Shown: piece after piece, positions 1-64,000 of the stretch
How positions within the stretch are numbered: position 1 is the first letter of the stretch
How the letters are laid out: each line of letters starts with the position of its first letter
Assembly (NCBI RefSeq): GCF_019039255.1
Contig: NZ_CP077062.1
Span: forward strand, 4,030,001 to 4,094,000
DNA length: 64,000 nt
Source of the DNA: Nocardioides panacis
GTDB taxonomy: Bacteria; Actinomycetota; Actinomycetes; Propionibacteriales; Nocardioidaceae
Direction: 5' to 3'
Position numbers and translations under genes: made by a program
Notes under the pieces: generated by a model
Told to the model about the DNA's origin: nothing
The model's database searches: none
Seen by the model: only the letters and a program-made list of their open reading frames with translations

Positions 1-1
1 C

Positions 2-541
2 GACCCGGAGCGCGACGCGATCCTCGCGGTCGCCATGAACGGCGAGCCGCTGCCGCTGGCCCACGGGTTCCCGGTGCGGATGGTCGTGCCCGGTCTCTAC
101 GGCTACGTCTCGGCGACCAAGTGGGTCGTGGACATCGAGGTGACCCGGTTCGCGGACTTCAAGGCCTACTGGTCCACCCGTGGCTACTCGGTGAAGGCGC
201 CGATCAAGACGGCGGCGCGGATCGACGTACCCAAGTCCTTCGCGCAGGTGAGGACCGGCGACAAGGTCCCGGTCGCCGGCGTGGCCTGGTCCCAGGACCG
301 CGGCATCAGATCAGTCGAGGTGCGCGTCGACGGGGGTGCGTGGGAACAGGCCACGCTCGCCGACCAGGACAACATCGACACCTGGCGCCAGTGGGTGTGG
401 ATGTGGGAGCCGCAGGCCGGCACCCACCAGCTCGAGGTCCGCGCCACCGACGACACCGGCTACACGCAGACCGACAAGCGCGTCCCGATCGCGCCCAACG
501 GCTCCACCGGCTGGCACAGCGTGAACGTCACCGCCGGCTGA
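2..541 (+). CDS. Molybdopterin-dependent oxidoreductase, sulfite-oxidase family, C-terminal part (5' end outside window)
   Basis: Only the last ~179 codons are present; the frame is open from the first bases. The visible protein starts at the end of the Mo-cofactor domain, with the family-typical stretch [13 protein letters not shown] followed by [13 protein letters not shown]. It continues into an Ig-like Mo-co dimerisation domain ([20 protein letters not shown], then [13 protein letters not shown]). Sulfite-oxidase-type enzymes use a pyranopterin molybdenum centre to oxidise or reduce small substrates, and actinobacterial members are often exported or membrane-anchored. The catalytic cysteine and N-terminus lie upstream, so the substrate cannot be judged. 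A fasciclin lipoprotein follows on the same strand, suggesting an envelope location. The family call is firm; the function is open. Confidence 0.85.
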
Positions 542-654
542 CCCGGAAGTTTCTCCCCCTTTTCTGCAGCACCGACCCATCCGGTCCCCCGGGGGTCGCG
601 AACCACCCACAGAGCAAGGCACCCAAGCCGAAGTTCCGACGAAAGGCACATCTC

Positions 655-1338
655 ATGCGCACCATCAAGAGGATCGCAGCCGCAACGGCGGTCGTGTCCG
701 CGCTCACCATGACGGCAGCCTGTGGCAGCGACAGCTCCACGGACTCCAGCGCGAGCGACACCGCCAGCAGCGCCGCCCCGTCCGCCCCGGAGAGCAGCGC
801 CTCCGCTCCCGAGAGCAGCGCGGCCGCCGACCCGGCCGCCGACCTCGTCGGCCCCGGCTGCGCGGACTACGCCAAGCAGGTCCCGGACGGCAGCGGCTCC
901 GTCGCCGGCATGGCCGCCGACCCGGTGGCCGTCGCCGCCGGCAACAACCCGATCCTGAAGACCCTCACCGCCACGGTGTCCGGCAAGTTCAACCCCAAGG
1001 TGAACCTGGTCGACACCCTCAACGGTGGCGAGTTCACGGTCTTCGCCCCGGTCGACTCGGCCTTCGCGAAGCTCCCCAAGGCCACCCTGAAGCTCCTGGC
1101 CACCCCGAAGGGCGCCAAGACGCTGTCGACGGTCCTGACCTACCACGTGGTGCCGAACCAGATGCTCCCCACCGAGATCGAGGGCCAGACCCTCAAGACC
1201 GTCCAGGGCGGCACGGTCAAGGTGACCGGCTCCGGCGACAACCTGAAGGTCAACGGCGCCAACGTGATCTGTGGCGGCGTGCACACCGCGAACGCCACCG
1301 TGTACCTCATCGACTCGGTGCTGATGCCGAAGATGTGA
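655..1338 (+). CDS. Fasciclin (FAS1) domain lipoprotein
   Basis: A 227-residue exported protein. The N-terminus [19 protein letters not shown] is a basic-hydrophobic signal peptide leading to a Cys (TAACGSDSS), a plausible though weak lipobox. A low-complexity Ser/Ala/Pro/Glu linker (about residues 25–65) follows. One FAS1 domain spans about 95–227, with the typical [15 protein letters not shown] and [10 protein letters not shown] stretches. It resembles mycobacterial MPT70/MPT83-type secreted fasciclins, which act in surface adhesion or scaffolding. The ATG at 655 is chosen because GAAAGG lies about 10 bases upstream and the signal peptide begins there; the longer open frame upstream overlaps the molybdoenzyme. 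It may be co-transcribed with that gene (113-bp gap). Confidence 0.9.
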
Positions 1339-1488
1339 CCCCGTGCTGGTGGTCGAGCCCGGTGACACCCACCACCTGTCCCGGGCCCGACCACCCCACA
1401 AGCTTGGCTCGGGAGGCCGCTCCTTCCCGCGCCGAGATTGGGTGGATCAACGCAGTGGCCTCGACCTCCGGGTCGGGGCCACTGTCCT

Positions 1489-1532
1489 GTCTCCGGCCCG
1501 TCTCCGGCCCGTCTCCGGCCCGTCTCCGGCCC
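1489..1532. repeat. Tandem 11-bp repeat, four units
   Basis: Four consecutive perfect copies of GTCTCCGGCCC, followed by a degenerate copy. They lie in the gap between the fasciclin gene and a small acidic ORF. The unit length is not a multiple of three and no gene is supported across it. It is probably a slippage-prone minisatellite and may be an assembly-sensitive site. Confidence 0.85.
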
Positions 1533-1609
1533 TGCTCCGGGCCACAGAACGGGGCGGACCGGGTGGACGCCCCGGCATCATCCGCGGACCGGGTGGGTAC
1601 GACGTCCCC

Positions 1610-1820
1610 ATGAGCGAGCCAACGAACGAGCAGACCGGCCAGGACGACGCCACCAGCGAGACGCCGGAGGTGGGCCTGATCGCGGACGAGCAGCTCCCCG
1701 AGGACCTCCAGCCGGCGAAGAACCCGCTGGCCGCCGACCCCGACGACGAGTCCGACGACAGCGGCTCCGAGGAGCCCCAGGTCGACGGCCTGCCCGACAT
1801 GGGACAGCCGGGGGGCCTAG
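1610..1820 (+). CDS. Small acidic hypothetical protein (frameshift near its end)
   Basis: Starts MSEPTNEQTGQDDATSETPE and contains QLPEDLQPAKNPLAADPDDES. It is strongly acidic and probably disordered, with no domain I can name. As read, the frame does not stop and runs antisense through the whole TetR gene, which is implausible. Removing one G from the G6 run at 1810–1815 gives a TAG at 1818–1820, for a protein of about 69 residues that ends just at the convergent TetR gene. I therefore infer a homopolymer error and a short real gene. Function unknown. Confidence 0.55.
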
Positions 1821-2443
1821 CTCCGGGCCTCGGTGCCCGGCCGGGTGCCGAGCACCCGGGCCACGATCCAGGCGAGGTCGTCGGCGGTGCGCGCCGGCCC
1901 GCCGCCCGGCTGCATCACGTGGCTGAGCACCAGCCGGACGATCGCGTCGACGGACGCGTCCACCTCGGCCGGCGACAGCCCCAGGTCGGGGAACCGGGTC
2001 AGCCGGGCGAGGATCACGTCCCGGGCCGCGGCGATCACCGGGGCGGCGTCGGTGGTGAGGAACGGCAGCAGCGCCGTGTCGGCTCCCGGTGCGCCCGCCG
2101 AGACGCCGTGCGCCGAGGCGAGCATCCGGTTGAGCAGCGGGTTCGCCTGCGCCAGCATGAGGGTCTGCTCGGCGGCGGCCCGGATCGCCTCGACCAGGTC
2201 GTCGTGCGTGTCCAGCTCGTGCGCGACGACGGCGAGGAACCGTTCGAGCTCACGGAGCACCATCGCCTGCCCGAGCGCCGGCTTGGCGCCGTACTCGTTG
2301 TAGACGGTCTGCCGGCTCACCCCGGCGATCGCGGCGACCTTCGCCATCGTCACCGCCGCCCAGCCGTCCTCGACGGTGATCCGCGCGGTGGCGTCGAGCA
2401 CCCGCTCGGGGACCGGCCGCGCGGCCGGGGACGGCTCAGCCAT
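1817..2443 (-). CDS. TetR-family transcriptional regulator (AlkX-like position)
   Basis: A 208-residue regulator. The N-terminal helix-turn-helix spans roughly residues 15–60, with VTMAKVAAIAGVSRQTVYNEYG typical of TetR; a variable ligand domain follows. It is translationally coupled to the rubredoxin gene: its ATG lies inside the last codons of rubredoxin (8-bp overlap), so the two are one transcript. In Rhodococcus-type alkane clusters a TetR gene (alkX) after alkB–rubredoxin represses the cluster. By position this one probably senses alkanes or fatty acids and may bind the large palindrome before alkB (5385–5427). That link is inference. Confidence 0.85.
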   Translation of the reverse strand: MAEPSPAARPVPERVLDATARITVEDGWAAVTMAKVAAIAGVSRQTVYNEYGAKPALGQAMVLRELERFLAVVAHELDTHDDLVEAIRAAAEQTLMLAQANPLLNRMLASAHGVSAGAPGADTALLPFLTTDAAPVIAAARDVILARLTRFPDLGLSPAEVDASVDAIVRLVLSHVMQPGGGPARTADDLAWIVARVLGTRPGTEARS

Positions 2444-2603
2444 GCACGGCCTCGAAGTCGGCCCTGTCGCGCACGCCGCAGTCGGGGCACGGCCAGTCCT
2501 CGGGCACCTCGGACCAGGACGTGCCCGGGGCGAACCCCTCGCGCGCGGCGCCGGCCTGCTCGTCGTACACGTAGCCGCATCCGGGACAGGCGTACCGGCT
2601 CAT
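2436..2603 (-). CDS. rubA: Rubredoxin (AlkG-type)
   Basis: A 55-residue one-iron electron carrier. Two CxxC knuckles are visible, CPGC at residues 6–9 and CPDC at 39–42, spaced as in rubredoxins, with the usual YVYDE, WSEVPEDW and CGV contexts. Rubredoxins of this type pass electrons from rubredoxin reductase to the di-iron centre of AlkB. alkB lies 1.6 kb away on the same strand but is separated from this gene by the opposite-strand gnd. No rubredoxin reductase is seen in the window. The TetR gene overlaps its 3' end. Confidence 0.95.
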   Translation of the reverse strand: MSRYACPGCGYVYDEQAGAAREGFAPGTSWSEVPEDWPCPDCGVRDRADFEAVHG

Positions 2604-2697
2604 CGTCGCTCCTCACTCGTGGCTGGCTGGACGTGCCGCCGAACCTACCGGGCGACGCACCTGGCCGCCCTTGGGTCGCGGTGGAAGGCTGGCTGGC

Positions 2698-4144
2698 ATG
2701 ACGTCGACGCCTGAAGCCACCGCCACCATCGGTCTGACCGGGCTCGCGGTGATGGGCCGCAACCTGGCCCGTAACATCGCCCGGCACGGCCACACCATCG
2801 CGGTGCACAACCGGACCACCTCCCGGATGACCAGCCTGGTCGAGCAGTTCGGCGACGAAGGCACCTTCGTCGGCAGCGAGTCGCTCGAGGACTTCGTCGC
2901 CTCGATCCAGCGACCGCGGGCGATCATCGTGATGGTCAAGGCGGGCGAGGGCACCGACGCGGTGATCGACGACCTGGTGCCGCTGCTCGACGAGGGCGAC
3001 ATCGTCGTGGACGCGGGCAACGCGCACTTCCAGGACACCCGGCGCCGCGAGCAGGCGCTGTCCGCGAAGGGCCTGCACTTCGTCGGCATGGGCGTCTCCG
3101 GCGGCGAGGAGGGCGCGCTCGAGGGGCCCTCGATCATGGTCGGCGGCTCCGACGACGCCTACGCCCGGCTCGGGCCGGTCCTGGAGTCGATCGCGGCCCA
3201 GGTCGACGGCACGCCGTGCTGCGCGCACGTCGGGCCGGACGGCGCCGGGCACTTCGTGAAGATGGTGCACAACGGCATCGAGTACGCCGACATGCAGCTG
3301 ATCGCCGAGGCCTACGACGTGCTGCGCCACCTGGTCGGCCAGGAGCCGGCCGAGATCGCCGAGGTGTTCCGGGAGTGGAACCGCGGCGACCTGGACTCCT
3401 TCCTGATCCAGATCAGCGCCGAGGTGCTCGCGCACGTCGACGCCGCGACCGGCAAGCCCTTCGTGGACGTGGTCGCCGACGCCGCCGAGCAGAAGGGCAC
3501 CGGGCGCTGGACCGTGCAGAGCGCCCTCGACCTGGGCGTGCCGATCACCGGCATCGCCGAGGCCACCTTCGCGCGCAGCATCTCCGGGCACCTCGCCCAG
3601 CGCCGCGCCGCCCAGGCGGTGTTCGAGGCCCCCGACGCGGTCCGCGACCTCGACGACCCGCAGGGCTTCGTCGACGACGTGCGCACCGCCCTGCTGGCGG
3701 CCAAGATCGTCGCCTACGCCCAGGGGGTTCGACCAGATCACCGCCGGCAGCAACGAGTACGGGTGGGGCATCGACCCCGGCGAGATGGCCACGATCTGGC
3801 GCGGCGGCTGCATCATCCGCGCGAAGTTCCTGGACCGCATCGCCGACGCCTACCAGGCCGAACCCGACCTGACCACGCTGCTCACCCAGGAGTACTTCGC
3901 CACCGCCGTCAAGGACGGGGCCGACGCCTGGCGCCGGGTGGTCACCGCGGCCACTGGTGCGGGGGTGCCGGTCCCGGCCTTCGCGACGTCGCTGTCGTAC
4001 TTCGACGCGCTGCGCCGGGACCGGCTGCCGGCCGCCCTGATCCAGGGGCTCCGCGACTTCTTCGGGGCGCACACCTACCAGCGCATCGACCGCGAGGGCA
4101 CCTTCCACACCCTGTGGGCCGAGGAGGGCCGCCCCGAGGTCTGA
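2698..4144 (+). CDS. gnd: 6-phosphogluconate dehydrogenase, decarboxylating, long NADP-type (frameshifted as read)
   Basis: Oxidises 6-phosphogluconate to ribulose 5-phosphate in the oxidative pentose phosphate pathway. The N-terminal Rossmann start is IGLTGLAVMGRNLARNIARHG. The substrate signature GMGVSGGEEGALEGPSIM and the catalytic-lysine region [18 protein letters not shown] are present. The frame breaks at the G5 run 3723–3727: with four Gs the protein continues AYAQGFDQITAGSNEYGWGI and joins the downstream frame, ending GTFHTLWAEEGRPEV, for about 481 residues, the normal long-form length. I read it as one intact gene with an extra G in the assembly. A second, shorter Gnd lies at 58402–59301. 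The gene separates rubredoxin from alkB and ends at a strong convergent terminator. Confidence 0.9.
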
Positions 4145-4151
4145 TCCCCCC

Positions 4152-4201
4152 GAGTTGTCAGGCGGTGGATCGGTCAGGGCCGACTCACCGCCTGACAACT
4201 C
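4152..4201. terminator. Bidirectional terminator between gnd and alkB
   Basis: A perfect 16-bp inverted repeat: GAGTTGTCAGGCGGTG at 4152–4167 and its complement at 4186–4201, with an 18-base loop. C-rich and G-rich flanks extend the pairing. It lies between convergent gnd and alkB and overlaps the alkB stop codon. It has no long T tract, as is common in high-GC actinobacteria. Confidence 0.8.
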
Positions 4202-5375
4202 AGCGGGGGGCGTACGTCGACCACTTGCTCGGGTCCACGTTGGCCCGCGACATGTCGCCTCCGAAGTGCGCGCGCACCCGCGGGTCCATCACCCGGCGCC
4301 ACAGCGGCGGGACCAGCGCGAGCAGGATCATCCCGGCGTACCCGGTCGGCAGCGCCGGGGACTCCTCGAAGTCGCGCAGCGTCTGGTAGCGCCGGGTCGG
4401 GTTCGCGTGGTGGTCGCTGTGCCGCTGCAGGTGGTAGAGCAGCACGTTGGTGGCGACGTTGTTGCTGTTCCACGAGTGGCTGGGCAGCACCCGCTCGTAG
4501 CGGCCGGTGCCGTCCGGGCCGGTGCGCTGCCGGCGCATCCCGTAGTGCTCGAGGTAGTTCACCACCTCCAGCAGGCCGATCCCGACGACCGCCTGGACGA
4601 CCAGGAAGGGCAGCACCCGCCACCCGAGTGCGGCGACCAGGGCGCCCCAGAGCACGAGGGACATCAACCAGGAGTTGACCACGTCGTTGCGGATCGACCA
4701 GTGGCTCTGCTGGCGGCGCCGGAAGCGCGGCTTCTCCAGGTTCCACGCGCTGCGCAGCGAGCCGAGGACCGTGCGCGGCAGGAAGGCGTAGAGCGACTCG
4801 CCAACCCGGGAGCTGGCCGGGTCCTCCGGGGTGGCGACCCGGACGTGGTGGCCGCGGTTGTGCTCGATGTAGAAGTGCCCGTAGAAGCTCTGCGCCAGCG
4901 CGATCTTGGCCAGCCAGCGCTCGTGCTTCTCCTTCTTGTGACCGAGCTCGTGGGCGGTGTTGATCCCGATGCCGGCGATCATCCCGGTGGTCAGGGCCAG
5001 GCCGACCTCGTCCACCAGCGGCAGCCCGCCGCGGGCGACCAGCCAGCAGGACCACCCCAGCGCGACGTACTGGACCGGCAGGTAGAGGTAGGTGATCCAC
5101 CGGTAGTAGCGGTCCTCCTCGAGCGCCTCGATCACGTCGTCGGGCGGGTTGCTGCGGTCCAGCCCGGCCAGCAGGTCCACCACCGGCACGACGCCGAAGA
5201 CCACGATCGGCCCGATCCACCACCAGACCCCCCAGCCGGTCAGTGCGTGCAGCCCCGAGGCGACGAACGCCAGGGACGGCACCACCAGGCCGAGCAGCCA
5301 CAGGTAGCGCTTCGAGTCGGTCCACTCCTGCGTGGACTGCTGCGAGACGGTCGAGCCGGTGTCCAGTGCGGTCAC
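4200..5375 (-). CDS. alkB: Alkane 1-monooxygenase AlkB (integral-membrane di-iron hydroxylase)
   Basis: Hydroxylates the terminal carbon of medium/long-chain n-alkanes using O2 and rubredoxin electrons; it sits in the cytoplasmic membrane. The 391-residue protein has hydrophobic helices and all histidine boxes: HELGHKK (142–148), EHNRGHH (171–177) and LQRHSDHH (316–323). The AlkB-specific NYLEHYG motif (273–279) separates it from desaturases and xylene monooxygenases. The ATG at 5375 lies 10 bases from a 15-bp palindrome (5385–5427), so the promoter is probably under repressor control. Rubredoxin and a TetR gene lie just beyond gnd on the same strand. Natural AlkB–rubredoxin fusions exist, but this one is unfused. 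Confidence 0.97.
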   Translation of the reverse strand: MTALDTGSTVSQQSTQEWTDSKRYLWLLGLVVPSLAFVASGLHALTGWGVWWWIGPIVVFGVVPVVDLLAGLDRSNPPDDVIEALEEDRYYRWITYLYLPVQYVALGWSCWLVARGGLPLVDEVGLALTTGMIAGIGINTAHELGHKKEKHERWLAKIALAQSFYGHFYIEHNRGHHVRVATPEDPASSRVGESLYAFLPRTVLGSLRSAWNLEKPRFRRRQQSHWSIRNDVVNSWLMSLVLWGALVAALGWRVLPFLVVQAVVGIGLLEVVNYLEHYGMRRQRTGPDGTGRYERVLPSHSWNSNNVATNVLLYHLQRHSDHHANPTRRYQTLRDFEESPALPTGYAGMILLALVPPLWRRVMDPRVRAHFGGDMSRANVDPSKWSTYAPR

Positions 5376-5384
5376 GGGGTACCT

Positions 5385-5427
5385 CCAGGTCGGTTTACAA
5401 AACCATAGGGAATGTAAACCGACCTGG
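5385..5427. promoter_or_regulatory. Long palindromic operator upstream of alkB
   Basis: A perfect 15-bp inverted repeat, CCAGGTCGGTTTACA (5385–5399) and TGTAAACCGACCTGG (5413–5427), with a 13-base AT-rich spacer. It fills most of the gap between the upstream ABC permease gene and alkB, immediately before the alkB start. It is likely the operator of an alkane-responsive regulator, possibly the TetR at 1817–2443. A terminator role for the ABC operon is a less favoured alternative, because the arms are AT-containing and have no poly-T. Confidence 0.7.
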
Positions 5428-5438
5428 CAAGGGCCTGC

Positions 5439-6197
5439 CTAGCTGTTCTCCTTGCGGAAGGTCGCGGTGCCCCACCACAGCGCCAGCCCGAACAGCAGCA
5501 GCGACCACCCGGTGCCCCAGAACATCCCCGAGGAGGTGAGGTCGCCGGCGAACGCGCTGCGCACCGCGTCCACGACGTGCCGGATCGGCATGAAGTCGCT
5601 GGCCCGCAGCAGCCAGGCCGGCCCGATCGTCATCGGAAGCAGGATCCCGGACAGCAGCAGCACCGGCATCATCACCACGTTGATCACCGGCGCCATCACG
5701 TCCTCGCTCTTGGTGGTCAGCGCCAGCGCGTTGGAGGCGGCCGCGCACGCACCGCCGATCAGCAGGGTGAGCAGCACCCCGACGACCAGCCCGGTGACCG
5801 AGGCGTCCATGCCCAGCGCGTAGCCGAGGCCGATCAGGATGAACGCCTGCACGAGCAGCTGCAGCAGGTCGCGGTAGAGCCGGCCGACCAGCAGCGCGGT
5901 GCGGTTGGCCGGGGTGACCCGCTCGGCCTCGATCACGCCCTCGCGCCACTCGCCGATCAGCGAGAAGCCGGCGAAGAACGCCCCGAAGATGCCGAGCTGG
6001 ACGAGCATGCCGGGCACGAAGAACGTGTAGGCGTTGGTCGCCCCGAACTGCTCCACCAGCGGCTTGAGCAGCGGGCCGAACAGCAGCAGGTAGAGCACCG
6101 GCTGGAAGGCGCCGATCAGCACCCACGCGGGGTTGCGGAGGTTCATCCGCAGCTGGCGGCGGAACACGATGTGGCTCTCGCGGAGGAACGTGGTCAC
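5439..6197 (-). CDS. ABC-2 type transporter permease (DrrB-like)
   Basis: A 252-residue integral membrane protein with about six hydrophobic segments, typical of ABC-2/DrrB permeases (for example PVLYLLLFGPLLKPLVEQFG and a C-terminal WSLLLFGLALWWG). It pairs with the ATPase encoded immediately upstream: the ATPase stop TGA overlaps this GTG start (GTGA), so they are translationally coupled. Such DrrAB pairs export hydrophobic drugs or lipids. The substrate is not deducible. The start is GTG at 6197; a longer frame runs upstream inside the ATPase gene and is ignored. Confidence 0.9.
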   Translation of the reverse strand: MTTFLRESHIVFRRQLRMNLRNPAWVLIGAFQPVLYLLLFGPLLKPLVEQFGATNAYTFFVPGMLVQLGIFGAFFAGFSLIGEWREGVIEAERVTPANRTALLVGRLYRDLLQLLVQAFILIGLGYALGMDASVTGLVVGVLLTLLIGGACAAASNALALTTKSEDVMAPVINVVMMPVLLLSGILLPMTIGPAWLLRASDFMPIRHVVDAVRSAFAGDLTSSGMFWGTGWSLLLFGLALWWGTATFRKENS

Positions 6198-7243
6198 TGC
6201 AGGGCTCCCTCGGGTACGTCGGACGGGGCGGTCGGCTCGCCGGGGGCGTCGGCCGGCCGCGTGGACTCCGCGTCCCGCAGCGAGCGGCCGGTCAGCGAGA
6301 GGAACACGTCGTCGAGCGTGGGGCGGTGCACCTCGATGGAGTCCAGGTCGATCCCGGACCGGTCCAGGTCGCGCAGCAGCCCCTGCACGGACCGGCCGGC
6401 GCGGGGCACCCGGCCGCGCACGTGGCGGCCGTCGACCTCCACCTCGCCGCGGGAGTCCCCGAGGGAGGCGAGCTTGCGCGCGGCCTCCGCGACCTGGTCG
6501 GCGTCGACCAGCTCGAGGTGCACCAGGTCGCCGGCGACCTGGGTCTTGAGGTTGTCGGAGGTGTCCGCCGCGACGATCCGGCCCTGGTCGATGATCAGGA
6601 TCCGGTCGGACAGCGCGTCGGCCTCGTCGAGGTAGTGGGTGGTGAGGAAGACGGTCGCGCCGCGCCGGGAGCGGAGGTCGCGGATGTGCTCCCAGAGGTT
6701 CGCCCGGGCCTGCGGGTCCAGCCCGGTCGTCGGCTCGTCGAGGAAGACCAGCCGCGGCTCGTGGATCAGGCCCATCACGATGTCGAGGCGACGCTTCTGG
6801 CCTCCGGACATGTTCTTGGGCATCCGGGTCCACAGCCCGTCGAGGTCCATCTGCTCGAACAGCTGCCGTCCGCGCGCCTCGCAGACCTGCTTGGACAGGC
6901 CGTAGAGCATGCCGTGGTCGACGACCTCGTCGCCGGCCCGCGCCCCGCTGAACGCGCCACCGGCCTGCGAGACGTAGCCGATGCTGCGACGTACCTGGAC
7001 GGACTCGCGGACGACGTCGTACCCGGCCACCGACGCGGTGCCCGCGGTCGGCGTCAGCAGCGTCGTCAGCATCCGCAGCGTGGTGGTCTTGCCGGCGCCG
7101 TTCGGGCCGAGGAAGCCGACGACCTCGCCCTCCTCGACGTCGAGGTCGACGCCGTCGACGGCGCGCACCTCGGTCTTCTGCCGGCCCTGCTTGGTGTGGA
7201 AGGTCTGCACCAGACCTCGCGCATGGATCACGTTGCTCCCCAT
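6194..7243 (-). CDS. ABC transporter ATP-binding protein (DrrA-like)
   Basis: The nucleotide-binding subunit of the exporter encoded with the following permease. It has Walker A GPNGAGKTTT, Q-loop region YVSQ, signature MSGGQKRRLDI, Walker B LVFLDEPTTGLDP and the H-loop TTHYLDEAD, in the order of DrrA proteins, plus a C-terminal DrrA-type extension ending RPTLDDVFLSLTGRSL and a disordered tail. The ATG at 7243 (MGSNVIHARGLVQTFH) is chosen over an upstream start at 7285 because homology begins there. It diverges from lepB. Confidence 0.92.
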   Translation of the reverse strand: MGSNVIHARGLVQTFHTKQGRQKTEVRAVDGVDLDVEEGEVVGFLGPNGAGKTTTLRMLTTLLTPTAGTASVAGYDVVRESVQVRRSIGYVSQAGGAFSGARAGDEVVDHGMLYGLSKQVCEARGRQLFEQMDLDGLWTRMPKNMSGGQKRRLDIVMGLIHEPRLVFLDEPTTGLDPQARANLWEHIRDLRSRRGATVFLTTHYLDEADALSDRILIIDQGRIVAADTSDNLKTQVAGDLVHLELVDADQVAEAARKLASLGDSRGEVEVDGRHVRGRVPRAGRSVQGLLRDLDRSGIDLDSIEVHRPTLDDVFLSLTGRSLRDAESTRPADAPGEPTAPSDVPEGALQ

Positions 7244-7363
7244 TCCCGGACCAAGGGGTCCGCTCCGCAGTACAGACCGCACCACCGACAGGAACTCATC
7301 GCCGACCCGGCTCGAGGTCGGTCAGGGCGGGCCCGCTGCGGTACGTCGCATAGAGTCGCGGGC

Positions 7364-8068
7364 ATGACGACCACGGACGGCGACGCTGCTGTCACGAAGA
7401 AGCGGCGGACCCTCCCGGTCTGGCTGGAGACGGTGATCCTGCTCGTCCTGGCGCTGCTCGTCTCGGCGATCGTGAAGACGTTCTTCGTGCAGATGTTCTT
7501 CGTGCCGTCGGGCTCGATGCGTCCGCTGTTCGTCGAGGACGACCGGATCCTGGTGCAGAAGATCTCCTACTGGCACGGCGACGTGCACCGCGGCGACGTC
7601 GTGGTGTTCGACGACCCGGGCGGCCAGTGGCTCGGCACCGAGGGCGTGCCCGCGCTGTCCCCGCTGCAGAAGGTGCTCTCCGAGGTCGGGCTGTACCCCA
7701 CCGGCGGGCACCTCGTGAAGCGCGTGATCGGCGTCGGCGGGGACCGGGTGAAGTGCTGCGACCCTCAGGGCCGGGTCACCGTGAACGAGATCCCGCTCGA
7801 CGAGAAGTCCTACATCATGCGCGGCGCGCACCCCTCGGACCGGACCTTCGACGTCACGGTCCCGCCGGGTCGGCTGTGGGTGATGGGCGACAACCGCGCG
7901 AACAGCGAGGACTCCCGGTTCCACCAGGACCTGCCGGGCGGCGGCTCGGTGCCGGCCAACGACGTCGTCGGCAAGGTCTACGCCATCGTCTGGCCGTTCG
8001 ACCGGGCGCACCGTCTCAAGGAGCCGGCGACCTTCGAGAACCCGAAGCTGCGGGCCACCGACCGCTAG
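7364..8068 (+). CDS. lepB: Signal peptidase I
   Basis: A membrane-bound serine protease that removes signal peptides after export. It has one N-terminal transmembrane helix (about residues 19–40), then FFVPSGSMRP carrying the nucleophile Ser51. The general-base Lys is in LVKRVIGVGGDRV, and the box MGDNRANSEDSR is the conserved C-terminal signature. At 234 residues it is the size of single-helix actinobacterial LepB. It starts at ATG 7364, diverging from the ABC operon, and is followed 10 bases later by a LURP-one gene, so the two are probably co-transcribed. Confidence 0.95.
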   Translation: MTTTDGDAAVTKKRRTLPVWLETVILLVLALLVSAIVKTFFVQMFFVPSGSMRPLFVEDDRILVQKISYWHGDVHRGDVVVFDDPGGQWLGTEGVPALSPLQKVLSEVGLYPTGGHLVKRVIGVGGDRVKCCDPQGRVTVNEIPLDEKSYIMRGAHPSDRTFDVTVPPGRLWVMGDNRANSEDSRFHQDLPGGGSVPANDVVGKVYAIVWPFDRAHRLKEPATFENPKLRATDR

Positions 8069-8078
8069 CCTGACTCGT

Positions 8079-8699
8079 ATGCCCCCCTTCGACCCGAACG
8101 ACCACGACGTCTTCCTGCTCCGGCAGAAGTGGACGATGGTCATCAACCGCTACTTCTTCTCGCTCCCCGACGCCGACGGCCGGGAGGGCGAGCGGTTCGC
8201 GTTCGTGGAACAGGCGCGGTTCAAGTTCAAGGAGGACATCCGGTTCTTCACCGACGAGTCGAAGTCGACCGAGGTGCTCCGGATCAAGGCCCGGCGGCGC
8301 TTCGACCCCGCCGCGCGCTACGACATCACCGACTCCAACGGCGACAAGATCGGCGAGATCCAGAAGGCCTTCGCCGCGAGCCTGCTGCGCTCGACGTACC
8401 TGCTGTACGACGCGCTGGGCAACCAGGTCGCCGAGGCCACCGAGCGCAGCCTGGCGGTGGCCCTCTTCCGGCGGCTGGTCGGCTTCGTGCCCTACATCGG
8501 CAACTACGCCGACTGGCTCCCGATCCCGTACCACTTCGTGTTCAAGCGGGGTGGCCGGGTGCTGGTGAACCACACCCGCCAGCCCTGGAAGCTCAACGAC
8601 CACTACACGATCGACTGCACCCCCGACGCGGAGCGCACGCTGGACCGCCGTCTGGTGCTCGCCGCGGCCGTGGGGATGGACGCCCTCCAGGCGCGCTGA
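8079..8699 (+). CDS. LURP-one-related / scramblase-like family protein
   Basis: A 206-residue protein resembling the LURP-one/tubby-like family (phospholipid-scramblase fold). Features include QKWTMVINRYFFSLPD, VLRIKARRRFDPAARYDI and a repeated beta-strand pattern (DSNGDKIGEIQKAF, YDALGNQVAEATE). It has no signal peptide and only one mildly hydrophobic segment (LVGFVPYIGNYADWLPI). Bacterial members have no settled function; membrane lipid binding is often supposed. It sits 10 bases after lepB and just before hrpB. Confidence 0.75.
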   Translation: MPPFDPNDHDVFLLRQKWTMVINRYFFSLPDADGREGERFAFVEQARFKFKEDIRFFTDESKSTEVLRIKARRRFDPAARYDITDSNGDKIGEIQKAFAASLLRSTYLLYDALGNQVAEATERSLAVALFRRLVGFVPYIGNYADWLPIPYHFVFKRGGRVLVNHTRQPWKLNDHYTIDCTPDAERTLDRRLVLAAAVGMDALQAR

Positions 8700-8703
8700 G
8701 CGG

Positions 8704-11215
8704 GTGGCCGCCGACCCGATCGCCCGTCTCCTGGCCGACCCGCCGGACCTCCCGGTCGGTGCCGGGCTGGCCGGGCTGACCGCGGCGCTCGGGACCCGCG
8801 GCACCGCGGTGGTGCAGGCGCCCCCCGGGCACCGGCAAGACCACGCTGGTGCCCCCGGCGGTCGCCGCGCTCGTGGGCTCCTCGGGCCGGGTGGTGGTGA
8901 CCCAGCCCCGGCGGATCGCGGCCCGGGCGGCGGCCCGGCGGATCGCGCACCTGCTCGGCGAGCCGGTCGGCCGGACGGTGGGGTACGCCGTGCGCGGCGA
9001 CCGGCGCACCAGCGCGGCCACCCGGATCGAGGTGGTGACCACCGGCGTGCTGCTCCGGCGGCTGCAGCGCGACCCGGCGCTGCCCGGGGTGGCGGCCGTG
9101 GTCCTCGACGAGGTGCACGAGCGCCAGCTCGACGCCGACCTGACCCTGGCGCTGCTGGTCGACGTGCGCCAGAACCTCCGGGACGACCTGCTGCTGGTCG
9201 CGATGTCCGCGACCGTCGAGGCGGCCCGCACCAGCGCCCTGCTGGACGACGCGCCGGTCGTGGCGGTCAGCGGGGCGCTGCACCCGGTCGCCGAGGTCTG
9301 GTGCCCGCTGCCCACCGGGGTGCGCCGCTCCGACGACCGCGGCGTGACCCCGCGCTTCCTGGACCACGTCGCCGCCTGTGTACGACGCGCGCTGGCCGAG
9401 CAGCCCGGCGACGTGCTGGTGTTCCTGCCGGGGGTCGCGGAGGTGTCCGGGGTGGTGCGCCGGCTCGGCGGCGTGGACGCCGACGTGCTCCCGCTGCACG
9501 GGCGGCTGACCTCCGAGGAGCAGGACCTGGCGCTGGCCGCCGGGCCCCGGCGGCGGGTCGTGGTCTCCACCGCGGTCGCCGAGTCGTCACTGACCGTGCC
9601 CGGGGTGCGCACCGTCGTCGACGCCGGGCTGTCCCGCGAGCCGCGCACCGACCACCGGCGCGGGCTCGCCGGCCTGGTCACCGTCGGGGTGAGCCGGGCG
9701 GCGGCCGAGCAGCGGGCCGGTCGCGCGGGGCGCGAGGCCCCCGGTGCGGCGTACCGCTGCTGGTCGCCGGCCGAGCACGCCCACCTCCCCCCGCACCCGC
9801 AGCCCGAGATCGCCACCGCCGACCTCACGTCGTTCGCCCTCGAGCTCGCCGTGTGGGGCACCCCGGACGGCACCGGCCTGGCGCTGATGGACCCGCCGCC
9901 GCAGACCGCCCTCGCGGCCGCCCGGTCGACGCTGGCGGACCTGGGCGCGGTCGACGAGGACGGCTCGGTCACCGACCGGGGCCGGGACATCTCCCGGGTC
10001 GCGGCCGACCCGCGGCTGGCCCGCGCGCTGCTCGACGGGGCCGCCGTGGTCGGCGCCCGGCGCGCCGCCGAGGTCGTCGCGCTGCTGTCCGAGGACGTCC
10101 GCTCGCCCGGTGGGGACCTGGTCGCCGCGCTGCGGGCCGTCCGCCGCGGCGGCGCCGCCGCGGCCGGCTGGTCGTCCTCGGTGCGGCAGCTGCGGGCCGC
10201 GCTGCCCGCCTCGGTCCGGGAGCACGACGGCGAGCGCGGGCTGCCCGACGACCTCGCGGTCGGGCTGGTCGTCGCGCTGGCGCACCCGGGACGGGTCGCC
10301 CGGCAGCGCCCCGGCTCGACGGCCTACCTGATGGCCTCCGGCACCGGTGCCGTGTTCGGCCCCGGCGGGTCCGCCCTGTCCGGCACCACCTGGCTGGCCG
10401 TCGCCGACGCAGACCGCCGCCCCGGGATGCGGGACGCGACGATCCGGTCCGCCGCGCCGATCGACGAGGACCTCGCCCTGGAGGCGGCGGCCGCCCTCTG
10501 GCACGAGCAGGAGCTGGTCGGGTGGGCCGACGGCCGGGTGGTCGCGCGGCGCAGCACCCGGCTCGGCGCCATCGAGCTCGCCTCCGAGCCGATCGCGTCC
10601 CCGGCGCCCGCGCTGGTGGCCGCGGCGGTGCGTGAGGGTCTGCGGGTGGAGGGCCTCGCGGTGCTGCCCTGGACCGAGGCCGCCAGCTCGCTCCGGGCCC
10701 GGATGGCGTTCCTGCACGACGCGCTGGGCGACCCGTGGCCCGACGTGTCCGACGAGGCGCTCACCGCGTCGACCGAGTCCTGGCTCGGCCCGGAGCTCGC
10801 CCGGATCCGCGGCACCCGCGACCTGCGCCGGATCGACGTCCTGTCCGCGCTGCGCCGGCTGCTGCCCTGGCCCGACGCGGGCCGCCTCGACGAGCTCGCC
10901 CCCGAGCGCGTCCGCGTGCCCAGCGGCTCCCAGGTCCGCGTGGAGTACGACGGGGAGCAGCCCGTCCTCGCGGTGCGGATCCAGGAGGCGTTCGGGTGGG
11001 CCGCGACCCCACGTCTCGCCGACGGCCGCGTGCCGCTGCTGCTGCACCTGCTGTCCCCGGCCCGGCGCCCGGCCGCGGTGACCGCCGACCTGGAGTCGTT
11101 CTGGCGCACCGGCTACCCGGCGGTGCGGGCCGAGCTGCGCGGGCGCTACCCGAAGCACGCCTGGCCGGAGGACCCGTGGACGGCCCCGCCCACCCGCGGC
11201 GTCCGCCGGAGGTAG
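8704..11215 (+). CDS. hrpB: ATP-dependent helicase HrpB (DEAH family), frameshifted as read
   Basis: A DExH/DEAH RNA-helicase-like protein of about 836 residues. The P-loop is split by an extra C in the C6 run 8821–8826: with C5 it reads QAPPGTGKTTLVPPAV and joins the downstream frame. After it come VTQPRRIAARAAARRIA (Ia), the DEVHER box (II), SATVE (III), VLVFLPG (IV), VVSTAVAESSLTVPGV (V) and the QRAGRAGREAPG box (VI), then HrpB-type C-terminal domains. The start is GTG 8704, four bases after the LURP-one stop. Cellular role poorly known in bacteria. The single homopolymer lesion suggests a sequencing error rather than a pseudogene. Confidence 0.88.
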
Positions 11216-11233
11216 CGACCTCTCCGGGGCCTT

Positions 11234-11247
11234 CCCCGACACCGGGG
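11234..11247. terminator. Short hairpin between convergent hrpB and kdpE
   Basis: CCCCG–ACAC–CGGGG hairpin in the 37-bp gap between two convergent genes. It is short and lacks a U tract, so it is only a possible terminator. Confidence 0.35.
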
Positions 11248-11252
11248 TCGGA

Positions 11253-11927
11253 TCAGGGCACGAAGCGGTAGCCCATGCCGGGCTCGGTGACGAGGTGCCG
11301 CGGCCGGGACGGGTCGGCCTCCAGCTTGCGGCGCAGCCCGGCGAGGTAGACCCGCAGGTAGTTGGTCTCGACGGTGTACCCGGGCCCCCAGCCCTCGCTG
11401 AGCAGCTGGCGCTGCGACACCAGCCGCCCGGGCCGGGTCACCAGCGCCTCGAGCAGCCGCCACTCCGTCGGGGTGAGCCGGACCTCCTCGCCGTCGCGGT
11501 AGACCCGGGTCGCCGCGAGGTCGACGGTGAACGCGTCGGTCACGACGGGCGCCGGCGGCTGGTCGGGCACCGCGCGGCGTACGGCGGCCCGCACCCGCGC
11601 CAGCAGCTCGTCCATGCCGAACGGCTTGGTGACGTAGTCGTCGGCGCCCACGTCGAGCGCCTCGACCTTGTCGTCCGACCCGTGCCGCGCGGACAGCACG
11701 ATCACCGGCACCTGGCTCCACTCCCGGATCGTCCGGAGCACCTCCACGCCGGACAGGTCGGGCAGCCCGAGGTCGAGCAGCACCACGTCCGGCTCGTCGT
11801 CGTGGCAGGCGTCGACGGCGGTCCGTCCGTCGCGGGCCGGCAGCACGTCGTACCCCCGGGCCCGCAGCCCGATCGCCAGCGTCCGCTGGATCGCCGGGTC
11901 GTCGTCGACGACGAGCACGCTGGTCAC
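11253..11927 (-). CDS. kdpE: Response regulator KdpE (OmpR/PhoB family)
   Basis: A 224-residue two-component regulator. The receiver domain has VDDDPAIQ near the N-terminus, the phospho-acceptor Asp in VVLLDLGLPDLSG and the Lys in YVTKPFG. The C-terminal winged helix includes LTPTEWRLLEALVTRPGRLVSQ and VYLAGLRRKLEADPS. KdpE normally activates kdpFABC under potassium limitation, but no kdpFABC is in the window; the operon carries an APC permease instead. Its GTG start overlaps the kdpD stop (GTGA). It probably binds the 11-bp direct repeats upstream of the operon (16171–16187). Confidence 0.92.
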   Translation of the reverse strand: MTSVLVVDDDPAIQRTLAIGLRARGYDVLPARDGRTAVDACHDDEPDVVLLDLGLPDLSGVEVLRTIREWSQVPVIVLSARHGSDDKVEALDVGADDYVTKPFGMDELLARVRAAVRRAVPDQPPAPVVTDAFTVDLAATRVYRDGEEVRLTPTEWRLLEALVTRPGRLVSQRQLLSEGWGPGYTVETNYLRVYLAGLRRKLEADPSRPRHLVTEPGMGYRFVP

Positions 11928-13753
11928 GGCTGGACCAGCTCGTGCAGCAGCGGCCGCGGAGTGGGTACGGCGGGCAGCGAGACCGTCATGGTCAGGCCGC
12001 CGCCGGGGGTATCGGAGGCGGTCAGCGTGCCCCCCATCGCCTCGGTCAGGCCGCGCGCCACCGCCAGGCCGAGGCCGACGCCTGCGCCGGCCGGGGCGTC
12101 CCCGAGCCGCTGGAAGGGCTCGAACAGCGCCGCGCGGTCGGCGGCCCGGACGCCGGGGCCGTGGTCGACGACCCGGAGCCAGGCCCGGCCGTCCGTGACG
12201 CCGCTGTCGACCTGGACGCCGGCGTCGGTGTGCCGCAGCGCGTTGTCCACGAGGTTGGCGACCACCCGGTCGAGGAGGCCGGCGTCGACCCGCACCGCCG
12301 GCAGGTCGTCGGGCAGGTCGAGCTGCACGCGGTCGCCCTCGGCCAGCCCGGACAGCGCCCGGGAGACCACGTCCTCGAGGCCGACGACGTCGGGCACCAG
12401 GGTGACGCCGCCGGTCTGCAGCCGGCTCAGGTCCAGCAGGTTCGCGATGATCGCGCCGAGCCGGTCCGCGGAGTCCTCGATGGCCGCGAGCAGCTCGCCC
12501 TGGTCGTCGGCGGTCCACCGGACGTCCGGGGTGCGCAGCGTCGAGACCGCCGCCTTGATCCCGGCCAGCGGGGTGCGCAGGTCGTGGGAGACGGCGGCGA
12601 GCAGCGCGGTCCGCAGCCGGTTGCCCTGCTCGAGCCGGTCCGCGGCGGCGGCCTGGACGGCCAGCTCCTCGCGGTCGAGGACCACCGCGAGGTGCGTGAC
12701 GAACGCGCCCAGCACCCGCAGGTCGTGCGGCGGCAGGGTCCGGCCCCGCAGCAGCAGCACCACCGGCTCGCCGGCGTCCGTGGCCACGTCCGCGTCGCGC
12801 GGGTCGAGCGGCGGGCGGTCGCCGCGGGTGGCCACCCGGGTCGAGGTGCCGTCCGGCCCGGACCGCAGCAGCGTCACGGCGGTCATCGAGAAGGTCTCGA
12901 GCACCAGGTCCAGCAGCTCGTCGACCCCGTGCCGGGTGCGCAGCAGGGCCCGGTTCAGCCGGGACAGCGAGTCGGCCTCGCGACGGGCCAGGTCGGCCTG
13001 CACCGACCGCCGGGCCGCTGCGTCGACGACCGAGGCGACCGAGACCGCGACCACCAGGAACAGCACCAGCGCGACCACGTTCTCGAGGTCCGCGACGCTG
13101 AGCGTGTGCAGCGGCGGGGTGAAGAAGTAGTTGAGCAGCAGGCTCCCGACCAGCGCCGCCGCGACCGCCGGCCACAGCCCGCCGACGAGGGCGACCAGCA
13201 CGGTGAGCGCGAGGTAGGCGAGCGCCTGGATGGTGGGGACGCTCCGCGTCGCGTCGAGCACGGCGGTCAGCAGCACCGGCCCGGCCAGGCCCAGTGCCCA
13301 GCCCCCGAGGCGACGGGGCCCCGACAGCGCGCTCGGCCGCTGCGCGTCGGCCGCGCCCCGGGCGTAGGGGTGGCTGACCATCAGCACGTCGATGTCGCCG
13401 GAGTCCGCGACGAGCCGGTCGCTCACCCCGGCCCGGACCGCGGCCGCCAGCCGGCTGCGCCGCGAGACGCCGACCACCACCTGGGTGGCGTCGATGCCGC
13501 GCGCGTAGTCCAGCACCGCCTGCGCCGGGTCGGCCCCGACCAGGGCGTGGTGCGTCCCGCCGAGCTCCTCGGTCAGCGCACGCAGCCGCGCCAGGCCCGG
13601 GGGGTCCGGGGCCCCGCCGGGAGCCGGGCGGGCGACGTACACGCTGTGCAGCTCGCCGCCGGCGCCCCGTCCCGCGATGCCGGCCGCACGGCGCAGCAGC
13701 ACCTCCCCCTCGGGACCGCCGGTCAGCGCGACCACGATCCGCTCCGGGCTCAT
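11924..13753 (-). CDS. kdpD: KdpD-type sensor histidine kinase lacking the N-terminal KdpD domain
   Basis: About 609 residues. It begins directly with a universal-stress-protein domain (ERIVVALTGGPEGEVLLRRA, then ATQVVVGVSRRSRL), followed by a DUF4118 four-helix membrane block (about 180–280; includes LLNYFFTPPLHTLSVAD). A GAF-like region, HisKA (SHDLRTPLAGIKAAVS, phosphorylated His) and an ATPase domain (NLVDNALRHTD, GVGLGLAVARG) follow. Full KdpD is about 850–900 residues; the missing part is the N-terminal KdpD sensor with its ATP-binding motifs. The start at 13753 is preferred because an AAGG lies about 10 bases upstream; 13762 is an alternative. It likely senses potassium or envelope state for the adjacent permease. 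Confidence 0.88.
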   Translation of the reverse strand: MSPERIVVALTGGPEGEVLLRRAAGIAGRGAGGELHSVYVARPAPGGAPDPPGLARLRALTEELGGTHHALVGADPAQAVLDYARGIDATQVVVGVSRRSRLAAAVRAGVSDRLVADSGDIDVLMVSHPYARGAADAQRPSALSGPRRLGGWALGLAGPVLLTAVLDATRSVPTIQALAYLALTVLVALVGGLWPAVAAALVGSLLLNYFFTPPLHTLSVADLENVVALVLFLVVAVSVASVVDAAARRSVQADLARREADSLSRLNRALLRTRHGVDELLDLVLETFSMTAVTLLRSGPDGTSTRVATRGDRPPLDPRDADVATDAGEPVVLLLRGRTLPPHDLRVLGAFVTHLAVVLDREELAVQAAAADRLEQGNRLRTALLAAVSHDLRTPLAGIKAAVSTLRTPDVRWTADDQGELLAAIEDSADRLGAIIANLLDLSRLQTGGVTLVPDVVGLEDVVSRALSGLAEGDRVQLDLPDDLPAVRVDAGLLDRVVANLVDNALRHTDAGVQVDSGVTDGRAWLRVVDHGPGVRAADRAALFEPFQRLGDAPAGAGVGLGLAVARGLTEAMGGTLTASDTPGGGLTMTVSLPAVPTPRPLLHELVQP

Positions 13754-13788
13754 CGGGACCATGCCTTCATTGTGCTCCCGCGCCCGTC

Positions 13789-15765
13789 CTAGCCGACGTG
13801 CACGCGCGGGCGGTCCCGGCGGTGCGGCTCCGCGCGGCGCAGCACCTCCCGGGTGACCGGTGCGACCTCCCCGACCCCGAACAGCAGGAACCGCGCGAGG
13901 TTCGCGGCCGGGTTGCCCTCGGTCCACTCGAAGTAGATGTGCGGGGTCACCCCGGTGCGGTCCCGCACGGTCAGCAGCAGGGTGGCCAGCGCGTTGGCGA
14001 CCGACGACGACTCCAGCGTGAGGACCCGGTAGGTCCCGTGCAGGACGTGCCCGTGCACCTCGAGCGCCCCGGTCTCGAAGTCCGACGGGTCGGTGACCGT
14101 CACCTCGACGAAGATCACGTCGGTGTCCAGCGGGAGGTCGTGGTCGCTCTGGATCTGGCGCAGCTTGTCGTCGTACTCCTCGCGGTCGCGGGCGCCGGGC
14201 TCGTTGGCGACCAGCCGGATCGTGCGCCGGGCGCAGTCGCGCAGGAACAGCTCGGCGGTCTCGTCGAGGCGTACGTCGGTGGTGCGCAGCTCGAAGGAGC
14301 GGTTCAGCCGGGACGCCACGGAGATCGCCAGGATGCCGCCGATGAAGCAGGCGCCGATCTTCACGCCGTCGGGCCGCTCGACGACGTTGTCGACGGTCGT
14401 GTAGACGAACACCAGCGTGATCACCGCGAACGCCCGCGACAGCCAGCGCTGCCCCGCGCGCCGGGCGGCCAGCGTGACCGCCGTACCCGCGGAGGTGAAC
14501 AGCACCAGCACGCCGGTCGCGTAGGCACCGCCCTGCGCGTTCACGTCCGCCTGGAAGATCCAGGTGACCAGGAAGGCGACGGCGGTCAGCAGCAGCACCA
14601 GCGGGCGTACGGCGCGGGCCCAGCTCGGCGCCATGCCGTAGCGCGGGAGGTACCTCGGGATCAGGTTGAGCAGCCCGGCCATCGCCGATGCCCCGGCGAA
14701 CCAGAGGATCGCGATCGTGCTCACGTCGTACACCGTGCCGAACCCGTTGCCGAGGTACCCGTGCGCGAGGTAGGCCAGCGCCCGGCCCGAGGCCGCACCG
14801 CCGGGCTGGAACGCCGCCGGGGGGATCAGCAGCGTGGTGACGAAGCTGCTGGTGACCAGGAAGACGCTCATGATCCCGGCGGCCACCGCGAGCATCCGCT
14901 TGGCGCCGCGGATCCGGCCGGCGGGGTCCGCCTCGGTGTCGCCGTGGTCGCCCCGCACGTGCGTCATCACCGCGACGCCGGTCTCGAACCCGGACATGCC
15001 CAGCGCGAGCTTGGGGAAGACCAGCAGCGACAGCGCGACGATCATCAGCGGGTCGCCGTGCTGGGTGGTCAGTGCCGTGGACCAGTCGGTGACCACGCCG
15101 GGCTCGGTGACCACGTGCCACATGGAGACCGCGATCACGACCACGTTGAGGGAGAGGTAGACGCCGACCAGGGTGACCGCGATGCCGATCGCCTCGGTGA
15201 AGCCGCGCAGGAAGACCCCGCCGAGCAGCGCCAGCAGCACCAGCGTGATCGCGACCTGGTGCCCGTGCAGCAGCGCGGGCACGTTCGGGTTCTCCACGAT
15301 GTGCGCCGTCGCGTCCGCCGCGGACAGCGTCATCGTGATCAGGAAGTCGGTGGCCGCGAAGCCGAGCAGCACCAGGACGAACAGCTTGCCCTTCCAGAAC
15401 GACAGCAGCCGCTCCAGCATCGCGATCGAGCCCTCGCCGTGCGGGCTCTCCTCGGCGACCCGGCGGTAGACCGGCAGCGCGCCGAACACGGTCAGCGCGA
15501 CCAGCACCAGGGTGGCGAACGGCGAGAGCACGCCGGCGGCGATCGCGGCGATCCCCGGCTGGTAGCCCAGCGTGGAGAAGTAGTCGACGCCGGTCAGGCA
15601 CATCACCTTCCACCACGGGTGCGTCCGGTCCCCGCTCGGTGGCTGCGCGTGCGGCCCCGGGTGCGACGTGGCCCGGTCGGCCATGTCCTCGAGCAGCCAG
15701 CCGCGGAGCCGGCCGGGGCCCGGCTCCCGGTCCGGGGTGGTCCGCGGGTGGACGGTCGTGGTCAT
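13789..15765 (-). CDS. APC-superfamily permease, KimA/KUP-like (probable K+ transporter)
   Basis: A 658-residue protein with about 12 hydrophobic helices and a soluble C-terminal domain of about 150 residues (from [20 protein letters not shown]). The N-terminal membrane domain includes [20 protein letters not shown], like the KimA family (Bacillus subtilis K+/H+ symporter, formerly YdaO), and [20 protein letters not shown]. It is often annotated as an amino-acid permease. Its place in one operon with kdpD and kdpE points to potassium uptake. It overlaps the upstream small membrane protein gene (ATGA). K+ specificity is an inference from family resemblance and context. Confidence 0.8.
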
Positions 15766-16130
15766 CGAGCTCCTCGTGGGCGGGTGCTGAGTGCGGCGGC
15801 GACGGCGGCCGTGACGAGCAGGGCCAGCCGGACGACGTCGGCGGGGCCGTGCACGACGAGCTCGCCGTGCCGGTCCCCGAGGAAGCCGGTGACGAACAGC
15901 CAGCCGGTGACGGCGACGGCGACGCCCGTGCGGACCCGCTGGCGGACGCTGCAGGCCGCGACCACGACGGCCACGCCGGCGACCGTGAAGGAGTCCCCGG
16001 TGAGGTCGACGACGGCCAGGCAGGCCCAGTACGCCGCGAACAGCCGGGCGCCGGCGTCGCTCCGGAGCAGGCGCGCCAGGGGTACGTCGCGGGTCGACGA
16101 CTCCCGGGGCAGGTGCACGGTCTGGGTCAT
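15762..16130 (-). CDS. Small membrane protein, first gene of the kdp-type operon
   Basis: 122 residues with a charged N-terminus ([22 protein letters not shown]) and three to four hydrophobic helices ([56 protein letters not shown]). I do not recognise a named family. Its stop overlaps the permease start (ATGA), so it is co-translated with the transporter and may be an accessory subunit, as KdpF-like peptides are in other potassium systems. That comparison is speculative. Confidence 0.7.
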
Positions 16131-16170
16131 GCTTCGATGATCCGGCGGCGGGACGCCGTACGACGGGTTC

Positions 16171-16187
16171 TTAACGAGCCTCTAACG
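16171..16187 (-). promoter_or_regulatory. Candidate KdpE operator: direct repeats 11 bp apart
   Basis: On the minus strand, toward the kdp operon, CGTTAG and CGTTAA recur with an 11-bp period, about 40–55 bp upstream of the first gene of the operon. OmpR/PhoB-family regulators usually bind tandem repeats of 11 bp. This suggests autoregulation by KdpE. The motif is short, so confidence is modest. Confidence 0.45.
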
Positions 16188-16287
16188 GCCCCACTTTCCG
16201 CGCCCCCGTCTCCCGAACTCGCAGGGAGGTCGGGCGACCTCTGGGTCACCTCTCGTCCCCGTTGGCCGAGGAACTAGCGTCGGCCGG

Positions 16288-16800
16288 ATGGACGAGCCCC
16301 TGCCTCCGCTGCACCTGGTCCTGCTCTCGATCCCGGCGATGCGGGCCCTCGTCGAGGGCGACCTCCCGACCGCGTCCGCCGTCACTGGCACGACCGCGAC
16401 GCCGTACCTCGTCGACCACGCCTGGCTCTGGCGGATCCGCCTCGCCCAGGTCGAAGCCGACCCGGTCGCGCTGGACTGGATCGCGCGCCTCGCGGTCGCC
16501 CCCGACGGCACGGTGTGCGGGATCGTCGGCTTCCACGGGCCGCCCGACCAGCGCGGCATGGTGGAGGTGGCGTACGGCGTCGACCCGCTGCTGCGCCGCC
16601 GGGGGTACGCCCGGGCCCTGCTCGCCCTCGCGCTGGACTGGGCCGCCGACGAGCCCGCGGTCAAGGTCGTGCGGGCCAGCATCAGCCCGGACAACGAGGC
16701 GTCCCTCGCCACCCTCCGGCCCTTCGGGTTCGAGCGCGTCGGCGAGCAGTGGGACGAGGAGGACGGCCTCGAGCTGCTCTTCGAGCGACCTGCCCGGTGA
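16288..16800 (+). CDS. GNAT-family N-acetyltransferase
   Basis: 170 residues. The acetyl-CoA-binding signature is visible as VDPLLRRRGYARALLALAL (motif A, R/Q-x-x-G-x-G/A type), preceded by VCGIVGFHGPPDQRGMVEVAYG and followed by VVRASISPDNEASLATLRPFGF (motif B, typical of RimJ-like members). Probably acts on a small molecule or a protein N-terminus; substrate unknown. Divergent from the kdp operon across about 157 bp. Confidence 0.88.
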   Translation: MDEPLPPLHLVLLSIPAMRALVEGDLPTASAVTGTTATPYLVDHAWLWRIRLAQVEADPVALDWIARLAVAPDGTVCGIVGFHGPPDQRGMVEVAYGVDPLLRRRGYARALLALALDWAADEPAVKVVRASISPDNEASLATLRPFGFERVGEQWDEEDGLELLFERPAR

Positions 16801-16927
16801 CGGCGGTCCGGCGTCCGGACGGGTGTGCGGCAGGCCCGTTCGCGTCCACAGCAGACCTCCTCTCGGACTTCTGCACACCTCGGATCTCCGACCGGAAACA
16901 GTCTCCGGCGCTCCCTAGGTTGGAGGC

Positions 16928-17612
16928 ATGTCCCTTGACCAGCGCACCGGCGATCCCGAAGCCGCGCACCCGATCACCCGGTTCTCGCACCGGGCGAACG
17001 CGGTGCTCGACGGCCTCGTCGACGCGCCCACCTGGACCCTGACGGCCGCGGAGGCGGGCGCGGCGCTCGTCGACCTCACCCGGCTCCAGGCGCGGGTCGC
17101 CGAGCTCCGGCTCCGGGTGCTCGCCGCTGCGGACACCCTCGACGTGGGCGCCGACAGCGGGTGCATGCCGCGGGCCGGCGGCGTCAACGCCACGGTCGTG
17201 GTCACGATGACGCTGGAGCAGCTCCTGTCCGGGCTGGGCGCGGCCGGTCTCGACACCGGTGACCGGATCTCGGCCGGCGCGGCGCGGCGGCTCGCCTGCC
17301 GGGCCGGCCTGGTCCCGGCCGTGCTCGGTGGCGCCTCCCAGGTGCTCGACCTCGGCCGCACACGGCGCCTCCACTCCCGCGCGCAGCGGCTCGCCCCCCG
17401 GCCTCGAACAGGGCGGCTGCTCCGCGGAGAGCTGCGACCGCCCGGCCGCGTGGACCGAGGCTCACCACGAGGTGCCCTGGTCCGAGGGCGGCGGGACCAG
17501 CGTCCGCGCCGGCCGGCTGCTCTGCTCGCGGCACCACCACCTGGCGCACGACTCGCGCCAGGAGATGACCCGGCTCGCCAGCGGTCAGGTGCGCTTCCAC
17601 CGGCGGACGTGA
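16928..17612 (+). pseudogene. DUF222/HNH endonuclease (13E12-type) remnant: internal deletion plus frameshift
   Basis: The ends match the actinobacterial DUF222–HNH repeat family. The N-terminus is EAAHPITRFSHRANAVLDGL, followed by LRLRVLAAADTLDVGADSG. The C-terminus has the HNH core DRPAAWTEAHHEVPWSEGG and LLCSRHHHLAHD. Between these, the long middle of DUF222 (normally around 200 residues) is missing: the protein jumps from GADSG straight to the segment before RISAGAARRLACRAGL. In addition an extra C in the C6 run 17394–17399 shifts the frame just before the HNH core. The frameshift may be a sequencing error, but the internal deletion looks real, so the gene is probably decayed. Intact members may be mobile-element-like nucleases. 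Confidence 0.75.
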
Positions 17613-17666
17613 GTCTCATCGGCCGGCAGGGCGGGTCCCGGCGGCTGACCGGAGTGGCAGCCTGAG

Positions 17667-18473
17667 GTGATGACGAACGCGTACACCCACGGGCACCACG
17701 AGTCGGTGCTCCGCTCGCACCGCTGGCGGACGGCGGAGAACTCGGCCGGCTACCTGCTGCCACGGCTCCACCCGGGGATGCACCTGCTCGACGTGGGCTG
17801 CGGACCGGGGACGATCACCATGGACCTCGCGGAGGTCGTCGGCCCGGAGGGCAGGGTGACCGCGCTGGAGCGCACCGCCGACGCCCTGGACCTGGCGCGG
17901 GCCGAGGCGGACGCCCGGGGCACCACGAACGTCGACTTCGTGGTGGGGAACGTGACGGACCTCGACCTCGGGGACGACTCCTTCGACGTGGTGCACGCCC
18001 ACCAGGTGCTGCAGCACGTCGACGACCCGGTCCGGGCGCTGCGCGAGATGCGTCGGGTCTGCCGAGCCGGCGGGACCGTGGCGGCGCGCGACAGCGACTA
18101 CAGCGCGTTCGCCTGGTTCCCCGCGACGGCCGGGCTCGACCGGTGGTTGGAGGTGTACCTGCAGGTGGCCCGCGCCAACCACGCGGAGCCCGACGCCGGG
18201 CGCCGGCTGCTCTCGTGGGCCCGGGACGCCGGGTTCACCGACGTCACCGCCGGGTCCAGCACCTGGTGCTACGCCAGCCCGACGGACCGGGCCTGGTGGG
18301 GCGGGCTGTGGGCCGACCGGATCGTCGAGTCGGCCGTGGCCCGGCAGGCGGTGGAGGGTGGCTTCGCGACGCCCGCCGAGCTGGCGGAGATCGCGGCCGG
18401 CTGGCGCCGGTGGGCCGAGCAGGAGGACGGGTGGTTCAGCGTCCTGCACGGGGAGGTGCTCGCCCGCGCCTGA
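17667..18473 (+). CDS. Class I SAM-dependent methyltransferase (UbiE/Methyltransf_11 type)
   Basis: 268 residues. SAM-binding motif I is LLDVGCGPGTITMDLA. Acidic motif VTALERTADALDLARAEA, motif II FVVGNVTDLDLGDDSFDVVHAHQVLQHV and motif III LREMRRVCRAGGTVAARD follow in order. The C-terminal half (residues ~130–268) is family-specific and probably binds substrate, which is unknown. A GTG/ATG pair at 17667/17670 gives the start, right after a GAGG. Stands alone between the HNH remnant and a convergent gene. Confidence 0.9.
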   Translation: MMTNAYTHGHHESVLRSHRWRTAENSAGYLLPRLHPGMHLLDVGCGPGTITMDLAEVVGPEGRVTALERTADALDLARAEADARGTTNVDFVVGNVTDLDLGDDSFDVVHAHQVLQHVDDPVRALREMRRVCRAGGTVAARDSDYSAFAWFPATAGLDRWLEVYLQVARANHAEPDAGRRLLSWARDAGFTDVTAGSSTWCYASPTDRAWWGGLWADRIVESAVARQAVEGGFATPAELAEIAAGWRRWAEQEDGWFSVLHGEVLARA

Positions 18474-18483
18474 GGGGGCCGGT

Positions 18484-19101
18484 TCAGACCTGGACGCGGA
18501 CCTCGTCACCGAGGCGGGCACCGGCCAGCAGCTCCAGCTCGTCGCCGGACCAGAAGCTTCCGGGGTCGTACCAGTTCGTCGGCCGCTCGGGGCCGAGCAG
18601 CCCCATCGCCTGGTACGTCGCGGCGACCACCTCCGCGCAGTACGTCGTCTCGACCGGCGCGGGTCGACGCACGCGACCCCGGACCCACCGGCCGGCCAGC
18701 GCCGCGGTCGCGGGGAACGGCGTCCCGTCCATCCGGGCGATGGTCTGCAGCAGCGCGGCCTCCATGTCGGCGGTGACGGTCGCGTCGAGCTGGCGCAGCC
18801 AGGCCCGCTGCTCGTACCGGCCGGTCCACTGCTCCACGGCGTCGCGCAGGTCGTGCAGCTGGACGCCCCGGTGGTGGGACCCCGTCCACACGTCGAGCAG
18901 GCCGCGGCCGAGCTCGGCGTGCCACATCAGCGGCGGCATGTCGTCGAGCACCACCGCCATCCCGACGTGGTTGACCGGGCTGTTGGTCAGCGCCCGGATA
19001 GCGTGGTCCGCGGCAGAGCGACCACGGAACAGCCACAGGTCGCCGGTGCGGGTCAGGTCGACCGCGGCGTCGAGCGGGAGCGGGCTGTTCCGGTCGGTCA
19101 T
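18484..19101 (-). CDS. Permuted papain-like (YaeF/YiiX, NlpC/P60-related) hydrolase
   Basis: 205 residues. Near the N-terminus, GDLWLFRGRSAADHAIRALTNSPVNHVGMAVVLDD gives the conserved His (in NHVG) that precedes the Cys in circularly permuted NlpC/P60-like enzymes; the Cys is in ETTYCAEVVAATYQAMGL near residue 155. No signal peptide or membrane helix is seen, so it is likely cytosolic. Known relatives hydrolyse amide or acyl bonds in cell-wall peptides or lipids; the substrate here is unknown. It diverges from a tiny membrane protein gene. Confidence 0.65.
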   Translation of the reverse strand: MTDRNSPLPLDAAVDLTRTGDLWLFRGRSAADHAIRALTNSPVNHVGMAVVLDDMPPLMWHAELGRGLLDVWTGSHHRGVQLHDLRDAVEQWTGRYEQRAWLRQLDATVTADMEAALLQTIARMDGTPFPATAALAGRWVRGRVRRPAPVETTYCAEVVAATYQAMGLLGPERPTNWYDPGSFWSGDELELLAGARLGDEVRVQV

Positions 19102-19127
19102 CGACAGATCTCCTGGAAGGTGCGCGG

Positions 19128-19298
19128 ATGAAGCTGTGGAAGGCGCTCGGACTCGCCGGGCTGGCCGGGGTGGCGACCACCGGGGCCATCATCGCCCGGA
19201 ACCAGCGCGCCCGGGCGCAGCTGACACCCGACCAGGTGCGGGAACGTCTGCACGAGCGCCTCGAGCAGAGCCAGGAGCAGGGCCCGACCCGCGGCTAG
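19128..19298 (+). CDS. Small membrane-anchored protein
   Basis: A 56-residue ORF starting at ATG 19128, with GGAAGG about 8 bases upstream. The first 24 residues (MKLWKALGLAGLAGVATTGAI) form a hydrophobic anchor. The rest is a charged amphipathic helix (LTPDQVRERLHERLEQSQEQ) likely in the cytoplasm. No family recognised. The good RBS and typical third-position GC support it being real. Confidence 0.65.
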   Translation: MKLWKALGLAGLAGVATTGAIIARNQRARAQLTPDQVRERLHERLEQSQEQGPTRG

Positions 19299-19338
19299 CA
19301 CCCCGGACGGCGACCCGGCCCCGGGACCGCCGGGCGGG

Positions 19339-19782
19339 TCAGGGCAGCACGGACAGCAGCGCCCGGGCGTAGGCCCGCTCGGCGTCGATGTCGACGTGCC
19401 GGACCTCGGCGGGCGCGACGCCCGCAGCAGCGGGACCCACCGCCTCGGACGGCACCTCGGACCCCGCGCTGAGCACCACGGCGAACCCGCCGGTCACCGA
19501 CTCGAGCCGCAGGAACCGCTCCCCCAGCGCGTCGCGGAGCTGCTCCTCGCGCGGCAGCCAGATCACCTCGTCGCGGGCGATGCTGTCCAGCGCCCACTCG
19601 ACGGTGCCGTTGAACCGCATCTCGCTGCCGAACTCCAGCTCGGCCACCTCGATCGACATCCCGCTGATCACGAACACCTCGTCGTCGAGGTCCCGGTCCG
19701 GGACCAGGAACCGGTCCCCGCTGGAGGGCGCCCACTCCAGACCGCGCGCGGCCAGCGCCTCGGCGAGCTCTCGGGTGATCAC
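19339..19782 (-). CDS. Hypothetical protein
   Basis: 147 residues from GTG 19782 (MITRELAEALAARGLEWAP). The sequence is soluble, acidic and beta-rich, with phrases such as FLVPDRDLDDEVFVISGM and FNGTVEWALDSIARDEVIWLPREEQL. I recognise it as a common actinobacterial hypothetical (sometimes mislabelled CpaE-like) without known function. A longer frame reaches 19854, but homology-like sequence begins at 19782. Confidence 0.7.
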   Translation of the reverse strand: MITRELAEALAARGLEWAPSSGDRFLVPDRDLDDEVFVISGMSIEVAELEFGSEMRFNGTVEWALDSIARDEVIWLPREEQLRDALGERFLRLESVTGGFAVVLSAGSEVPSEAVGPAAAGVAPAEVRHVDIDAERAYARALLSVLP

Positions 19783-19892
19783 CCGACCATTCTGACCCGC
19801 TCGCGCAAGCGCGACCGGCGGCCGGGGCAGCCGGGCATCCTGCCGGCTGACCAACGGCTCTTGCCTCGGGCCGTCACGTGCGCTATATAAAA

Positions 19893-19912
19893 CCTGTAAC
19901 AGTCAATACAGG
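19893..19912. promoter_or_regulatory. Inverted repeat upstream of hsp20
   Basis: CCTGT (19893–19897) and ACAGG (19908–19912) flank a 10-base spacer, in an AT-rich stretch with TATATAAA just upstream, about 35–54 bp before the Hsp20 start. It could be a MerR-type or stress operator. It does not match the HspR/HAIR consensus, so the regulator is unknown. Confidence 0.35.
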
Positions 19913-19946
19913 CTGTGACCCGATCCGAGCAGCTGTGGAGGTAGAG

Positions 19947-20384
19947 ATGATGTACATGCGCACCGACCCGTTCCGTGACTTCGACCGCCTGGCCCAGCAG
20001 GTCCTCGGCGCCGGCACGACCTCCCGGCCCGCGGTGATGCCGATGGACGCCTGGCGCGAGGGCGACACCTTCGTCATCGAGTTCGACCTGCCCGGCGTGC
20101 CGGCCGAGACCCTCGACATCGACGTGGAGCGCAACGTGCTCACCGTCCGGGCCGAGCGGCCGCGCCGCAGCGGCGACTGGGAGACGCTCGCCTCCGAGCG
20201 CCCCTCCGGCCTGTTCAGCCGTCAGCTCGTGCTCGGCGACAACCTCGACCTCGAGAAGCTCGAGGCGTCCTACGACGACGGCGTGCTGCGCCTGCGCGTA
20301 CCCGTGGCCGAGCGCGCCAAGCCACGCCGCATCGAGGTGTCGAGCGGCACCCGGAGCGAGGACACGACCGCGATCAGCTCCTGA
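19947..20384 (+). CDS. Hsp20/alpha-crystallin small heat-shock protein
   Basis: 145 residues. A short N-terminal arm ([20 protein letters not shown]) precedes an alpha-crystallin domain from about residue 30 ([20 protein letters not shown], then [38 protein letters not shown]). This is an ATP-independent holdase that binds unfolding proteins. A GGAGG lies about 7 bases before ATG 19947; earlier in-frame starts lack an RBS. Confidence 0.95.
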
Positions 20385-20426
20385 GCACGGGGGTGCGGGC
20401 GGCCGGACCGCTGCCGGTCCGGCCGT

Positions 20427-22301
20427 TCACCGCGCGGTCAGCCAGGCCGCGGCGTACGGCGCCAGCTGGACCGCCCCGTCCCGGACGGTGGGCGGCGAGC
20501 CGGAGACGTGGTCGACCACGGTCGCCGGGTCCAGGCCGAGGTCGTGGAGCACCGAGAGCGGGACGTGCCGCGGAGCGGGCATCACGTTGTAGGCACCGAG
20601 CATCGGGCCCAGCGGGTGCCGGCGGGCGACCAGCAGCACCCCGGGGTCGCACGGGTCGAGGACCAGGGCGGGGACCGACGCGTGCAGGTGCGGCAGGGCC
20701 GCGCGGGCCCGGACCAGGTGCCGGACGCCGGCCTGGATGCCGTGCTCGTCGGCCGGCAGCGGCCAGGGCATCCGGGGCCGGTGCACCCACCGGTTGTCCC
20801 CGGCGTGCTCGGGCCCGTCGGGACCCGTGTCCCAGTCGGGGTCGTTGAGCAGCCCGAGCTCGTCGCCCATCCAGATCACGGGCAGCCCACCGAAGCCGAG
20901 CACGACCGCGTGTGCCAGGAGGATCCGCTCGACCGCCCACGGGTCCCCGGTGCCCAGCCCGGCCAGGGAGGCCAGCGACCCGGAGATCCGCCGGTCGCCC
21001 GTCGCCGGGTTCTCGCCGAACACCAGGCCGTCGGCCCAGGAGCCCGGGAAGGCGCCGGAGTAGAAGTCCGACAGGAACCGCCGGTGCTCGAACCCGGACA
21101 GCCCGACGGCCGCCGCGTCCTCGTCGGAGATCGCCCAGCCGATGTCGTCGTGGCAGCGGGCGTAGGTGATCCAGGCGGTGGTCGACGGCACCGGCGGCAG
21201 CTGCTGCAGGGCCCGCGAGGCCAGCCGGGCGTCCTGGCTGGCGAGCATCGACCAGACCTGCACCATCAGCCCGTTGTGGTAGGCGAGGTCGCTGACCTTG
21301 CCGTGGTGCTCGCCCTGCCCGAGGTAGGCCGGCAGGTCCTGCGGGCCGACGATCGCCTCGGCCTTGAACAGCACCGCCGGGCACGCGATCCGGGCGACGG
21401 CGCGCAGCGCCTGGGTCAGCGCGTGCACCTCGGGCTGGTTCTGGCAGCTGGTGCCGAGCCGCTTCCAGGTGAACGCGATCGCGTCGAGCCGGAACACCTC
21501 GACGCCGTGGTTGGCCAGGTCCAGGATCACGTCGGCGTACTCGCACAGCACGTCCGGGTTCGCCCAGTTCACGTCCCACTGGTAGGCGTTGAACGTCGTC
21601 CAGACCCAGCCCTCGAGCTCGTCGTCCCAGGTGAAGCTGCCGGGCGCGAGGTCCGGGAACACCTCCGGCAGCGTGCGCTCGTAGGCGTCCGGCACCGTCC
21701 GGTCGGGGTAGACCAGGAAGTAGTCCCGGTACGTCGCGTCGCCGGCCCGCGCCCGGACCGCCCACTCGTGCTCGCGCGCGACGTGGTTGAGCACCAGGTC
21801 CAGGCACAGGCTGATCCCGTCGCCGCGCAGCCGCCGGGTCAGCGCCCGCAGGTCGTCCAGCGTGCCGAGGTCCGGCCGCACGCTGCGGAAGTCCTGCACC
21901 GCGTAGCCGCCGTCGTTCGGCGCCGGCCGCGGGGTCAGCAGCGGCATCAGGTGCAGGTAGCCCACCCCCAGGTCCGTGAGGTACGACGCCCGCTCGGCCA
22001 CCCCGGCCAGCGTCCCGGCGAACCGGTCCGCGTAGGCGGCGTAGCCGACCATCCCGGGCCGCTGGAACCAGTCCGGCTCCAGGGAGCGGCGCAGGTCCAG
22101 CCGGTGCAGGTCGTCCTCCCGCGCGGCGTACGCCCGCGCGGCCAGCCCGACCAGCCGGTCCACGACCGCCGCGGGGTCGGCGTACAACGGGGCCACCGCG
22201 GCCTCGAGGTCCGGCAGCCACCGGGCCAGCCGGGCCTCGAACACCTCCCGTCGGAGCGGGGGAAGCTCACGCAGCGGATCAGGGGCGGCGGGGGTGTGCA
22301 C
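20427..22301 (-). CDS. Amylosucrase-type glycoside hydrolase (GH13)
   Basis: 624 residues. Amylosucrases build alpha-1,4-glucan from sucrose, releasing fructose. The N-terminal helical domain ([20 protein letters not shown]) is typical of amylosucrase. Barrel signatures are [11 protein letters not shown] (region I), [11 protein letters not shown] (nucleophile Asp), [10 protein letters not shown] (acid/base Glu) and ARCHDDIGW (region IV). [11 protein letters not shown] is also family-typical. It starts at GTG 22301. It is isolated: no other sucrose or glycogen genes surround it, so it may make storage glucan from sucrose or another glucosyl donor. Sucrose hydrolase is the main alternative. Confidence 0.88.
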
Positions 22302-22388
22302 CGCCCCAGTATCCTGAAGCGGGCACCTTTCGCGTCCCCCGACCGTCGTCCGGGTAACCGCGTCGAACGCCCGGAGCCAGGAGACCTC

Positions 22389-22823
22389 ATGTCGAGCACC
22401 CCCCGCACCGACCCCTCCGAGCGGGCCGACGCGCTCGGAGGCGAGCGTCCGGTCGAACGCGGCTCGTTCCGCGACCGGGTCCGCAGCAAGCCCGGACTGG
22501 GGCAGGCGTGGCGGGTGGGCGTGTTCCTGGTCGGCCTGGTCTGCATCCTGGGCGGCTTCGCGCTCGCCGTGCTGCCCGGGCCGCTGACCATCCCGCCGGT
22601 GCTGCTCGGCCTGTGGCTGTGGTCCACCGAGTTCCAGTGGGCGCACCGGTTCTTCGAGCCGTTCAAGAAGAAGGGCCAGGAGGCCTGGGAGCACGCCAAG
22701 CGGCACCCGGTCAGCTCGACCTTCTTCACCGTGCTCGGGCTGGTGCTGGCCGGCGTCGCCATCTGGGCGACCAGCCACTTCCACCTCATGGACCGCGGCA
22801 AAGACCTCGTCGGGCTGGGCTGA
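22389..22823 (+). CDS. PGPGW-family (TIGR02611) transmembrane protein
   Basis: 144 residues. After a charged cytosolic N-terminus, two or three helices include [23 protein letters not shown] with the PGP motif, then [32 protein letters not shown] and a last helix [20 protein letters not shown]. This matches the uncharacterised TIGR02611/PGPGW membrane family. AGGAGAC sits just before ATG 22389. Followed after 8 bases by a DUF2867 gene, probably one transcript. Confidence 0.8.
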
Positions 22824-22831
22824 CCCGCCCG

Positions 22832-23314
22832 ATGGCGTACGTCGACCGGCACGCCGTCCTCGTCGACGCCACCCCGGACCAGGTCTGGGCGGGCGTCACG
22901 GCGCTCGGGGGCGACCCGCGCTTCTACGCGCCGCGGGCCCTGTGGCGGGTGCGCGGCCTCGCCGACGGGCTGCTCGGCGGCCCCGGCTGGCGGATCACCG
23001 GTCCGGGGCGGCCGCTCGAGCCGGGCGACGCGATGGACTTCTGGGAGGTCGTCGAGGTGCGTCCGCCGACCCGGCTGCGGGTCCGCGCGGCGACCCGGCT
23101 GCCCGGCACCGCGTACCTCGACCTCGGGGTGCGGGCCTCCGGCGCGGGCACCGAGCTGAGCCTGCGCACCACGTTCGAGCCCGCGGGCGTCGCCGGGCAC
23201 GCGTACTGGTGGGCGACCGTCGGCGCGCACACCGCGACGTTCGCGCTGATGACCCGCCGGCTGGCCGGCCTCGTCCTGGAGCCCGCGACGCGCCCCGCGG
23301 TCGGGGGACCGTGA
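22832..23314 (+). CDS. DUF2867 / SRPBCC-like protein
   Basis: 160 residues resembling the DUF2867 domain, with an SRPBCC-like fold ([71 protein letters not shown]). In other proteins DUF2867 is fused to NAD-dependent epimerase domains; here it is stand-alone. It may bind a small hydrophobic ligand. No catalytic residues are evident. Confidence 0.7.
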
Positions 23315-23321
23315 GCCGGGC

Positions 23322-23366
23322 TTGAACGACACGCGCACCGGACTAAAGTGAACTGATCGTTCAGTT
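23322..23366 (+). promoter_or_regulatory. Promoter with TetR-type operator for the AKR–TetR–AKR operon
   Basis: A -35-like TTGAAC (23322–23327), 16-bp spacer and -10-like TAAAGT (23344–23349) are followed at once by AACTGATCGTTCAGTT (23351–23366), a perfect 6-bp inverted repeat with a 4-bp centre. It covers the expected transcription start, 20 bp before the first aldo/keto reductase gene. The TetR encoded in the operon is the obvious binder. Confidence 0.75.
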
Positions 23367-23386
23367 CTCTAGCTCCAGGAGTGTGC

Positions 23387-24265
23387 ATGACCACCACGCA
23401 GGACAGCACCACGAACCTCGCCGCCGCCTCGGGCAGCTACCGGATCGGGGGCGACCTGCCCGTCGTGCGCCTCGGCTACGGCACCATGCAGCTGCCCGGT
23501 GAGGGCGTCTGGGGCCCGCCGAAGGACCACGACGGGGCGCTGGCCGTGCTCCGCCGGGCGGTCGAGATCGGCGTGACGTTCTTCGACACCGCCGACTCCT
23601 ACGGTCCCGAGGTCGCCGAGGACCTGCTCCGCGAGGCGCTGCACCCCTACGCCGACGACGTGGTGATCGCCACCAAGGCCGGACTGACCCGCCAGGGCCC
23701 CGGCGTCTGGACCCCGGTCGGCAACCCGGCCTACCTCCGCCAGCAGTGCGAGCTCTCGCTGCGCCGCCTCGGCGTCGAGCAGATCGACCTGTTCCAGCTG
23801 CACCGGATCGACGCGAACGTGGCGGCGGAGGACCAGATCGGCGAGCTGAAGAAGCTGCAGGACGAGGGCAAGGTCCGGCACATCGGGCTGTCCGAAGTCT
23901 CCGTCGAGCAGGTCGAGGAGGCCCGCAAGATCGCCACCATCGCGACCGTGCAGAACCTGTTCAACCTCGCGAACCGCACCGCGGAGCCGGTGCTGGACTA
24001 CTGCACGGCGAACGACATCGGCTTCATCCCGTGGTTCCCGCTGGCCACCGGCGAGCTGTCCCAGCACGACGGCCCGCTGGCCGCGGCGGCCCGGCAGCAC
24101 GACGCCACACCGTCGCAGCTCGCGCTGGCCTGGCTGCTCAAGCGCTCGCCGGTGATGCTGCCGATCCCGGGCACCAAGAGCGTCGACCACCTGGAGTCGA
24201 ACACCGCCGCCGCCGGCATCGAGCTCACCGACGACGAGTTCGAGGCGCTCACCGAGGCGGTCTGA
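23387..24265 (+). CDS. Aldo/keto reductase
   Basis: 292 residues. NADPH-dependent carbonyl reductase fold: [11 protein letters not shown] near the start, catalytic Asp/Tyr in [11 protein letters not shown], Lys in VIATKAGL, His in QLHRID, and the cofactor-binding tail [15 protein letters not shown]. Start at ATG 23387, with AGGA 6 bases upstream; the GTG at 23381 is less well spaced. First gene of an operon with a TetR regulator and a second AKR, so expression is probably induced by a carbonyl compound or xenobiotic. Substrate unknown. Confidence 0.93.
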
Positions 24266-24266
24266 G

Positions 24267-24911
24267 ATGACCGCGGGCGGCACCAGGACGGGCGGGCAGG
24301 AGCCGGACAACGGCACGGCCCTGTTCGCCCGGCCGGTGAAGCCGCGCAGCATCAAGGTGCACGAGGCCGCCGTGAACGCCACCCGCGACCTGCTCGCCGA
24401 GGGCGGCCTCCCGGCCGCCACGATCGACGCGATCGCGGCCCGGTCGGGCGTCAGCAAGGCCACCCTCTACAAGCACTGGCCCTCCCGCACGGCGGTCGCC
24501 GCCGAGGCGTTCGGCCGGGACATGGCCGACGCGGTGCCGGCCTCCGACACCGGTACGACGGCCGGGGACCTCGCCGAGCAGGTGCTGCTGGTCAGCCGGT
24601 TCTACGCCAGCCCCGAGGGCACGGTGTTCTCCCAGCTGCTGGCCGCGACGGTCACCGACGAGGGCGGCGCGGCGTACTTCCGGGCCTGGTTCCTCGCCGG
24701 CCGCCGCAAGGCGATCGCCGCGATCTGGCAGCGTGGCACCGAGCGGGGCGACGTACGCCCCGGGGTCGACGCGGACACCGCCATCGACCTGCTGTTCGGG
24801 CCGCTGATCTACCGGCTGCTCACCGGGCACCTCCCCCTGACCGACGAGGCAGCGACCGCCGTCGCCGACGCGGCGCTGCACGGACTACTCACCACCACAC
24901 CGAAGGACTGA
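24267..24911 (+). CDS. TetR-family regulator of the aldo/keto reductase operon
   Basis: 214 residues. A basic N-terminal arm precedes the HTH (about residues 28–75; PAATIDAIAARSGVSKATLYKHWPSRTAV). The C-terminal domain (from ~90) looks like TetR_C_11-type ligand-binding (FYASPEGTVFSQLLAATVTD). It starts one base after the first AKR stop, and the second AKR begins one base after it, so all three are tightly coupled. It likely represses its own operon through the AACTGA…TCAGTT palindrome at 23351–23366. Confidence 0.92.
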   Translation: MTAGGTRTGGQEPDNGTALFARPVKPRSIKVHEAAVNATRDLLAEGGLPAATIDAIAARSGVSKATLYKHWPSRTAVAAEAFGRDMADAVPASDTGTTAGDLAEQVLLVSRFYASPEGTVFSQLLAATVTDEGGAAYFRAWFLAGRRKAIAAIWQRGTERGDVRPGVDADTAIDLLFGPLIYRLLTGHLPLTDEAATAVADAALHGLLTTTPKD

Positions 24912-24912
24912 C

Positions 24913-25885
<973 letters not shown>

Positions 25886-25893
25886 CCCGAGGC

Positions 25894-26697
25894 TCAGTCG
25901 GTCCCGGTGCGCTGCGGCCCGAGCGCCCACGGCCGCGCGTCGCTGCCGTGGGGGGTGCGGGTGATCGACGCCAGCACCCGGCGCAGCAGCGGGTCGTCGG
26001 CGGGACGGTCGTAGGCGACGTCGTACAGCTCGGTGACCAGGTCGGTGAGCAGCGTCGCGCCGACGTCGTCCAGCGGAGTCTGCGCCGGCAGCCAGACCAG
26101 GTGCAGCGGGAGCAGGGTGCCGGACGTCATGTCCGGCATCCCGTAGCCCGGGACCCGGTCGACCACCCGGCAGCCGAACCGGCGGTAGTACGCCAGCCGG
26201 CGCCGCCGGACCACCGACTCGACCGGGTCCGCGGTGTCCTCGACGCGCTCGACCTCGCCGAGGAACCCGTGCGTGACGCCGTGCGCGGGCAGGTGCTCGC
26301 GCAGGAACAGCATCAGGCTGAGCCCCACCCCGGGGACCGAGGCGTCGCGGTGGGTGGCGAGGTAGAGCAGGGCCGCCGAACCGGTCCGCGGGAGCAGCGC
26401 CACCACGGCCACGCCCGCGACCGGCTGCTCGGCGGAGCCGGCGACCGCGACCAGGAACCGGCCGGCGCGGTGCCGGCCCCGCAGGGTGTCCCAGTCGTCG
26501 CGCTCGTCGGCGGCGAACCGGTCCTCGAGGACCGCCCCGACCTGGTCGAGGAGCGCGTCCCCGGGTCCGACCCAGTGCGCCACCAGCTCGCGGGACGCCG
26601 GCGCGGACGCCCGGCGCGGGGCGGGCAGCACGGTGCTGGCGAGCAGTACCGGCGGACTGTCAGGTTCACCCGGTATCGCCGGGGTGTGGGCGTTCAT
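25894..26697 (-). CDS. GNAT-like acetyltransferase (weak)
   Basis: 267 residues. The central part has GNAT-like features: AGRFLVAVAGSAEQPVAGVAVVALLPRTGSAALLYLATHRDASVPGVGLSLMLF, and RRLAYYRRFGCRVVDRVPGYGMP near the end of the fold. Motif A lacks the usual QxxGxG glycine pattern, so acetyl-CoA binding is uncertain. The C-terminus (LLTDLVTELYDVAYDRP) is acidic. Starts at ATG 26697, convergent with the AKR operon and just downstream of an MFS transporter on the same strand. Confidence 0.6.
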   Translation of the reverse strand: MNAHTPAIPGEPDSPPVLLASTVLPAPRRASAPASRELVAHWVGPGDALLDQVGAVLEDRFAADERDDWDTLRGRHRAGRFLVAVAGSAEQPVAGVAVVALLPRTGSAALLYLATHRDASVPGVGLSLMLFLREHLPAHGVTHGFLGEVERVEDTADPVESVVRRRRLAYYRRFGCRVVDRVPGYGMPDMTSGTLLPLHLVWLPAQTPLDDVGATLLTDLVTELYDVAYDRPADDPLLRRVLASITRTPHGSDARPWALGPQRTGTD

Positions 26698-26756
26698 CCC
26701 AGGAGTGACGCAGCCCCGACGCCGTTTTGTCCAGCGAATGCCCCGGATCCGAGCCG

Positions 26757-28004
26757 TCAGACCACGTGCGGCTCGGCCAGCTCGGGCTCGACGCCGTGGT
26801 GCCGCACGGCCCGCGCGAACAGCCCGAGCGTGGGCAGCAGCAGCACCGCGCCCAGGGTGAGGGCGGCCCGGACGCCGTACCGGTTGCCGACCAGGCCGAG
26901 CACCGGGCCACCGCCCCACTCCCCGGCGCTGCCCGCGATCGAGGTCACCGACAGCACCGTCGCGCGCAGCGGGGAGTCGGTGATGCTGCCGTTCAGCCAG
27001 GCGTGGAACGGCGGCCCGGCGAGGTCGCGGACGACGGCGGTGGCGAGGTACGCCGCGGCGGCCGGCCACCAGGTCCCGGTCAGCGCGAACGCCAGCGCGC
27101 AGAGCATCAGCAGCAGGTGCATGACCAGCAGCAGCCGGGCGAGCCGCGCCGGGGACAGCCGCTCCCACCGGGTCACCAGCGGCGCCGCCACCCCCAGGGA
27201 CAGCAGCGTCACCGCGATCGCGAGCACGCTGAACCAGGTCACGCCGTCCAGGCCGAACAGGTCCGGGACGCCGACGTCGAGCAGCAGGTGCGCCTCCCAC
27301 AGCCGGTCGAAGCCCTCCTGCCAGGCGCCCAGCACCAGGAAGATGCCCAGCACCAGCACCAGCACCGGGGTGCCCCGGACGACCCGGACCCCGTCCCGGG
27401 CGGTCCGCAGGCCCTGCGCGACGTGGCTGCCGGTGCGCTCCGGGCGGGTGAAGCCGTGCTCGGCCATCGCGACGGCGACCAGCACGGCGATGCCGACCGA
27501 CACGGCGCCCGCGACCAGCAGCGGCAGCCGCAGGTCGACCAGCGCCAGCGGGATGGCCGCCACCAGGCCCAGCAGCCGGCCGACCCGGCCCACCTGGGCG
27601 CCCCGGTTGTAGGCCCGGTTCATGGTGTCCCGGTCCGTCTCGTCGGCGAGCCAGGCGTCCTCGGCCCCGCTGCGGAACGTCCAGCCGGCACCCCACACCG
27701 CCATCCCGAGCAGCACCGTCCAGGCCGCCGGCACCAGCCCGACGACCAGCATCCCGCCGCCCATCACCACGCCGGCGACCACCAGCGACAGCCGCCGGCT
27801 GTACAGGTCCGCGACGATGCCGGTGGGCACCTCGAACACCGAGTAGGCGACCTCGAGCGCCGTACCGGCGAGCACCAGCTCCAGCGGGCTCATCCCCACG
27901 TCGCGGATCAGGTAGACCGGGGTGGTCACCCAGCTCAGCGCGGCCACGAAGCCCCACAGCCCGGAGTACGTCAGCCACATCGGGTAGGCAGCCAGGCGGG
28001 TCAC
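26757..28004 (-). CDS. Major facilitator superfamily transporter
   Basis: 415 residues with about 12 hydrophobic helices. The loop 2–3 signature region reads VFEVPTGIVADLYSRRLSLVVAG, a common MFS A-motif variant. Lacks signs of substrate. The start is placed at GTG 28004 (MTRLAAYPMWLTYSGLW); the frame is open to 28106 but that part runs over the paired palindromes and looks non-coding. Divergent from phospholipase D across 134 bp holding those palindromes. Confidence 0.85.
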   Translation of the reverse strand: MTRLAAYPMWLTYSGLWGFVAALSWVTTPVYLIRDVGMSPLELVLAGTALEVAYSVFEVPTGIVADLYSRRLSLVVAGVVMGGGMLVVGLVPAAWTVLLGMAVWGAGWTFRSGAEDAWLADETDRDTMNRAYNRGAQVGRVGRLLGLVAAIPLALVDLRLPLLVAGAVSVGIAVLVAVAMAEHGFTRPERTGSHVAQGLRTARDGVRVVRGTPVLVLVLGIFLVLGAWQEGFDRLWEAHLLLDVGVPDLFGLDGVTWFSVLAIAVTLLSLGVAAPLVTRWERLSPARLARLLLVMHLLLMLCALAFALTGTWWPAAAAYLATAVVRDLAGPPFHAWLNGSITDSPLRATVLSVTSIAGSAGEWGGGPVLGLVGNRYGVRAALTLGAVLLLPTLGLFARAVRHHGVEPELAEPHVV

Positions 28005-28047
28005 CGCCCGAGCATGGGGCCGGTGGACCCCTCCCACAACTCGTTTA

Positions 28048-28118
28048 CCCCGATAGTCCGTGACGGACTTGCTGTCCCGGGGCCCCCGGAAGGACCAGTT
28101 CGTCACGGACTATCGGGG
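28048..28118. promoter_or_regulatory. Paired palindromic operators between divergent MFS and phospholipase D genes
   Basis: An 18-bp sequence at 28048–28065 recurs as its perfect complement at 28101–28118. Within each arm lies a 15-bp palindrome: AGTCCGTGACGGACT (28055–28069, perfect) and AGTTCGTCACGGACT (28097–28111, one mismatched pair). Their centres are 42 bp apart, about four helical turns. This looks like two sites for one dimeric regulator controlling both divergent genes. A cruciform or terminator is a weaker alternative. Confidence 0.65.
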
Positions 28119-28138
28119 GGACCGGGCATCCTGGGGGC

Positions 28139-29749
28139 GTGCCCCGCGACCCGATCGACCCCGCCCACTGGCTGCTCACCCGTGAGGAGCGCGGGAACCC
28201 GGGCACCCGGCTCGACGACGTGCACCCGGCCGGCGAGGCCTGGTCGGAGGGCAACCTGGTCCGGCCGCTGATCCACGGCGCGACGTACTTCGCCGAGCTC
28301 TTCGAGCGCCTCGAGGCCACCCGCGCCGGCGACCTGGTGTTCTTCACCGACTGGCAGGGCGACGCCGACGAGCGGCTGCTGGGCACGCCGGGCAGCGAGG
28401 TGGCCGAGGTGCTCGCCCGCGCGGACGAGCGCGGGGTCGACGTGCGCGGCCTGGTGTGGCGCTCGCACTGGGAGAGGCTCGGCTTCACCGCCGAGGAGAA
28501 CCGCCGGCTCGGCCAGGACCTGCAGGAGCGCGGCGCGGAGGCGCTGCTCGACATGCGGGTGCGCACCGGCGGCTCGCACCACCAGAAGTTCGTGGTGATC
28601 CGGCACCGGGACGACCCGTCGCGCGACATCGCGTACGTCGGCGGCATCGACCTGTGCCACTCCCGGCGCGACGACGCCGACCACCACGGCGACCCGCAGG
28701 CGCTCACGATGGCCGCGGAGTACGGCGCCACGCCGCCGTGGCACGACATCCAGGCCGCGATCACCGGGCCGGCCGTGCACGACGTGGAGACGGTCTTCCG
28801 GGAGCGCTGGGAGGACCCGACCCCGCTCAGCCGCAACCCGGTCTACGTCACCCAGGACCGGCTGCTCGGGCTCGACCTCAGCCCCGACCCGCTGCCGGCC
28901 CAGGCCCCGCCGCCCCCGCCGGTCGACGGCGGCACCCACGTCGTCCAGCTGCTGCGGACCTACCCCGACCTCCGGCACGGCCGCGACTACCCGTTCGCGC
29001 GGGGCGGCGAGCGCAGCGTCGCGCGGGGTTACACGAAGGCGCTGAGCCGGGCCCGCCGGCTGGTGTACATCGAGGACCAGTACCTCTGGGGCCACCACGT
29101 CGGCAACGTGTTCACCGACGCCCTGCGCGACAACCCCGACCTGCGGGTGGTCGCCGTGGTCCCGCTGTTCCCGGACCTCGACGGCGCCTCGCGCCCGCCG
29201 CAGCTGTTCGGCCGTCGGCGCGCGATGCTGGAGATGATGCAGGTCGCCCCCCACCGGGTCGCGATCTACGGCATCGAGAACCACGCCGGCACGCCGGTCT
29301 ACGTGCACGCCAAGACCTGCATCGTCGACGACACCTGGGCGAGCATCGGCTCGGACAACTTCAACCGGCGGTCCTGGACCCACGACTCCGAGCTGTCCGC
29401 TGTGGTGGTCGAGCGCGGGGACACCGGCGAGGCGCGGTACGCCCGCGACCTGCGGCTCACCCTGGCCGCCGAGCACCTCGACCGGTCCGTCGACCCGGCG
29501 ACCCTGGCCGACGTGATGGCCGACTGCGTGGACCCGGTCGGGATGTACGACGCCTACGCGCGCGCCGCCGAGGGCCTCGACGCGTGGCACGAGTCGGGGC
29601 GCACCGGTCCCCGTCCGGCCGGACGGCTCCGACGGCTCGACCCGCCGCAGCTCTCCCGCCTGAGCCGGGTGCTCGCGCTGGCGCCGTACCTCCTGCTGCA
29701 CGACCCGGACGGCCGGCCGCGCCCGCTGCGCCGGCGCAACGGCTTCTGA
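28139..29749 (+). CDS. Phospholipase D family protein (two HKD motifs)
   Basis: 536 residues. Two PLD active sites are visible, HHQKFVVIRHRDD with YVGGIDLCHSR in the first half and VHAKTCIVDDTWASIGSDNFNRRSW in the second. The repeat of HxK…D/GS is the family mark. Enzymes of this class hydrolyse or transfer phosphodiester groups, most often phospholipids. No signal peptide is seen. A GTG start at 28139 follows the paired palindromes. An LL/proline-rich C-terminus (SRVLALAPYLLLHDPDG) may touch the membrane. Confidence 0.92.
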   Translation: MPRDPIDPAHWLLTREERGNPGTRLDDVHPAGEAWSEGNLVRPLIHGATYFAELFERLEATRAGDLVFFTDWQGDADERLLGTPGSEVAEVLARADERGVDVRGLVWRSHWERLGFTAEENRRLGQDLQERGAEALLDMRVRTGGSHHQKFVVIRHRDDPSRDIAYVGGIDLCHSRRDDADHHGDPQALTMAAEYGATPPWHDIQAAITGPAVHDVETVFRERWEDPTPLSRNPVYVTQDRLLGLDLSPDPLPAQAPPPPPVDGGTHVVQLLRTYPDLRHGRDYPFARGGERSVARGYTKALSRARRLVYIEDQYLWGHHVGNVFTDALRDNPDLRVVAVVPLFPDLDGASRPPQLFGRRRAMLEMMQVAPHRVAIYGIENHAGTPVYVHAKTCIVDDTWASIGSDNFNRRSWTHDSELSAVVVERGDTGEARYARDLRLTLAAEHLDRSVDPATLADVMADCVDPVGMYDAYARAAEGLDAWHESGRTGPRPAGRLRRLDPPQLSRLSRVLALAPYLLLHDPDGRPRPLRRRNGF

Positions 29750-29802
29750 GCACCAGGCCCGGGTCGGGGTGACCGAAGGCCCGGGTCGAGGGCCCCAAAC
29801 GG

Positions 29803-29839
29803 CGAAGTCCCCGGCAGGTGAACCTGGCCGGGGACTTCG
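29803..29839 (-). terminator. Terminator downstream of tRNA-Leu
   Basis: Perfect 13-bp inverted repeat, CGAAGTCCCCGGC (29803–29815) and GCCGGGGACTTCG (29827–29839), with an 11-base loop. It lies 15 bases past the 3' end of tRNA-Leu on its strand, and also after the convergent PLD gene. Confidence 0.85.
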
Positions 29840-29854
29840 ATCTGCACCTTGCGA

Positions 29855-29942
29855 TGGTGCGCGAGGGGGGGAGTTGAACCCCCACGCCCTTTCGGGCACA
29901 CGGACCTGAACCGTGCGCGTCTGCCTATTCCGCCACTCGCGC
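29855..29942 (-). tRNA. tRNA-Leu (anticodon CAG)
   Basis: Minus-strand class II tRNA. Acceptor GCGCGAG pairs with CTCGCGC, the discriminator is A, and CCA is encoded. The anticodon loop is TTCAGGT with CAG, in a stem ACGG/CCGT. There is a long variable arm (GTGCCCGAAAGGGCGT) and a T-arm GGGGGTTCAACTCCCCC. It sits before fhaA, as in other actinobacteria. Confidence 0.97.
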
Positions 29943-30161
29943 GTGAAGCCCGCTCAGACTAACCCACGTCGACGACCCGCCCCAAACCGGGCCGCGTCCG
30001 CCCGGGGTCGGCCATCACGTGCCCGTTACGATGCGGGTACGCCGGACCCGGCGCCTGCGCGCGGACGTAGCGTTCTGTCATGCTCACCGCGCGTGCCTGC
30101 GGGGGTTCGGCCCGCGAGAGACGGGGGTACGACATCGACAGGGCAGCGAGAGGAGGCGGGC

Positions 30162-30938
30162 GTGGGAATACTGCAGAACTTCGAGAACCGACTCGAGCAG
30201 ATGGTCTCCGGCGTCTTCGCCAAGGCCTTCCGCAGCGCCGTGCAGCCCGTGGAGATCGCCTCCGCCCTGCAGCGTGAGGTCGACAACTCCGCGCAGATCC
30301 TCTCCCGCAACCGGCGGCTGGTGCCCAACCAGTTCCACGTCGAGCTCTCCGCGCAGGACCACGAGCGGCTCTCGCCGTACTCCTCGACGCTCGCCCAGGA
30401 GCTCACCGAGATGCTCCGCGACCACGCGCACGAGCAGTCCTACGTCTTCACCGGGCCGGTCACGATCGCCTTCGACGAGCGCGACGACCTGTCCACCGGC
30501 CGGTTCCGGGTGCGCAGCGCCGCGCTGGCCAAGGTCACGCCGGTCTCGGACCGTTCGGTCACCGACACCGCCGTACGACGGGCGAAGGTGATCCTGGAGG
30601 TCAACGGGATGAAGCACCCGCTCGACCCGCCCGGCATCGTGATCGGCCGTGGCAGCGAGGCCGACCTGCGGATCAACGACCCGGGCGTCTCGCGCCGGCA
30701 CGCGGAGATCCGGGTGCACGCGAACGACGCCGGCACGGACGTCAGCGTCGTGGACCTCGGCTCCACCAACGGCATGCTGGTCAACGGCAGCAAGGTGCAG
30801 CAGGCCACGCTCGACGACGGCGGCACGATCAAGATCGGGAACACCACCATGACCGTCCGGTTCCTGCCGTCCACGGGCGGCCCGGCCCCCCCGCACCTCC
30901 GGCACCAGCGGATGGGGTGGCGACGGTGTCTGAGCTGA
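30162..30938 (+). CDS. fhaA: FHA domain protein FhaA (DUF3662 + FHA)
   Basis: 258 residues. The N-terminal DUF3662 domain (MGILQNFENRLEQMVSGVFAKAF, about 1–120) is followed by a short linker and one FHA domain (VIGRGSEADLRINDPGVSRRHAEI, then VVDLGSTNGMLVNG) that binds phosphothreonine. In mycobacteria FhaA binds phosphorylated MviN/PknB substrates and tunes peptidoglycan synthesis. The long disordered linker of Mycobacterium FhaA is absent. The start is GTG 30162, with AGGAGGCGGGC before it. The tail after FLPSTGG follows a C7 run (30886–30892); if one C is extra, the protein would end at TGA 30930–30932, overlapping fhaB, so its last residues are uncertain. Confidence 0.93.
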   Translation: MGILQNFENRLEQMVSGVFAKAFRSAVQPVEIASALQREVDNSAQILSRNRRLVPNQFHVELSAQDHERLSPYSSTLAQELTEMLRDHAHEQSYVFTGPVTIAFDERDDLSTGRFRVRSAALAKVTPVSDRSVTDTAVRRAKVILEVNGMKHPLDPPGIVIGRGSEADLRINDPGVSRRHAEIRVHANDAGTDVSVVDLGSTNGMLVNGSKVQQATLDDGGTIKIGNTTMTVRFLPSTGGPAPPHLRHQRMGWRRCLS

Positions 30939-31417
30939 CGCTGATGCTGATCCGGTTCGCCTACCTGGCGATCCTGTGGATCTTCGTGCTGTCGGTGATC
31001 TCGGTGGTCCGCTCGGACATGTTCGGGGCGCGCATCGACTCCACGCCGCGCGCGGACCGCAAGTCCCAGCGGCAGGCCCGCAAGAGCGAGAACCGCGGCG
31101 CCAAGCCCACCAAGCGCCCGCGCGGCGCGCCCACGCACGTCGCGATCGTCGAGGGCGCCAACGAGGGCGAGACGGTCTCCCTCGACGAGGCGCCGATCCT
31201 GATCGGCCGCGGCTCGGACGCCGCGATCCGGCTCGACGACGACTACGTCTCCACCCGGCACGCCCGGATCGCCAGCTCGGGCGACCAGTGGTTCGTCGAG
31301 GACCTGGGCTCCACCAACGGCACCTACATCGGCTCCCACCGGCTCACCCAGCCGACCACCCTGCAGCTCGGCAGCACGGTGCGGATCGGGAAGACCACCC
31401 TCGAGCTGAGGAAATAG
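30926..31417 (+). CDS. fhaB: FHA domain membrane protein FhaB
   Basis: 163 residues from GTG 30926 (MSELTLMLIRFAYLAILWIFVLSVI…). One N-terminal transmembrane helix is followed by a basic linker (RKSQRQARKSENRGAKPTKRPR) and an FHA domain (LIGRGSDAAIRLDDDYVSTRHARI; LGSTNGTYIGSHRL). It resembles mycobacterial FhaB (FipA), which links PknA/PknB signalling to septum proteins. Overlaps the fhaA end and lies 11 bases before pstP. Confidence 0.95.
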   Translation: MSELTLMLIRFAYLAILWIFVLSVISVVRSDMFGARIDSTPRADRKSQRQARKSENRGAKPTKRPRGAPTHVAIVEGANEGETVSLDEAPILIGRGSDAAIRLDDDYVSTRHARIASSGDQWFVEDLGSTNGTYIGSHRLTQPTTLQLGSTVRIGKTTLELRK

Positions 31418-31428
31418 GGCTGCCCTCG

Positions 31429-32940
31429 ATGGAGCAGAACGACAGTCCCGACGATCCCGTCGCCGAGACCGGTAGCGACCGGCTCGCGCTGCGCTACGCC
31501 GCTCTGTCCGACGTGGGCCGGGTCCGCAAGGACAACCAGGACTCCGGCTACGCGAGCGAGAACCTGCTGGTCATCGCGGACGGAGTCGGAGGCGCGGCCC
31601 GTGGCGACGTGGCCAGCAGCACCGCCGTGCAGGCGCTCCGCCGGCTCGACGGCCCGCCGCCCGCGGACCTGATCGAGGCCCTCGCCGGCGCCATCCACCG
31701 CGCGCACGACCGGATCGCCGAGCTCGTCGAGCAGCAGCCCGAACTCGACGGCACCAGCACGACGGTCACGGCGGCGCTCTTCGACGGCCACCGGATCGGC
31801 CTCGCGCACATCGGCGACAGCCGCGGCTACCTCCTGCGGGACGGCACGCTGTCGCAGCTCACCAAGGACCACACGTTCGTGCAGAGCCTGATCGACGAGG
31901 GCCGGATCACCGAGGAGGAGTCCCGGACCCACCCGCACCGCAACCTGATCCTGCGCGCGGTCGACGGGGTGCACGAGACGGACCCCGACCTGTTCTACAT
32001 CGAGCTCGCGCCCGGCGACCGGCTGCTGCTGTGCAGCGACGGCGCCTCGGGCGTGCTCGACCACGAACGGCTCACCGACATCCTCGGCAGCGGGTCGATC
32101 GACTACGCCGTGGTCGAGCTGATCCGCGCCTCGCTGGACGCCGGCAGCTCGGACAACATCACCTGCGTGGTGGCCGACGTGGTGGACCCGGCCGTCCCCG
32201 ACGACGGCCCGCCGCTGGCCGCCGCCTCGACCGGACCGATGATCGTCGGCGCCGCCGCCGAGCAGCCACGCCGCGCCGGGCAGGGCTCGAAGAGCTTCTT
32301 CCGGGGTCACCGCGGCGGCGACACCGGGGAGATCGAGCCGGTCCCGGGCGAGGAGCCCGCTCCGGTCGGCGCGCGCCCCGTCGACCCGGAGGAGCTGCGC
32401 TACGCCCCGCAGGAGCCGCACCGCGGCCGCTGGGTGAAGACCGTGGGCGCCCTGGTGGTGCTCGCCCTGGTGCTCGCCGTCGCCGCGGTGCTGGGCTACC
32501 GCTACAGCCAGAGGCAGTACTTCGTGGCCGGCCACGACTCGCGGGTGGCGATCTTCCGCGGCGTCCAGGCCGACATCCCCGGGGTGCGGATGAACCGCGT
32601 CGCCCAGCAGACCGACGTGACGATCGCGTCGCTGCCCGACTTCCCGGCCGAGCAGGTCCGCGCGGGCATCCCCGCGGAGTCGCTGCGGGACGCCCGGCAG
32701 ATCGTCGCGCGGCTCGACGACGCCGTCCGGATCTGCCCCACGCCGACCCCGACCCCGACGCCGACACCCACCCCGACCGGTCGCGGCACGGGCCAGGCCG
32801 GCGGGTCCCCGAGCGCGCAGCCCAGCCCGACCGCGTCGCCGACCCCGACTGCCACCCCGACTCCGACGGCGACCCCGACCCCGACGGCCGGGGCGTCGGC
32901 CACCCTCGCTCCTCCGGACTGCGTGGAGGCCACCCCGTGA
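31429..32940 (+). CDS. pstP: Ser/Thr protein phosphatase PstP (PP2C) with TP-repeat tail
   Basis: 503 residues. The PP2C domain (about 20–240) has the metal-site motifs VRKDNQDSGY, ADGVGGAARGD, AHIGDSRGYLL and SSDNITCVV. One transmembrane helix (ALVVLALVLAVAAVLGYRY, about 343–361) leads to an external part with VAIFRGVQADIPG and a tail rich in alternating Thr-Pro (TPTPTPTPTPTPTPTGRG…). It dephosphorylates PknA/PknB and their targets. The ATG at 31429 gives the normal family length. Its stop overlaps the rodA start (GTGA). Confidence 0.95.
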   Translation: MEQNDSPDDPVAETGSDRLALRYAALSDVGRVRKDNQDSGYASENLLVIADGVGGAARGDVASSTAVQALRRLDGPPPADLIEALAGAIHRAHDRIAELVEQQPELDGTSTTVTAALFDGHRIGLAHIGDSRGYLLRDGTLSQLTKDHTFVQSLIDEGRITEEESRTHPHRNLILRAVDGVHETDPDLFYIELAPGDRLLLCSDGASGVLDHERLTDILGSGSIDYAVVELIRASLDAGSSDNITCVVADVVDPAVPDDGPPLAAASTGPMIVGAAAEQPRRAGQGSKSFFRGHRGGDTGEIEPVPGEEPAPVGARPVDPEELRYAPQEPHRGRWVKTVGALVVLALVLAVAAVLGYRYSQRQYFVAGHDSRVAIFRGVQADIPGVRMNRVAQQTDVTIASLPDFPAEQVRAGIPAESLRDARQIVARLDDAVRICPTPTPTPTPTPTPTGRGTGQAGGSPSAQPSPTASPTPTATPTPTATPTPTAGASATLAPPDCVEATP

Positions 32941-34334
32941 GCGCCATGCAGGCGTTGCGCGACGCCGCCTTCACCCACCGCCGCCGCCGCGGCGCCGAGC
33001 TGTTCCTGCTCGTCCTCAGCCTGGTCGTCGGTGTCGGCGCCTACGCTGCGGTGGGCCTCGGCGTCGAGGGCACGGTGCCCGCCGACATCGTCGGGTACGG
33101 CGGCTGGCTGGCCGCCCTGTGCCTGGTCTGCCACGTCGTGGTTCGCCTGGTCGCGCCGTACGCCGACCCGGTGCTGCTCCCGATCGTGGCCGCGCTCAAC
33201 GGCCTCGGCCTCGCGATGATCCACCGGATCGACCTGGCCCGGGTCGCCGCCGAGCCCGACTCGCAGACGTTCGCCCGCGGCCAGCTCGTGTGGATGACGC
33301 TGGGCGTGATCCTCTTCGTGCTGGTGCTCGTCGTGGTCCGCGACCACCGGCGGCTCCAGGCGTTCACCTACACCTTCGGCTTCGCCGCGATCCTGCTGCT
33401 GCTGATGCCGCTGATGCCGCTGATCGGCGTGACCCGCAACGGCGCGCGGATCTGGATCAACCTCGGCCCGCTGAGCTTCCAGCCCGGTGAGGTCGCCAAG
33501 GTGATGCTGGTGCTGTTCTTCGCCGGCTACCTCGTGCTGCACCGCGACGCGCTCGCCCTGGCCGGCCGCCGGTTCGCCGGCATCGACCTGCCCCGCGGCC
33601 GCGACCTGGGGCCGGTCCTGGTGATGTGGCTGATCAGCCTGGGCGTGCTGGTCTTCCAGCGCGACCTCGGCTCGTCGCTGCTGTTCTTCGGGCTGTTCCT
33701 GGTGATGCTCTACGTCGCGACCGAGCGGCCGGGCTGGCTGGTCGTCGGCTCGGTGATGTTCCTGGCCGGCGCCTACGCCGGGTTCCTGGCCTTCGGGCAC
33801 GTGCAGACCCGGGTGAACGCCTGGCTGCACCCCTTCGACCCGGCGAACGCGACCGGCGCCTACCAGATCATCCAGGGGATGTACGGCATGGCGTGGGGCG
33901 GTCTGGTCGGCCGCGGGCTCGGCCAGGGCGACCCGACGCTGATCCCGTTCTCCTACTCCGACTTCATCATGGCCTCGCTCGGCGAGGAGCTGGGGCTGAC
34001 CGGCGTGATGGCCGTGCTGCTGCTCTACGGGCTGATCGTCGAGCGCGCGCTGCGCACCGCCCTGGTCTGCCGGGACGCGTTCGGCAAGCTCGTCGCGGTC
34101 GGTCTCGGCGTGGTCTTCGCGCTGCAGGTCTTCGTGGTCGTCGGCGGCGTCACCAAGCTGATCCCGCTGACCGGCCTGACCACCCCGTTCCTGTCCTACG
34201 GCGGGTCGTCGCTGGTGGCCAACTGGGCGATCGTCGCCCTGCTGCTGCGGATCTCCGACCAGGCCCGCCGGCCCCTTCCCGACCTGACCTCCCCGGAGGA
34301 GGACGACGCCACCCAGGTGGTGAATCTCCGATGA
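32937..34334 (+). CDS. rodA: FtsW/RodA/SpoVE family peptidoglycan polymerase
   Basis: 465 residues with about 12 transmembrane helices. SEDS family motifs are visible: [21 protein letters not shown] (includes the conserved W/R region), [12 protein letters not shown] carrying the essential Asp, and [10 protein letters not shown]-like [19 protein letters not shown] proteins polymerise lipid II glycan chains, with a class B PBP (pbpA next door) crosslinking them. GTG 32937 overlaps the pstP stop; an ATG at 32946 is an alternative. Confidence 0.95.
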
Positions 34335-35797
34335 ACAAGCCGATCCGCACGATGTCCATCTTCTGCATGCTGCTGTTCGCGGCGCTGCTGCTGAACACCA
34401 CCTACCTGCAGTACGTCGACGCCGGCAGCCTCAACTCGCGCGGCGACAACAAGCGGGTGCGCGACGCGGAGTTCTCCCGCAAGCGCGGCGCGATCGTCGC
34501 CGGTGGCTCGTCGGTGGCCGAGAGCGTGCAGAGCGACGACGCCTACAAGTACCAGCGGGTCTACAAGCAGCCCCGCAAGTACGCCCCGCTGACCGGCTAC
34601 TACTCCTACATCTACGGCCGCTCGGCGGTGGAGTCCAGCCAGAACGAGATCCTCTCCGGCAGCGACCCGCGGCTGTTCGTCAACCGGGTCGTGGACATGC
34701 TCGGCAACAGCCAGCCCAAGGGCGGCTCAGTGACGCTGACCGTCGACCCCAAGGCGCAGACCGCGGCGTACGACGGGCTGCGGGCCCTGGGCAGGAACGT
34801 CGAGGGCTCGGTCGTCGCGCTCGACCCGTCGACCGGCAAGGTGCTCGCGCTGGTCACCTCCCCGACGTACGACCCGAACCGGCTCGCCTCGCACAGCTTC
34901 AGCGACGTGCAGAAGGCCTGGAACGAGCTCACCGCCGACAAGAACCGGCCGCTGCTCGACCGCGGGATCCAGGAGGTCTACCCCCCGGGATCGACGTTCA
35001 AGCTGGTGACCGCCGCCGCGGCGCTGTCCAGCGGGCAGTACACCCCCGACACCAAGGTCAAGGGCGGCGCCAGCCTCGACCTGCCGCAGACCTCGACCGA
35101 CCTCGTCAACGAGAACGGCAGCAACTGCGGCGGCGACCCGATCACCCTGACCCAGGCGCTCGAGGTGTCCTGCAACGTGTCGTTCGGCGACATCGGGCTG
35201 CGGCTCGGCGACGACGCGCTGCGGGCACAGGCCGAGAAGTTCGGGTTCGACCAGACCTACCTCAACGACCTGCCCGGGCAGGTCAAGAGCCGGTTCCCGG
35301 AGAGCCCGGACGAGCCGCAGACCGCCCTGTCCGCGATCGGCCAGTTCGACGTGGCGGCCACCCCGCTGCAGATGGCCATGGTCGCGGCCGGGATCGCCAA
35401 CAACGGCACGGTGATGCGGCCCTACGTCGTCGACGAGGTGCAGGCACCCGACCTGTCCAGCCTGGAGAAGACCAGCCCCGAGGCGCTGCGCAGCAACGCG
35501 GTCTCGTCCTCGGTGGCCCGCGACCTGACCCAGATGATGGTCGAGGTGGTCGACAACGGCACCGGGACCACGGCGCGGATCCCGGGCATCAAGGTGGCCG
35601 GCAAGACCGGCACCGCGCAGAGCTCGCCGGATCGGCCGCCGTACGCCTGGTTCGTGTCCTTCGCGCCGGCCGACAACCCCAAGGTCGCGGTGGCGGTGCT
35701 CGTCGCGGACGCCGGCGTGGCCCGCGACGCGATCTCCGGCAGCGGCCTGGCCGCACCGATCGCCAAGAACGTCATGGAAGCCGTGATCGGCAAGTGA
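34331..35797 (+). CDS. pbpA: Penicillin-binding protein PbpA (class B transpeptidase)
   Basis: 488 residues. One N-terminal transmembrane helix ([15 protein letters not shown]…), then a pedestal domain ([16 protein letters not shown]). The transpeptidase domain has STFK (active-site Ser in [11 protein letters not shown]), SCN in [11 protein letters not shown] and KTGT in [12 protein letters not shown]. Crosslinks peptidoglycan at the cell pole/septum with RodA. ATGA overlap with rodA, and a GTGA overlap into pknA. Confidence 0.96.
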
Positions 35798-37409
35798 GCG
35801 GGGACCAGCGGCTCCCCGACGCGCCCCGCTACCGGCTGGACTCGCGCATCGCGACCGGCGGCATGGGCGAGGTCTGGAAGGCCACCGACACGGTGCTCGG
35901 CCGCGAGGTCGCGGTCAAGGTGCTCAAGCCGGAGTACGCCGACGACGCGACGTTCCGGAGCAGGTTCGAGACCGAGGCCCGCAACGCGGCGGCGCTGCAC
36001 CACCCCAACGTCGCGGCCGTCTTCGACTTCGGCGAGCTCCCCCCGATCCGGCCGGGAGCGGCGGGCCGCCGCAGCCCTACCTCGTCATGGAGCTGGTCCG
36101 CGGCGAGCCGCTGTCCGCGCTGCTGCGCGGCGGGGAGCCGATGCCGCCCGAGCCGGCCGCCGAGCTGCTGGCCCAGGCCGCGGACGGGATCAGCGCCGCG
36201 CACGCGCTCGGCATCGTGCACCGGGACGTGAAGCCGGCCAACCTGCTGGTCACCCCTGACGGCACCCTGAAGATCACCGACTTCGGCATCGCCCGGGCCG
36301 CCGACGCGGTCGCGCTGACCCAGACCGGCCAGGTCATCGGCACCCCGCAGTACCTCTCCCCCGAGCAGGCCGAGGGCAAGGCGGCCACCGCGGCCAGCGA
36401 CATCTACTCCCTCGGCGTGGTGCTCTACGAGTGCCTGGCCGGACGGCGCCCCTTCGACGCCGACAGCCCGATCGCCACCGCCCTCGCGCACCTGCGCGAC
36501 GACCCGCCGCCGCTCCCCGACGAGGTCCCCGAGCACCTGCGCGAGACCGTCCGGGTCGCGCTCGCCAAGGACCCCGCCGCGCGGTTCGGCTCCGCGGCGG
36601 CGTTCGCCACGGCGCTGCACGGCGGCCCGGTGGTCGGCGGCGCGGGCACCCCCGCGGACCCGGGCGCCGACGCCCCGACGGTGGTGGCCGCCTCCGCCGC
36701 CGCGCCGGTGGCCGGTGCGGCCGTGGCCGCCGCGGCAGCCGGGCACGACGCCGACGACGGCACCCGCGTGCTGTCCGCCCCCGACGACGTGCCGCCCCGC
36801 GGCCCCCGCGGTCCGGCTCCCGCTCCGCCGCCCGGCCCGGCCGAGCGGCGACGTACGCCGGGCTGGCTGCCGTGGGCCGCGGCCGCGGCCGCCGTGCTCG
36901 TGGTGGTGCTGGTCGTCTCCCAGCTCGGCGGCAACGGGGACGACCCCGCGGCGCCGACGTCCGGGGACTCCCCGTCGGCGACCAAGGGCTCGAAGGCGCC
37001 CTCCCGCAGCGCCTCGCCGAAGCCGAGCCCGTCGCGCACCCCGTCCGCCAGCGACACCCCGAGCGAGACTCCGTCCGCGTCGCCGTCGGAGTCGCCGTCC
37101 GCGCAGACCGTGACCGTCGACCCGGCCGCCTACGTCGGGCGGCCGGCGAAGGACGCCCGCAAGGACCTCGAGAAGCTCGGCCTGACCGTCGCGGAGACCA
37201 CGGTGGAGAACCCCGGCGACCAGGAGAAGGACGGGGTGTCCGGCGTCAGCCCCTCGGGCGAGGTCGAGCCCGGGTCGACGGTGACGCTCTCGGTGTACGG
37301 CGACCCGGTGCAGGTCGAGGTGCCCGGCGCGAGCACCGGCCCGAGCACCGGCGCGGACACCGGCCCGGGCAACGGCAAGGTCAAGGGAAAGGTCAAGAAG
37401 CAGCCATGA
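35794..37409 (+). CDS. pknA: Ser/Thr kinase PknA with one extracellular PASTA domain (frameshifted as read)
   Basis: About 538 residues when repaired. The glycine loop [12 protein letters not shown] and Lys in [10 protein letters not shown] lie in the first frame. A missing C in the C6 run 36039–36044 would restore [23 protein letters not shown] and join the second frame. That frame has catalytic [24 protein letters not shown] and the [13 protein letters not shown] activation segment. An Ala/Pro-rich juxtamembrane region, a transmembrane helix ([17 protein letters not shown]) and a single PASTA-like domain ([23 protein letters not shown]…) follow. Actinobacterial PknA often lacks PASTA, so the domain is notable. 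Controls shape and division with PknB. Confidence 0.88.
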
Positions 37410-39189
37410 GCAACGATCAGCCCGAGGGCAACGGTCCCCGCGTCGGGGGTCGCTACGTGCTCGGCGACCTGCTCGGACGCGGCGGGATGGCAGAGGTCCG
37501 CAAGAGCACCGACGTCCGCCTCGGGCGGGTGGTCGCGGTCAAGCGGCTGCGCACCGACCTGGCCAGCGACCCGACCTTCCAGGCACGCTTCCGCCGCGAG
37601 GCGCAGAGCTCCGCCTCCCTGAACCACCCCGCGATCGTGTCGGTCTACGACACCGGCGAGGAGCCGTCGACCGACGGGTCCGACGTCCCGCAGCCCTACA
37701 TCGTGATGGAGTACGTCGCCGGCCGGACGCTGCGCGAGATCCTCCGCGAGGGCCGCAAGATCCTGCCGGAGCGGGCCCTGGAGATCACCTCGGGCGTGCT
37801 CGCGGCGCTGGACTACAGCCACCGGGCCGGCATCGTGCACCGCGACATCAAGCCCGCCAACGTGATGCTCACCCCGAGCGGCGACGTGAAGGTGATGGAC
37901 TTCGGCATCGCCCGGGCGCTGGCCGACGCGTCCTCGACGATGACCCAGACCGCGGCCGTCGTCGGCACGGCGCAGTACCTCTCCCCCGAGCAGGCCCGCG
38001 GCGAGACCGTGGACTCCCGCAGCGACGTGTACTCCACCGGCTGCCTGCTCTACGAGCTGCTCACCGGCCGGCCGCCGTTCGTCGGCGAGAGCCCGGTGTC
38101 GGTGGCCTACCAGCACGTCCGCGAGCAGGCGCCGCCGCCGTCCTCGATCGACGGGGACCTCACCCCCGAGATCGACGCGATCGTGATGAAGTCGCTGACC
38201 AAGCGCGTCGAGGACCGCTACCAGAGCGCCGCCGCGATGCGCGCGGACATCGAGCGGTACCTCGCCGGCAAGCCGGTCGCGGCGCCCGTCGTGCCCGTGT
38301 CCGGGAACGGCTTCGTGCCCGACCACGAGCCCACCTCGATGTTCACCGGGGTCCGTGACGACGAGCCCGAGGAGGAGCGCAAGAAGCGCTGGCCGCTGGT
38401 GCTGGCGATCCTCGGCGTGGTCGCCCTGCTGGTGGCGGCCGCCGTCGTCGGCCCGATGCTGTTCAGCTCCGCGCCCGAGACCCGGACCGTGCCGCAGGTG
38501 GTCAGCATGACCCAGCCGCAGGCCGAGGCCCGGATCAAGGCGGCCGGGCTGGTCGTCGGTGACGTGTCGAAGGAGGCGTCCGAGGACGTCGCCAAGGGCC
38601 AGGTCATCGCCCAGGACCCGGACCCGCTCTCGACGCTGCCGCCCGGCGACCCGGTGGACCTCACCGTCTCGACCGGCCAGCCCGACGTGGTGGTGCCGGA
38701 CATCCTCGGCGACGACAAGGACACCGCCCGGCAGAAGCTCACCGACGCCGGGCTGCGCGTGAAGCTGGTCCAGAAGAAGTCCGACGAGCAGCAGGACATC
38801 GTCATCGACAGCGACCCGCGCCCGGCGACCAGCGTCACCAAGGGCAGCCTGGTCACCGTCGTCTACTCGGCGGGCCCGCAGCAGGTGCCCAGCGTCGTCG
38901 GCCTCAAGGAGGGCGCCGCGCGCGCGAAGCTGGAGAAGGCCGGGTTCAAGGTGGACTCCGTGCAGGACTCGCAGACCGAGTCGACCAAGGGCACCGTGCT
39001 CAAGCAGAGCCCGTCGGCGTTCACCACCCAGCCGCAGGGCACCACCGTGGTGATCACGGTGTCGAGCTACGAGCCGCCGAGCCCCACCCCGACGCCGACC
39101 CCGACGCCGACCCCCACCCCGACCCCCACGCCGACCCCGACCGTGCCCACCCCGCCCACCGAGTCGCCGTCGGTCCCACCCCCGCCTGA
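37406..39189 (+). CDS. pknB: Ser/Thr kinase PknB with three PASTA domains and TP-rich tail
   Basis: The kinase domain covers about residues 15–280: LLGRGGMAEVRKS, VVAVKRLRTD, GIVHRDIKPANVMLTP, VMDFGIARAL and [14 protein letters not shown] transmembrane helix (WPLVLAILGVVALLVAAAVV) is followed by three PASTA domains and a (TP)n tail. PASTA domains sense muropeptides or lipid II. As read, the frame runs on to 39406 and becomes antisense to DUF881. Adding one C to the C5 run 39179–39183 yields PSVPPPA and a TGA at 39187–39189, inside the terminator hairpin; this is the end I prefer. Overlaps pknA by ATGA. Confidence 0.9.
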
Positions 39190-39197
39190 GGCGGGGG
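39179..39197. terminator. Terminator hairpin at the pknB 3' end
   Basis: CCCCCGCC (39179–39186) and GGCGGGGG (39190–39197) around the 3-base loop TGA, the probable pknB stop codon. It lies between convergent pknB and DUF881, and ends the long fhaA–pknB operon. Confidence 0.7.
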
Positions 39198-39254
39198 ACC
39201 CGGGACCACAGGACCAGGGGTCGAGCCGGGACTCGTGCGGGCTCGAGCCGGGGG

Positions 39255-40058
39255 TCAGGCCGCGGGCTTGGCGTACTCGAGCTCGGTCGAGCCGGAGTAG
39301 CCGGGCAGGTCTACCGAGTCGTGCGTCTCGACGCTCCAGCCGAGGCCGGACTCGGCGACCACCCGCAGGTAGAGCTGGATGTACGGGCTGGTCGTCACCG
39401 AGGTGAGCATGTCGTCGGTGGGGCCGATCGCGGTGATGCGGTACGGCGGCGAGTAGGGCACGCCGTGCAGGATCACCACGTTGCCCACGCACTTCACGCC
39501 GGTCGTGGAGACCACGCGCTGGTCCTGGATCGTCATCGCCTCGGCCCCGCCGGCCCACAGCGAGTTCACGACCGCCTGGATGTCCTGCTGGTGCACGAGC
39601 AGCTCGCTCACCGCGGACAGGTCGTCGCCGGCCGCGTCGAGCGCCTGCTTGGGCGCGTCGTCGAGCGTGATCGTGACGCCCGGGCCGTGCACCGGGGACA
39701 GCCCGGCGGGTGCCTCGAGGGCCTTGGCCTTCCTCTGCTCGACGGTCCCGCCGACGGTGCCGAGGTCGGCGGTCAGCCGGTCGACCTCGGTGGTGAGGTC
39801 GGCGGCCCGGGTCCGCAGTCCCTCCAGGTCCTTGGCCTGCGCGTTGGCCAGGCCGTCCAGGTCGTCGTACCTCCCGGCCCGCAGGTCCATGCCGCGCGAG
39901 CTGACCATGCTGGTGACGAACAGGATCCCGGCGACCAGGAAGACCGCCGGCCCGAGGAGTCGCCAGACCAGCCCGCGCGAGCGGTAGGTCCGGGTCCGCG
40001 CCGCGAAGGCGGTCGCCAGCCGGGCGTGCCAGCTCTGGCGGTGCGGGTGCGTGGTCAT
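39255..40058 (-). CDS. DUF881 membrane-anchored coiled-coil protein
   Basis: 267 residues. One N-terminal transmembrane helix (LLGPAVFLVAGILFVTSMV), a coiled coil (DDLDGLANAQAKDLEGLRTRAADLTTEVDRL) and the DUF881 domain (VHGPGVTITLDDAP, DIQAVVNSLWAGGAEAMTIQDQRV, ILHGVPYSPPYRITAIG). The family resembles Mycobacterium Rv0012-type proteins beside crgA and pknB; DUF881 has weak similarity to SpoIIIAG-like or divisome factors. Likely in the envelope with CrgA. Divergent from crgA. Confidence 0.9.
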   Translation of the reverse strand: MTTHPHRQSWHARLATAFAARTRTYRSRGLVWRLLGPAVFLVAGILFVTSMVSSRGMDLRAGRYDDLDGLANAQAKDLEGLRTRAADLTTEVDRLTADLGTVGGTVEQRKAKALEAPAGLSPVHGPGVTITLDDAPKQALDAAGDDLSAVSELLVHQQDIQAVVNSLWAGGAEAMTIQDQRVVSTTGVKCVGNVVILHGVPYSPPYRITAIGPTDDMLTSVTTSPYIQLYLRVVAESGLGWSVETHDSVDLPGYSGSTELEYAKPAA

Positions 40059-40170
40059 CGGGCCGCCTGCGAGGTGTGTGCGTGGGGAGGGTCGACGCCG
40101 ACTAGGCTATCGGAGTCCACAACGGGTCCCGCGACACCGCGGGCCCGCCCAGGAGCACCCAGGAGTTCTC

Positions 40171-40644
40171 GTGTCGTCACCTCGTCCGTCCGGCAACGGC
40201 GGCAAGACCAAGCGCCCCGCCCCGAGCGGCAGCTTCGCCCCCGCCGCGGGCATCTCGTGGGTGCGCACCGGGCTGGCCGCGCTGGTCGTGCTGCTCGGCA
40301 TCGCCTGGCTGGTCGTGTACGTCGTGGTGGCCGGACCGGACACCGACGGCACCAAGCTCACCTGGATGGGTGACCTGGGGCGCTGGAACTACCTGATCGG
40401 CTTCGGCCTGGTCTTCCTCGGCCTGGCGATGGGCGCGCACCCCTCCACCCCGCTCGGCCGCGGTCGCGGCGTGGTGGTCGGGATGCTCGGCAGCTTCCTG
40501 ATCGGCCTGGTCTGGATCGTCCTGTACTACGTCACCGGCTCGGAGATGACGCTGCCGCTGCTCACCGACCTCGGTCAGTACAACCTGATGGTCGGCATCG
40601 GCTTCATGGCCGTCGGGTTCGTGTACGCCACGCACTGGGAGTAG
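40171..40644 (+). CDS. crgA: CrgA-like cell division protein, apparently duplicated
   Basis: 157 residues from GTG 40171 (AGGAG upstream). Ordinary CrgA has about 85–95 residues and two helices. Here two similar two-helix units follow each other: WVRTGLAALVVLLGIAWLVVYVV…DLGRWNYLIGFGLVFLGLAMG, and MLGSFLIGLVWIVLYYVTG…DLGQYNLMVGIGFMAVGFVYAT. Both carry the W-V-x-Y-Y/V-V and DLG-x-Y/W-N-x-x-x-G-x-G pattern. CrgA recruits division proteins to the septum and restrains FtsZ in Streptomyces. The context next to DUF881 and pknB supports the call. Confidence 0.85.
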   Translation: MSSPRPSGNGGKTKRPAPSGSFAPAAGISWVRTGLAALVVLLGIAWLVVYVVVAGPDTDGTKLTWMGDLGRWNYLIGFGLVFLGLAMGAHPSTPLGRGRGVVVGMLGSFLIGLVWIVLYYVTGSEMTLPLLTDLGQYNLMVGIGFMAVGFVYATHWE

Positions 40645-40744
40645 CCACCTCGGCGGACGGCCGTCCACACAGTCACACAGGTTCACCGAGCCGGTGTCGC
40701 GGAGCGATCTCGCGGCACCGGTTCTGCACATCTGTGCATGACCT

Positions 40745-40802
40745 TGTGGACGAATTACACCGCTGGAATTTCATCCACAGGGTTTATCCCCAATGTGGAC
40801 AG
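40745..40802. promoter_or_regulatory. Cluster of DnaA-box-like 9-mers between crgA and the rhomboid gene
   Basis: In 58 bp lie four near-consensus boxes: TGTGGACGA (40745), TCATCCACA (40771), TTATCCCCA (40784) and TGTGGACAG (40794). Each differs by one base from TTGTCCACA or TTATCCACA, on one strand or the other. A weaker box, CCGTCCACA, lies at 40661. The stretch is AT-richer than its surroundings. It lies about 20 kb from dnaA and may titrate or be regulated by DnaA. The rest of this 261-bp gap (40645–40905) shows no gene. Confidence 0.55.
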
Positions 40803-40905
40803 AGGCCAGGGACGGCGCCGGCGGACGAGGCGCGATGGTCCCGAGATACCCGGTGGGGGCATGCACGAAACCTGGGGCCCGGGCGGGGAGGGACCAGCGT
40901 GCGGG

Positions 40906-41802
40906 TCAGGCCAGGACGGCGACGCGGGTGCCGGTGGTGACCAGCACCAGGAGGGCGACCGCGACGATGCCGCCGGTCTGCCAGAGGGTGCGGTTGGTCC
41001 GGGGCGCGTAGACGATCACGGTGCCGAGCAGCAGGCCGCCGATGAAGCCGCCGAGGTGGCCCTGCCAGGAGATCATCCGGACGAACATGAAGGTGATCAC
41101 GAAGTTCACGCCGATCCAGGTGAGCATCCCGCGGACGTCGCCGTGGACCTTGATGGCCACCACCAGCATCGCGCCCATCAGGCCGAAGATGGCGCCCGAG
41201 GCGCCGAGCGTCTGGCCGTAGGGGGTGGAGAACCACAGCACGGTGGCGCTGCCGGCCAGCCCGGAGATCAGGTAGACGGCGAGGAAGCGGGTGCGCCCGA
41301 TGGCGAGCTCGAGCTGGGGCCCGAGGGTCCACAGCGCGAGCATGTTGAAGCCGATGTGCCAGATCGCGACGTGGGTGAACATCGAGGTGAGCAGCTGCCA
41401 GACGTCGCCCTGGGAGACGCTGGCGAACTGCGGGTAGACCACCCCGAGGTAGCTCGAGGACGGCCGGAGCGCGAGGTAGTCGACGAGCCGGCTGCCCGCT
41501 CCACCGGTCGCCAGGATCGCCACCCAGACCACGACGTTGATCGCGATCAGGACCTGCGAGGTGAGCGCCGGGTTGCCGGACCGCTGGCCGCCGTACGCCG
41601 TGCGGCCGGACCGGGTCTCGCGGGACCCCTCGTGCACGCAGGACGGGCACTGGAACCCGACCGAGGCGGGACGCATGCAGTCGGGGCAGATCCGGCGGTC
41701 GCACCGCTGGCAGCGGATGTGCGCCTCGCGGTCGGGGTGCCGGTAGCAGACCGGGGCCTCCTGCTCGGAGGCCCCGGTCGCCGGCGTGTCAGGCGTGCTC
41801 AT
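40906..41802 (-). CDS. Rhomboid-family intramembrane serine protease with N-terminal zinc-finger-like motif
   Basis: 298 residues. An N-terminal Cys/His cluster (CYRHPDREAHIRCQRCDRRICPDC, then CPSC) resembles a B-box/zinc ribbon. Six hydrophobic helices follow, with the catalytic Ser in LGASGAIFGLMGAM and His in SWQGHLGGFIGG; HIGFNMLALWTLG is the typical helix-2 motif. Cleaves membrane-bound substrates within the bilayer. Twelve bases after ppiA, so the two are an operon. Confidence 0.93.
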   Translation of the reverse strand: MSTPDTPATGASEQEAPVCYRHPDREAHIRCQRCDRRICPDCMRPASVGFQCPSCVHEGSRETRSGRTAYGGQRSGNPALTSQVLIAINVVVWVAILATGGAGSRLVDYLALRPSSSYLGVVYPQFASVSQGDVWQLLTSMFTHVAIWHIGFNMLALWTLGPQLELAIGRTRFLAVYLISGLAGSATVLWFSTPYGQTLGASGAIFGLMGAMLVVAIKVHGDVRGMLTWIGVNFVITFMFVRMISWQGHLGGFIGGLLLGTVIVYAPRTNRTLWQTGGIVAVALLVLVTTGTRVAVLA

Positions 41803-41813
41803 CGGTGCTGGTG

Positions 41814-42335
41814 TCAGCGCCTGTCGATCTCGACCGACTCGATCACCACGGCGTCCTTGGGGCGGTCGCCCGCACCGGTCGGCGTCACGTTGATCTTGTC
41901 GACGACGGCACGGCTGGCCTCGTCCTCCACCTCGCCGAAGATCGTGTGCTTGTTGTTCAGCCACGGGGTCTCGGTGGTGGTGATGAAGAACTGCGACCCG
42001 TTGGTGCCCGGGCCGGCGTTCGCCATCGCGAGGAGGTACTTGCGGTCGAACTGGAGCTCGGGGTGGAACTCGTCCTTGAACGTGTAGCCCGGGCCACCGG
42101 TGCCGGTGCCGAGCGGGCAGCCGCCCTGGATCATGAAGTTCTCGATGATCCGGTGGAAGCCGAGCCCGTCGTAGAACTTGTCCGGGGACTTCTTGCCGGT
42201 CTGCGGGACCTGGTACTCCTGGGTCCCCTCGGCCAGACCGACGAAGTTCTCGACGGTCTTCGGGGCGTGGTTCGGGAACAGGTGGATGACGATGTCACCC
42301 TGGTTGGTCTTCAACGTCGCGTAGGTCTCGGACAC
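41814..42335 (-). CDS. ppiA: Peptidyl-prolyl cis-trans isomerase (cyclophilin type)
   Basis: 173 residues from GTG 42335, chosen because GAGAGG lies 7 bases upstream; an ATG at 42362 would add nine residues with a poorer RBS. The cyclophilin fold shows FPNHAPKTVENFVGLA, YDGLGFHRIIENFMIQGGCPLGTG (catalytic Arg in FHR), MANAGPGTNGSQFFITT and TIFGEV. Catalyses proline isomerisation in the cytosol, helping folding. Conserved in this chromosomal neighbourhood of actinobacteria. Confidence 0.95.
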   Translation of the reverse strand: MSETYATLKTNQGDIVIHLFPNHAPKTVENFVGLAEGTQEYQVPQTGKKSPDKFYDGLGFHRIIENFMIQGGCPLGTGTGGPGYTFKDEFHPELQFDRKYLLAMANAGPGTNGSQFFITTTETPWLNNKHTIFGEVEDEASRAVVDKINVTPTGAGDRPKDAVVIESVEIDRR

Positions 42336-42570
42336 CGCGCCGCCTCTCGGGTCGTCGGACATGTGGTCGTGGAGCCTTCCGATCCTCCCACGTCGCCCAA
42401 CCGGGTCCGGCCGGGACCGTCCCGCGGTCCGTCCGGTCGCGTCTCGCCGCGGTGCCCCCGTGTTTCATCTCGCCACCGTTGCGGGCATGATCGACCGGGG
42501 AACGGGCATCAGCACGTGGACCGACCAGCAGACCCGGACGGCGGATCTGAGAAGAGAGGACCTCGCCACG

Positions 42571-43293
42571 ATGATCGGCAAGAAGAAGACCCTGCGAGAG
42601 CAGATCCTTGACCAGGCCAGTGACCTGGCGGACAGCGCCCGCGACAAGGCCGGTCCGGTGCTCGCCGACGCGCGCGACCGCGCCGTGCCGGTGCTTGCCG
42701 ACGCCCGTGACAAGGCTGCGCCGGTCCTCGCCGACGCCCGCGCGAAGGCTGCGCCCTACGTCTCCGAGGCCCGTGACAAGGCGGCTCCCTACCTCTCCGA
42801 CGCGAAGGGCAAGGCTGCGCCGTACGTCTCCGACGCGCGTGACAAGTTCAGCGACACCATCCTGCCGGTGCTCACCGCGGCGCTCGCCAGCGTCGAGGAG
42901 GCCACCGAGGAGGCCCGCGGCGAGTCCAAGAGGCGCGGGAAGGCCGTGGCCGCCGCGCTGAAGGGCGAGATCGAGGCCCCGCAGCCCAAGCACCGCGGCC
43001 GCAAGCTGCTGGTCCTCGTCGGGCTCGGCGGCATCGCCTTCGCGGCGTACAAGAAGTTCGGCGCCAAGCAGCCGACCACCAACTGGCAGTCGTCGTACAC
43101 CCCGCCGCCGGCCCCGGCTCCGACCGCCACCGGCGGTCCGGTCGGCGCGACCGGTGCTGGTGCGCACCGCGCCGACGCCGACGACGTCGCGGCCTCCACC
43201 CCGGGTGAGGCGGCCTCCGACGCGACCGACGTGCCGCACGACGCCACCACGCCGGACAACCCGGTCACCGAGATCGACGTCGAGAACAAGTAG
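42571..43293 (+). CDS. Membrane-anchored protein with tandem amphipathic 11-residue repeats
   Basis: 240 residues from ATG 42571, with GAGAGGA about 12 bases upstream; the frame is open earlier but looks non-coding. Residues ~20–90 hold about six copies of an 11-residue unit like LADARDKAAPV (variants VSEARDKAAPY, LSDAKGKAAPY), the period of apolipoprotein-type amphipathic helices. A charged stretch (ASVEEATEEARGESKRRGKA) is followed by a helix LLVLVGLGGIAFAAYKKF and an Ala/Pro/Thr-rich acidic tail. It probably lies on a membrane surface. No known function. Confidence 0.8.
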   Translation: MIGKKKTLREQILDQASDLADSARDKAGPVLADARDRAVPVLADARDKAAPVLADARAKAAPYVSEARDKAAPYLSDAKGKAAPYVSDARDKFSDTILPVLTAALASVEEATEEARGESKRRGKAVAAALKGEIEAPQPKHRGRKLLVLVGLGGIAFAAYKKFGAKQPTTNWQSSYTPPPAPAPTATGGPVGATGAGAHRADADDVAASTPGEAASDATDVPHDATTPDNPVTEIDVENK

Positions 43294-43307
43294 CACCGTC
43301 TCGCGAC

Positions 43308-43342
43308 ACGGCCCCCCCTCACCTCCGGGTGACGGGGGCCGT
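43308..43342. terminator. Terminator between the 11-mer-repeat gene and plsC
   Basis: ACGGCCCCC with CTCACC pairs with GGTGA and GGGGGCCGT across a TCCG loop, with one or two bulges. Lies between convergent genes, followed by TTCC on the + strand. Confidence 0.75.
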
Positions 43343-43365
43343 TCCGCGTCCCGGGGACCCGCGGG

Positions 43366-44412
43366 TCAGGCGGCGGGGGTGCTGCGCCGCCAGGTGCGCA
43401 CCGGCAGGTCGACCGGGCGGTGCTCGGCGACCCACGCGTCGATCTGCTCCCACCAGCCGAAGAGCCACTCGATGCGCGCCTCCCGGTCGTCGGGGATCTC
43501 GGCGCGCGGCACCCGCCACCAGCGCATGATGATCTGCTTGTCCATCGGCAGCTCGCGCCAGATGTCGCGCACCGTGAAGAGGTGGTCGAGCCCGGTGTGC
43601 GCGACCAGCACGACGTCGGCGTCCGGCGCCGCGTCCAGCGCCGCGATCAGGCCGCCCGGCCGGGGCGCGAGCACGTTCTCCATCCGCTCGGCGCGCCGCG
43701 CCATCGTCTCCAGCCCGAGCCGGCGGAGCTTGTCGATGCCACGCTGGCGGCGCTCGGGGGTGAAGTTGCCGCCCTCGGGGAAGATCACGAACGCGTCGTT
43801 CTCGTCGAGGTTGCGGGCCAGCGCGCCGACCTCGTCCTCGAGCCGGTCCGCGGCGGCGCCGCGCCGGTTCGGCGAGATGAACCGGTTGGGCAGCCGGTTC
43901 AGGATCACGTCGATGGCCGGGTCCCACTGCAGGGTGTCCTTGAGCACGACGCGGGGCTCGCGGCCGTACCAGTGCATCAGCGCGTACATCAGCGTGAACG
44001 AGTCCGCCGGGCCCGCGTGCCGGCAGCAGACGATCAGCGGCTCGCCGGGGAACGCGTCCGGCGGCGTGCCCTCGGTGACGATCTTCAGCCGCGCGACCCG
44101 GCGGGCCTCGCGGAAGAAGATCACGAGGTAGGTCTGCACCAGGTCGTAGTGGATCCGCTCGAAGAACGGCCGCCGGATGAACCAGCCGAACCCGGAGGCG
44201 ATCCACAGCCCGAACAGCTCGACGAGCATCAGGCTCTCGAGCACCAGGTGCATCAGCAGCAGGGACAGCAGCCGCAGCGGCCGCAGCCGTCCGGGTACGA
44301 CGGGCGAGAGCACCGTCGCGACCAGCAGCCAGAGCGGGATCGTGGTCAGCACCAGCACGGTCAGCGCGATCAGGGCCGGGGCGAGCACGATCCGCCGGAA
44401 CCAGTGCCTCAC
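43366..44412 (-). CDS. PlsC-type 1-acyl-glycerol-3-phosphate acyltransferase-like protein
   Basis: 348 residues. N-terminal membrane helices (ALIALTVLVLTTIPLWLLVATV, SLLLMHLVLESLMLVELF), then the acyltransferase domain with the HX4D motif HAGPAD and FPEGGNF (substrate binding). This subgroup is longer than housekeeping PlsC and its acceptor is unknown. Its ATG overlaps the stop of the upstream patatin gene (ATGA), so an acyl-hydrolase and an acyltransferase are co-made, suggesting phospholipid or storage-lipid remodelling. Confidence 0.85.
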   Translation of the reverse strand: MRHWFRRIVLAPALIALTVLVLTTIPLWLLVATVLSPVVPGRLRPLRLLSLLLMHLVLESLMLVELFGLWIASGFGWFIRRPFFERIHYDLVQTYLVIFFREARRVARLKIVTEGTPPDAFPGEPLIVCCRHAGPADSFTLMYALMHWYGREPRVVLKDTLQWDPAIDVILNRLPNRFISPNRRGAAADRLEDEVGALARNLDENDAFVIFPEGGNFTPERRQRGIDKLRRLGLETMARRAERMENVLAPRPGGLIAALDAAPDADVVLVAHTGLDHLFTVRDIWRELPMDKQIIMRWWRVPRAEIPDDREARIEWLFGWWEQIDAWVAEHRPVDLPVRTWRRSTPAA

Positions 44413-45251
44413 CCGTGCTCCCGGAGGTAGGCCGACGAGGCGTCGTACGCGGTGTCGATGCGGCGGCTGATCGCGGTGAAGTCCCGGTAGCCCAGCAGCG
44501 AGTCCTTGCCGGGACCCGGACCACCCGGCCCGTCACCGGCCCCGGTCGGCAGCACGTGAGCGGTGACGTGCTCGGGCAGCGCGGCCATCTCCCGGTGGAA
44601 CCGGTGCCGGCGGGCGATCTCGAAGGAGACCCGGGCGACCTCCCACGGCTTCGTCGGCGGCTTGAGCGGCCGGTCGACCCGGCCGACCTGGAGCACGTAG
44701 ATCGTCGTCGCCCCGCACTCGACGGCGCGGCCCACCGGGATCGAGTTCACGATTCCGCCGTCGAGGTAGTGCTGCCCGCCCACCTCGGCGGGGCGCAGCA
44801 GACCGGGGACGGCGGCCGAGGCCATCACCGCGTCGGTGACCCGGCCCTCGGCGAACCAGTGCTCGGAGGCGTCCTCGATGCGGGCCGCGCAGCACTGGAA
44901 GGGCACCGCCAGGTCCGCGAAGGTCAGCTCGCCGAGCTCCTGGACGAGCCGGTCGCGCAGCGGCTTGGCCGAGTGCAGGTGGGTGCCGGTGCGCACCGCC
45001 CGGGTGACCTGGCGCACCGGCCCGTCGCCGTACACCTCACGGGTGCTCGCGGCGCTCTGCCACAGCCCGAGCAGCCGGTCGATCACCGCGTCGCCGGGGT
45101 CGGCCGCGACCAGGGCGCCGTTGAGCGCACCCACCGACGTGCCGAGGATCAGGTCCGGTCGGACGTCCGCCTCGAACAGCGCCCGGAGCATGCCCACCTC
45201 GACCGCGCCGAGCAGGCCGCCTCCACCGAGGACGAAGGCGGTGCTCACCAC
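44409..45251 (-). CDS. Patatin-like phospholipase (RssA-like)
   Basis: 280 residues. The oxyanion motif VLGGGGLLGAVEVGML, nucleophile elbow GTSVG (Ser ~41) and catalytic-dyad Asp in YLDGGIVNSIPVGRA are all present. Such enzymes hydrolyse acyl esters of phospholipids. Translationally coupled to the PlsC-like acyltransferase. Located just after DUF3817. Confidence 0.9.
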   Translation of the reverse strand: MVSTAFVLGGGGLLGAVEVGMLRALFEADVRPDLILGTSVGALNGALVAADPGDAVIDRLLGLWQSAASTREVYGDGPVRQVTRAVRTGTHLHSAKPLRDRLVQELGELTFADLAVPFQCCAARIEDASEHWFAEGRVTDAVMASAAVPGLLRPAEVGGQHYLDGGIVNSIPVGRAVECGATTIYVLQVGRVDRPLKPPTKPWEVARVSFEIARRHRFHREMAALPEHVTAHVLPTGAGDGPGGPGPGKDSLLGYRDFTAISRRIDTAYDASSAYLREHG

Positions 45252-45258
45252 GGAGGGC

Positions 45259-45615
45259 TCAGGCCACGGCCGGCGCGGTGTCGCTGCCGGCGCCGAGCTG
45301 GGCCCGGACCTGGGCGGTGGCCCGGTGCTCGGCCCAGAAGGACAGCACCGGGACGGTCCCGCAGAGCAGCGTGACCAGCGTGAACCCGATGGTCCACCGG
45401 GCCTTGCGGGAGAGCAGGAACGCCATCACCAGGAAGATCATGTAGAGCCAGCCGTGCGCGATGCCGAGGTTCTGGGTGATCCACTCACCGGTGAGCTGGA
45501 GGCTGGTGCCGTCCTGGGTGAGGTACTTCAGCGGCACGCCGACGAGGATCAGCACGATCAGCAGGACGCCGACGACGTTGGCCATCACGCGGTAGCGGAG
45601 CAGGGCGGTCTTCAC
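45259..45615 (-). CDS. DUF3817 membrane protein
   Basis: 118 residues with three or four helices: VMANVVGVLLIVLILVGVPLKYL, IAHGWLYMIFLVMAFLLSRKARW and FTLVTLLCGTVPVLSFWAEH. The family is common in actinobacteria and unassigned. Its GTG 45615 overlaps the SURF1 stop (GTGA), so it is made with SURF1; a link to respiratory-oxidase assembly is a guess from that. Confidence 0.85.
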   Translation of the reverse strand: MKTALLRYRVMANVVGVLLIVLILVGVPLKYLTQDGTSLQLTGEWITQNLGIAHGWLYMIFLVMAFLLSRKARWTIGFTLVTLLCGTVPVLSFWAEHRATAQVRAQLGAGSDTAPAVA

Positions 45616-46469
45616 GGGCTCGACGGTACTCCAGTGACCCCGCTCACCCGGGGGTCGGAGCCGGTCCCCGCCCCGTCGTCGGCCGGTTCGTCGGGGCCCT
45701 CCTCCTCGAGGCGCTGCCGCTCGAGCTCGTCGCGGCACCAGCGCCACCAGATGTAGACCGCGAACCCTCCGAACACCCACCACTCGAAGGCGTAGAGCAG
45801 GTTGCGCAGCGCGGTGAACGTCTCCGCCTTCGGCAGCGACGCGGGCGTCACCGGGCGGAGACCCGGCTCCACCCCCGAGGACGCCCGCGTGGTCGAGCGG
45901 GCGATCACGTAGCCGCCGTACAGGTCCTGGTCGACGTGCTGGATCGCGTCCGCGACCCGCATCTCGGGGATCACGTCGTCGGTCGGGTCGGGGTCGCTCA
46001 GCCCGGAGCCCTCCCCGGGCTGCAGCCAGCCGGTCACGTCCACCGTCCCGGTCGGCGCCGGAGGCACGTCGGCCACCGTCGGCGCCCACCCGCGTACGAC
46101 GAGCATGGCCGGCGCACCCGCGCAGGACGTCGAGCCGGCGCACACCTCGACCGGCGTCACCGCCCACACCCCGGTCCGGCCGCCGAGGTCGCGGTCCGCG
46201 ACGTAGACCGTCGAGCGCGGCAGCCACCGGCCGGCGAGCCGGACCGGCTGGCCGACGGCGTCGCCGGGGAACGGGTCGTCGGCCGACATCACCGAGGCCA
46301 GCGCCCGGGCGGGCGCGTCGGCGAGGGAGGCGGCCTGGTCGTGGCGGCGCGAGCCCCAGGCGTCGTACTGCCAGATCCCGAGCAGCACCGCCGCGGTGGT
46401 CGCCAGCACGGCGAGCGCGTGCAGGCCGAGCAGGCGCGGGGCGAGGAGGCGGCGGACGGGGAACGGCAC
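45612..46469 (-). CDS. SURF1-family cytochrome oxidase biogenesis protein
   Basis: 285 residues from GTG 46469. An N-terminal helix (LHALAVLATTAAVLLGIWQYDAW) and a C-terminal helix (ALRNLLYAFEWWVFGGFAVYIWWRW) flank an external domain with VRLAGRWLPRSTVYV and LVVRGWAPT, the SURF1 layout. It helps insert haem a during aa3-oxidase assembly. Coupled to the following DUF3817 gene and divergent from a GGDEF gene. Confidence 0.92.
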   Translation of the reverse strand: MPFPVRRLLAPRLLGLHALAVLATTAAVLLGIWQYDAWGSRRHDQAASLADAPARALASVMSADDPFPGDAVGQPVRLAGRWLPRSTVYVADRDLGGRTGVWAVTPVEVCAGSTSCAGAPAMLVVRGWAPTVADVPPAPTGTVDVTGWLQPGEGSGLSDPDPTDDVIPEMRVADAIQHVDQDLYGGYVIARSTTRASSGVEPGLRPVTPASLPKAETFTALRNLLYAFEWWVFGGFAVYIWWRWCRDELERQRLEEEGPDEPADDGAGTGSDPRVSGVTGVPSSP

Positions 46470-46581
46470 CCCACCAGCGTACGTTCGGCCGATTCCGCCC
46501 CTGCGGGGCCGGTCGGCGGTAAAGTCGAGGCGCGCAGATCTCGGGACCCCGGTCTGCCGGTCGACGACGGGCAGGGACAGC

Positions 46582-48393
46582 GTGGGCAGCGCACGGCAGC
46601 GCTCGACGGGCCTGGTGGACGAGCTGCAGAGCAGCCACCGGTTCACGATCGGCGTGCTCGTCTCGGTGCTGGTGCTGAGCCTGTTCACGTCCGGCTACCT
46701 GATCCTGGTCAGCCAGCCCCGGCTGACCAACTACGTCGAGCTGGCCCGCGAGGCCCGCGACGTGCACGAGGCGATGCTCGACCAGGAGACCGGCCTGCGC
46801 GGCTGGCTGGCGACCGGCGACCCGATCTTCCTGGAGCCCTACACGGCCGGCCGCGCCGCTTCCGCGGCGTCCGTCTCGGGACTGCTGAGCGACGTGAAGA
46901 GCAGCCCCGACGTCACCGACGGCGTGGTGAGCATGCTGCTGGCCCGCCAGCGGTGGGAGAGCTGGGCGAGCGAGGCGGCCGCCATGCGGGTCACCCCCGC
47001 CCAGCGCACCGACGGCACCCTGGCCCGGTTCCTGCTGGACGGCAAGGAGCTGTTCGACGCCTACCGCGAGCGGGACCTGGTCAGCACCTCCGCGATCCGG
47101 GACCACCGCACCCAGGCGCTGACCCGGCAGACCGAGGCGATGGTCGCGGTGCTGGCCAGCTACCTGGTGCTGCTCGCGGCCACCGCCGCGATCACGATGC
47201 GTCGTCGCCGGAGGCTGCAGGCCGCCCTCCTCGCCCCGATCGAGGACCTGCACATGACCATCAGCCGGATCCGCACCGGCGACCTGAGCGCCCGCACCGA
47301 GCCGACGACCGTCCCGGAGCTCGCGGAGATCGGCAACGCCCTCGGCGAGCTGGCGGCCACCCTCGAGGAGGCCGAGGTGGCGGCCACCGACCGGGAGATC
47401 CGGCTGGCCTTCCTCGCGAACCGGTTCGAGACCGTGGTCCGCGTCGGGCGCGAGATCGCCGGCAGCCTGTCCATCCGCTACGTCTCCAGCACCGTGACGA
47501 CCGCCGCGGCCGAGCTGCTGGGCACGACGACCACGCTGTGGCTGCGCGGCGAGGACCAGGGCTTCCACGCCGTGCACCGCAGCACCGACGCGCACGGTGC
47601 GCCGGCCCCGAGCACGCTGGTCCCGCCGGCCGTCGTGCTCTCCGCCGCCACCGGCGCGGTCCCGGTCAGCACCGACTCGCGTCGCGCCTACCCGCTCGTC
47701 CTGGCCGGCACCGTGACCGCGGTGCTGCAGGTCGAGACGCCGGTCGTCGACGACGACACCGACCAGGTGCTCGTCTCGCTGCTGTCCACCGCGGCCGCCG
47801 CGCTGGAGTCCGCACACCTGCACAGCACCGCCCGCGAGCTCGCCGACATGGACGGTCTCACCCACCTCCCGAACCGGCGGCGCTTCGAGATCGACATCGA
47901 CACCGAGTGGGAGCGCTGCCGGCGCTACGGCCGCCCGATGAGCCTGATCATGATGGACCTCGACCACTTCAAGCGGCTCAACGACGAGCACGGGCACCTG
48001 CTCGGCGACCAGGTGCTGCGCGAGGTGGCCACCGCGGTGAACGGGGTGCTCCGCAGCACCGACACCGCCTACCGGTACGGCGGCGAGGAGATCGTCGTGC
48101 TGCTGCGCGAGACCGGGCTGGAGGACGCCGCCTTGGCCGCCGAGCGGCTCCGGGAGGCCGTCTCGGTGATCCGGGTCGTCGAGCACCCGCAGGTCACGGT
48201 CTCCACCTCCGCCGGCGTGGCGGCCCGGCACGCCTCGATGTCGCACTACACCGGGCTGGTGTCCAAGGCCGACAAGGCGCTCTACGAGGCCAAGCGGCTC
48301 GGGCGCAACCGGGTGGCGGTCGATGGCGACGGCGGGCTGGGCGAGACGCTCTTCCGCGGCAGCCCCGGCCCGTCGCCGGTCACGCCGACCTGA
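46582..48393 (+). CDS. CHASE3–HAMP–GAF–GGDEF diguanylate cyclase
   Basis: 603 residues from GTG 46582, AGGGA upstream. TM1 ([21 protein letters not shown]), an external CHASE3 domain ([24 protein letters not shown]), TM2 ([16 protein letters not shown]), a HAMP-like linker, a GAF region (~270–410) and GGDEF ([44 protein letters not shown]). The active site reads GGEEI, close to the active GGEEF. It makes c-di-GMP in response to an external cue. No EAL domain. Confidence 0.92.
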
Positions 48394-48403
48394 CCGGATG
48401 CGG

Positions 48404-48438
48404 CAGCGCCCCTCCCCCGGACCGGGAGAAGGGCGCTG
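48404..48438. terminator. Terminator between the GGDEF gene and tRNA-Ala
   Basis: CAGCGCCC (48404–48411) pairs with GGGCGCTG (48431–48438), with an inner TCCC/GGGA pairing. Serves the convergent cyclase gene and tRNA-Ala. Confidence 0.75.
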
Positions 48439-48447
48439 AGCTGCGGG

Positions 48448-48521
48448 TGGAGCCAAGGGGACTCGAACCCCCTAACCCCCTGCTTGCAAAGCAGGTGCGC
48501 TACCAATTGCGCCATGGCCCC
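48448..48521 (-). tRNA. tRNA-Ala (anticodon TGC)
   Basis: Acceptor GGGGCCA/TGGCTCC with a G3:U70 wobble, the alanine identity element. D-arm GCGCAATTGGTAGCGC, anticodon loop TTTGCAA (TGC), T-arm GGGGGTTCGAGTCCCC with one wobble, discriminator A. CCA not encoded. Confidence 0.97.
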
Positions 48522-48555
48522 CGGTGCGTCACAGCATGACGCCGGTGCTGACCGC

Positions 48556-48681
48556 TCAGGAGCGGGTGACGTTGTCGGTCGCCTCGGCCCACAGTGCCTG
48601 CTCGCGCTGGCCGGCCTTGGCCTTCCTGCTCGCGAGGACGGCAGCGGCGGCTGCCAGGGCGACGAGGACGATCTTCTTCAT
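48556..48681 (-). CDS. DLW-39 family small protein
   Basis: 41 residues: [20 protein letters not shown], then [18 protein letters not shown]. The hydrophobic N-terminal helix and the ALW-x-EATD-x-V ending match the actinobacterial DLW-39 family found near gyrA/tRNA-Ala. AAAGGACC precedes the ATG at 48681. A single-pass membrane peptide of unknown role, easily missed because it is so short. Confidence 0.88.
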
Positions 48682-48880
48682 CGGTGGTCCTTTCGGGGTG
48701 TGCGACGCACGACTCTACCAACCGGGAACGCGGGCCCGGACCCGGACCTGGAGGCGTTCGACGCCGCCGGGGCGCAGTGACGACCGTCGCTCCACGGCAA
48801 AGCCTGGCCGTGAGTCTGGCCAACCTGCCTGTGCCGGCCCGGTGCACGTGCCACCCTGGAACGGTTGGAGGGGTGAGCCT

Positions 48881-50479
48881 ATGCGGGCCTGGGTTCTCGT
48901 GGCAGTCGCGACGCTGTTGGGCGTCGCCTTCGTCGGCGTGCTCCGGGTCCCCGGACTGGGCGAGACGCCCACCCTTCTGATCAGCAACGGCGGGCAGCTG
49001 CTGGCGGCCGTGCTGGCCTCGGCCGGCTGCGCGGCGGCGGCCCGCAGGACCCACGGGCAACGCCGCAGGGCCTGGGGCTGGCTGTCCGCCGGCACCGCGT
49101 CGTGGGCGGCCGGGCAGGCGGTCTGGAGCTACTACGAGGTGGTCCTCGACCGGCCGGTCCCGTTCCCGTCGCCGGCCGACGTCGGGTTCCTGGGCTTCCC
49201 GCTCCTCGCCGCCGTCGGCCTGGTGATCTGGCTGGGCAGCCAGACCGACGAGCTGGTCGCGCGCGGCCGGGACCTCCTCGACGGGCTGATCATCGCGGGG
49301 TCGCTGGTGGTGATCTCCTGGGTCACCGCGCTCGGCTCGGTGGTGGCCGAGGGCGGTGACGGCTGGTTGCCGCTCACCCTGTCGCTGGCCTACCCGGTCG
49401 GCGACCTGATCCTCGCGACCCTGGTGCTGCTGGCCCTGTCCCGCGGCTCACGCGCCGAGCGCACCAGCCTGGTGGTCCTCGCCCTGGGTCTCGGCGGTCT
49501 CGCGATCGCGGACAGCTCCTACGTCTACCTGGTCAGCCTGGAGAAGTACTCCTCCGCCGACACCATCAGCACCGGCTGGGTGATCGGCTTCCTGCTGGTC
49601 GCGGCGGCCGGGCTGACCGTGCGGCCCGCCCCCGACGACGCCAGCCGGCACATGGCCGAGCACGCCCGGCCCACGGTGGTGCCGGTCCCCTCGGTGCTGG
49701 GCATGGCGCTGCCCTACGTGCCGCTGCTCGGGGCGGTCGCCGCCCTGATCGCCAACCGGGTCACCGGGGCCCGCACGCCGACCATGAACCTGGTGCTCGG
49801 GTCGAGCCTGATCATCGTGGTGCTGATCCGGCAGTTCCTGGCGATGACCGACAACCGACGGCTGCTGGTCGCGCTCGGCGAGGCCCGCGACCAGCTCGAG
49901 TACCAGGCGCTGCACGACGCCCTGACCGGGCTGGCCAACCGGGTGCTCTTCGCGGACCGCCTCGACCGGGCCCTGCTGCAGCCGGGCGCCGCGGTCAGCG
50001 TGCTGTTCTGCGACCTCGACGACTTCAAGCTGGTCAACGACGAGCGCGGGCACGAGGCCGGCGACGTGTTGCTCCGGGAGGTCGCGCACCGGCTCCTGGA
50101 CTGCGTCCGGGCGACCGACACGGTGGCCCGGCTCGGCGGCGACGAGTTCGCGATCCTGCTCGAGGACTCCTCCGACGCCGCCTACGTCGCCGACCGCGTG
50201 GTCGGCGCGATGCGGCGCCCGGTCTCCGTCGACGGCCGCGAGGTGCGTACGTCGATCAGCGTGGGCGTCGCGCACCACGAGGGGGGCGGCGAAGCCGTCG
50301 ACGAGCGGCGCGAGCCCGGCCGCCGTGCCGTCGAGGTGGGGGCGACCGTCCCGGCCGCGCGCCGCGAGTCCACCGCCCAGCTGCTGCTGCGCACCGCCGA
50401 CGCCGCGATGTACGCCGCCAAGGGGGCCGGCAAGGCCCGCGCGGTGCTGGCCGCGGAGCCCACCGGGGCGCGGTCGTAG
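48881..50479 (+). CDS. Membrane GGDEF-domain diguanylate cyclase
   Basis: 532 residues from ATG 48881, with GGAGG about 9 bases before. About ten transmembrane helices (for example LDGLIIAGSLVVISWVTALGSVV, TISTGWVIGFLLVAAAGLTV) fill the first 330 residues. The GGDEF domain follows (HDALTGLANRVLFADRL, LFCDLDDFKLVNDERGHEAGD, LGGDEFAILLEDS), with the intact catalytic motif. An insert rich in Glu/Arg (EGGGEAVDERREPGRRAV) sits before the last segment. It lies between tRNA-Ile and tRNA-Ala on the opposite strand, an unusual place for it. Confidence 0.92.
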   Translation: MRAWVLVAVATLLGVAFVGVLRVPGLGETPTLLISNGGQLLAAVLASAGCAAAARRTHGQRRRAWGWLSAGTASWAAGQAVWSYYEVVLDRPVPFPSPADVGFLGFPLLAAVGLVIWLGSQTDELVARGRDLLDGLIIAGSLVVISWVTALGSVVAEGGDGWLPLTLSLAYPVGDLILATLVLLALSRGSRAERTSLVVLALGLGGLAIADSSYVYLVSLEKYSSADTISTGWVIGFLLVAAAGLTVRPAPDDASRHMAEHARPTVVPVPSVLGMALPYVPLLGAVAALIANRVTGARTPTMNLVLGSSLIIVVLIRQFLAMTDNRRLLVALGEARDQLEYQALHDALTGLANRVLFADRLDRALLQPGAAVSVLFCDLDDFKLVNDERGHEAGDVLLREVAHRLLDCVRATDTVARLGGDEFAILLEDSSDAAYVADRVVGAMRRPVSVDGREVRTSISVGVAHHEGGGEAVDERREPGRRAVEVGATVPAARRESTAQLLLRTADAAMYAAKGAGKARAVLAAEPTGARS

Positions 50480-50495
50480 GTCCGGGAGACAGCAA

Positions 50496-50524
50496 GCCCC
50501 GCCGGCACGAGGTGCGGGCGGGGC
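50496..50524. terminator. Terminator between GGDEF gene and tRNA-Ile
   Basis: Perfect 8-bp GC stem GCCCCGCC (50496–50503)/GGCGGGGC (50517–50524) with a 13-base loop, directly 3' of both convergent units. Confidence 0.75.
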
Positions 50525-50531
50525 GGTGCTG

Positions 50532-50605
50532 TGGGCCTAAGAGGACTTGAACCTCTGACCTCTTCCTTATCAGGGAAGCGCTCTAACCGTCTGAGCTATA
50601 GGCCC
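50532..50605 (-). tRNA. tRNA-Ile (anticodon GAT)
   Basis: Acceptor GGGCCTA/TAGGCCC, discriminator A, D-arm with GCTCAGACGGTTAGAGC, anticodon loop CTGATAA (GAT), variable loop and T-arm AGAGGTTCAAGTCCTCT. CCA not encoded. Standard position downstream of gyrA–DUF3566. Confidence 0.97.
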
Positions 50606-50705
50606 GGGTCGGCTCCGCGATGCTGAGCCGACGGGGAAGATTACCCCATCGGATCGGCGGCGCCCAAACCAGGAGAAGCGGTCGACCGAACTGCGGAACC
50701 GCAGG

Positions 50706-51392
50706 TCAGCGCTCGTCCTCCGCCAGGGTGACCTCGACGCCGCCCAGCAGCGCCGCGGCGAGGTTGTAGAGGAACGCACCGAGCGTCGAGATCGCGGTGA
50801 TCAGCACCACGTCGACGACCGCCACGATCATCGTGAAGCCGAGGACCCGGCTGGTGCCGACGTAGTTCTGCACGTCGAAGTTCTGCGCCGAGTCACCGCC
50901 CAGCACGTCGCTGACCGTCTGGTTGATGGAGTCCCAGACGCCGGCGGCACCGAGCACCGACCACACCACCGCGACCGCGACGACGGTCACGATGCCGAAG
51001 GCGATCGAGAGCAGGAACGACGTCTTCATCACCGACCACGGGTCCAGGTGGACCAGCCGCAGCCGGGCCTTGCGGGTCCCGCGCGGGCGCGCCGTCGGGG
51101 AGCCGGGGCGCGCGGAGGACGGGGAGGACGCGGTCCGGCCGCCGTCGGACCCGCCGGGCATCGGCGAGCCGGACCGCGGCCGGGCCGGGCCGCTGCCGGT
51201 CGAGGTCGACCGGGACGACGTGCCCGACGAGGCGGCCGACTGCACCGCGCTGCCGGCGGCGGCCACGGCGGAGGAGACCCGCTCCGTCAGCGGGCGCTTG
51301 CCGGTGTTCCCGGTGGACTCCGTGGAGTGCGACGGTCCCGCCAGGGAGCGTCGCGGCGCCAGCGGCGTCTCGTCGGCACGTCGGTCAGCCAT
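50706..51392 (-). CDS. DUF3566 membrane protein, gyrA-linked
   Basis: 228 residues. A long disordered Ser/Gly/Pro-rich N-terminus (about 1–105) precedes the DUF3566 domain: ARLRLVHLDPWSVMKTSFLLSIAFGIVTVVAV, a first helix, and LGFTMIVAVVDVVLITAISTLGAFLYNLAAAL, a second helix. Conserved directly after gyrA across actinobacteria; function unknown. ATG overlaps the gyrA stop (TGATG), so the two are coupled. Confidence 0.92.
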   Translation of the reverse strand: MADRRADETPLAPRRSLAGPSHSTESTGNTGKRPLTERVSSAVAAAGSAVQSAASSGTSSRSTSTGSGPARPRSGSPMPGGSDGGRTASSPSSARPGSPTARPRGTRKARLRLVHLDPWSVMKTSFLLSIAFGIVTVVAVAVVWSVLGAAGVWDSINQTVSDVLGGDSAQNFDVQNYVGTSRVLGFTMIVAVVDVVLITAISTLGAFLYNLAAALLGGVEVTLAEDER

Positions 51393-54136
51393 CAGGACTC
51401 CTCGTCATCCGTGCTGTCGGGCTCGTCAACGGCGTCGTCGACCGGTGCGGCCTCGGGCGCGTCAGGCTCGATTGTCGCATCCGGCACCTGAGCGGCCGCA
51501 TCGTCGCCGGAGGTGGTCTCGACGGCGACCTCGCCGGCGTGCTCCTCGGCAGCCTCGACGGCCTCGTCGATCTCGGTCGCCCGCTCCACGCTGCGGGCCA
51601 CCACGGCGACGCCGTCGCCCTTGGTGACGCCGACGAACCGGACGCCCTTGGTGTCCCGGCCGGTGGGCCGCAGGTTGTCGTCGATCGCGCTGCGGGTGAC
51701 CTGGCCGGACTGCTTGATGGCCAGGACCTCGTCGCCCTCGACGACGATGAACGCGCCGACCAGGCTGCCCCGGTCGTCGTCCTGCTTCATCGCCTTGATG
51801 CCGATGCCGCCGCGCGACTGCAGCCGGTAGTCGGAGATCCGCGAGCGCTTGGCGAAGCCGCCCTCGGTGATCGTGAAGACGTACTGCTCGACGACGTCGG
51901 GCAGGTCGCCGGCCGCGGTGGACGCCCCGGCGTCGGCCGCCCGGGCCGCTGCGGCCTCCTCGGCCTCGATCTGCTCGGACCGGATCACCGACATCGACAG
52001 CAGCTGGTCGCCGTCGCGGAACTTCATGCCGGTGACGCCCGAGGTGGCCCGGCCCATCGGCCGCATGTCCGTGGACGCGAAGCGGATGGCCTGGCCCTTG
52101 CGGGAGACCAGCAGCACGTGGTCGTCCTCGCCGACGAGCTCGGCACCGATCAGGGCGTCGTCGTCCTCGCGGAAGTTGATCGCGATGACGCCGGCCTGGC
52201 GCGGGCTGTTGTAGTCCCCGAGCCGGGTCTTCTTCACCAGGCCGTTGCGGGTGGCCAGCACGAGGTAGGGCTGCTGCTCGTAGTCACGGATCGCCAGCAC
52301 CTGGGCGATGTCCTCGTCGGGCTGGAAGGACAGCAGGCCGGCGACGTGACCGCCCTTGGCGTCGCGGGACGCCTCGGGCAGGTTGTAGGCCTTGGTGCGG
52401 TAGACCCGCCCGGCGGTGGTGAAGAACAGCAGCCAGTGGTGGTTGCTGGTGGCCATGAAGTGCTCGACCACGTCGTCGCCGCGCAGCGTCGCGCCGCGCA
52501 CGCCCTTGCCGCCGCGCTTCTGCGTGCGGTAGAGGTCGGCACGGGTCCGCTTGGCGTAGCCGCCGCGGGTGATCGTGACGACGAGCTCCTCGTCGGGGAT
52601 CAGGTCCTCCATCGACAGGTCGCCGTCGGAGGGGATGATCTGGCTGCGCCGCTCGTTGCCGAACTTCTCGACGATGGCGGCGAGCTCCTCGGAGATGATC
52701 TGCCGCTGCCGGGTCTCGCTGCGCAGGATGTCCTCGAGGTCGGCGATGATCAGCTCGAGCTCGGCGAGCCGGTCCAGGATCCGCTGCCGCTCCAGGGCGG
52801 CGAGCCGGCGCAGCTGCATGTCCAGGATCGCCCGGGCCTGCAGGTCGTCGATCTCGAGCAGCGCCATCAGGCCCTCGCGGGCCTCGTCGGCGTCCGGGCT
52901 GCGCCGGATCAGCGCGATGACCTCGTCGAGCATGTCGAGGGCCTTCACCAGGCCGCGGAAGATGTGCGCGTCCTGCTCGGCCTTGCGCAGGCGGAAGCGG
53001 GTACGTCGCTGGATGACCTCGACCTGGTGGGTCACCCAGTGCGAGACGAACTGGTCGAGGGTCAGCGTGCGCGGCACGCCGTCGACCAGGGCCAGCATGT
53101 TCGCGGAGAAGTTGGTCTGCAGCTCGGTGTGCTTGAACAGGTTGTTCAGCACCACCCGGGCGACGGCGTCGCGCTTGAGCACCACGACCAGGCGCTGGCC
53201 GGTGCGGCCGGAGGTGTCGTCCCGCACGTCGGCGATGCCCTGGATCTTGCCGGCGTCGGCGAGCTCGGCGATCTTCAGCGCGAGGTTGTCGGGGTTGACC
53301 TGGTAGGGCAGCTCGGTGATCGAGATGATCGTGCGGCCCTTGGCGTCCTCGTCGATGTCGACGACCGCGCGCATGGTGACCGAGCCGCGACCGGTGCGGT
53401 ACATCTGCTCGATGCCCTGCTGGCCGACGATCAACGCGCCCATCGGGAAGTCCGGGCCCTTGATCCGGGCGAGCAGCGCGTCGAGGAGCTCCTCGCGGGA
53501 GGCCTGCGGGTTCTCCAGCAGCCACTGGACGCCCTCGGCGACCTCGCGGAGGTTGTGCGGCGGGATGTTGGTGGCCATCCCGACCGCGATGCCGGCCGAG
53601 CCGTTCACCAGCAGGTTCGGGAACCGCGCCGGCAGGATCACCGGCTCCTGCGAGCGGCCGTCGTAGTTGGCCTGGAAGTCGACGGTGTCCTCGTCGATGT
53701 CGCGGACCATCTCCAGGGCCAGCGGCGCCATCCGGCACTCGGTGTACCGCATCGCGGCCGCGGGGTCGTTGCCCGGCGAGCCGAAGTTGCCCTGCCCGTC
53801 GACCAGCGGCGCGCGCATCACCCAGGGCTGCGCCAGCCGCACCAGGGTGTCGTAGATCGCGGTGTCGCCGTGCGGGTGGTACTGACCCATCACGTCGCCG
53901 ATGACGCGCGAGCACTTGGAGAAGCCGCGGTCGGGACGGTAGCCGCCGTCGTACATGGCGTAGAGCACGCGGCGGTGCACCGGCTTGAGGCCGTCACGCA
54001 CGTCGGGCAGCGCACGACCCACGATCACGGTCATCGCGTAGTCGATGTAGGACCGCTGCATCTCCACCTGGAGCTCGACGGGCTCGATGCGCCCGTTGTT
54101 GCCCGGCTGGCCGAACTCGATGGTGTTGTCAGTCAC
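51392..54136 (-). CDS. gyrA: DNA gyrase subunit A
   Basis: 914 residues. Introduces negative supercoils with GyrB. The active-site Tyr is in [17 protein letters not shown]. The quinolone region reads [22 protein letters not shown]: the residue matching E. coli Ser83 is Thr, and Asp87 is kept. The GyrA box ([10 protein letters not shown]) marks it as gyrase, not topo IV. Six C-terminal beta-pinwheel blades follow, ending in a long acidic tail (about 75 residues; TDDEES). Follows gyrB by 63 bases. Confidence 0.98.
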
Positions 54137-54199
54137 GGTGTGTCTCTCTCAGTCGTACGACGAAAGGGTCTCGACAGGCTCGACCGCCCAGGAGGCGGC

Positions 54200-56373
54200 T
54201 CAGATGTCGAGGAAGCGGACGTCCTTGGCGTTGCGCTGGATGAACGAGCGCCGCTGCTCGACGTCCTCGCCCATCAGCACCGAGAACATCTCGTCGGCCT
54301 GCGCCGCGTCCTCGAGGGTGACCTGGAGCAGGAGCCGGTTGTCCGGGTCCATCGTGGTCTCCCACAGCTCGTTGGCGTTCATCTCGCCCAGGCCCTTGTA
54401 GCGCTGGATGGCGTTCTCCTTGGGCAGCTTCTTGCCCGACTCCTGGCCGACCCGCACCATCGCGTCGCGCTCGGCGTCGGAGTAGACGAACTCGTGCTCG
54501 GCCGGCTTGTTCCAGCGCAGCCGGTAGAGCGGCGGCTGCGCGAGGTAGACGTAGCCGTGCTCGATGAGCGGCTTCATGAACCGGAACAGCAGGGTCAGCA
54601 GCAGGGTCCGGATGTGGTGGCCGTCCACGTCGGCGTCGGCCATCATCACGATCTTGTGGTAGCGGACCTTGTCGATGTCGAACTCTTCGTGGATGCCGGT
54701 GCCGAGCGCGGAGATGATCGCCTGCACCTCGGTGTTGGCCAGCACCTTGTCCAGGCGGGCCTTCTCGACGTTCAGGATCTTGCCGCGGATCGGCAGGATC
54801 GCCTGGATGCGCGGGTCCCGGCCACCCTTGGCGGAGCCACCGGCCGAGTCGCCCTCGACCACGAAGATCTCGCACTCCTCGGGGTTGGTCGACTGGCAGT
54901 CGGCGAGCTTGCCGGGCAGGCCGCCGCCGCCGAGCAGGCCCTTGCGGCTGCGCGCCAGGTCGCGGGCCTTGCGGGCCGCGATCCGGGCGGACGCCGCGGC
55001 CTGCGCCTTGCGGACGATGTCGCGGCCCTCGGCCGGGTTCTTCTCCAGCCAGGCGCCGAGCTGCTCGTTGACCACGCGCTGGACGAAGCCCTTGGCCTCG
55101 GTGTTGCCGAGCTTGGTCTTCGTCTGGCCCTCGAACTGCGGCTCGCCGAGCTTGATCGAGATGATCGCGGTGAGGCCCTCGCGGACGTCGTCGCCGGAGA
55201 CCCGGTCCTCCTTCTTCTTGATCAGGTTCCACTCCTCGCCCCAGTTGTTCACCAGGGACGTGAGCGCGGAGCGGAAGCCCTCCTCGTGGGTGCCGCCCTC
55301 GTGGGTGTTGATGGTGTTCGCGAAGGTGTGCACCGACTCGGAGAACGTGGTGTTCCACTGCATCGCGACCTCGAGGCTCATCCCGCTCTCGGGCAGCTCG
55401 GCGTCGAACGCGATCACGCTGGCGTTGGCCTTGTCCTTGCGGCGGTTCAGGTGCTCGACGTAGTCCACCAGGCCGCGGTCGAAGCAGAACCGGTGCTCGA
55501 TGACGCCCTCGACGGCGCTCGACCGGTCCACCACCGGTGCGTCCGGGTCGTGCGTGGCCGCGCCCTCGGCGTCCTCGGCGATCGCGTCGGCGACGCCCGC
55601 CATGTGCGCCCGCTCGTCGCGGATGATGATCTCGAGGCCCTTGTTGAGGAAGGCCATCTCCCGGAGCCGGTTGGTGATCGTCTCGAGGGAGTACGTCGTG
55701 GTCTCGAAGATGTCCTCGCTGGCCCAGTAGGTGACCGTCGTACCGGTCTGCTCGTCGGGGCCGAGCGGCTCGAGCTGCTCGAGGGGGCCGTCGGGCACGC
55801 CGAGGCTGAAGGTCTGCCGCCAGTGGTAGCCACGGTTGCGCACGTCGACCTGCAGGGTGCTGCTGAGCGCGTTGACGACCGAGACGCCCACGCCGTGCAG
55901 ACCGCCGGAGACCTTGTAGCCGCCGCCGCCGAACTTGCCGCCGGCGTGCAGCATCGTCAGCGCCATCGTCACGGCCGGCATGTCCTGGCCGGGCGCGGTG
56001 TCGGTGGGGATGCCGCGGCCGTTGTCCTCGACCCGGACGCCGCCGTCCTCCTGCAGCGTCACCTTGATGCTGGTGGCGTAGCCGGCCAGCGACTCGTCGA
56101 CGGAGTTGTCGACGATCTCCCAGACCAGGTGGTGCAGGCCGCGCTCGCCGGTGGAGCCGATGTACATGCCCGGGCGCTTGCGGACCGCCTCGAGACCCTC
56201 GAGGACCTGGATCGCGGAGGCGTCGTACTTGCCCTCCTCGACCGCGTGGCTCTCGCCCATCGGCGCGAGCGCGAGGGCCGCCTCGGCGATCGCCTCGGCG
56301 GGGATGTCGGTCTGCGGGGGAGCGGTGTCTGGGTCGCTGGTCGGGGGGTGTTGGCGGGCATCTCTTCAGCCAC
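54200..56373 (-). CDS. gyrB: DNA gyrase subunit B (frameshift near N-terminus as read)
   Basis: About 724 residues when repaired. The GHKL ATPase has [24 protein letters not shown] and [14 protein letters not shown]. The TOPRIM domain has [23 protein letters not shown], and DADVDGHHI binds Mg. As read, the longest frame starts at ATG 56260. Adding one C (minus strand) to the six-base run at 56343–56348 links it to a GTG at 56373, giving a start [19 protein letters not shown]…[20 protein letters not shown], with AGAGGA ahead of it, as I would expect in relatives. Upstream 56374–56626 (about 250 bp) holds no gene and presumably the promoter. Confidence 0.95.
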
Positions 56374-56626
56374 GAGCCATCCTCTTCACGTCTGCAGACA
56401 TAGCGAAGGTCGACCCCGGAATCGGGGAAACGACCGGCTCCAGCATACCCCGTCAGGCCCTATTTCGGCGGGTGTGCTCCCCAGCAGGGGGGCCGTCTCT
56501 TCACCGGAGAGGCCGTTTCCCGGCCCCACAGGGCCCACTGGACGGCTGCACAGGGGCGCGTTCTAGTCCCTATACCGGCCCCGGGGGCGCACAACGCCTC
56601 CGAGGGCCGCTGCGGGTGCGGCCCGC

Positions 56627-57241
56627 TCACCCGTAGGTGTCGCGGGGACCCCGGCCGTCGCGCACCGAGCGCAGACCGCGCTTCCAGCTGGGGCCGTGCG
56701 GGCCGAGCACCTCGATCAGCGTCACGGTGCCGTCCCCGAGCTCCTCGTTGAGGCGGCGCACGACGGTCGGGGCGAGCAGCTTCATCTGGGTGGCCCAGGC
56801 GGTGGAGTCGGTGCGCACCACGAGCTTCCCGCCGCCGGCGTCGGTCCGGTCGAACGACTCGGGCGTGCAGTGCTGGGCCACCTCGCGGCCGACCATCACC
56901 TCCCAGCGGGAGAACACCCCGTGCACCCGCACGTCGGTGCCCCACCCCTGGTCCCGCACCAGCCGGCCCATCGTGGCGTCCAGCAGCTGCGGGTCGCGCT
57001 CGTCGGGGTGCGCCCCCGAGGCCTGGGTGTCGACGCGGCGCCGGGTGGGCCGGAACTTCGAGGCGGCGCCGGACGCCGTACGACGCTTGGCGCCGGGTCG
57101 CGCCAGGGACCGGGCGATGCTGCGCGCGAGGTCGAGGCCGGAGTCGTCGTGCTCGGGCGGCTCGGCCCCGGCCGGCGCCCCGGCGCGGGCGGGGTCGTCG
57201 GGCCGCTCCGGGGTGGCGGGGTCCCGCGGCTCAGGAGACAC
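56627..57241 (-). CDS. dciA: DUF721 protein, DciA-type replicative helicase loader
   Basis: 204 residues from GTG 57241, overlapping the recF 3' end by 11 bases. The N-terminal ~90 residues are Pro/Arg-rich and disordered. The DUF721 domain (about 100–185) has [40 protein letters not shown] and [27 protein letters not shown]. In actinobacteria this recF-linked protein is thought to load DnaB at the origin. Confidence 0.9.
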
Positions 57242-58388
57242 CGGGCAGCACCTTGCCGTCCACCACGTCGATGCGGGTGCCCGCCAGCGCCGCCGGCACG
57301 TCCTGCGGGACCGCGGCAGTGACCAGCACCTGCTCGGCACCGGCCACCAGCTCGGCGAGCTTCTCGCGCCGCTCGGTGTCGAGCTCGGCGAAGACGTCGT
57401 CGAGGATCAGGATCGGGTCGTCGCCCACCGAGCGCAGCAGGTCGTAGGACGCCAGCCGCAGCGCGAGGGCCATCGACCAGGACTCGCCGTGCGAGGCGTA
57501 GCCCTTCACCGGGAGCGGCCCGATCATCAGCGTCAGCTCGTCGCGGTGCGGCCCGACCAGGCTGATCCCGCGGTCCACCTCGTCCGCCCGGCGGCGCTCG
57601 ACCTCGGCCAGCAGCGCGTCGGCGAGCACCGCGCGGTCGTAGGTGTAGCCGCCGGTCTCGGCGAGGGGCAGCTCGAAGGACGGCTTGTAGGTCATCGTCG
57701 CGTCGGTGCGGGTCGCACCCTCCGCGACCGCCTCGTAGCTGCTCGCGACGTACGGTCGCAGGTCGTCGACCAGCGCGAGCCGGGCGGAGAGCAGCTCGGC
57801 GCCGGTCTGCGCGAGGTGCGAGTCCCAGACGCCGAGGGTGGCCAGCGCCGAGTCGGCGCTGCGGCCCTGGCGACGGGCGATGCCGGCGGTCTTGAGCAGC
57901 GAGTTGCGCTGCTTGAGCACCCGGTCGTAGTCGGAGCGGACCCCGGCGAACCGCGGGGCCCGCTGGACGAGCAGGTCGTCCAGGAAGCGCCGGCGCTCCG
58001 ACGGATCGCCCTTCACCAGCGCCAGGTCCTCGGGGGAGAACAGCACCGTGCGCACCAGCCCGAGCAGCTCGCGGGCCCGGGGCACCGGCGACCGGTTGAT
58101 CCGGGCCTTGTTGGTGCGGCCGGGGTTGATCTGCACCTCGAGCACCGCCTCGCGACCGTCGCGCACCACCGCCGCGCGGACGACGGCGTGGTCGGCACCG
58201 AACCGGACCAGCGGGGCGTCGCCGGCCACCCGGTGCGAGGAGAGCCGGGCGATGTAGTCGATCGCCTCGACGAGGTTGGTCTTGCCCTGGCCGTTGCGGC
58301 CGACGAACGCGGTCACCCCGGGGCCGAGCGGTACCTCGGCCTCGGGGTAGGACCGGAAGTCGTGCAGGGTGAGGTGCGAGACGTGCAC
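57231..58388 (-). CDS. recF: DNA repair/replication protein RecF
   Basis: 385 residues. SMC-like ATPase: N-terminal [38 protein letters not shown] (Walker A), signature [17 protein letters not shown], Walker [18 protein letters not shown]. Loads RecA at single-strand gaps with RecO/RecR. Between gnd and dciA. Confidence 0.97.
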
Positions 58389-58401
58389 AGCCGCCGGCCG
58401 G

Positions 58402-59301
58402 TCAGCCCTGGTCGCCGCCGGGGGGCGCGCTGGTGCGCGTGGCGTGCCCGCCGAACTGGTTGCGCATGGCGGCGACGGCCTTCATCGCGGGGCTGTCGTC
58501 CTGGCGGGAGACGAACCGCGCGTAGAGGGCGGCGGTGATCGCCGGCGTGGCGACGGCGTTGTCGATGCCGGCCTCGACGGTCCAGCGGCCCTCGCCCGAG
58601 TCCTCGGCGTAGCCGGCGATCTGCGAGAGCGCGTCGTCGTCGTCGAGCGCGGCGACGAGCAGGTCGAGCAGCCAGGACCGGATGACCGTGCCCTCGCGCC
58701 AGGAGCGGAACACCTCGGTGACGTTCTCGACCTCGTCGACCGCGCGGAGCAGCTCCCAGCCCTCGGCGTAGGACTGCATGATGGCGTACTCGATGCCGTT
58801 GTGGACCATCTTGGAGAAGTGCCCGGCGCCGACCTTGCCGGCGTGCACCCAGCCGAACTCGCCCTCGGGCTTGAGGGCGTCGAAGACCGGCTGGACGACC
58901 TTGATGTTCTTCGGGTCGCCGCCGGCCATCAGCGCGTAGCCGTTCTCCAGGCCCCAGACGCCGCCGGAGACGCCGCAGTCGACGAAGCCGATGCCCTTGT
59001 CCGAGAGCAGCTCGGCGTTCAGCTTGTCGTCGGTCCAGCGCGAGTTGCCGCCGTCGACGATCACGTCGCCGTCGCCGAGCAGCTCCTTGAGGGCCTTGAC
59101 CGTCTCCCGGGTGGGGTCACCCGCGGGCACCATCACCCAGACCACCTTGGGGGAGGGCAGGGCGGCGACGAGCGCCTCGAGGCTCTCGACGTCGCTCACG
59201 TCCGGGTTACGGTCGTAGCCGACCACGGTGTGCCCTGCGCGGCGGATGCGCTCGCGCATGTTCCCGCCCATCTTGCCGAGGCCGATCAGACCGAGCTCCA
59301 T
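58402..59301 (-). CDS. 6-phosphogluconate dehydrogenase, short NAD+-type (YqeC/GntZ-like)
   Basis: 299 residues. Rossmann start [46 protein letters not shown] (short-form signature), and [26 protein letters not shown] with the catalytic Lys/Asn. Short Gnds favour NAD+. Its place between dnaN and recF is conserved in actinobacteria. The window thus has two non-identical 6PGDHs, the other at 2698–4144. Confidence 0.95.
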
Positions 59302-59380
59302 GCCGCTCCTTCGAGGTGTGTGGTTCCCCGCCGGGCGGGGTGGGTGCGTCCGGGCTCAGGCTACTCGCGCCGGAGTGCGC

Positions 59381-60529
59381 TCAGGAGAGCAGCCGGCGCG
59401 GCATGAGCAGGTAGCGGAAGGCGCCGTCGACGTCGCCGTCCAGGCTGCTGGCACCCGACATCACGGCCGGCTTGGACGCCTGGGTGAACGCGAGCTCGAC
59501 GACCGGGTCCTCGAGCGCGGTCAGGCCGTCGAGGAGGAACTGCGGGTTGAACCCGGTGGTGATGTCCTCGCCGGTGACGACGGCCTCGATCTGCTCGGTC
59601 GCGAGCGCCTCGTCGCCGCTGCCGGCGTCCAGCGTCAGCACGCCCGCGGAGAACGCGAGCTGCACGGCGGTGTTGCGCTCCGCGACCAGCGAGACCCGCT
59701 TGACGGACTCCACCAGGGTGGCCCGGTCGACCCGGGCGACGGTGGCGTGCTGGGCGGGGAACAGCGTGCGGACCTTGGGGAACTCGCCGTCCAGGAGCCG
59801 GGTGGTGGTCCGTCGTACGCCGCCGCCGGCCGCGCCCTCGAAGCCGATGATGCCCTCGCCCGCGCCGGACGAGGCCAGCGCGATGGTCACCTCGGTCCCG
59901 GACGTCAGCGACTTGGCGGTGTCGGCGAGGACCTTGGCAGGGACCAGCGCGGCCGCCGACACGTCGGTGGCGCCGGGGTTCCACTCGAGCTCGCGCAGGG
60001 AGAGCCGGAAGCGGTCGGTGGCCAGCAGCGAGATCGCCGAGCCCTCGATCTCGATCCGGACGCCGGTCAGCACCGGCAGCATGTCGTCGCGGCCGGCCGC
60101 GGTGACGGCCTGGGCGACGGCGTTGGCGAACAGGTCGCTGCGCACCGTGCCGGTGGCCTGCGGCATGTCCGGGAGGGTGGGGTACTCCTCGACCGGCATC
60201 GTCTGGAGGCTGAACCGGGCCGAGCCGCACACCAGCGAGACCTTGGAGCCCTCGACGGTCATCTCGACGGGCTTGTTGGGCAGGCTGCGGCAGATGTCGG
60301 CGAGCAGGCGGCCGGAGACCAGCGCCTTGCCCTCGTCCTGGACGGAGGCCGGCAGCGTCGCGCGGGCGGACGTCTCGTAGTCGAACGTGGACAGCTGCAG
60401 ACCGTCGCCGCCCTCGACCGTCTCGATCAGCAGGCCGGCCAGGACCGGGACGCTGGGTCGCACCGGCAGGCTGCGTGCCGCCCAGGCAACGGCATCGGCG
60501 AGCACGTCGCGTTCGACGGTGAACTTCAC
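59381..60529 (-). CDS. dnaN: DNA polymerase III beta subunit (sliding clamp)
   Basis: 382 residues from GTG 60529 with GGAGGAGACC before it. Three clamp domains; typical phrases are [42 protein letters not shown] and the C-terminal YLLMPRRLL. Encircles DNA as a dimer and tethers polymerase III. The longer frame upstream lies in the origin region. Confidence 0.98.
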
Positions 60530-60659
60530 TGGTCTCCTCCATGGCTGCGAGCGGCGTGTGCAGCAGCGGTCTTCCGGGGTGTGCATCCTGCCACGCGCCG
60601 TGCGGCTCCGGCAGAGGGAGTCACCAAGTTGTGGTTCGCCGCGGCCGAGCCGGTGCGGG

Positions 60660-60962
60660 CCGCGAGGCAGGTTGTCCCCAGGTCGGGGCGGGGAGAGATG
60701 TTTCCGGAGATTCGGATCATGTACAGGTCAGTAGTGTTAACAGGTGCGGTGGACAGTGTGGATAACTCGTGTCGTCGCAGGTCAGACCCGGTTTGGCCGT
60801 CCCGCCGCCCTGTGGACGACGACCCGGTCAAGCTGAGCGGCCTGTGCACGGCCGGCTGGGTCGGTCGGCCGTCGACAGGGTTGTCCACAGTCGGTGCACC
60901 GAGGAACGACACGAAACCACAGCCTCGTCCCCAGGCCGGGCGGCCCGGGAACGGGTTGTGGT
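60660..60962. other. oriC: Candidate origin of replication (oriC), dnaA–dnaN intergenic region
   Basis: The 433-bp gap between dnaN and dnaA (60530–60962) holds no gene. DnaA boxes include TTGTCCCCA (60672), TGTGGATAA (60757, exact TTATCCACA on the other strand), TGTGGACGA (60811) and TTGTCCACA (60881, exact). An AT-richer patch, about 60700–60740 (with GTTAAC), could unwind. In Streptomyces and Mycobacterium oriC lies in this same gap. The dnaN promoter is presumably here too. Confidence 0.8.
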
Positions 60963-62559
60963 TCACGACTGCCGGGCCTGCTGCTTGATCCGGTTGGTCA
61001 GCTCGGTGACCTGGTTGTAGACGCTGCGGCGCTCGGCGAGCAGCTGCCGGATCTTCTTGTCCGCGTGCATCACGGTGGTGTGGTCGCGGCCGCCGAACTG
61101 CTGGCCGATCTTGGGCAGCGAGAGCTCGGTGAGCTCGCGGCACAGGTACATCGAGATCTGCCGGCCGGTGACCAGCACCCGGCTGCGGCTCGGGCCGCAC
61201 AGGTCGTCGATCGACAGCCCGAAGTAGGCGGCCGTCTGGGCGATGATCAGCGCCGCGGTGATCTCCGGCTCGCCGCCCTCGGGGATCAGGTCCTTGAGCA
61301 CGATCTCGGCCAGCGTGAGGTCGACCGGCTGCCGGTTGAGGCTGGCGAAGGCGGTGACCCGGATCAGGGCGCCCTCGAGCTCGCGGATGTTGGTCTGGAT
61401 CTTGCTGGCGATGAACTCCAGCACGTCCGGCGGCGCGGTCATCCGCTCGGTGGCGGCCTTCTTGCGCAGGATCGCGATCCGGGTCTCCAGGTCGGGGGGG
61501 CTGCACGTCGGTGATCAGGCCCCACTCGAACCGGTTGCGGAGCCGGTCCTCGAGCGCCTCGAGCCGCTTGGGAGCCCGGTCGGAGGTGATCACGATCTGC
61601 TTGTTCGCGTTGTGCAGGGTGTTGAACGTGTGGAAGAACTCCTCCTGGGTCTGGATCTTGCCTTCCAGGAACTGGATGTCGTCGATCAGCAGCACGTCCA
61701 CGTCGCGGTAGCGCCGCTTGAACCGGTCCTGCCGGTCGTCGCGGATCGCGTTGATGAACTCGTTGGTGAACTCCTCGGAGCTGACGTAGCGGACCCGCGC
61801 CCCGCTGAACAGGCTGCGGACGTAGTGCCCGATGGCGTGCAGCAGGTGGGTCTTGCCCAGGCCGGAGTCGCCGTAGATCAGCAGCGGGTTGTAGGCCTTG
61901 CCGGGAGCCTCCGCGACGGCCACCGCGGCGGCGTGCGCGAAGCGGTTCGACGAGCCGATGACGAAGGTCTCGAAGATGTACTTCGGGTTGAGCCGGGTCT
62001 CCATCACGCTGCCCGCGCCGGACTGGGGCCGCGAGGAGGCGGGCTGGGCCGGCGTCGGCACGTCCAGCGGATTTGTCGACAAATGGCTAAATGGATTCAG
62101 GGTGGAGTCGTCGTCGTCCTCGGCGCCGTCGGGTCCCGGGGTCGGCGCGTCGACGGCGCCGCCGTACTCCCCGAGGCCGCGGAACTCCGAGCCGCCGTAG
62201 CCGGTGGCGGGACGGTCCGTGCGGTCCAGCCCACCGAGCTCGGGGTCGACGGTGACCGCGATCCGGACCTGGCGGTCGAACGAGGCGCCGAGGGCGTCCT
62301 CGAGGCGGGTGCGCAGCCGGCCCTCGATCTGGTTGCGGGTGAAGTCGTCGGCGACCGCGATGATCGCGGTGCTCTCGTGCAGCGTCACCGGATGGCTGCC
62401 GGCCAGCCAGGCGCGCTGGTTGGGCGGCAGGTCCTCGACCAGGGCGCTCCAGACCCGGTCCAGCTGCGCCGGTCCGCTCCGGTCGGGGTGCTGATCACGG
62501 GCGGCGTCGCCGCCGAAGCCGTCGGGAAAGGTGTCGTTCGGGGTGTCACTCACGGGCAC
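60963..62559 (-). CDS. dnaA: Chromosomal replication initiator DnaA (frameshifted as read)
   Basis: About 531 residues when repaired. Domain I ([19 protein letters not shown]), an acidic/Pro-rich domain II, the AAA+ domain with [18 protein letters not shown] and [12 protein letters not shown], and domain IV with the signature [15 protein letters not shown]. One extra base in the seven-base run 61494–61500 breaks the AAA+ domain; with six bases it reads [21 protein letters not shown] and joins the downstream frame. dnaA is essential, so the lesion is almost certainly a sequencing error. Starts at GTG 62559 (GTG 62553 possible); the RBS is weak. Confidence 0.97.
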
Positions 62560-63157
62560 TCAGGGGGGATGTCCCCCACTCCAATTCAACGTCGTGCGTG
62601 GGTCGGCCTGGCACACGTCCTGGGGCGGTGGACCACCGGGGTGCGCGGGGTCCTCGTGCCGGTGGTGACCGCCGACACCTCGTCCGGCTGGTCGATCCAC
62701 ACGTTTGTCCACAGGTTGTGCATGCTGCCCGGATGGGTGGTCAAGCGGTCCGAGAACGGGCGACGACCCCGCTGCTGTCCCGGAAAAGCCCAGGTCAGAA
62801 GCGTTTCTCAACGGAAAGGGACACAAGCCGAGACTGAGGAGAACAGGGAGAACGTCGACCGCGGGGAAACTCGGGACGTGCGAACGCTAACAAGCGGGTC
62901 ACCTGTGGATCAAGCGGTTGTCCACAGGCTGCCAGTTTGACCGGCCTGAACGCCACCGCGTACCGTTGGGCGGTCGAACCGGTGTCGACCGGTGCCGCAT
63001 GTCCACGGCCTCTTCCGTCGGCTCCGCGACAGCCCTGGTTCCGGCCGGATCGCTGCTGCGGGGCACCAGGATGGCCCCCGCGGACGGGCGGTGCCAGCCG
63101 ACACCCCGGGTTCGGACCATCTGACCTCGTCACACGCACAGTTTCGGAGATCTCCTC
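62560..63157. other. dnaA–rpmH intergenic region with DnaA boxes and divergent promoters
   Basis: About 600 bp without a convincing gene. Exact DnaA boxes TTGTCCACA occur at 62705 and 62918, with TGTGGATCA at 62904. They may belong to a bipartite origin or serve dnaA autoregulation. The region must hold the dnaA promoter leftward and the rpmH promoter rightward. Small overlapping ORFs on both strands at 62900–63300 look like shadows in GC-rich DNA. Confidence 0.7.
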
Positions 63158-63295
63158 GTGAGCAAGCGTACGTACCAGCCGAACAACCGTCGTCGTCACA
63201 AGGTGCACGGCTTCCGCCTGCGGATGCGCACCCGTGCGGGTCGCTCGATCCTGGCCTCGCGCCGCCGCAAGGGTCGCAACAAGCTCGCCGTCTGA
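63158..63295 (+). CDS. rpmH: 50S ribosomal protein L34
   Basis: 45 residues from GTG 63158: [20 protein letters not shown], then [21 protein letters not shown]. Highly basic and typical L34. A GGAG lies about 8 bases upstream. First gene of the rightward rpmH–rnpA–yidD–yidC operon. Confidence 0.98.
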
Positions 63296-63325
63296 CGGCG
63301 TCCACCATGCGTCCCGTGTCCTGCC

Positions 63326-63676
63326 TTGCTTGACCGGCCGCACCGGCTGACCACGTCGGCCGGGTTCACCACGGCGGTCCGCACGGGCCGTCGGGCCGGC
63401 GCCCGCACCCTGGTCCTGCACCGGGGTGCGGATCCGCACGGGCCGAGCGGCCCGCGGGTCGGCTTCGTGGTCAGCAAGGCGGTCGGGAACGCGGTGGTCC
63501 GCAACCGGGTCAAGCGTCGGCTGCGTCACCTCGCCCGGGAGCGACTCGCGTCGCTTCCGGGTTCTGCCGTGCTCGTGGTCCGGGCGCTGCCCGCGTCGGC
63601 CGGGGCGTCGTACGCCGAGCTCGGGCGCGACCTGGACAAGGCGTGGACGCGCCTCGACCGGGTGCCGGCGCCATGA
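63326..63676 (+). CDS. rnpA: Ribonuclease P protein component
   Basis: 116 residues. [20 protein letters not shown] at the N-terminus and the RNR signature [18 protein letters not shown]. Binds RNase P RNA for tRNA 5' maturation. The best start is TTG 63326 ([10 protein letters not shown]); no ATG/GTG in this frame fits, so a rare start or small error near 63316–63328 is possible. Stop overlaps yidD (ATGA). Confidence 0.95.
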
Positions 63677-63939
63677 AGTACCTGTTGATCGGCCTGCTCA
63701 AGGCCTACCGGTTCGCGATCAGCCCGCTCTACGGGCAGGTCTGCCGCTACCACCCGTCCTGCTCGGCGTACGCCCTCGAGGCGGTGACGGTGCACGGCAG
63801 CCTGCGGGGCAGCTGGCTCGCCGCCCGTAGAGTCGGTCGGTGTCACCCCTGGGCAGCCGGTGGTTACGACCCGGTTCCCCCCCAAGATGTCGCACCCCCA
63901 TCAGACTCAAGGAGCCTGAGTGTTTTCTACCCTCGGTGA
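63673..63939 (+). CDS. yidD: Membrane protein insertion efficiency factor YidD
   Basis: 88 residues from ATG 63673 overlapping the rnpA stop. Typical [34 protein letters not shown] with three Cys-context residues, and [13 protein letters not shown] at the end. Assists YidC insertion at the membrane. The tail after a C7 run (near 63885) is unusual ([12 protein letters not shown]) and overlaps the yidC start; it may be an indel artefact. Confidence 0.93.
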
Positions 63940-64000
63940 CATCGGCGGCTTCATCATGGCGCCGCTGTACTGGATCACGTCGCTCGTCATGTCCGGCTTC
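63920..64000 (+). CDS. yidC: Membrane protein insertase YidC, 5' end only (cut by the window)
   Basis: The first 27 codons from GTG 63920, with AAGGAG 5 bases before it: [19 protein letters not shown], then TSLVMSGF. This matches the start of actinobacterial YidC/Oxa1. The rest lies beyond the window. Position after yidD supports the call. Confidence 0.85.
   Translation, partial: MFSTLGDIGGFIMAPLYWITSLVMSGF

What the first reader, a model, noticed from the sequence alone, without database searches (positions are those of the whole stretch)
1810..61500. Recurrent one-base indels in G/C homopolymers break essential genes
Nine genes are restored to full, family-like proteins by changing one base in a G or C run of 5–7: the small acidic ORF (1810–1815), gnd (3723–3727), hrpB (8821–8826), HNH (17394–17399), second AKR (25545–25549), pknA (36039–36044), pknB tail (39179–39183), gyrB N-terminus (56343–56348) and dnaA (61494–61500). 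Both insertions and deletions occur, and dnaA, gyrB and pknA should not be inactive. This points to unpolished long-read or similar sequence. Gene-level conclusions from this contig (pseudogene counts, gene fusions) should not be trusted unrepaired.
Basis: partly seen in the sequence, partly recalled or inferred. Interest (0 to 1): 0.75.

Follow-up and report, generated by a model that had tools for sequence, protein, structure and literature searches.

The report
Sequencing errors in G/C runs
Many genes of this Nocardioides-like soil bacterium look broken only because runs of G or C have the wrong length in the deposited sequence, almost certainly a sequencing or polishing error, so missing-gene claims from this genome should not be trusted.

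Summary
Six frame breaks are confirmed by relatives: gnd, hrpB, DUF222-HNH, second AKR, pknA, dnaA. The small acidic ORF is supported by both homologues found. The gyrB site touches only a variable N-terminal tail (686-residue core open); the pknB tail is inconclusive. Breaks run along the sampled chromosome: an HMM strict frame switches in 864 kb, against 6 in 1.56 Mb of 79 related loci; an 80th locus, from the similarly affected genome TF02-7, has 5 and was set apart. Of the 67, 47 lie within 25 nt of a run of six or more (background 1.3%); 55 have the one-extra-base direction. The only dnaA and hemC and the only above-cut-off argH are split, yet in five window genes the sequence past the break stays conserved in the shifted frame. 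Genome-wide indel error in an insufficiently polished assembly is by far the best explanation. Platform and true run lengths cannot be told without reads. Corrections: 'both insertions and deletions' is not shown (the other direction equals one missing or two extra bases), and gyrB is not inactivated.

The parts
1810..1815 (+). G6 run at the end of a small acidic ORF; the reading frame runs on past the end seen in relatives
   Evidence: run; homologues in G003 and G001 stop at the matching place, 3 other relatives gave no match in the 72 kb searched
2698..4144 (+). gnd (NADP-dependent 6-phosphogluconate dehydrogenase) split between two frames at run 3723-3727
   Evidence: 6PGD domain 1-160 and 160-290 in different frames; gnd model 2-332 and 334-466; 9 of 9 relatives in one frame; HMM switch at 3725
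8704..11215 (+). hrpB helicase split at run 8821-8826
   Evidence: 7 of 7 relatives with both pieces side by side in one frame; DNA of the relatives at the site; HMM switch at 8828
16928..17612 (+). DUF222-HNH gene split at run 17394-17399; this copy also lacks about 190 aa inside DUF222
   Evidence: DUF222 in one frame, weak HNH match (E 0.0007, just below the family cut-off) in another; 9 of 9 relatives in one frame; shortened relative to other copies
24913..25885 (+). second aldo/keto reductase split at run 25545-25549
   Evidence: Aldo_ket_red 2-188 and 218-286 in different frames; 7 of 7 relatives in one frame
35794..37409 (+). pknA-type kinase split inside the kinase domain at run 36039-36044
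   Evidence: Pkinase 1-66 and 74-257 in different frames; 5 of 5 relatives in one frame
37406..39406 (+). pknB with PASTA domains; the alleged break at 39179-39183 lies in a low-complexity tail
   Evidence: kinase and PASTA domains in one frame; frame of the tail ambiguous
54200..56260 (-). gyrB core, 686 aa, open; the run at 56343-56348 lies upstream in a variable N-terminal tail
   Evidence: gyrB model 1-639 of 639; the 80 loci align from residue 1-12 of the query; tail frames
60963..62559 (-). dnaA, the only Bac_DnaA match in the genome, split at run 61494-61500: ATPase domain in one frame, DNA-binding domain in another
   Evidence: DnaA model 17-267 and 268-437 in different frames; single match in the genome; 69 of 69 named loci with both pieces in one frame

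Best explanation
The frame breaks are base-level errors of the assembly, not features of the organism. During sequencing or consensus making, the length of G or C runs (mostly of six and more) was miscalled, usually by one base too many, in a 72% GC chromosome that was assembled into one contig but not adequately polished. Shown: the breaks, their clustering at runs, their spread over the sampled chromosome, their rarity in most relatives, and their presence in single-copy core genes. Inferred: that the DNA of the cell carries different run lengths, and that a long-read-type technology is responsible.
For: Strict frame switches 67 in 864 kb (window 8, two 400-kb samples 29 and 30) against 6 in 1.564 Mb of 79 related loci, stable over four HMM penalties, P at most 4e-22, and 5 in 800 kb of ten other single-contig genomes of the family. 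47 of 67 within 25 nt of a run of six or more, background 1.3%. In 464 kb, coding G/C runs with a switch within 25 nt: length 5, 4 of 554; 6, 21 of 96; 7, 4 of 13; 8, 2 of 2; in the 79 loci 1 of 1524, 0 of 219, 0 of 8 for lengths 5, 6, 7. Excess of runs of 7 and 8: 6.0 and 1.1 per 100 kb against 1.5 and 0.0. Split, with pieces meeting near the break: dnaA and hemC (one gene each in the genome), argH, recB, narG, xylB, glutamate decarboxylase, transhydrogenase beta. For five window genes the third codon position differs more than the first and second on both sides of the break. No spurious switch in 40 simulations on a relative.
Against: No reads or second assembly of this strain were available. 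20 of 67 strict switches have no run of six within 25 nt (argH is one), and window switch 32740, perhaps 39074, looks like an HMM mistake. Not all relatives are clean: TF02-7 has 16 strict switches in 72 kb and G003 has 4 in 72 kb though 0 in 80 kb elsewhere; I read these as errors of those assemblies, which I could not prove. Long runs alone prove nothing: G042 has 5.0 runs of seven or more per 100 kb and no switch in 80 kb. The skew to one extra base differs from the false deletions described for one long-read assembly (PMC12007338, passages). Completeness is listed as 99.96%, so the errors do not show in that measure.
Confidence: 0.95

Rival explanations
1. The indels are real: a strain with unchecked slippage at G/C runs (mutator or long culture) accumulated recent frameshifts genome-wide.
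For: Actinobacterial NucS mismatch repair does not repair 1-2 base indels in M. smegmatis (PMC11551767, passages), so run slippage is a plausible natural weakness; a NucS gene is present and open here.
Against: Several hundred breaks by extrapolation, including the only dnaA and hemC, should not be survivable. 79 related loci have about 20 times fewer.
Confidence: 0.03
2. Ordinary pseudogenes: the genes decayed naturally.
For: The DUF222-HNH copy has also lost about 190 aa, so this one may be a true pseudogene.
Against: In the five window genes tested the coding pattern persists after the break; dnaA, hemC and argH are core genes; breaks sit mostly at long runs.
Confidence: 0.01
3. Programmed frameshifting or polymerase slippage at the runs makes full proteins from the broken frames.
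For: Breaks sit mostly on homopolymers, as slippage sites can.
Against: Relatives carry the pieces in one frame, for example dnaA 69 of 69, and at the dnaA, gnd and hrpB sites mostly lack the long run (one hrpB relative has a C6 there); unrelated genes are hit along the sampled chromosome.
Confidence: 0.01

Closest known systems
Systematic homopolymer indel errors of long-read bacterial assemblies (Homopolish PMC8011154, passages; Kastor PMC12007338, abstract, outline and passages)
   Same: Indels mainly in homopolymers, shifting frames in many coding genes and inflating pseudogene counts; visible by comparison with homologues.
   Different: Here G/C runs of six and more and mostly one extra base; the main example in PMC12007338 had mainly false deletions, most often at A/T runs. 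Platform unknown here.
Homopolymer phase variation in mycobacteria (mentioned in PMC11551767, passages)
   Same: Length change of a run switches a frame.
   Different: Here spread over the sampled chromosome and in single-copy core genes, not confined to dispensable switch genes.

Membership tests
Homopolymer indel errors of an insufficiently polished assembly | Indels concentrated in homopolymers | tested here: met
   47 of 67 strict switches within 25 nt of a run of six or more, background 1.3%
Homopolymer indel errors of an insufficiently polished assembly | Error rate rises with run length | tested here: met
   4 of 554, 21 of 96, 4 of 13, 2 of 2 for lengths 5-8 in 464 kb
Homopolymer indel errors of an insufficiently polished assembly | Blind to gene function, spread genome-wide, rare in relatives | tested here: met
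   window plus 40 sampled stretches spread over the chromosome, 18% of it; dnaA, hemC, argH split; 79 related loci about 20 times fewer; two relatives, TF02-7 and part of G003, are exceptions
Homopolymer indel errors of an insufficiently polished assembly | Accurate reads show other run lengths | not testable with these tools
   no reads or second assembly of the strain held
Deletion-dominated long-read consensus error as in the main example of PMC12007338 | Mostly false deletions | tested here: not met
   55 of 67 strict switches have the one-extra-base direction; other platforms or basecallers not excluded
Homopolymer phase variation | Confined to dispensable or switchable genes | tested here: not met
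   dnaA and hemC, each the only copy in the genome, are split
Natural pseudogenes | Relaxed constraint after the break | tested here: not met
   coding pattern kept after the break in five of five genes tested, of nine sites; HNH, not in that test, has an internal loss
Programmed frameshifting | Conserved slippery site and frame change in relatives | tested here: not met
   relatives lack the frame change; their DNA at the dnaA, gnd and hrpB sites mostly lacks the long run

The most novel reading that the evidence does not exclude
The run lengths are real: an actinobacterium whose mismatch repair ignores indels lives with hundreds of frame-breaking G/C runs, either as a mixed population or by reading through them with slippage.
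Probability: 0.03. Interest if true: 0.85.

Novelty: not a real feature. Interest (0 to 1): 0.15.

Why it matters
The genome is listed as one contig, 99.96% complete, yet several hundred genes are probably mis-read (extrapolated from 18% of the chromosome). Pseudogene counts, gene-loss and gene-fusion claims, and protein sets taken from it would be wrong. Another single-contig Nocardioides genome, TF02-7, has an even higher density of frame switches in the one 72-kb stretch examined (16), so the problem is not unique.

Tried and rejected
A first homology scan with all ORFs of at least 100 aa of five relatives gave many frame 'events' in every genome, because antisense shadow frames align in GC-rich DNA; it was replaced by the HMM and by per-gene tests with pieces. 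In one search the second AKR piece was taken in the wrong frame; one search repeated it in the right one. The same slip made the second AKR piece miss its family; one search corrected it. Of the HMM's twelve window switches, 15782, 30916, 45635 and 57243 fit neighbouring or overlapping genes, since the old frame stops within 23 nt; 32740 lies at the border of a PP2C gene and an FtsW gene and is probably a misplaced gene boundary, although it passes the strict filter and is counted among the 67. L112:10973 (a split GyrB paralogue) failed the strict filter and is not counted, though its domains are split.

Rows dropped before a count: from the 80 named loci, L040 (TF02-7, 5 of the 11 switches) was set apart. 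The three relatives that trained the HMM (Nj, G001, Npoch) are not independent controls; Nj and Npoch also occur among the 79 loci. In two of the ten control genomes the HMM saw a lower coding fraction (G014 0.72, G050 0.65), so it may be less sensitive there. Recall in simulation was 234 of 320 one-base duplications, all in runs of five or more well inside genes of one training relative (49 candidate sites, reused), so 67 is a lower bound.

Of eleven sample breaks whose two pieces both went to NCBIfam, eight matched one family on both sides (recB, narG, an acetate-CoA ligase, xylB, hemC, argH, glutamate decarboxylase, transhydrogenase beta) and three did not; further pieces were given singly. 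Of fifteen given in pairs to Pfam, four matched one family on both sides; the others had complementary domains, a match on one side or none. The breaks given were chosen mainly by length of the pieces, not at random.

No paper on frame breaks in this genus was found in two searches (terms Nocardioides and frameshifted; Nocardioides, complete genome, Nanopore, homopolymer), both with no result; the genome itself is unnamed and could not be searched for.
Full report
What the window is. The window is bases 4,030,001-4,094,000 of a single-contig, 4.90-Mb genome listed as 99.96% complete. Its GyrB is 87% identical to that of Nocardioides jiangsuensis, and most of the 80 matches kept are Nocardioides or other Nocardioidaceae. 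This is a soil-bacterium genus; it is not a listed pathogen or close kin of one (recalled).

The nine sites. I tested six of them by taking the protein piece before and the piece after the run, in the frame the HMM gave (for HNH, the frame of the domain), and asking whether relatives carry both pieces in one frame. They do for gnd in 9 of 9 loci, hrpB in 7 of 7 in which both pieces lie side by side (9 tried), pknA in 5 of 5 and dnaA in 5 of 5, AKR in 7 of 7 (two of these are distant paralogues) and DUF222-HNH in 9 of 9. For dnaA I repeated it on the 80 named loci: 69 hold both pieces and all 69 have them in one frame. Domain models agree: the gnd model is matched 2-332 in one frame and 334-466 in the other, DnaA 17-267 and 268-437, Pkinase 1-66 and 74-257, Aldo_ket_red 2-188 and 218-286.

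Weaker sites. The small acidic ORF has homologues in two of five relatives, and both end at the matching place with a stop, while the window frame runs on. gyrB is not broken in the sense claimed: the ORF 54200-56260 matches the gyrB model over 1-639 of 639. Upstream of it an in-frame stretch of 35 codons resembles, by eye, the tails of some relatives but has no start codon before the next stop, so an indel at 56343-56348 is possible but would touch only a variable tail. The pknB tail is a proline/threonine repeat that differs among relatives, and the HMM changes frame about 105 nt before the named run; this site stays undecided. The HNH copy lacks about 190 residues that other copies have, so it may be a decayed paralogue in any case.

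Is it more than chance? I built a 3-periodic Markov HMM with start, stop and frameshift states, trained on 70 long ORFs of three relatives. A strict switch needs the old frame to stay open more than 60 nt past the switch, the new frame to be open at least 10 nt before it, and at least 90 nt coding on both sides. It gives 8 in the window, 29 and 30 in two 400-kb samples of the same chromosome, against 6 in 1.564 Mb of 79 related loci. An 80th locus, L040 of TF02-7, has 5 in 22 kb and was set apart; with it the count is 11 in 1.586 Mb. The ratio to the 79 loci is 14 to 27 for four penalties. Ten other single-contig genomes of the family give 5 in 800 kb. In simulation the method finds 234 of 320 single-base duplications with no spurious switch. 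Extrapolated, the chromosome would hold about 380 strict switches, or roughly 500 after allowing for recall.

Relatives that are not clean. In the syntenic 72-kb stretches, TF02-7 has 16 strict switches and G003 has 4, whereas Nj and G001 have none and Npoch one. G003 has none in 80 kb elsewhere. Both are single-contig genomes; I take their switches as errors of the same general kind, without proof.

Where they lie. Of the 67 switches, 47 are within 25 nt of a run of at least six identical bases; random coding positions give 1.3%. In 464 kb, 21 of 96 coding G/C runs of six, 4 of 13 of seven and 2 of 2 of eight carry a switch, but only 4 of 554 of five; in the 79 loci the numbers are 0 of 219, 0 of 8 and, for five, 1 of 1524. 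This genome also has many long runs: 6.0 runs of seven and 1.1 of eight per 100 kb, against 1.5 and 0.0; but one control genome, G042, has 5.0 runs of seven or more per 100 kb without a switch, so long runs alone are not proof. 55 of 67 switches have the direction of one extra base; the other 12 are equally one missing or two extra, and three of those lie at runs of eight.

Which genes. In the samples the breaks split hemC (pieces 1-54 and 52-292, no other copy), argH (1-363 and 364-452; three weaker matches elsewhere, all under the cut-off, are likely paralogues), recB and narG, xylB, glutamate decarboxylase and transhydrogenase beta, phytase, a CoA transferase, a subtilase and an EAL protein, and a GyrB paralogue. 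The argH break has no run of five or more within 40 nt. The only Bac_DnaA match of the genome is the broken dnaA.

Why an error and not biology. A cell cannot be expected to live without DnaA (established knowledge). In dnaA, gnd, hrpB, AKR and pknA the differences from relatives keep the coding pattern, third position highest, both before and after the break, so the part behind the break has been under selection in the shifted frame until very recently at least. Relatives encode the sites of dnaA, gnd and hrpB mostly without a long run, which speaks against a conserved slippage signal. The best biological rival is unchecked run slippage: NucS, the actinobacterial mismatch repair enzyme, does not repair 1-2 base indels in M. 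smegmatis (PMC11551767, passages read), and a NucS gene is present and open here. That explains why such runs might vary in nature, but not several hundred simultaneous breaks including core genes.

Compared with what is known. Homopolymer indels that shift frames and inflate pseudogene counts are the described residual error of long-read assemblies (PMC8011154, passages; PMC12007338, abstract, outline and passages). The main example in PMC12007338 had mostly false deletions; here extra bases dominate, so I do not name a platform. The finding is ordinary and an artefact, but it matters for anyone who uses this genome.

Noticed in passing
L102-L105 (Nocardioides sp. TF02-7, NZ_CP092535.1, syntenic 72 kb): This public complete genome also has many strict frame switches (16 in 72 kb), only 6 of them within 25 nt of a run of five or more, so its error profile differs.
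   Followed up: partly
L090-L093 (G003, syntenic 72 kb): Four strict switches, all in the one-missing-or-two-extra direction and all near runs of five or more, but none in 80 kb elsewhere in that genome. Unexplained clustering.
   Followed up: partly
16928-17612: This DUF222-HNH copy lacks about 190 aa of DUF222 in frame, compared with other copies in the same genome: it looks like a decayed member of a multi-copy family.
   Followed up: partly
58402-59301: A second, shorter 6-phosphogluconate-dehydrogenase-like ORF, about 40% identical to the broken gnd over the matched part.
   Followed up: no
L112:10973: A second GyrB-like (type IIA topoisomerase B) gene elsewhere in the genome is split between two frames next to a C7 run.
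   Followed up: partly
30886-30892 and 63877-63883: Two further C7 runs lie near the ends of an FHA-like gene and a YidD-like gene (names recalled from the translations); one search shows frame events there with some relatives. Whether the tails are affected was not settled.
   Followed up: partly
38990-39190: The pknB tail is a long proline/threonine repeat in which two frames score as coding.
   Followed up: partly
29855-29942: ARAGORN calls a tRNA-Leu(cag) here that Rfam does not list at its gathering score.
   Followed up: no
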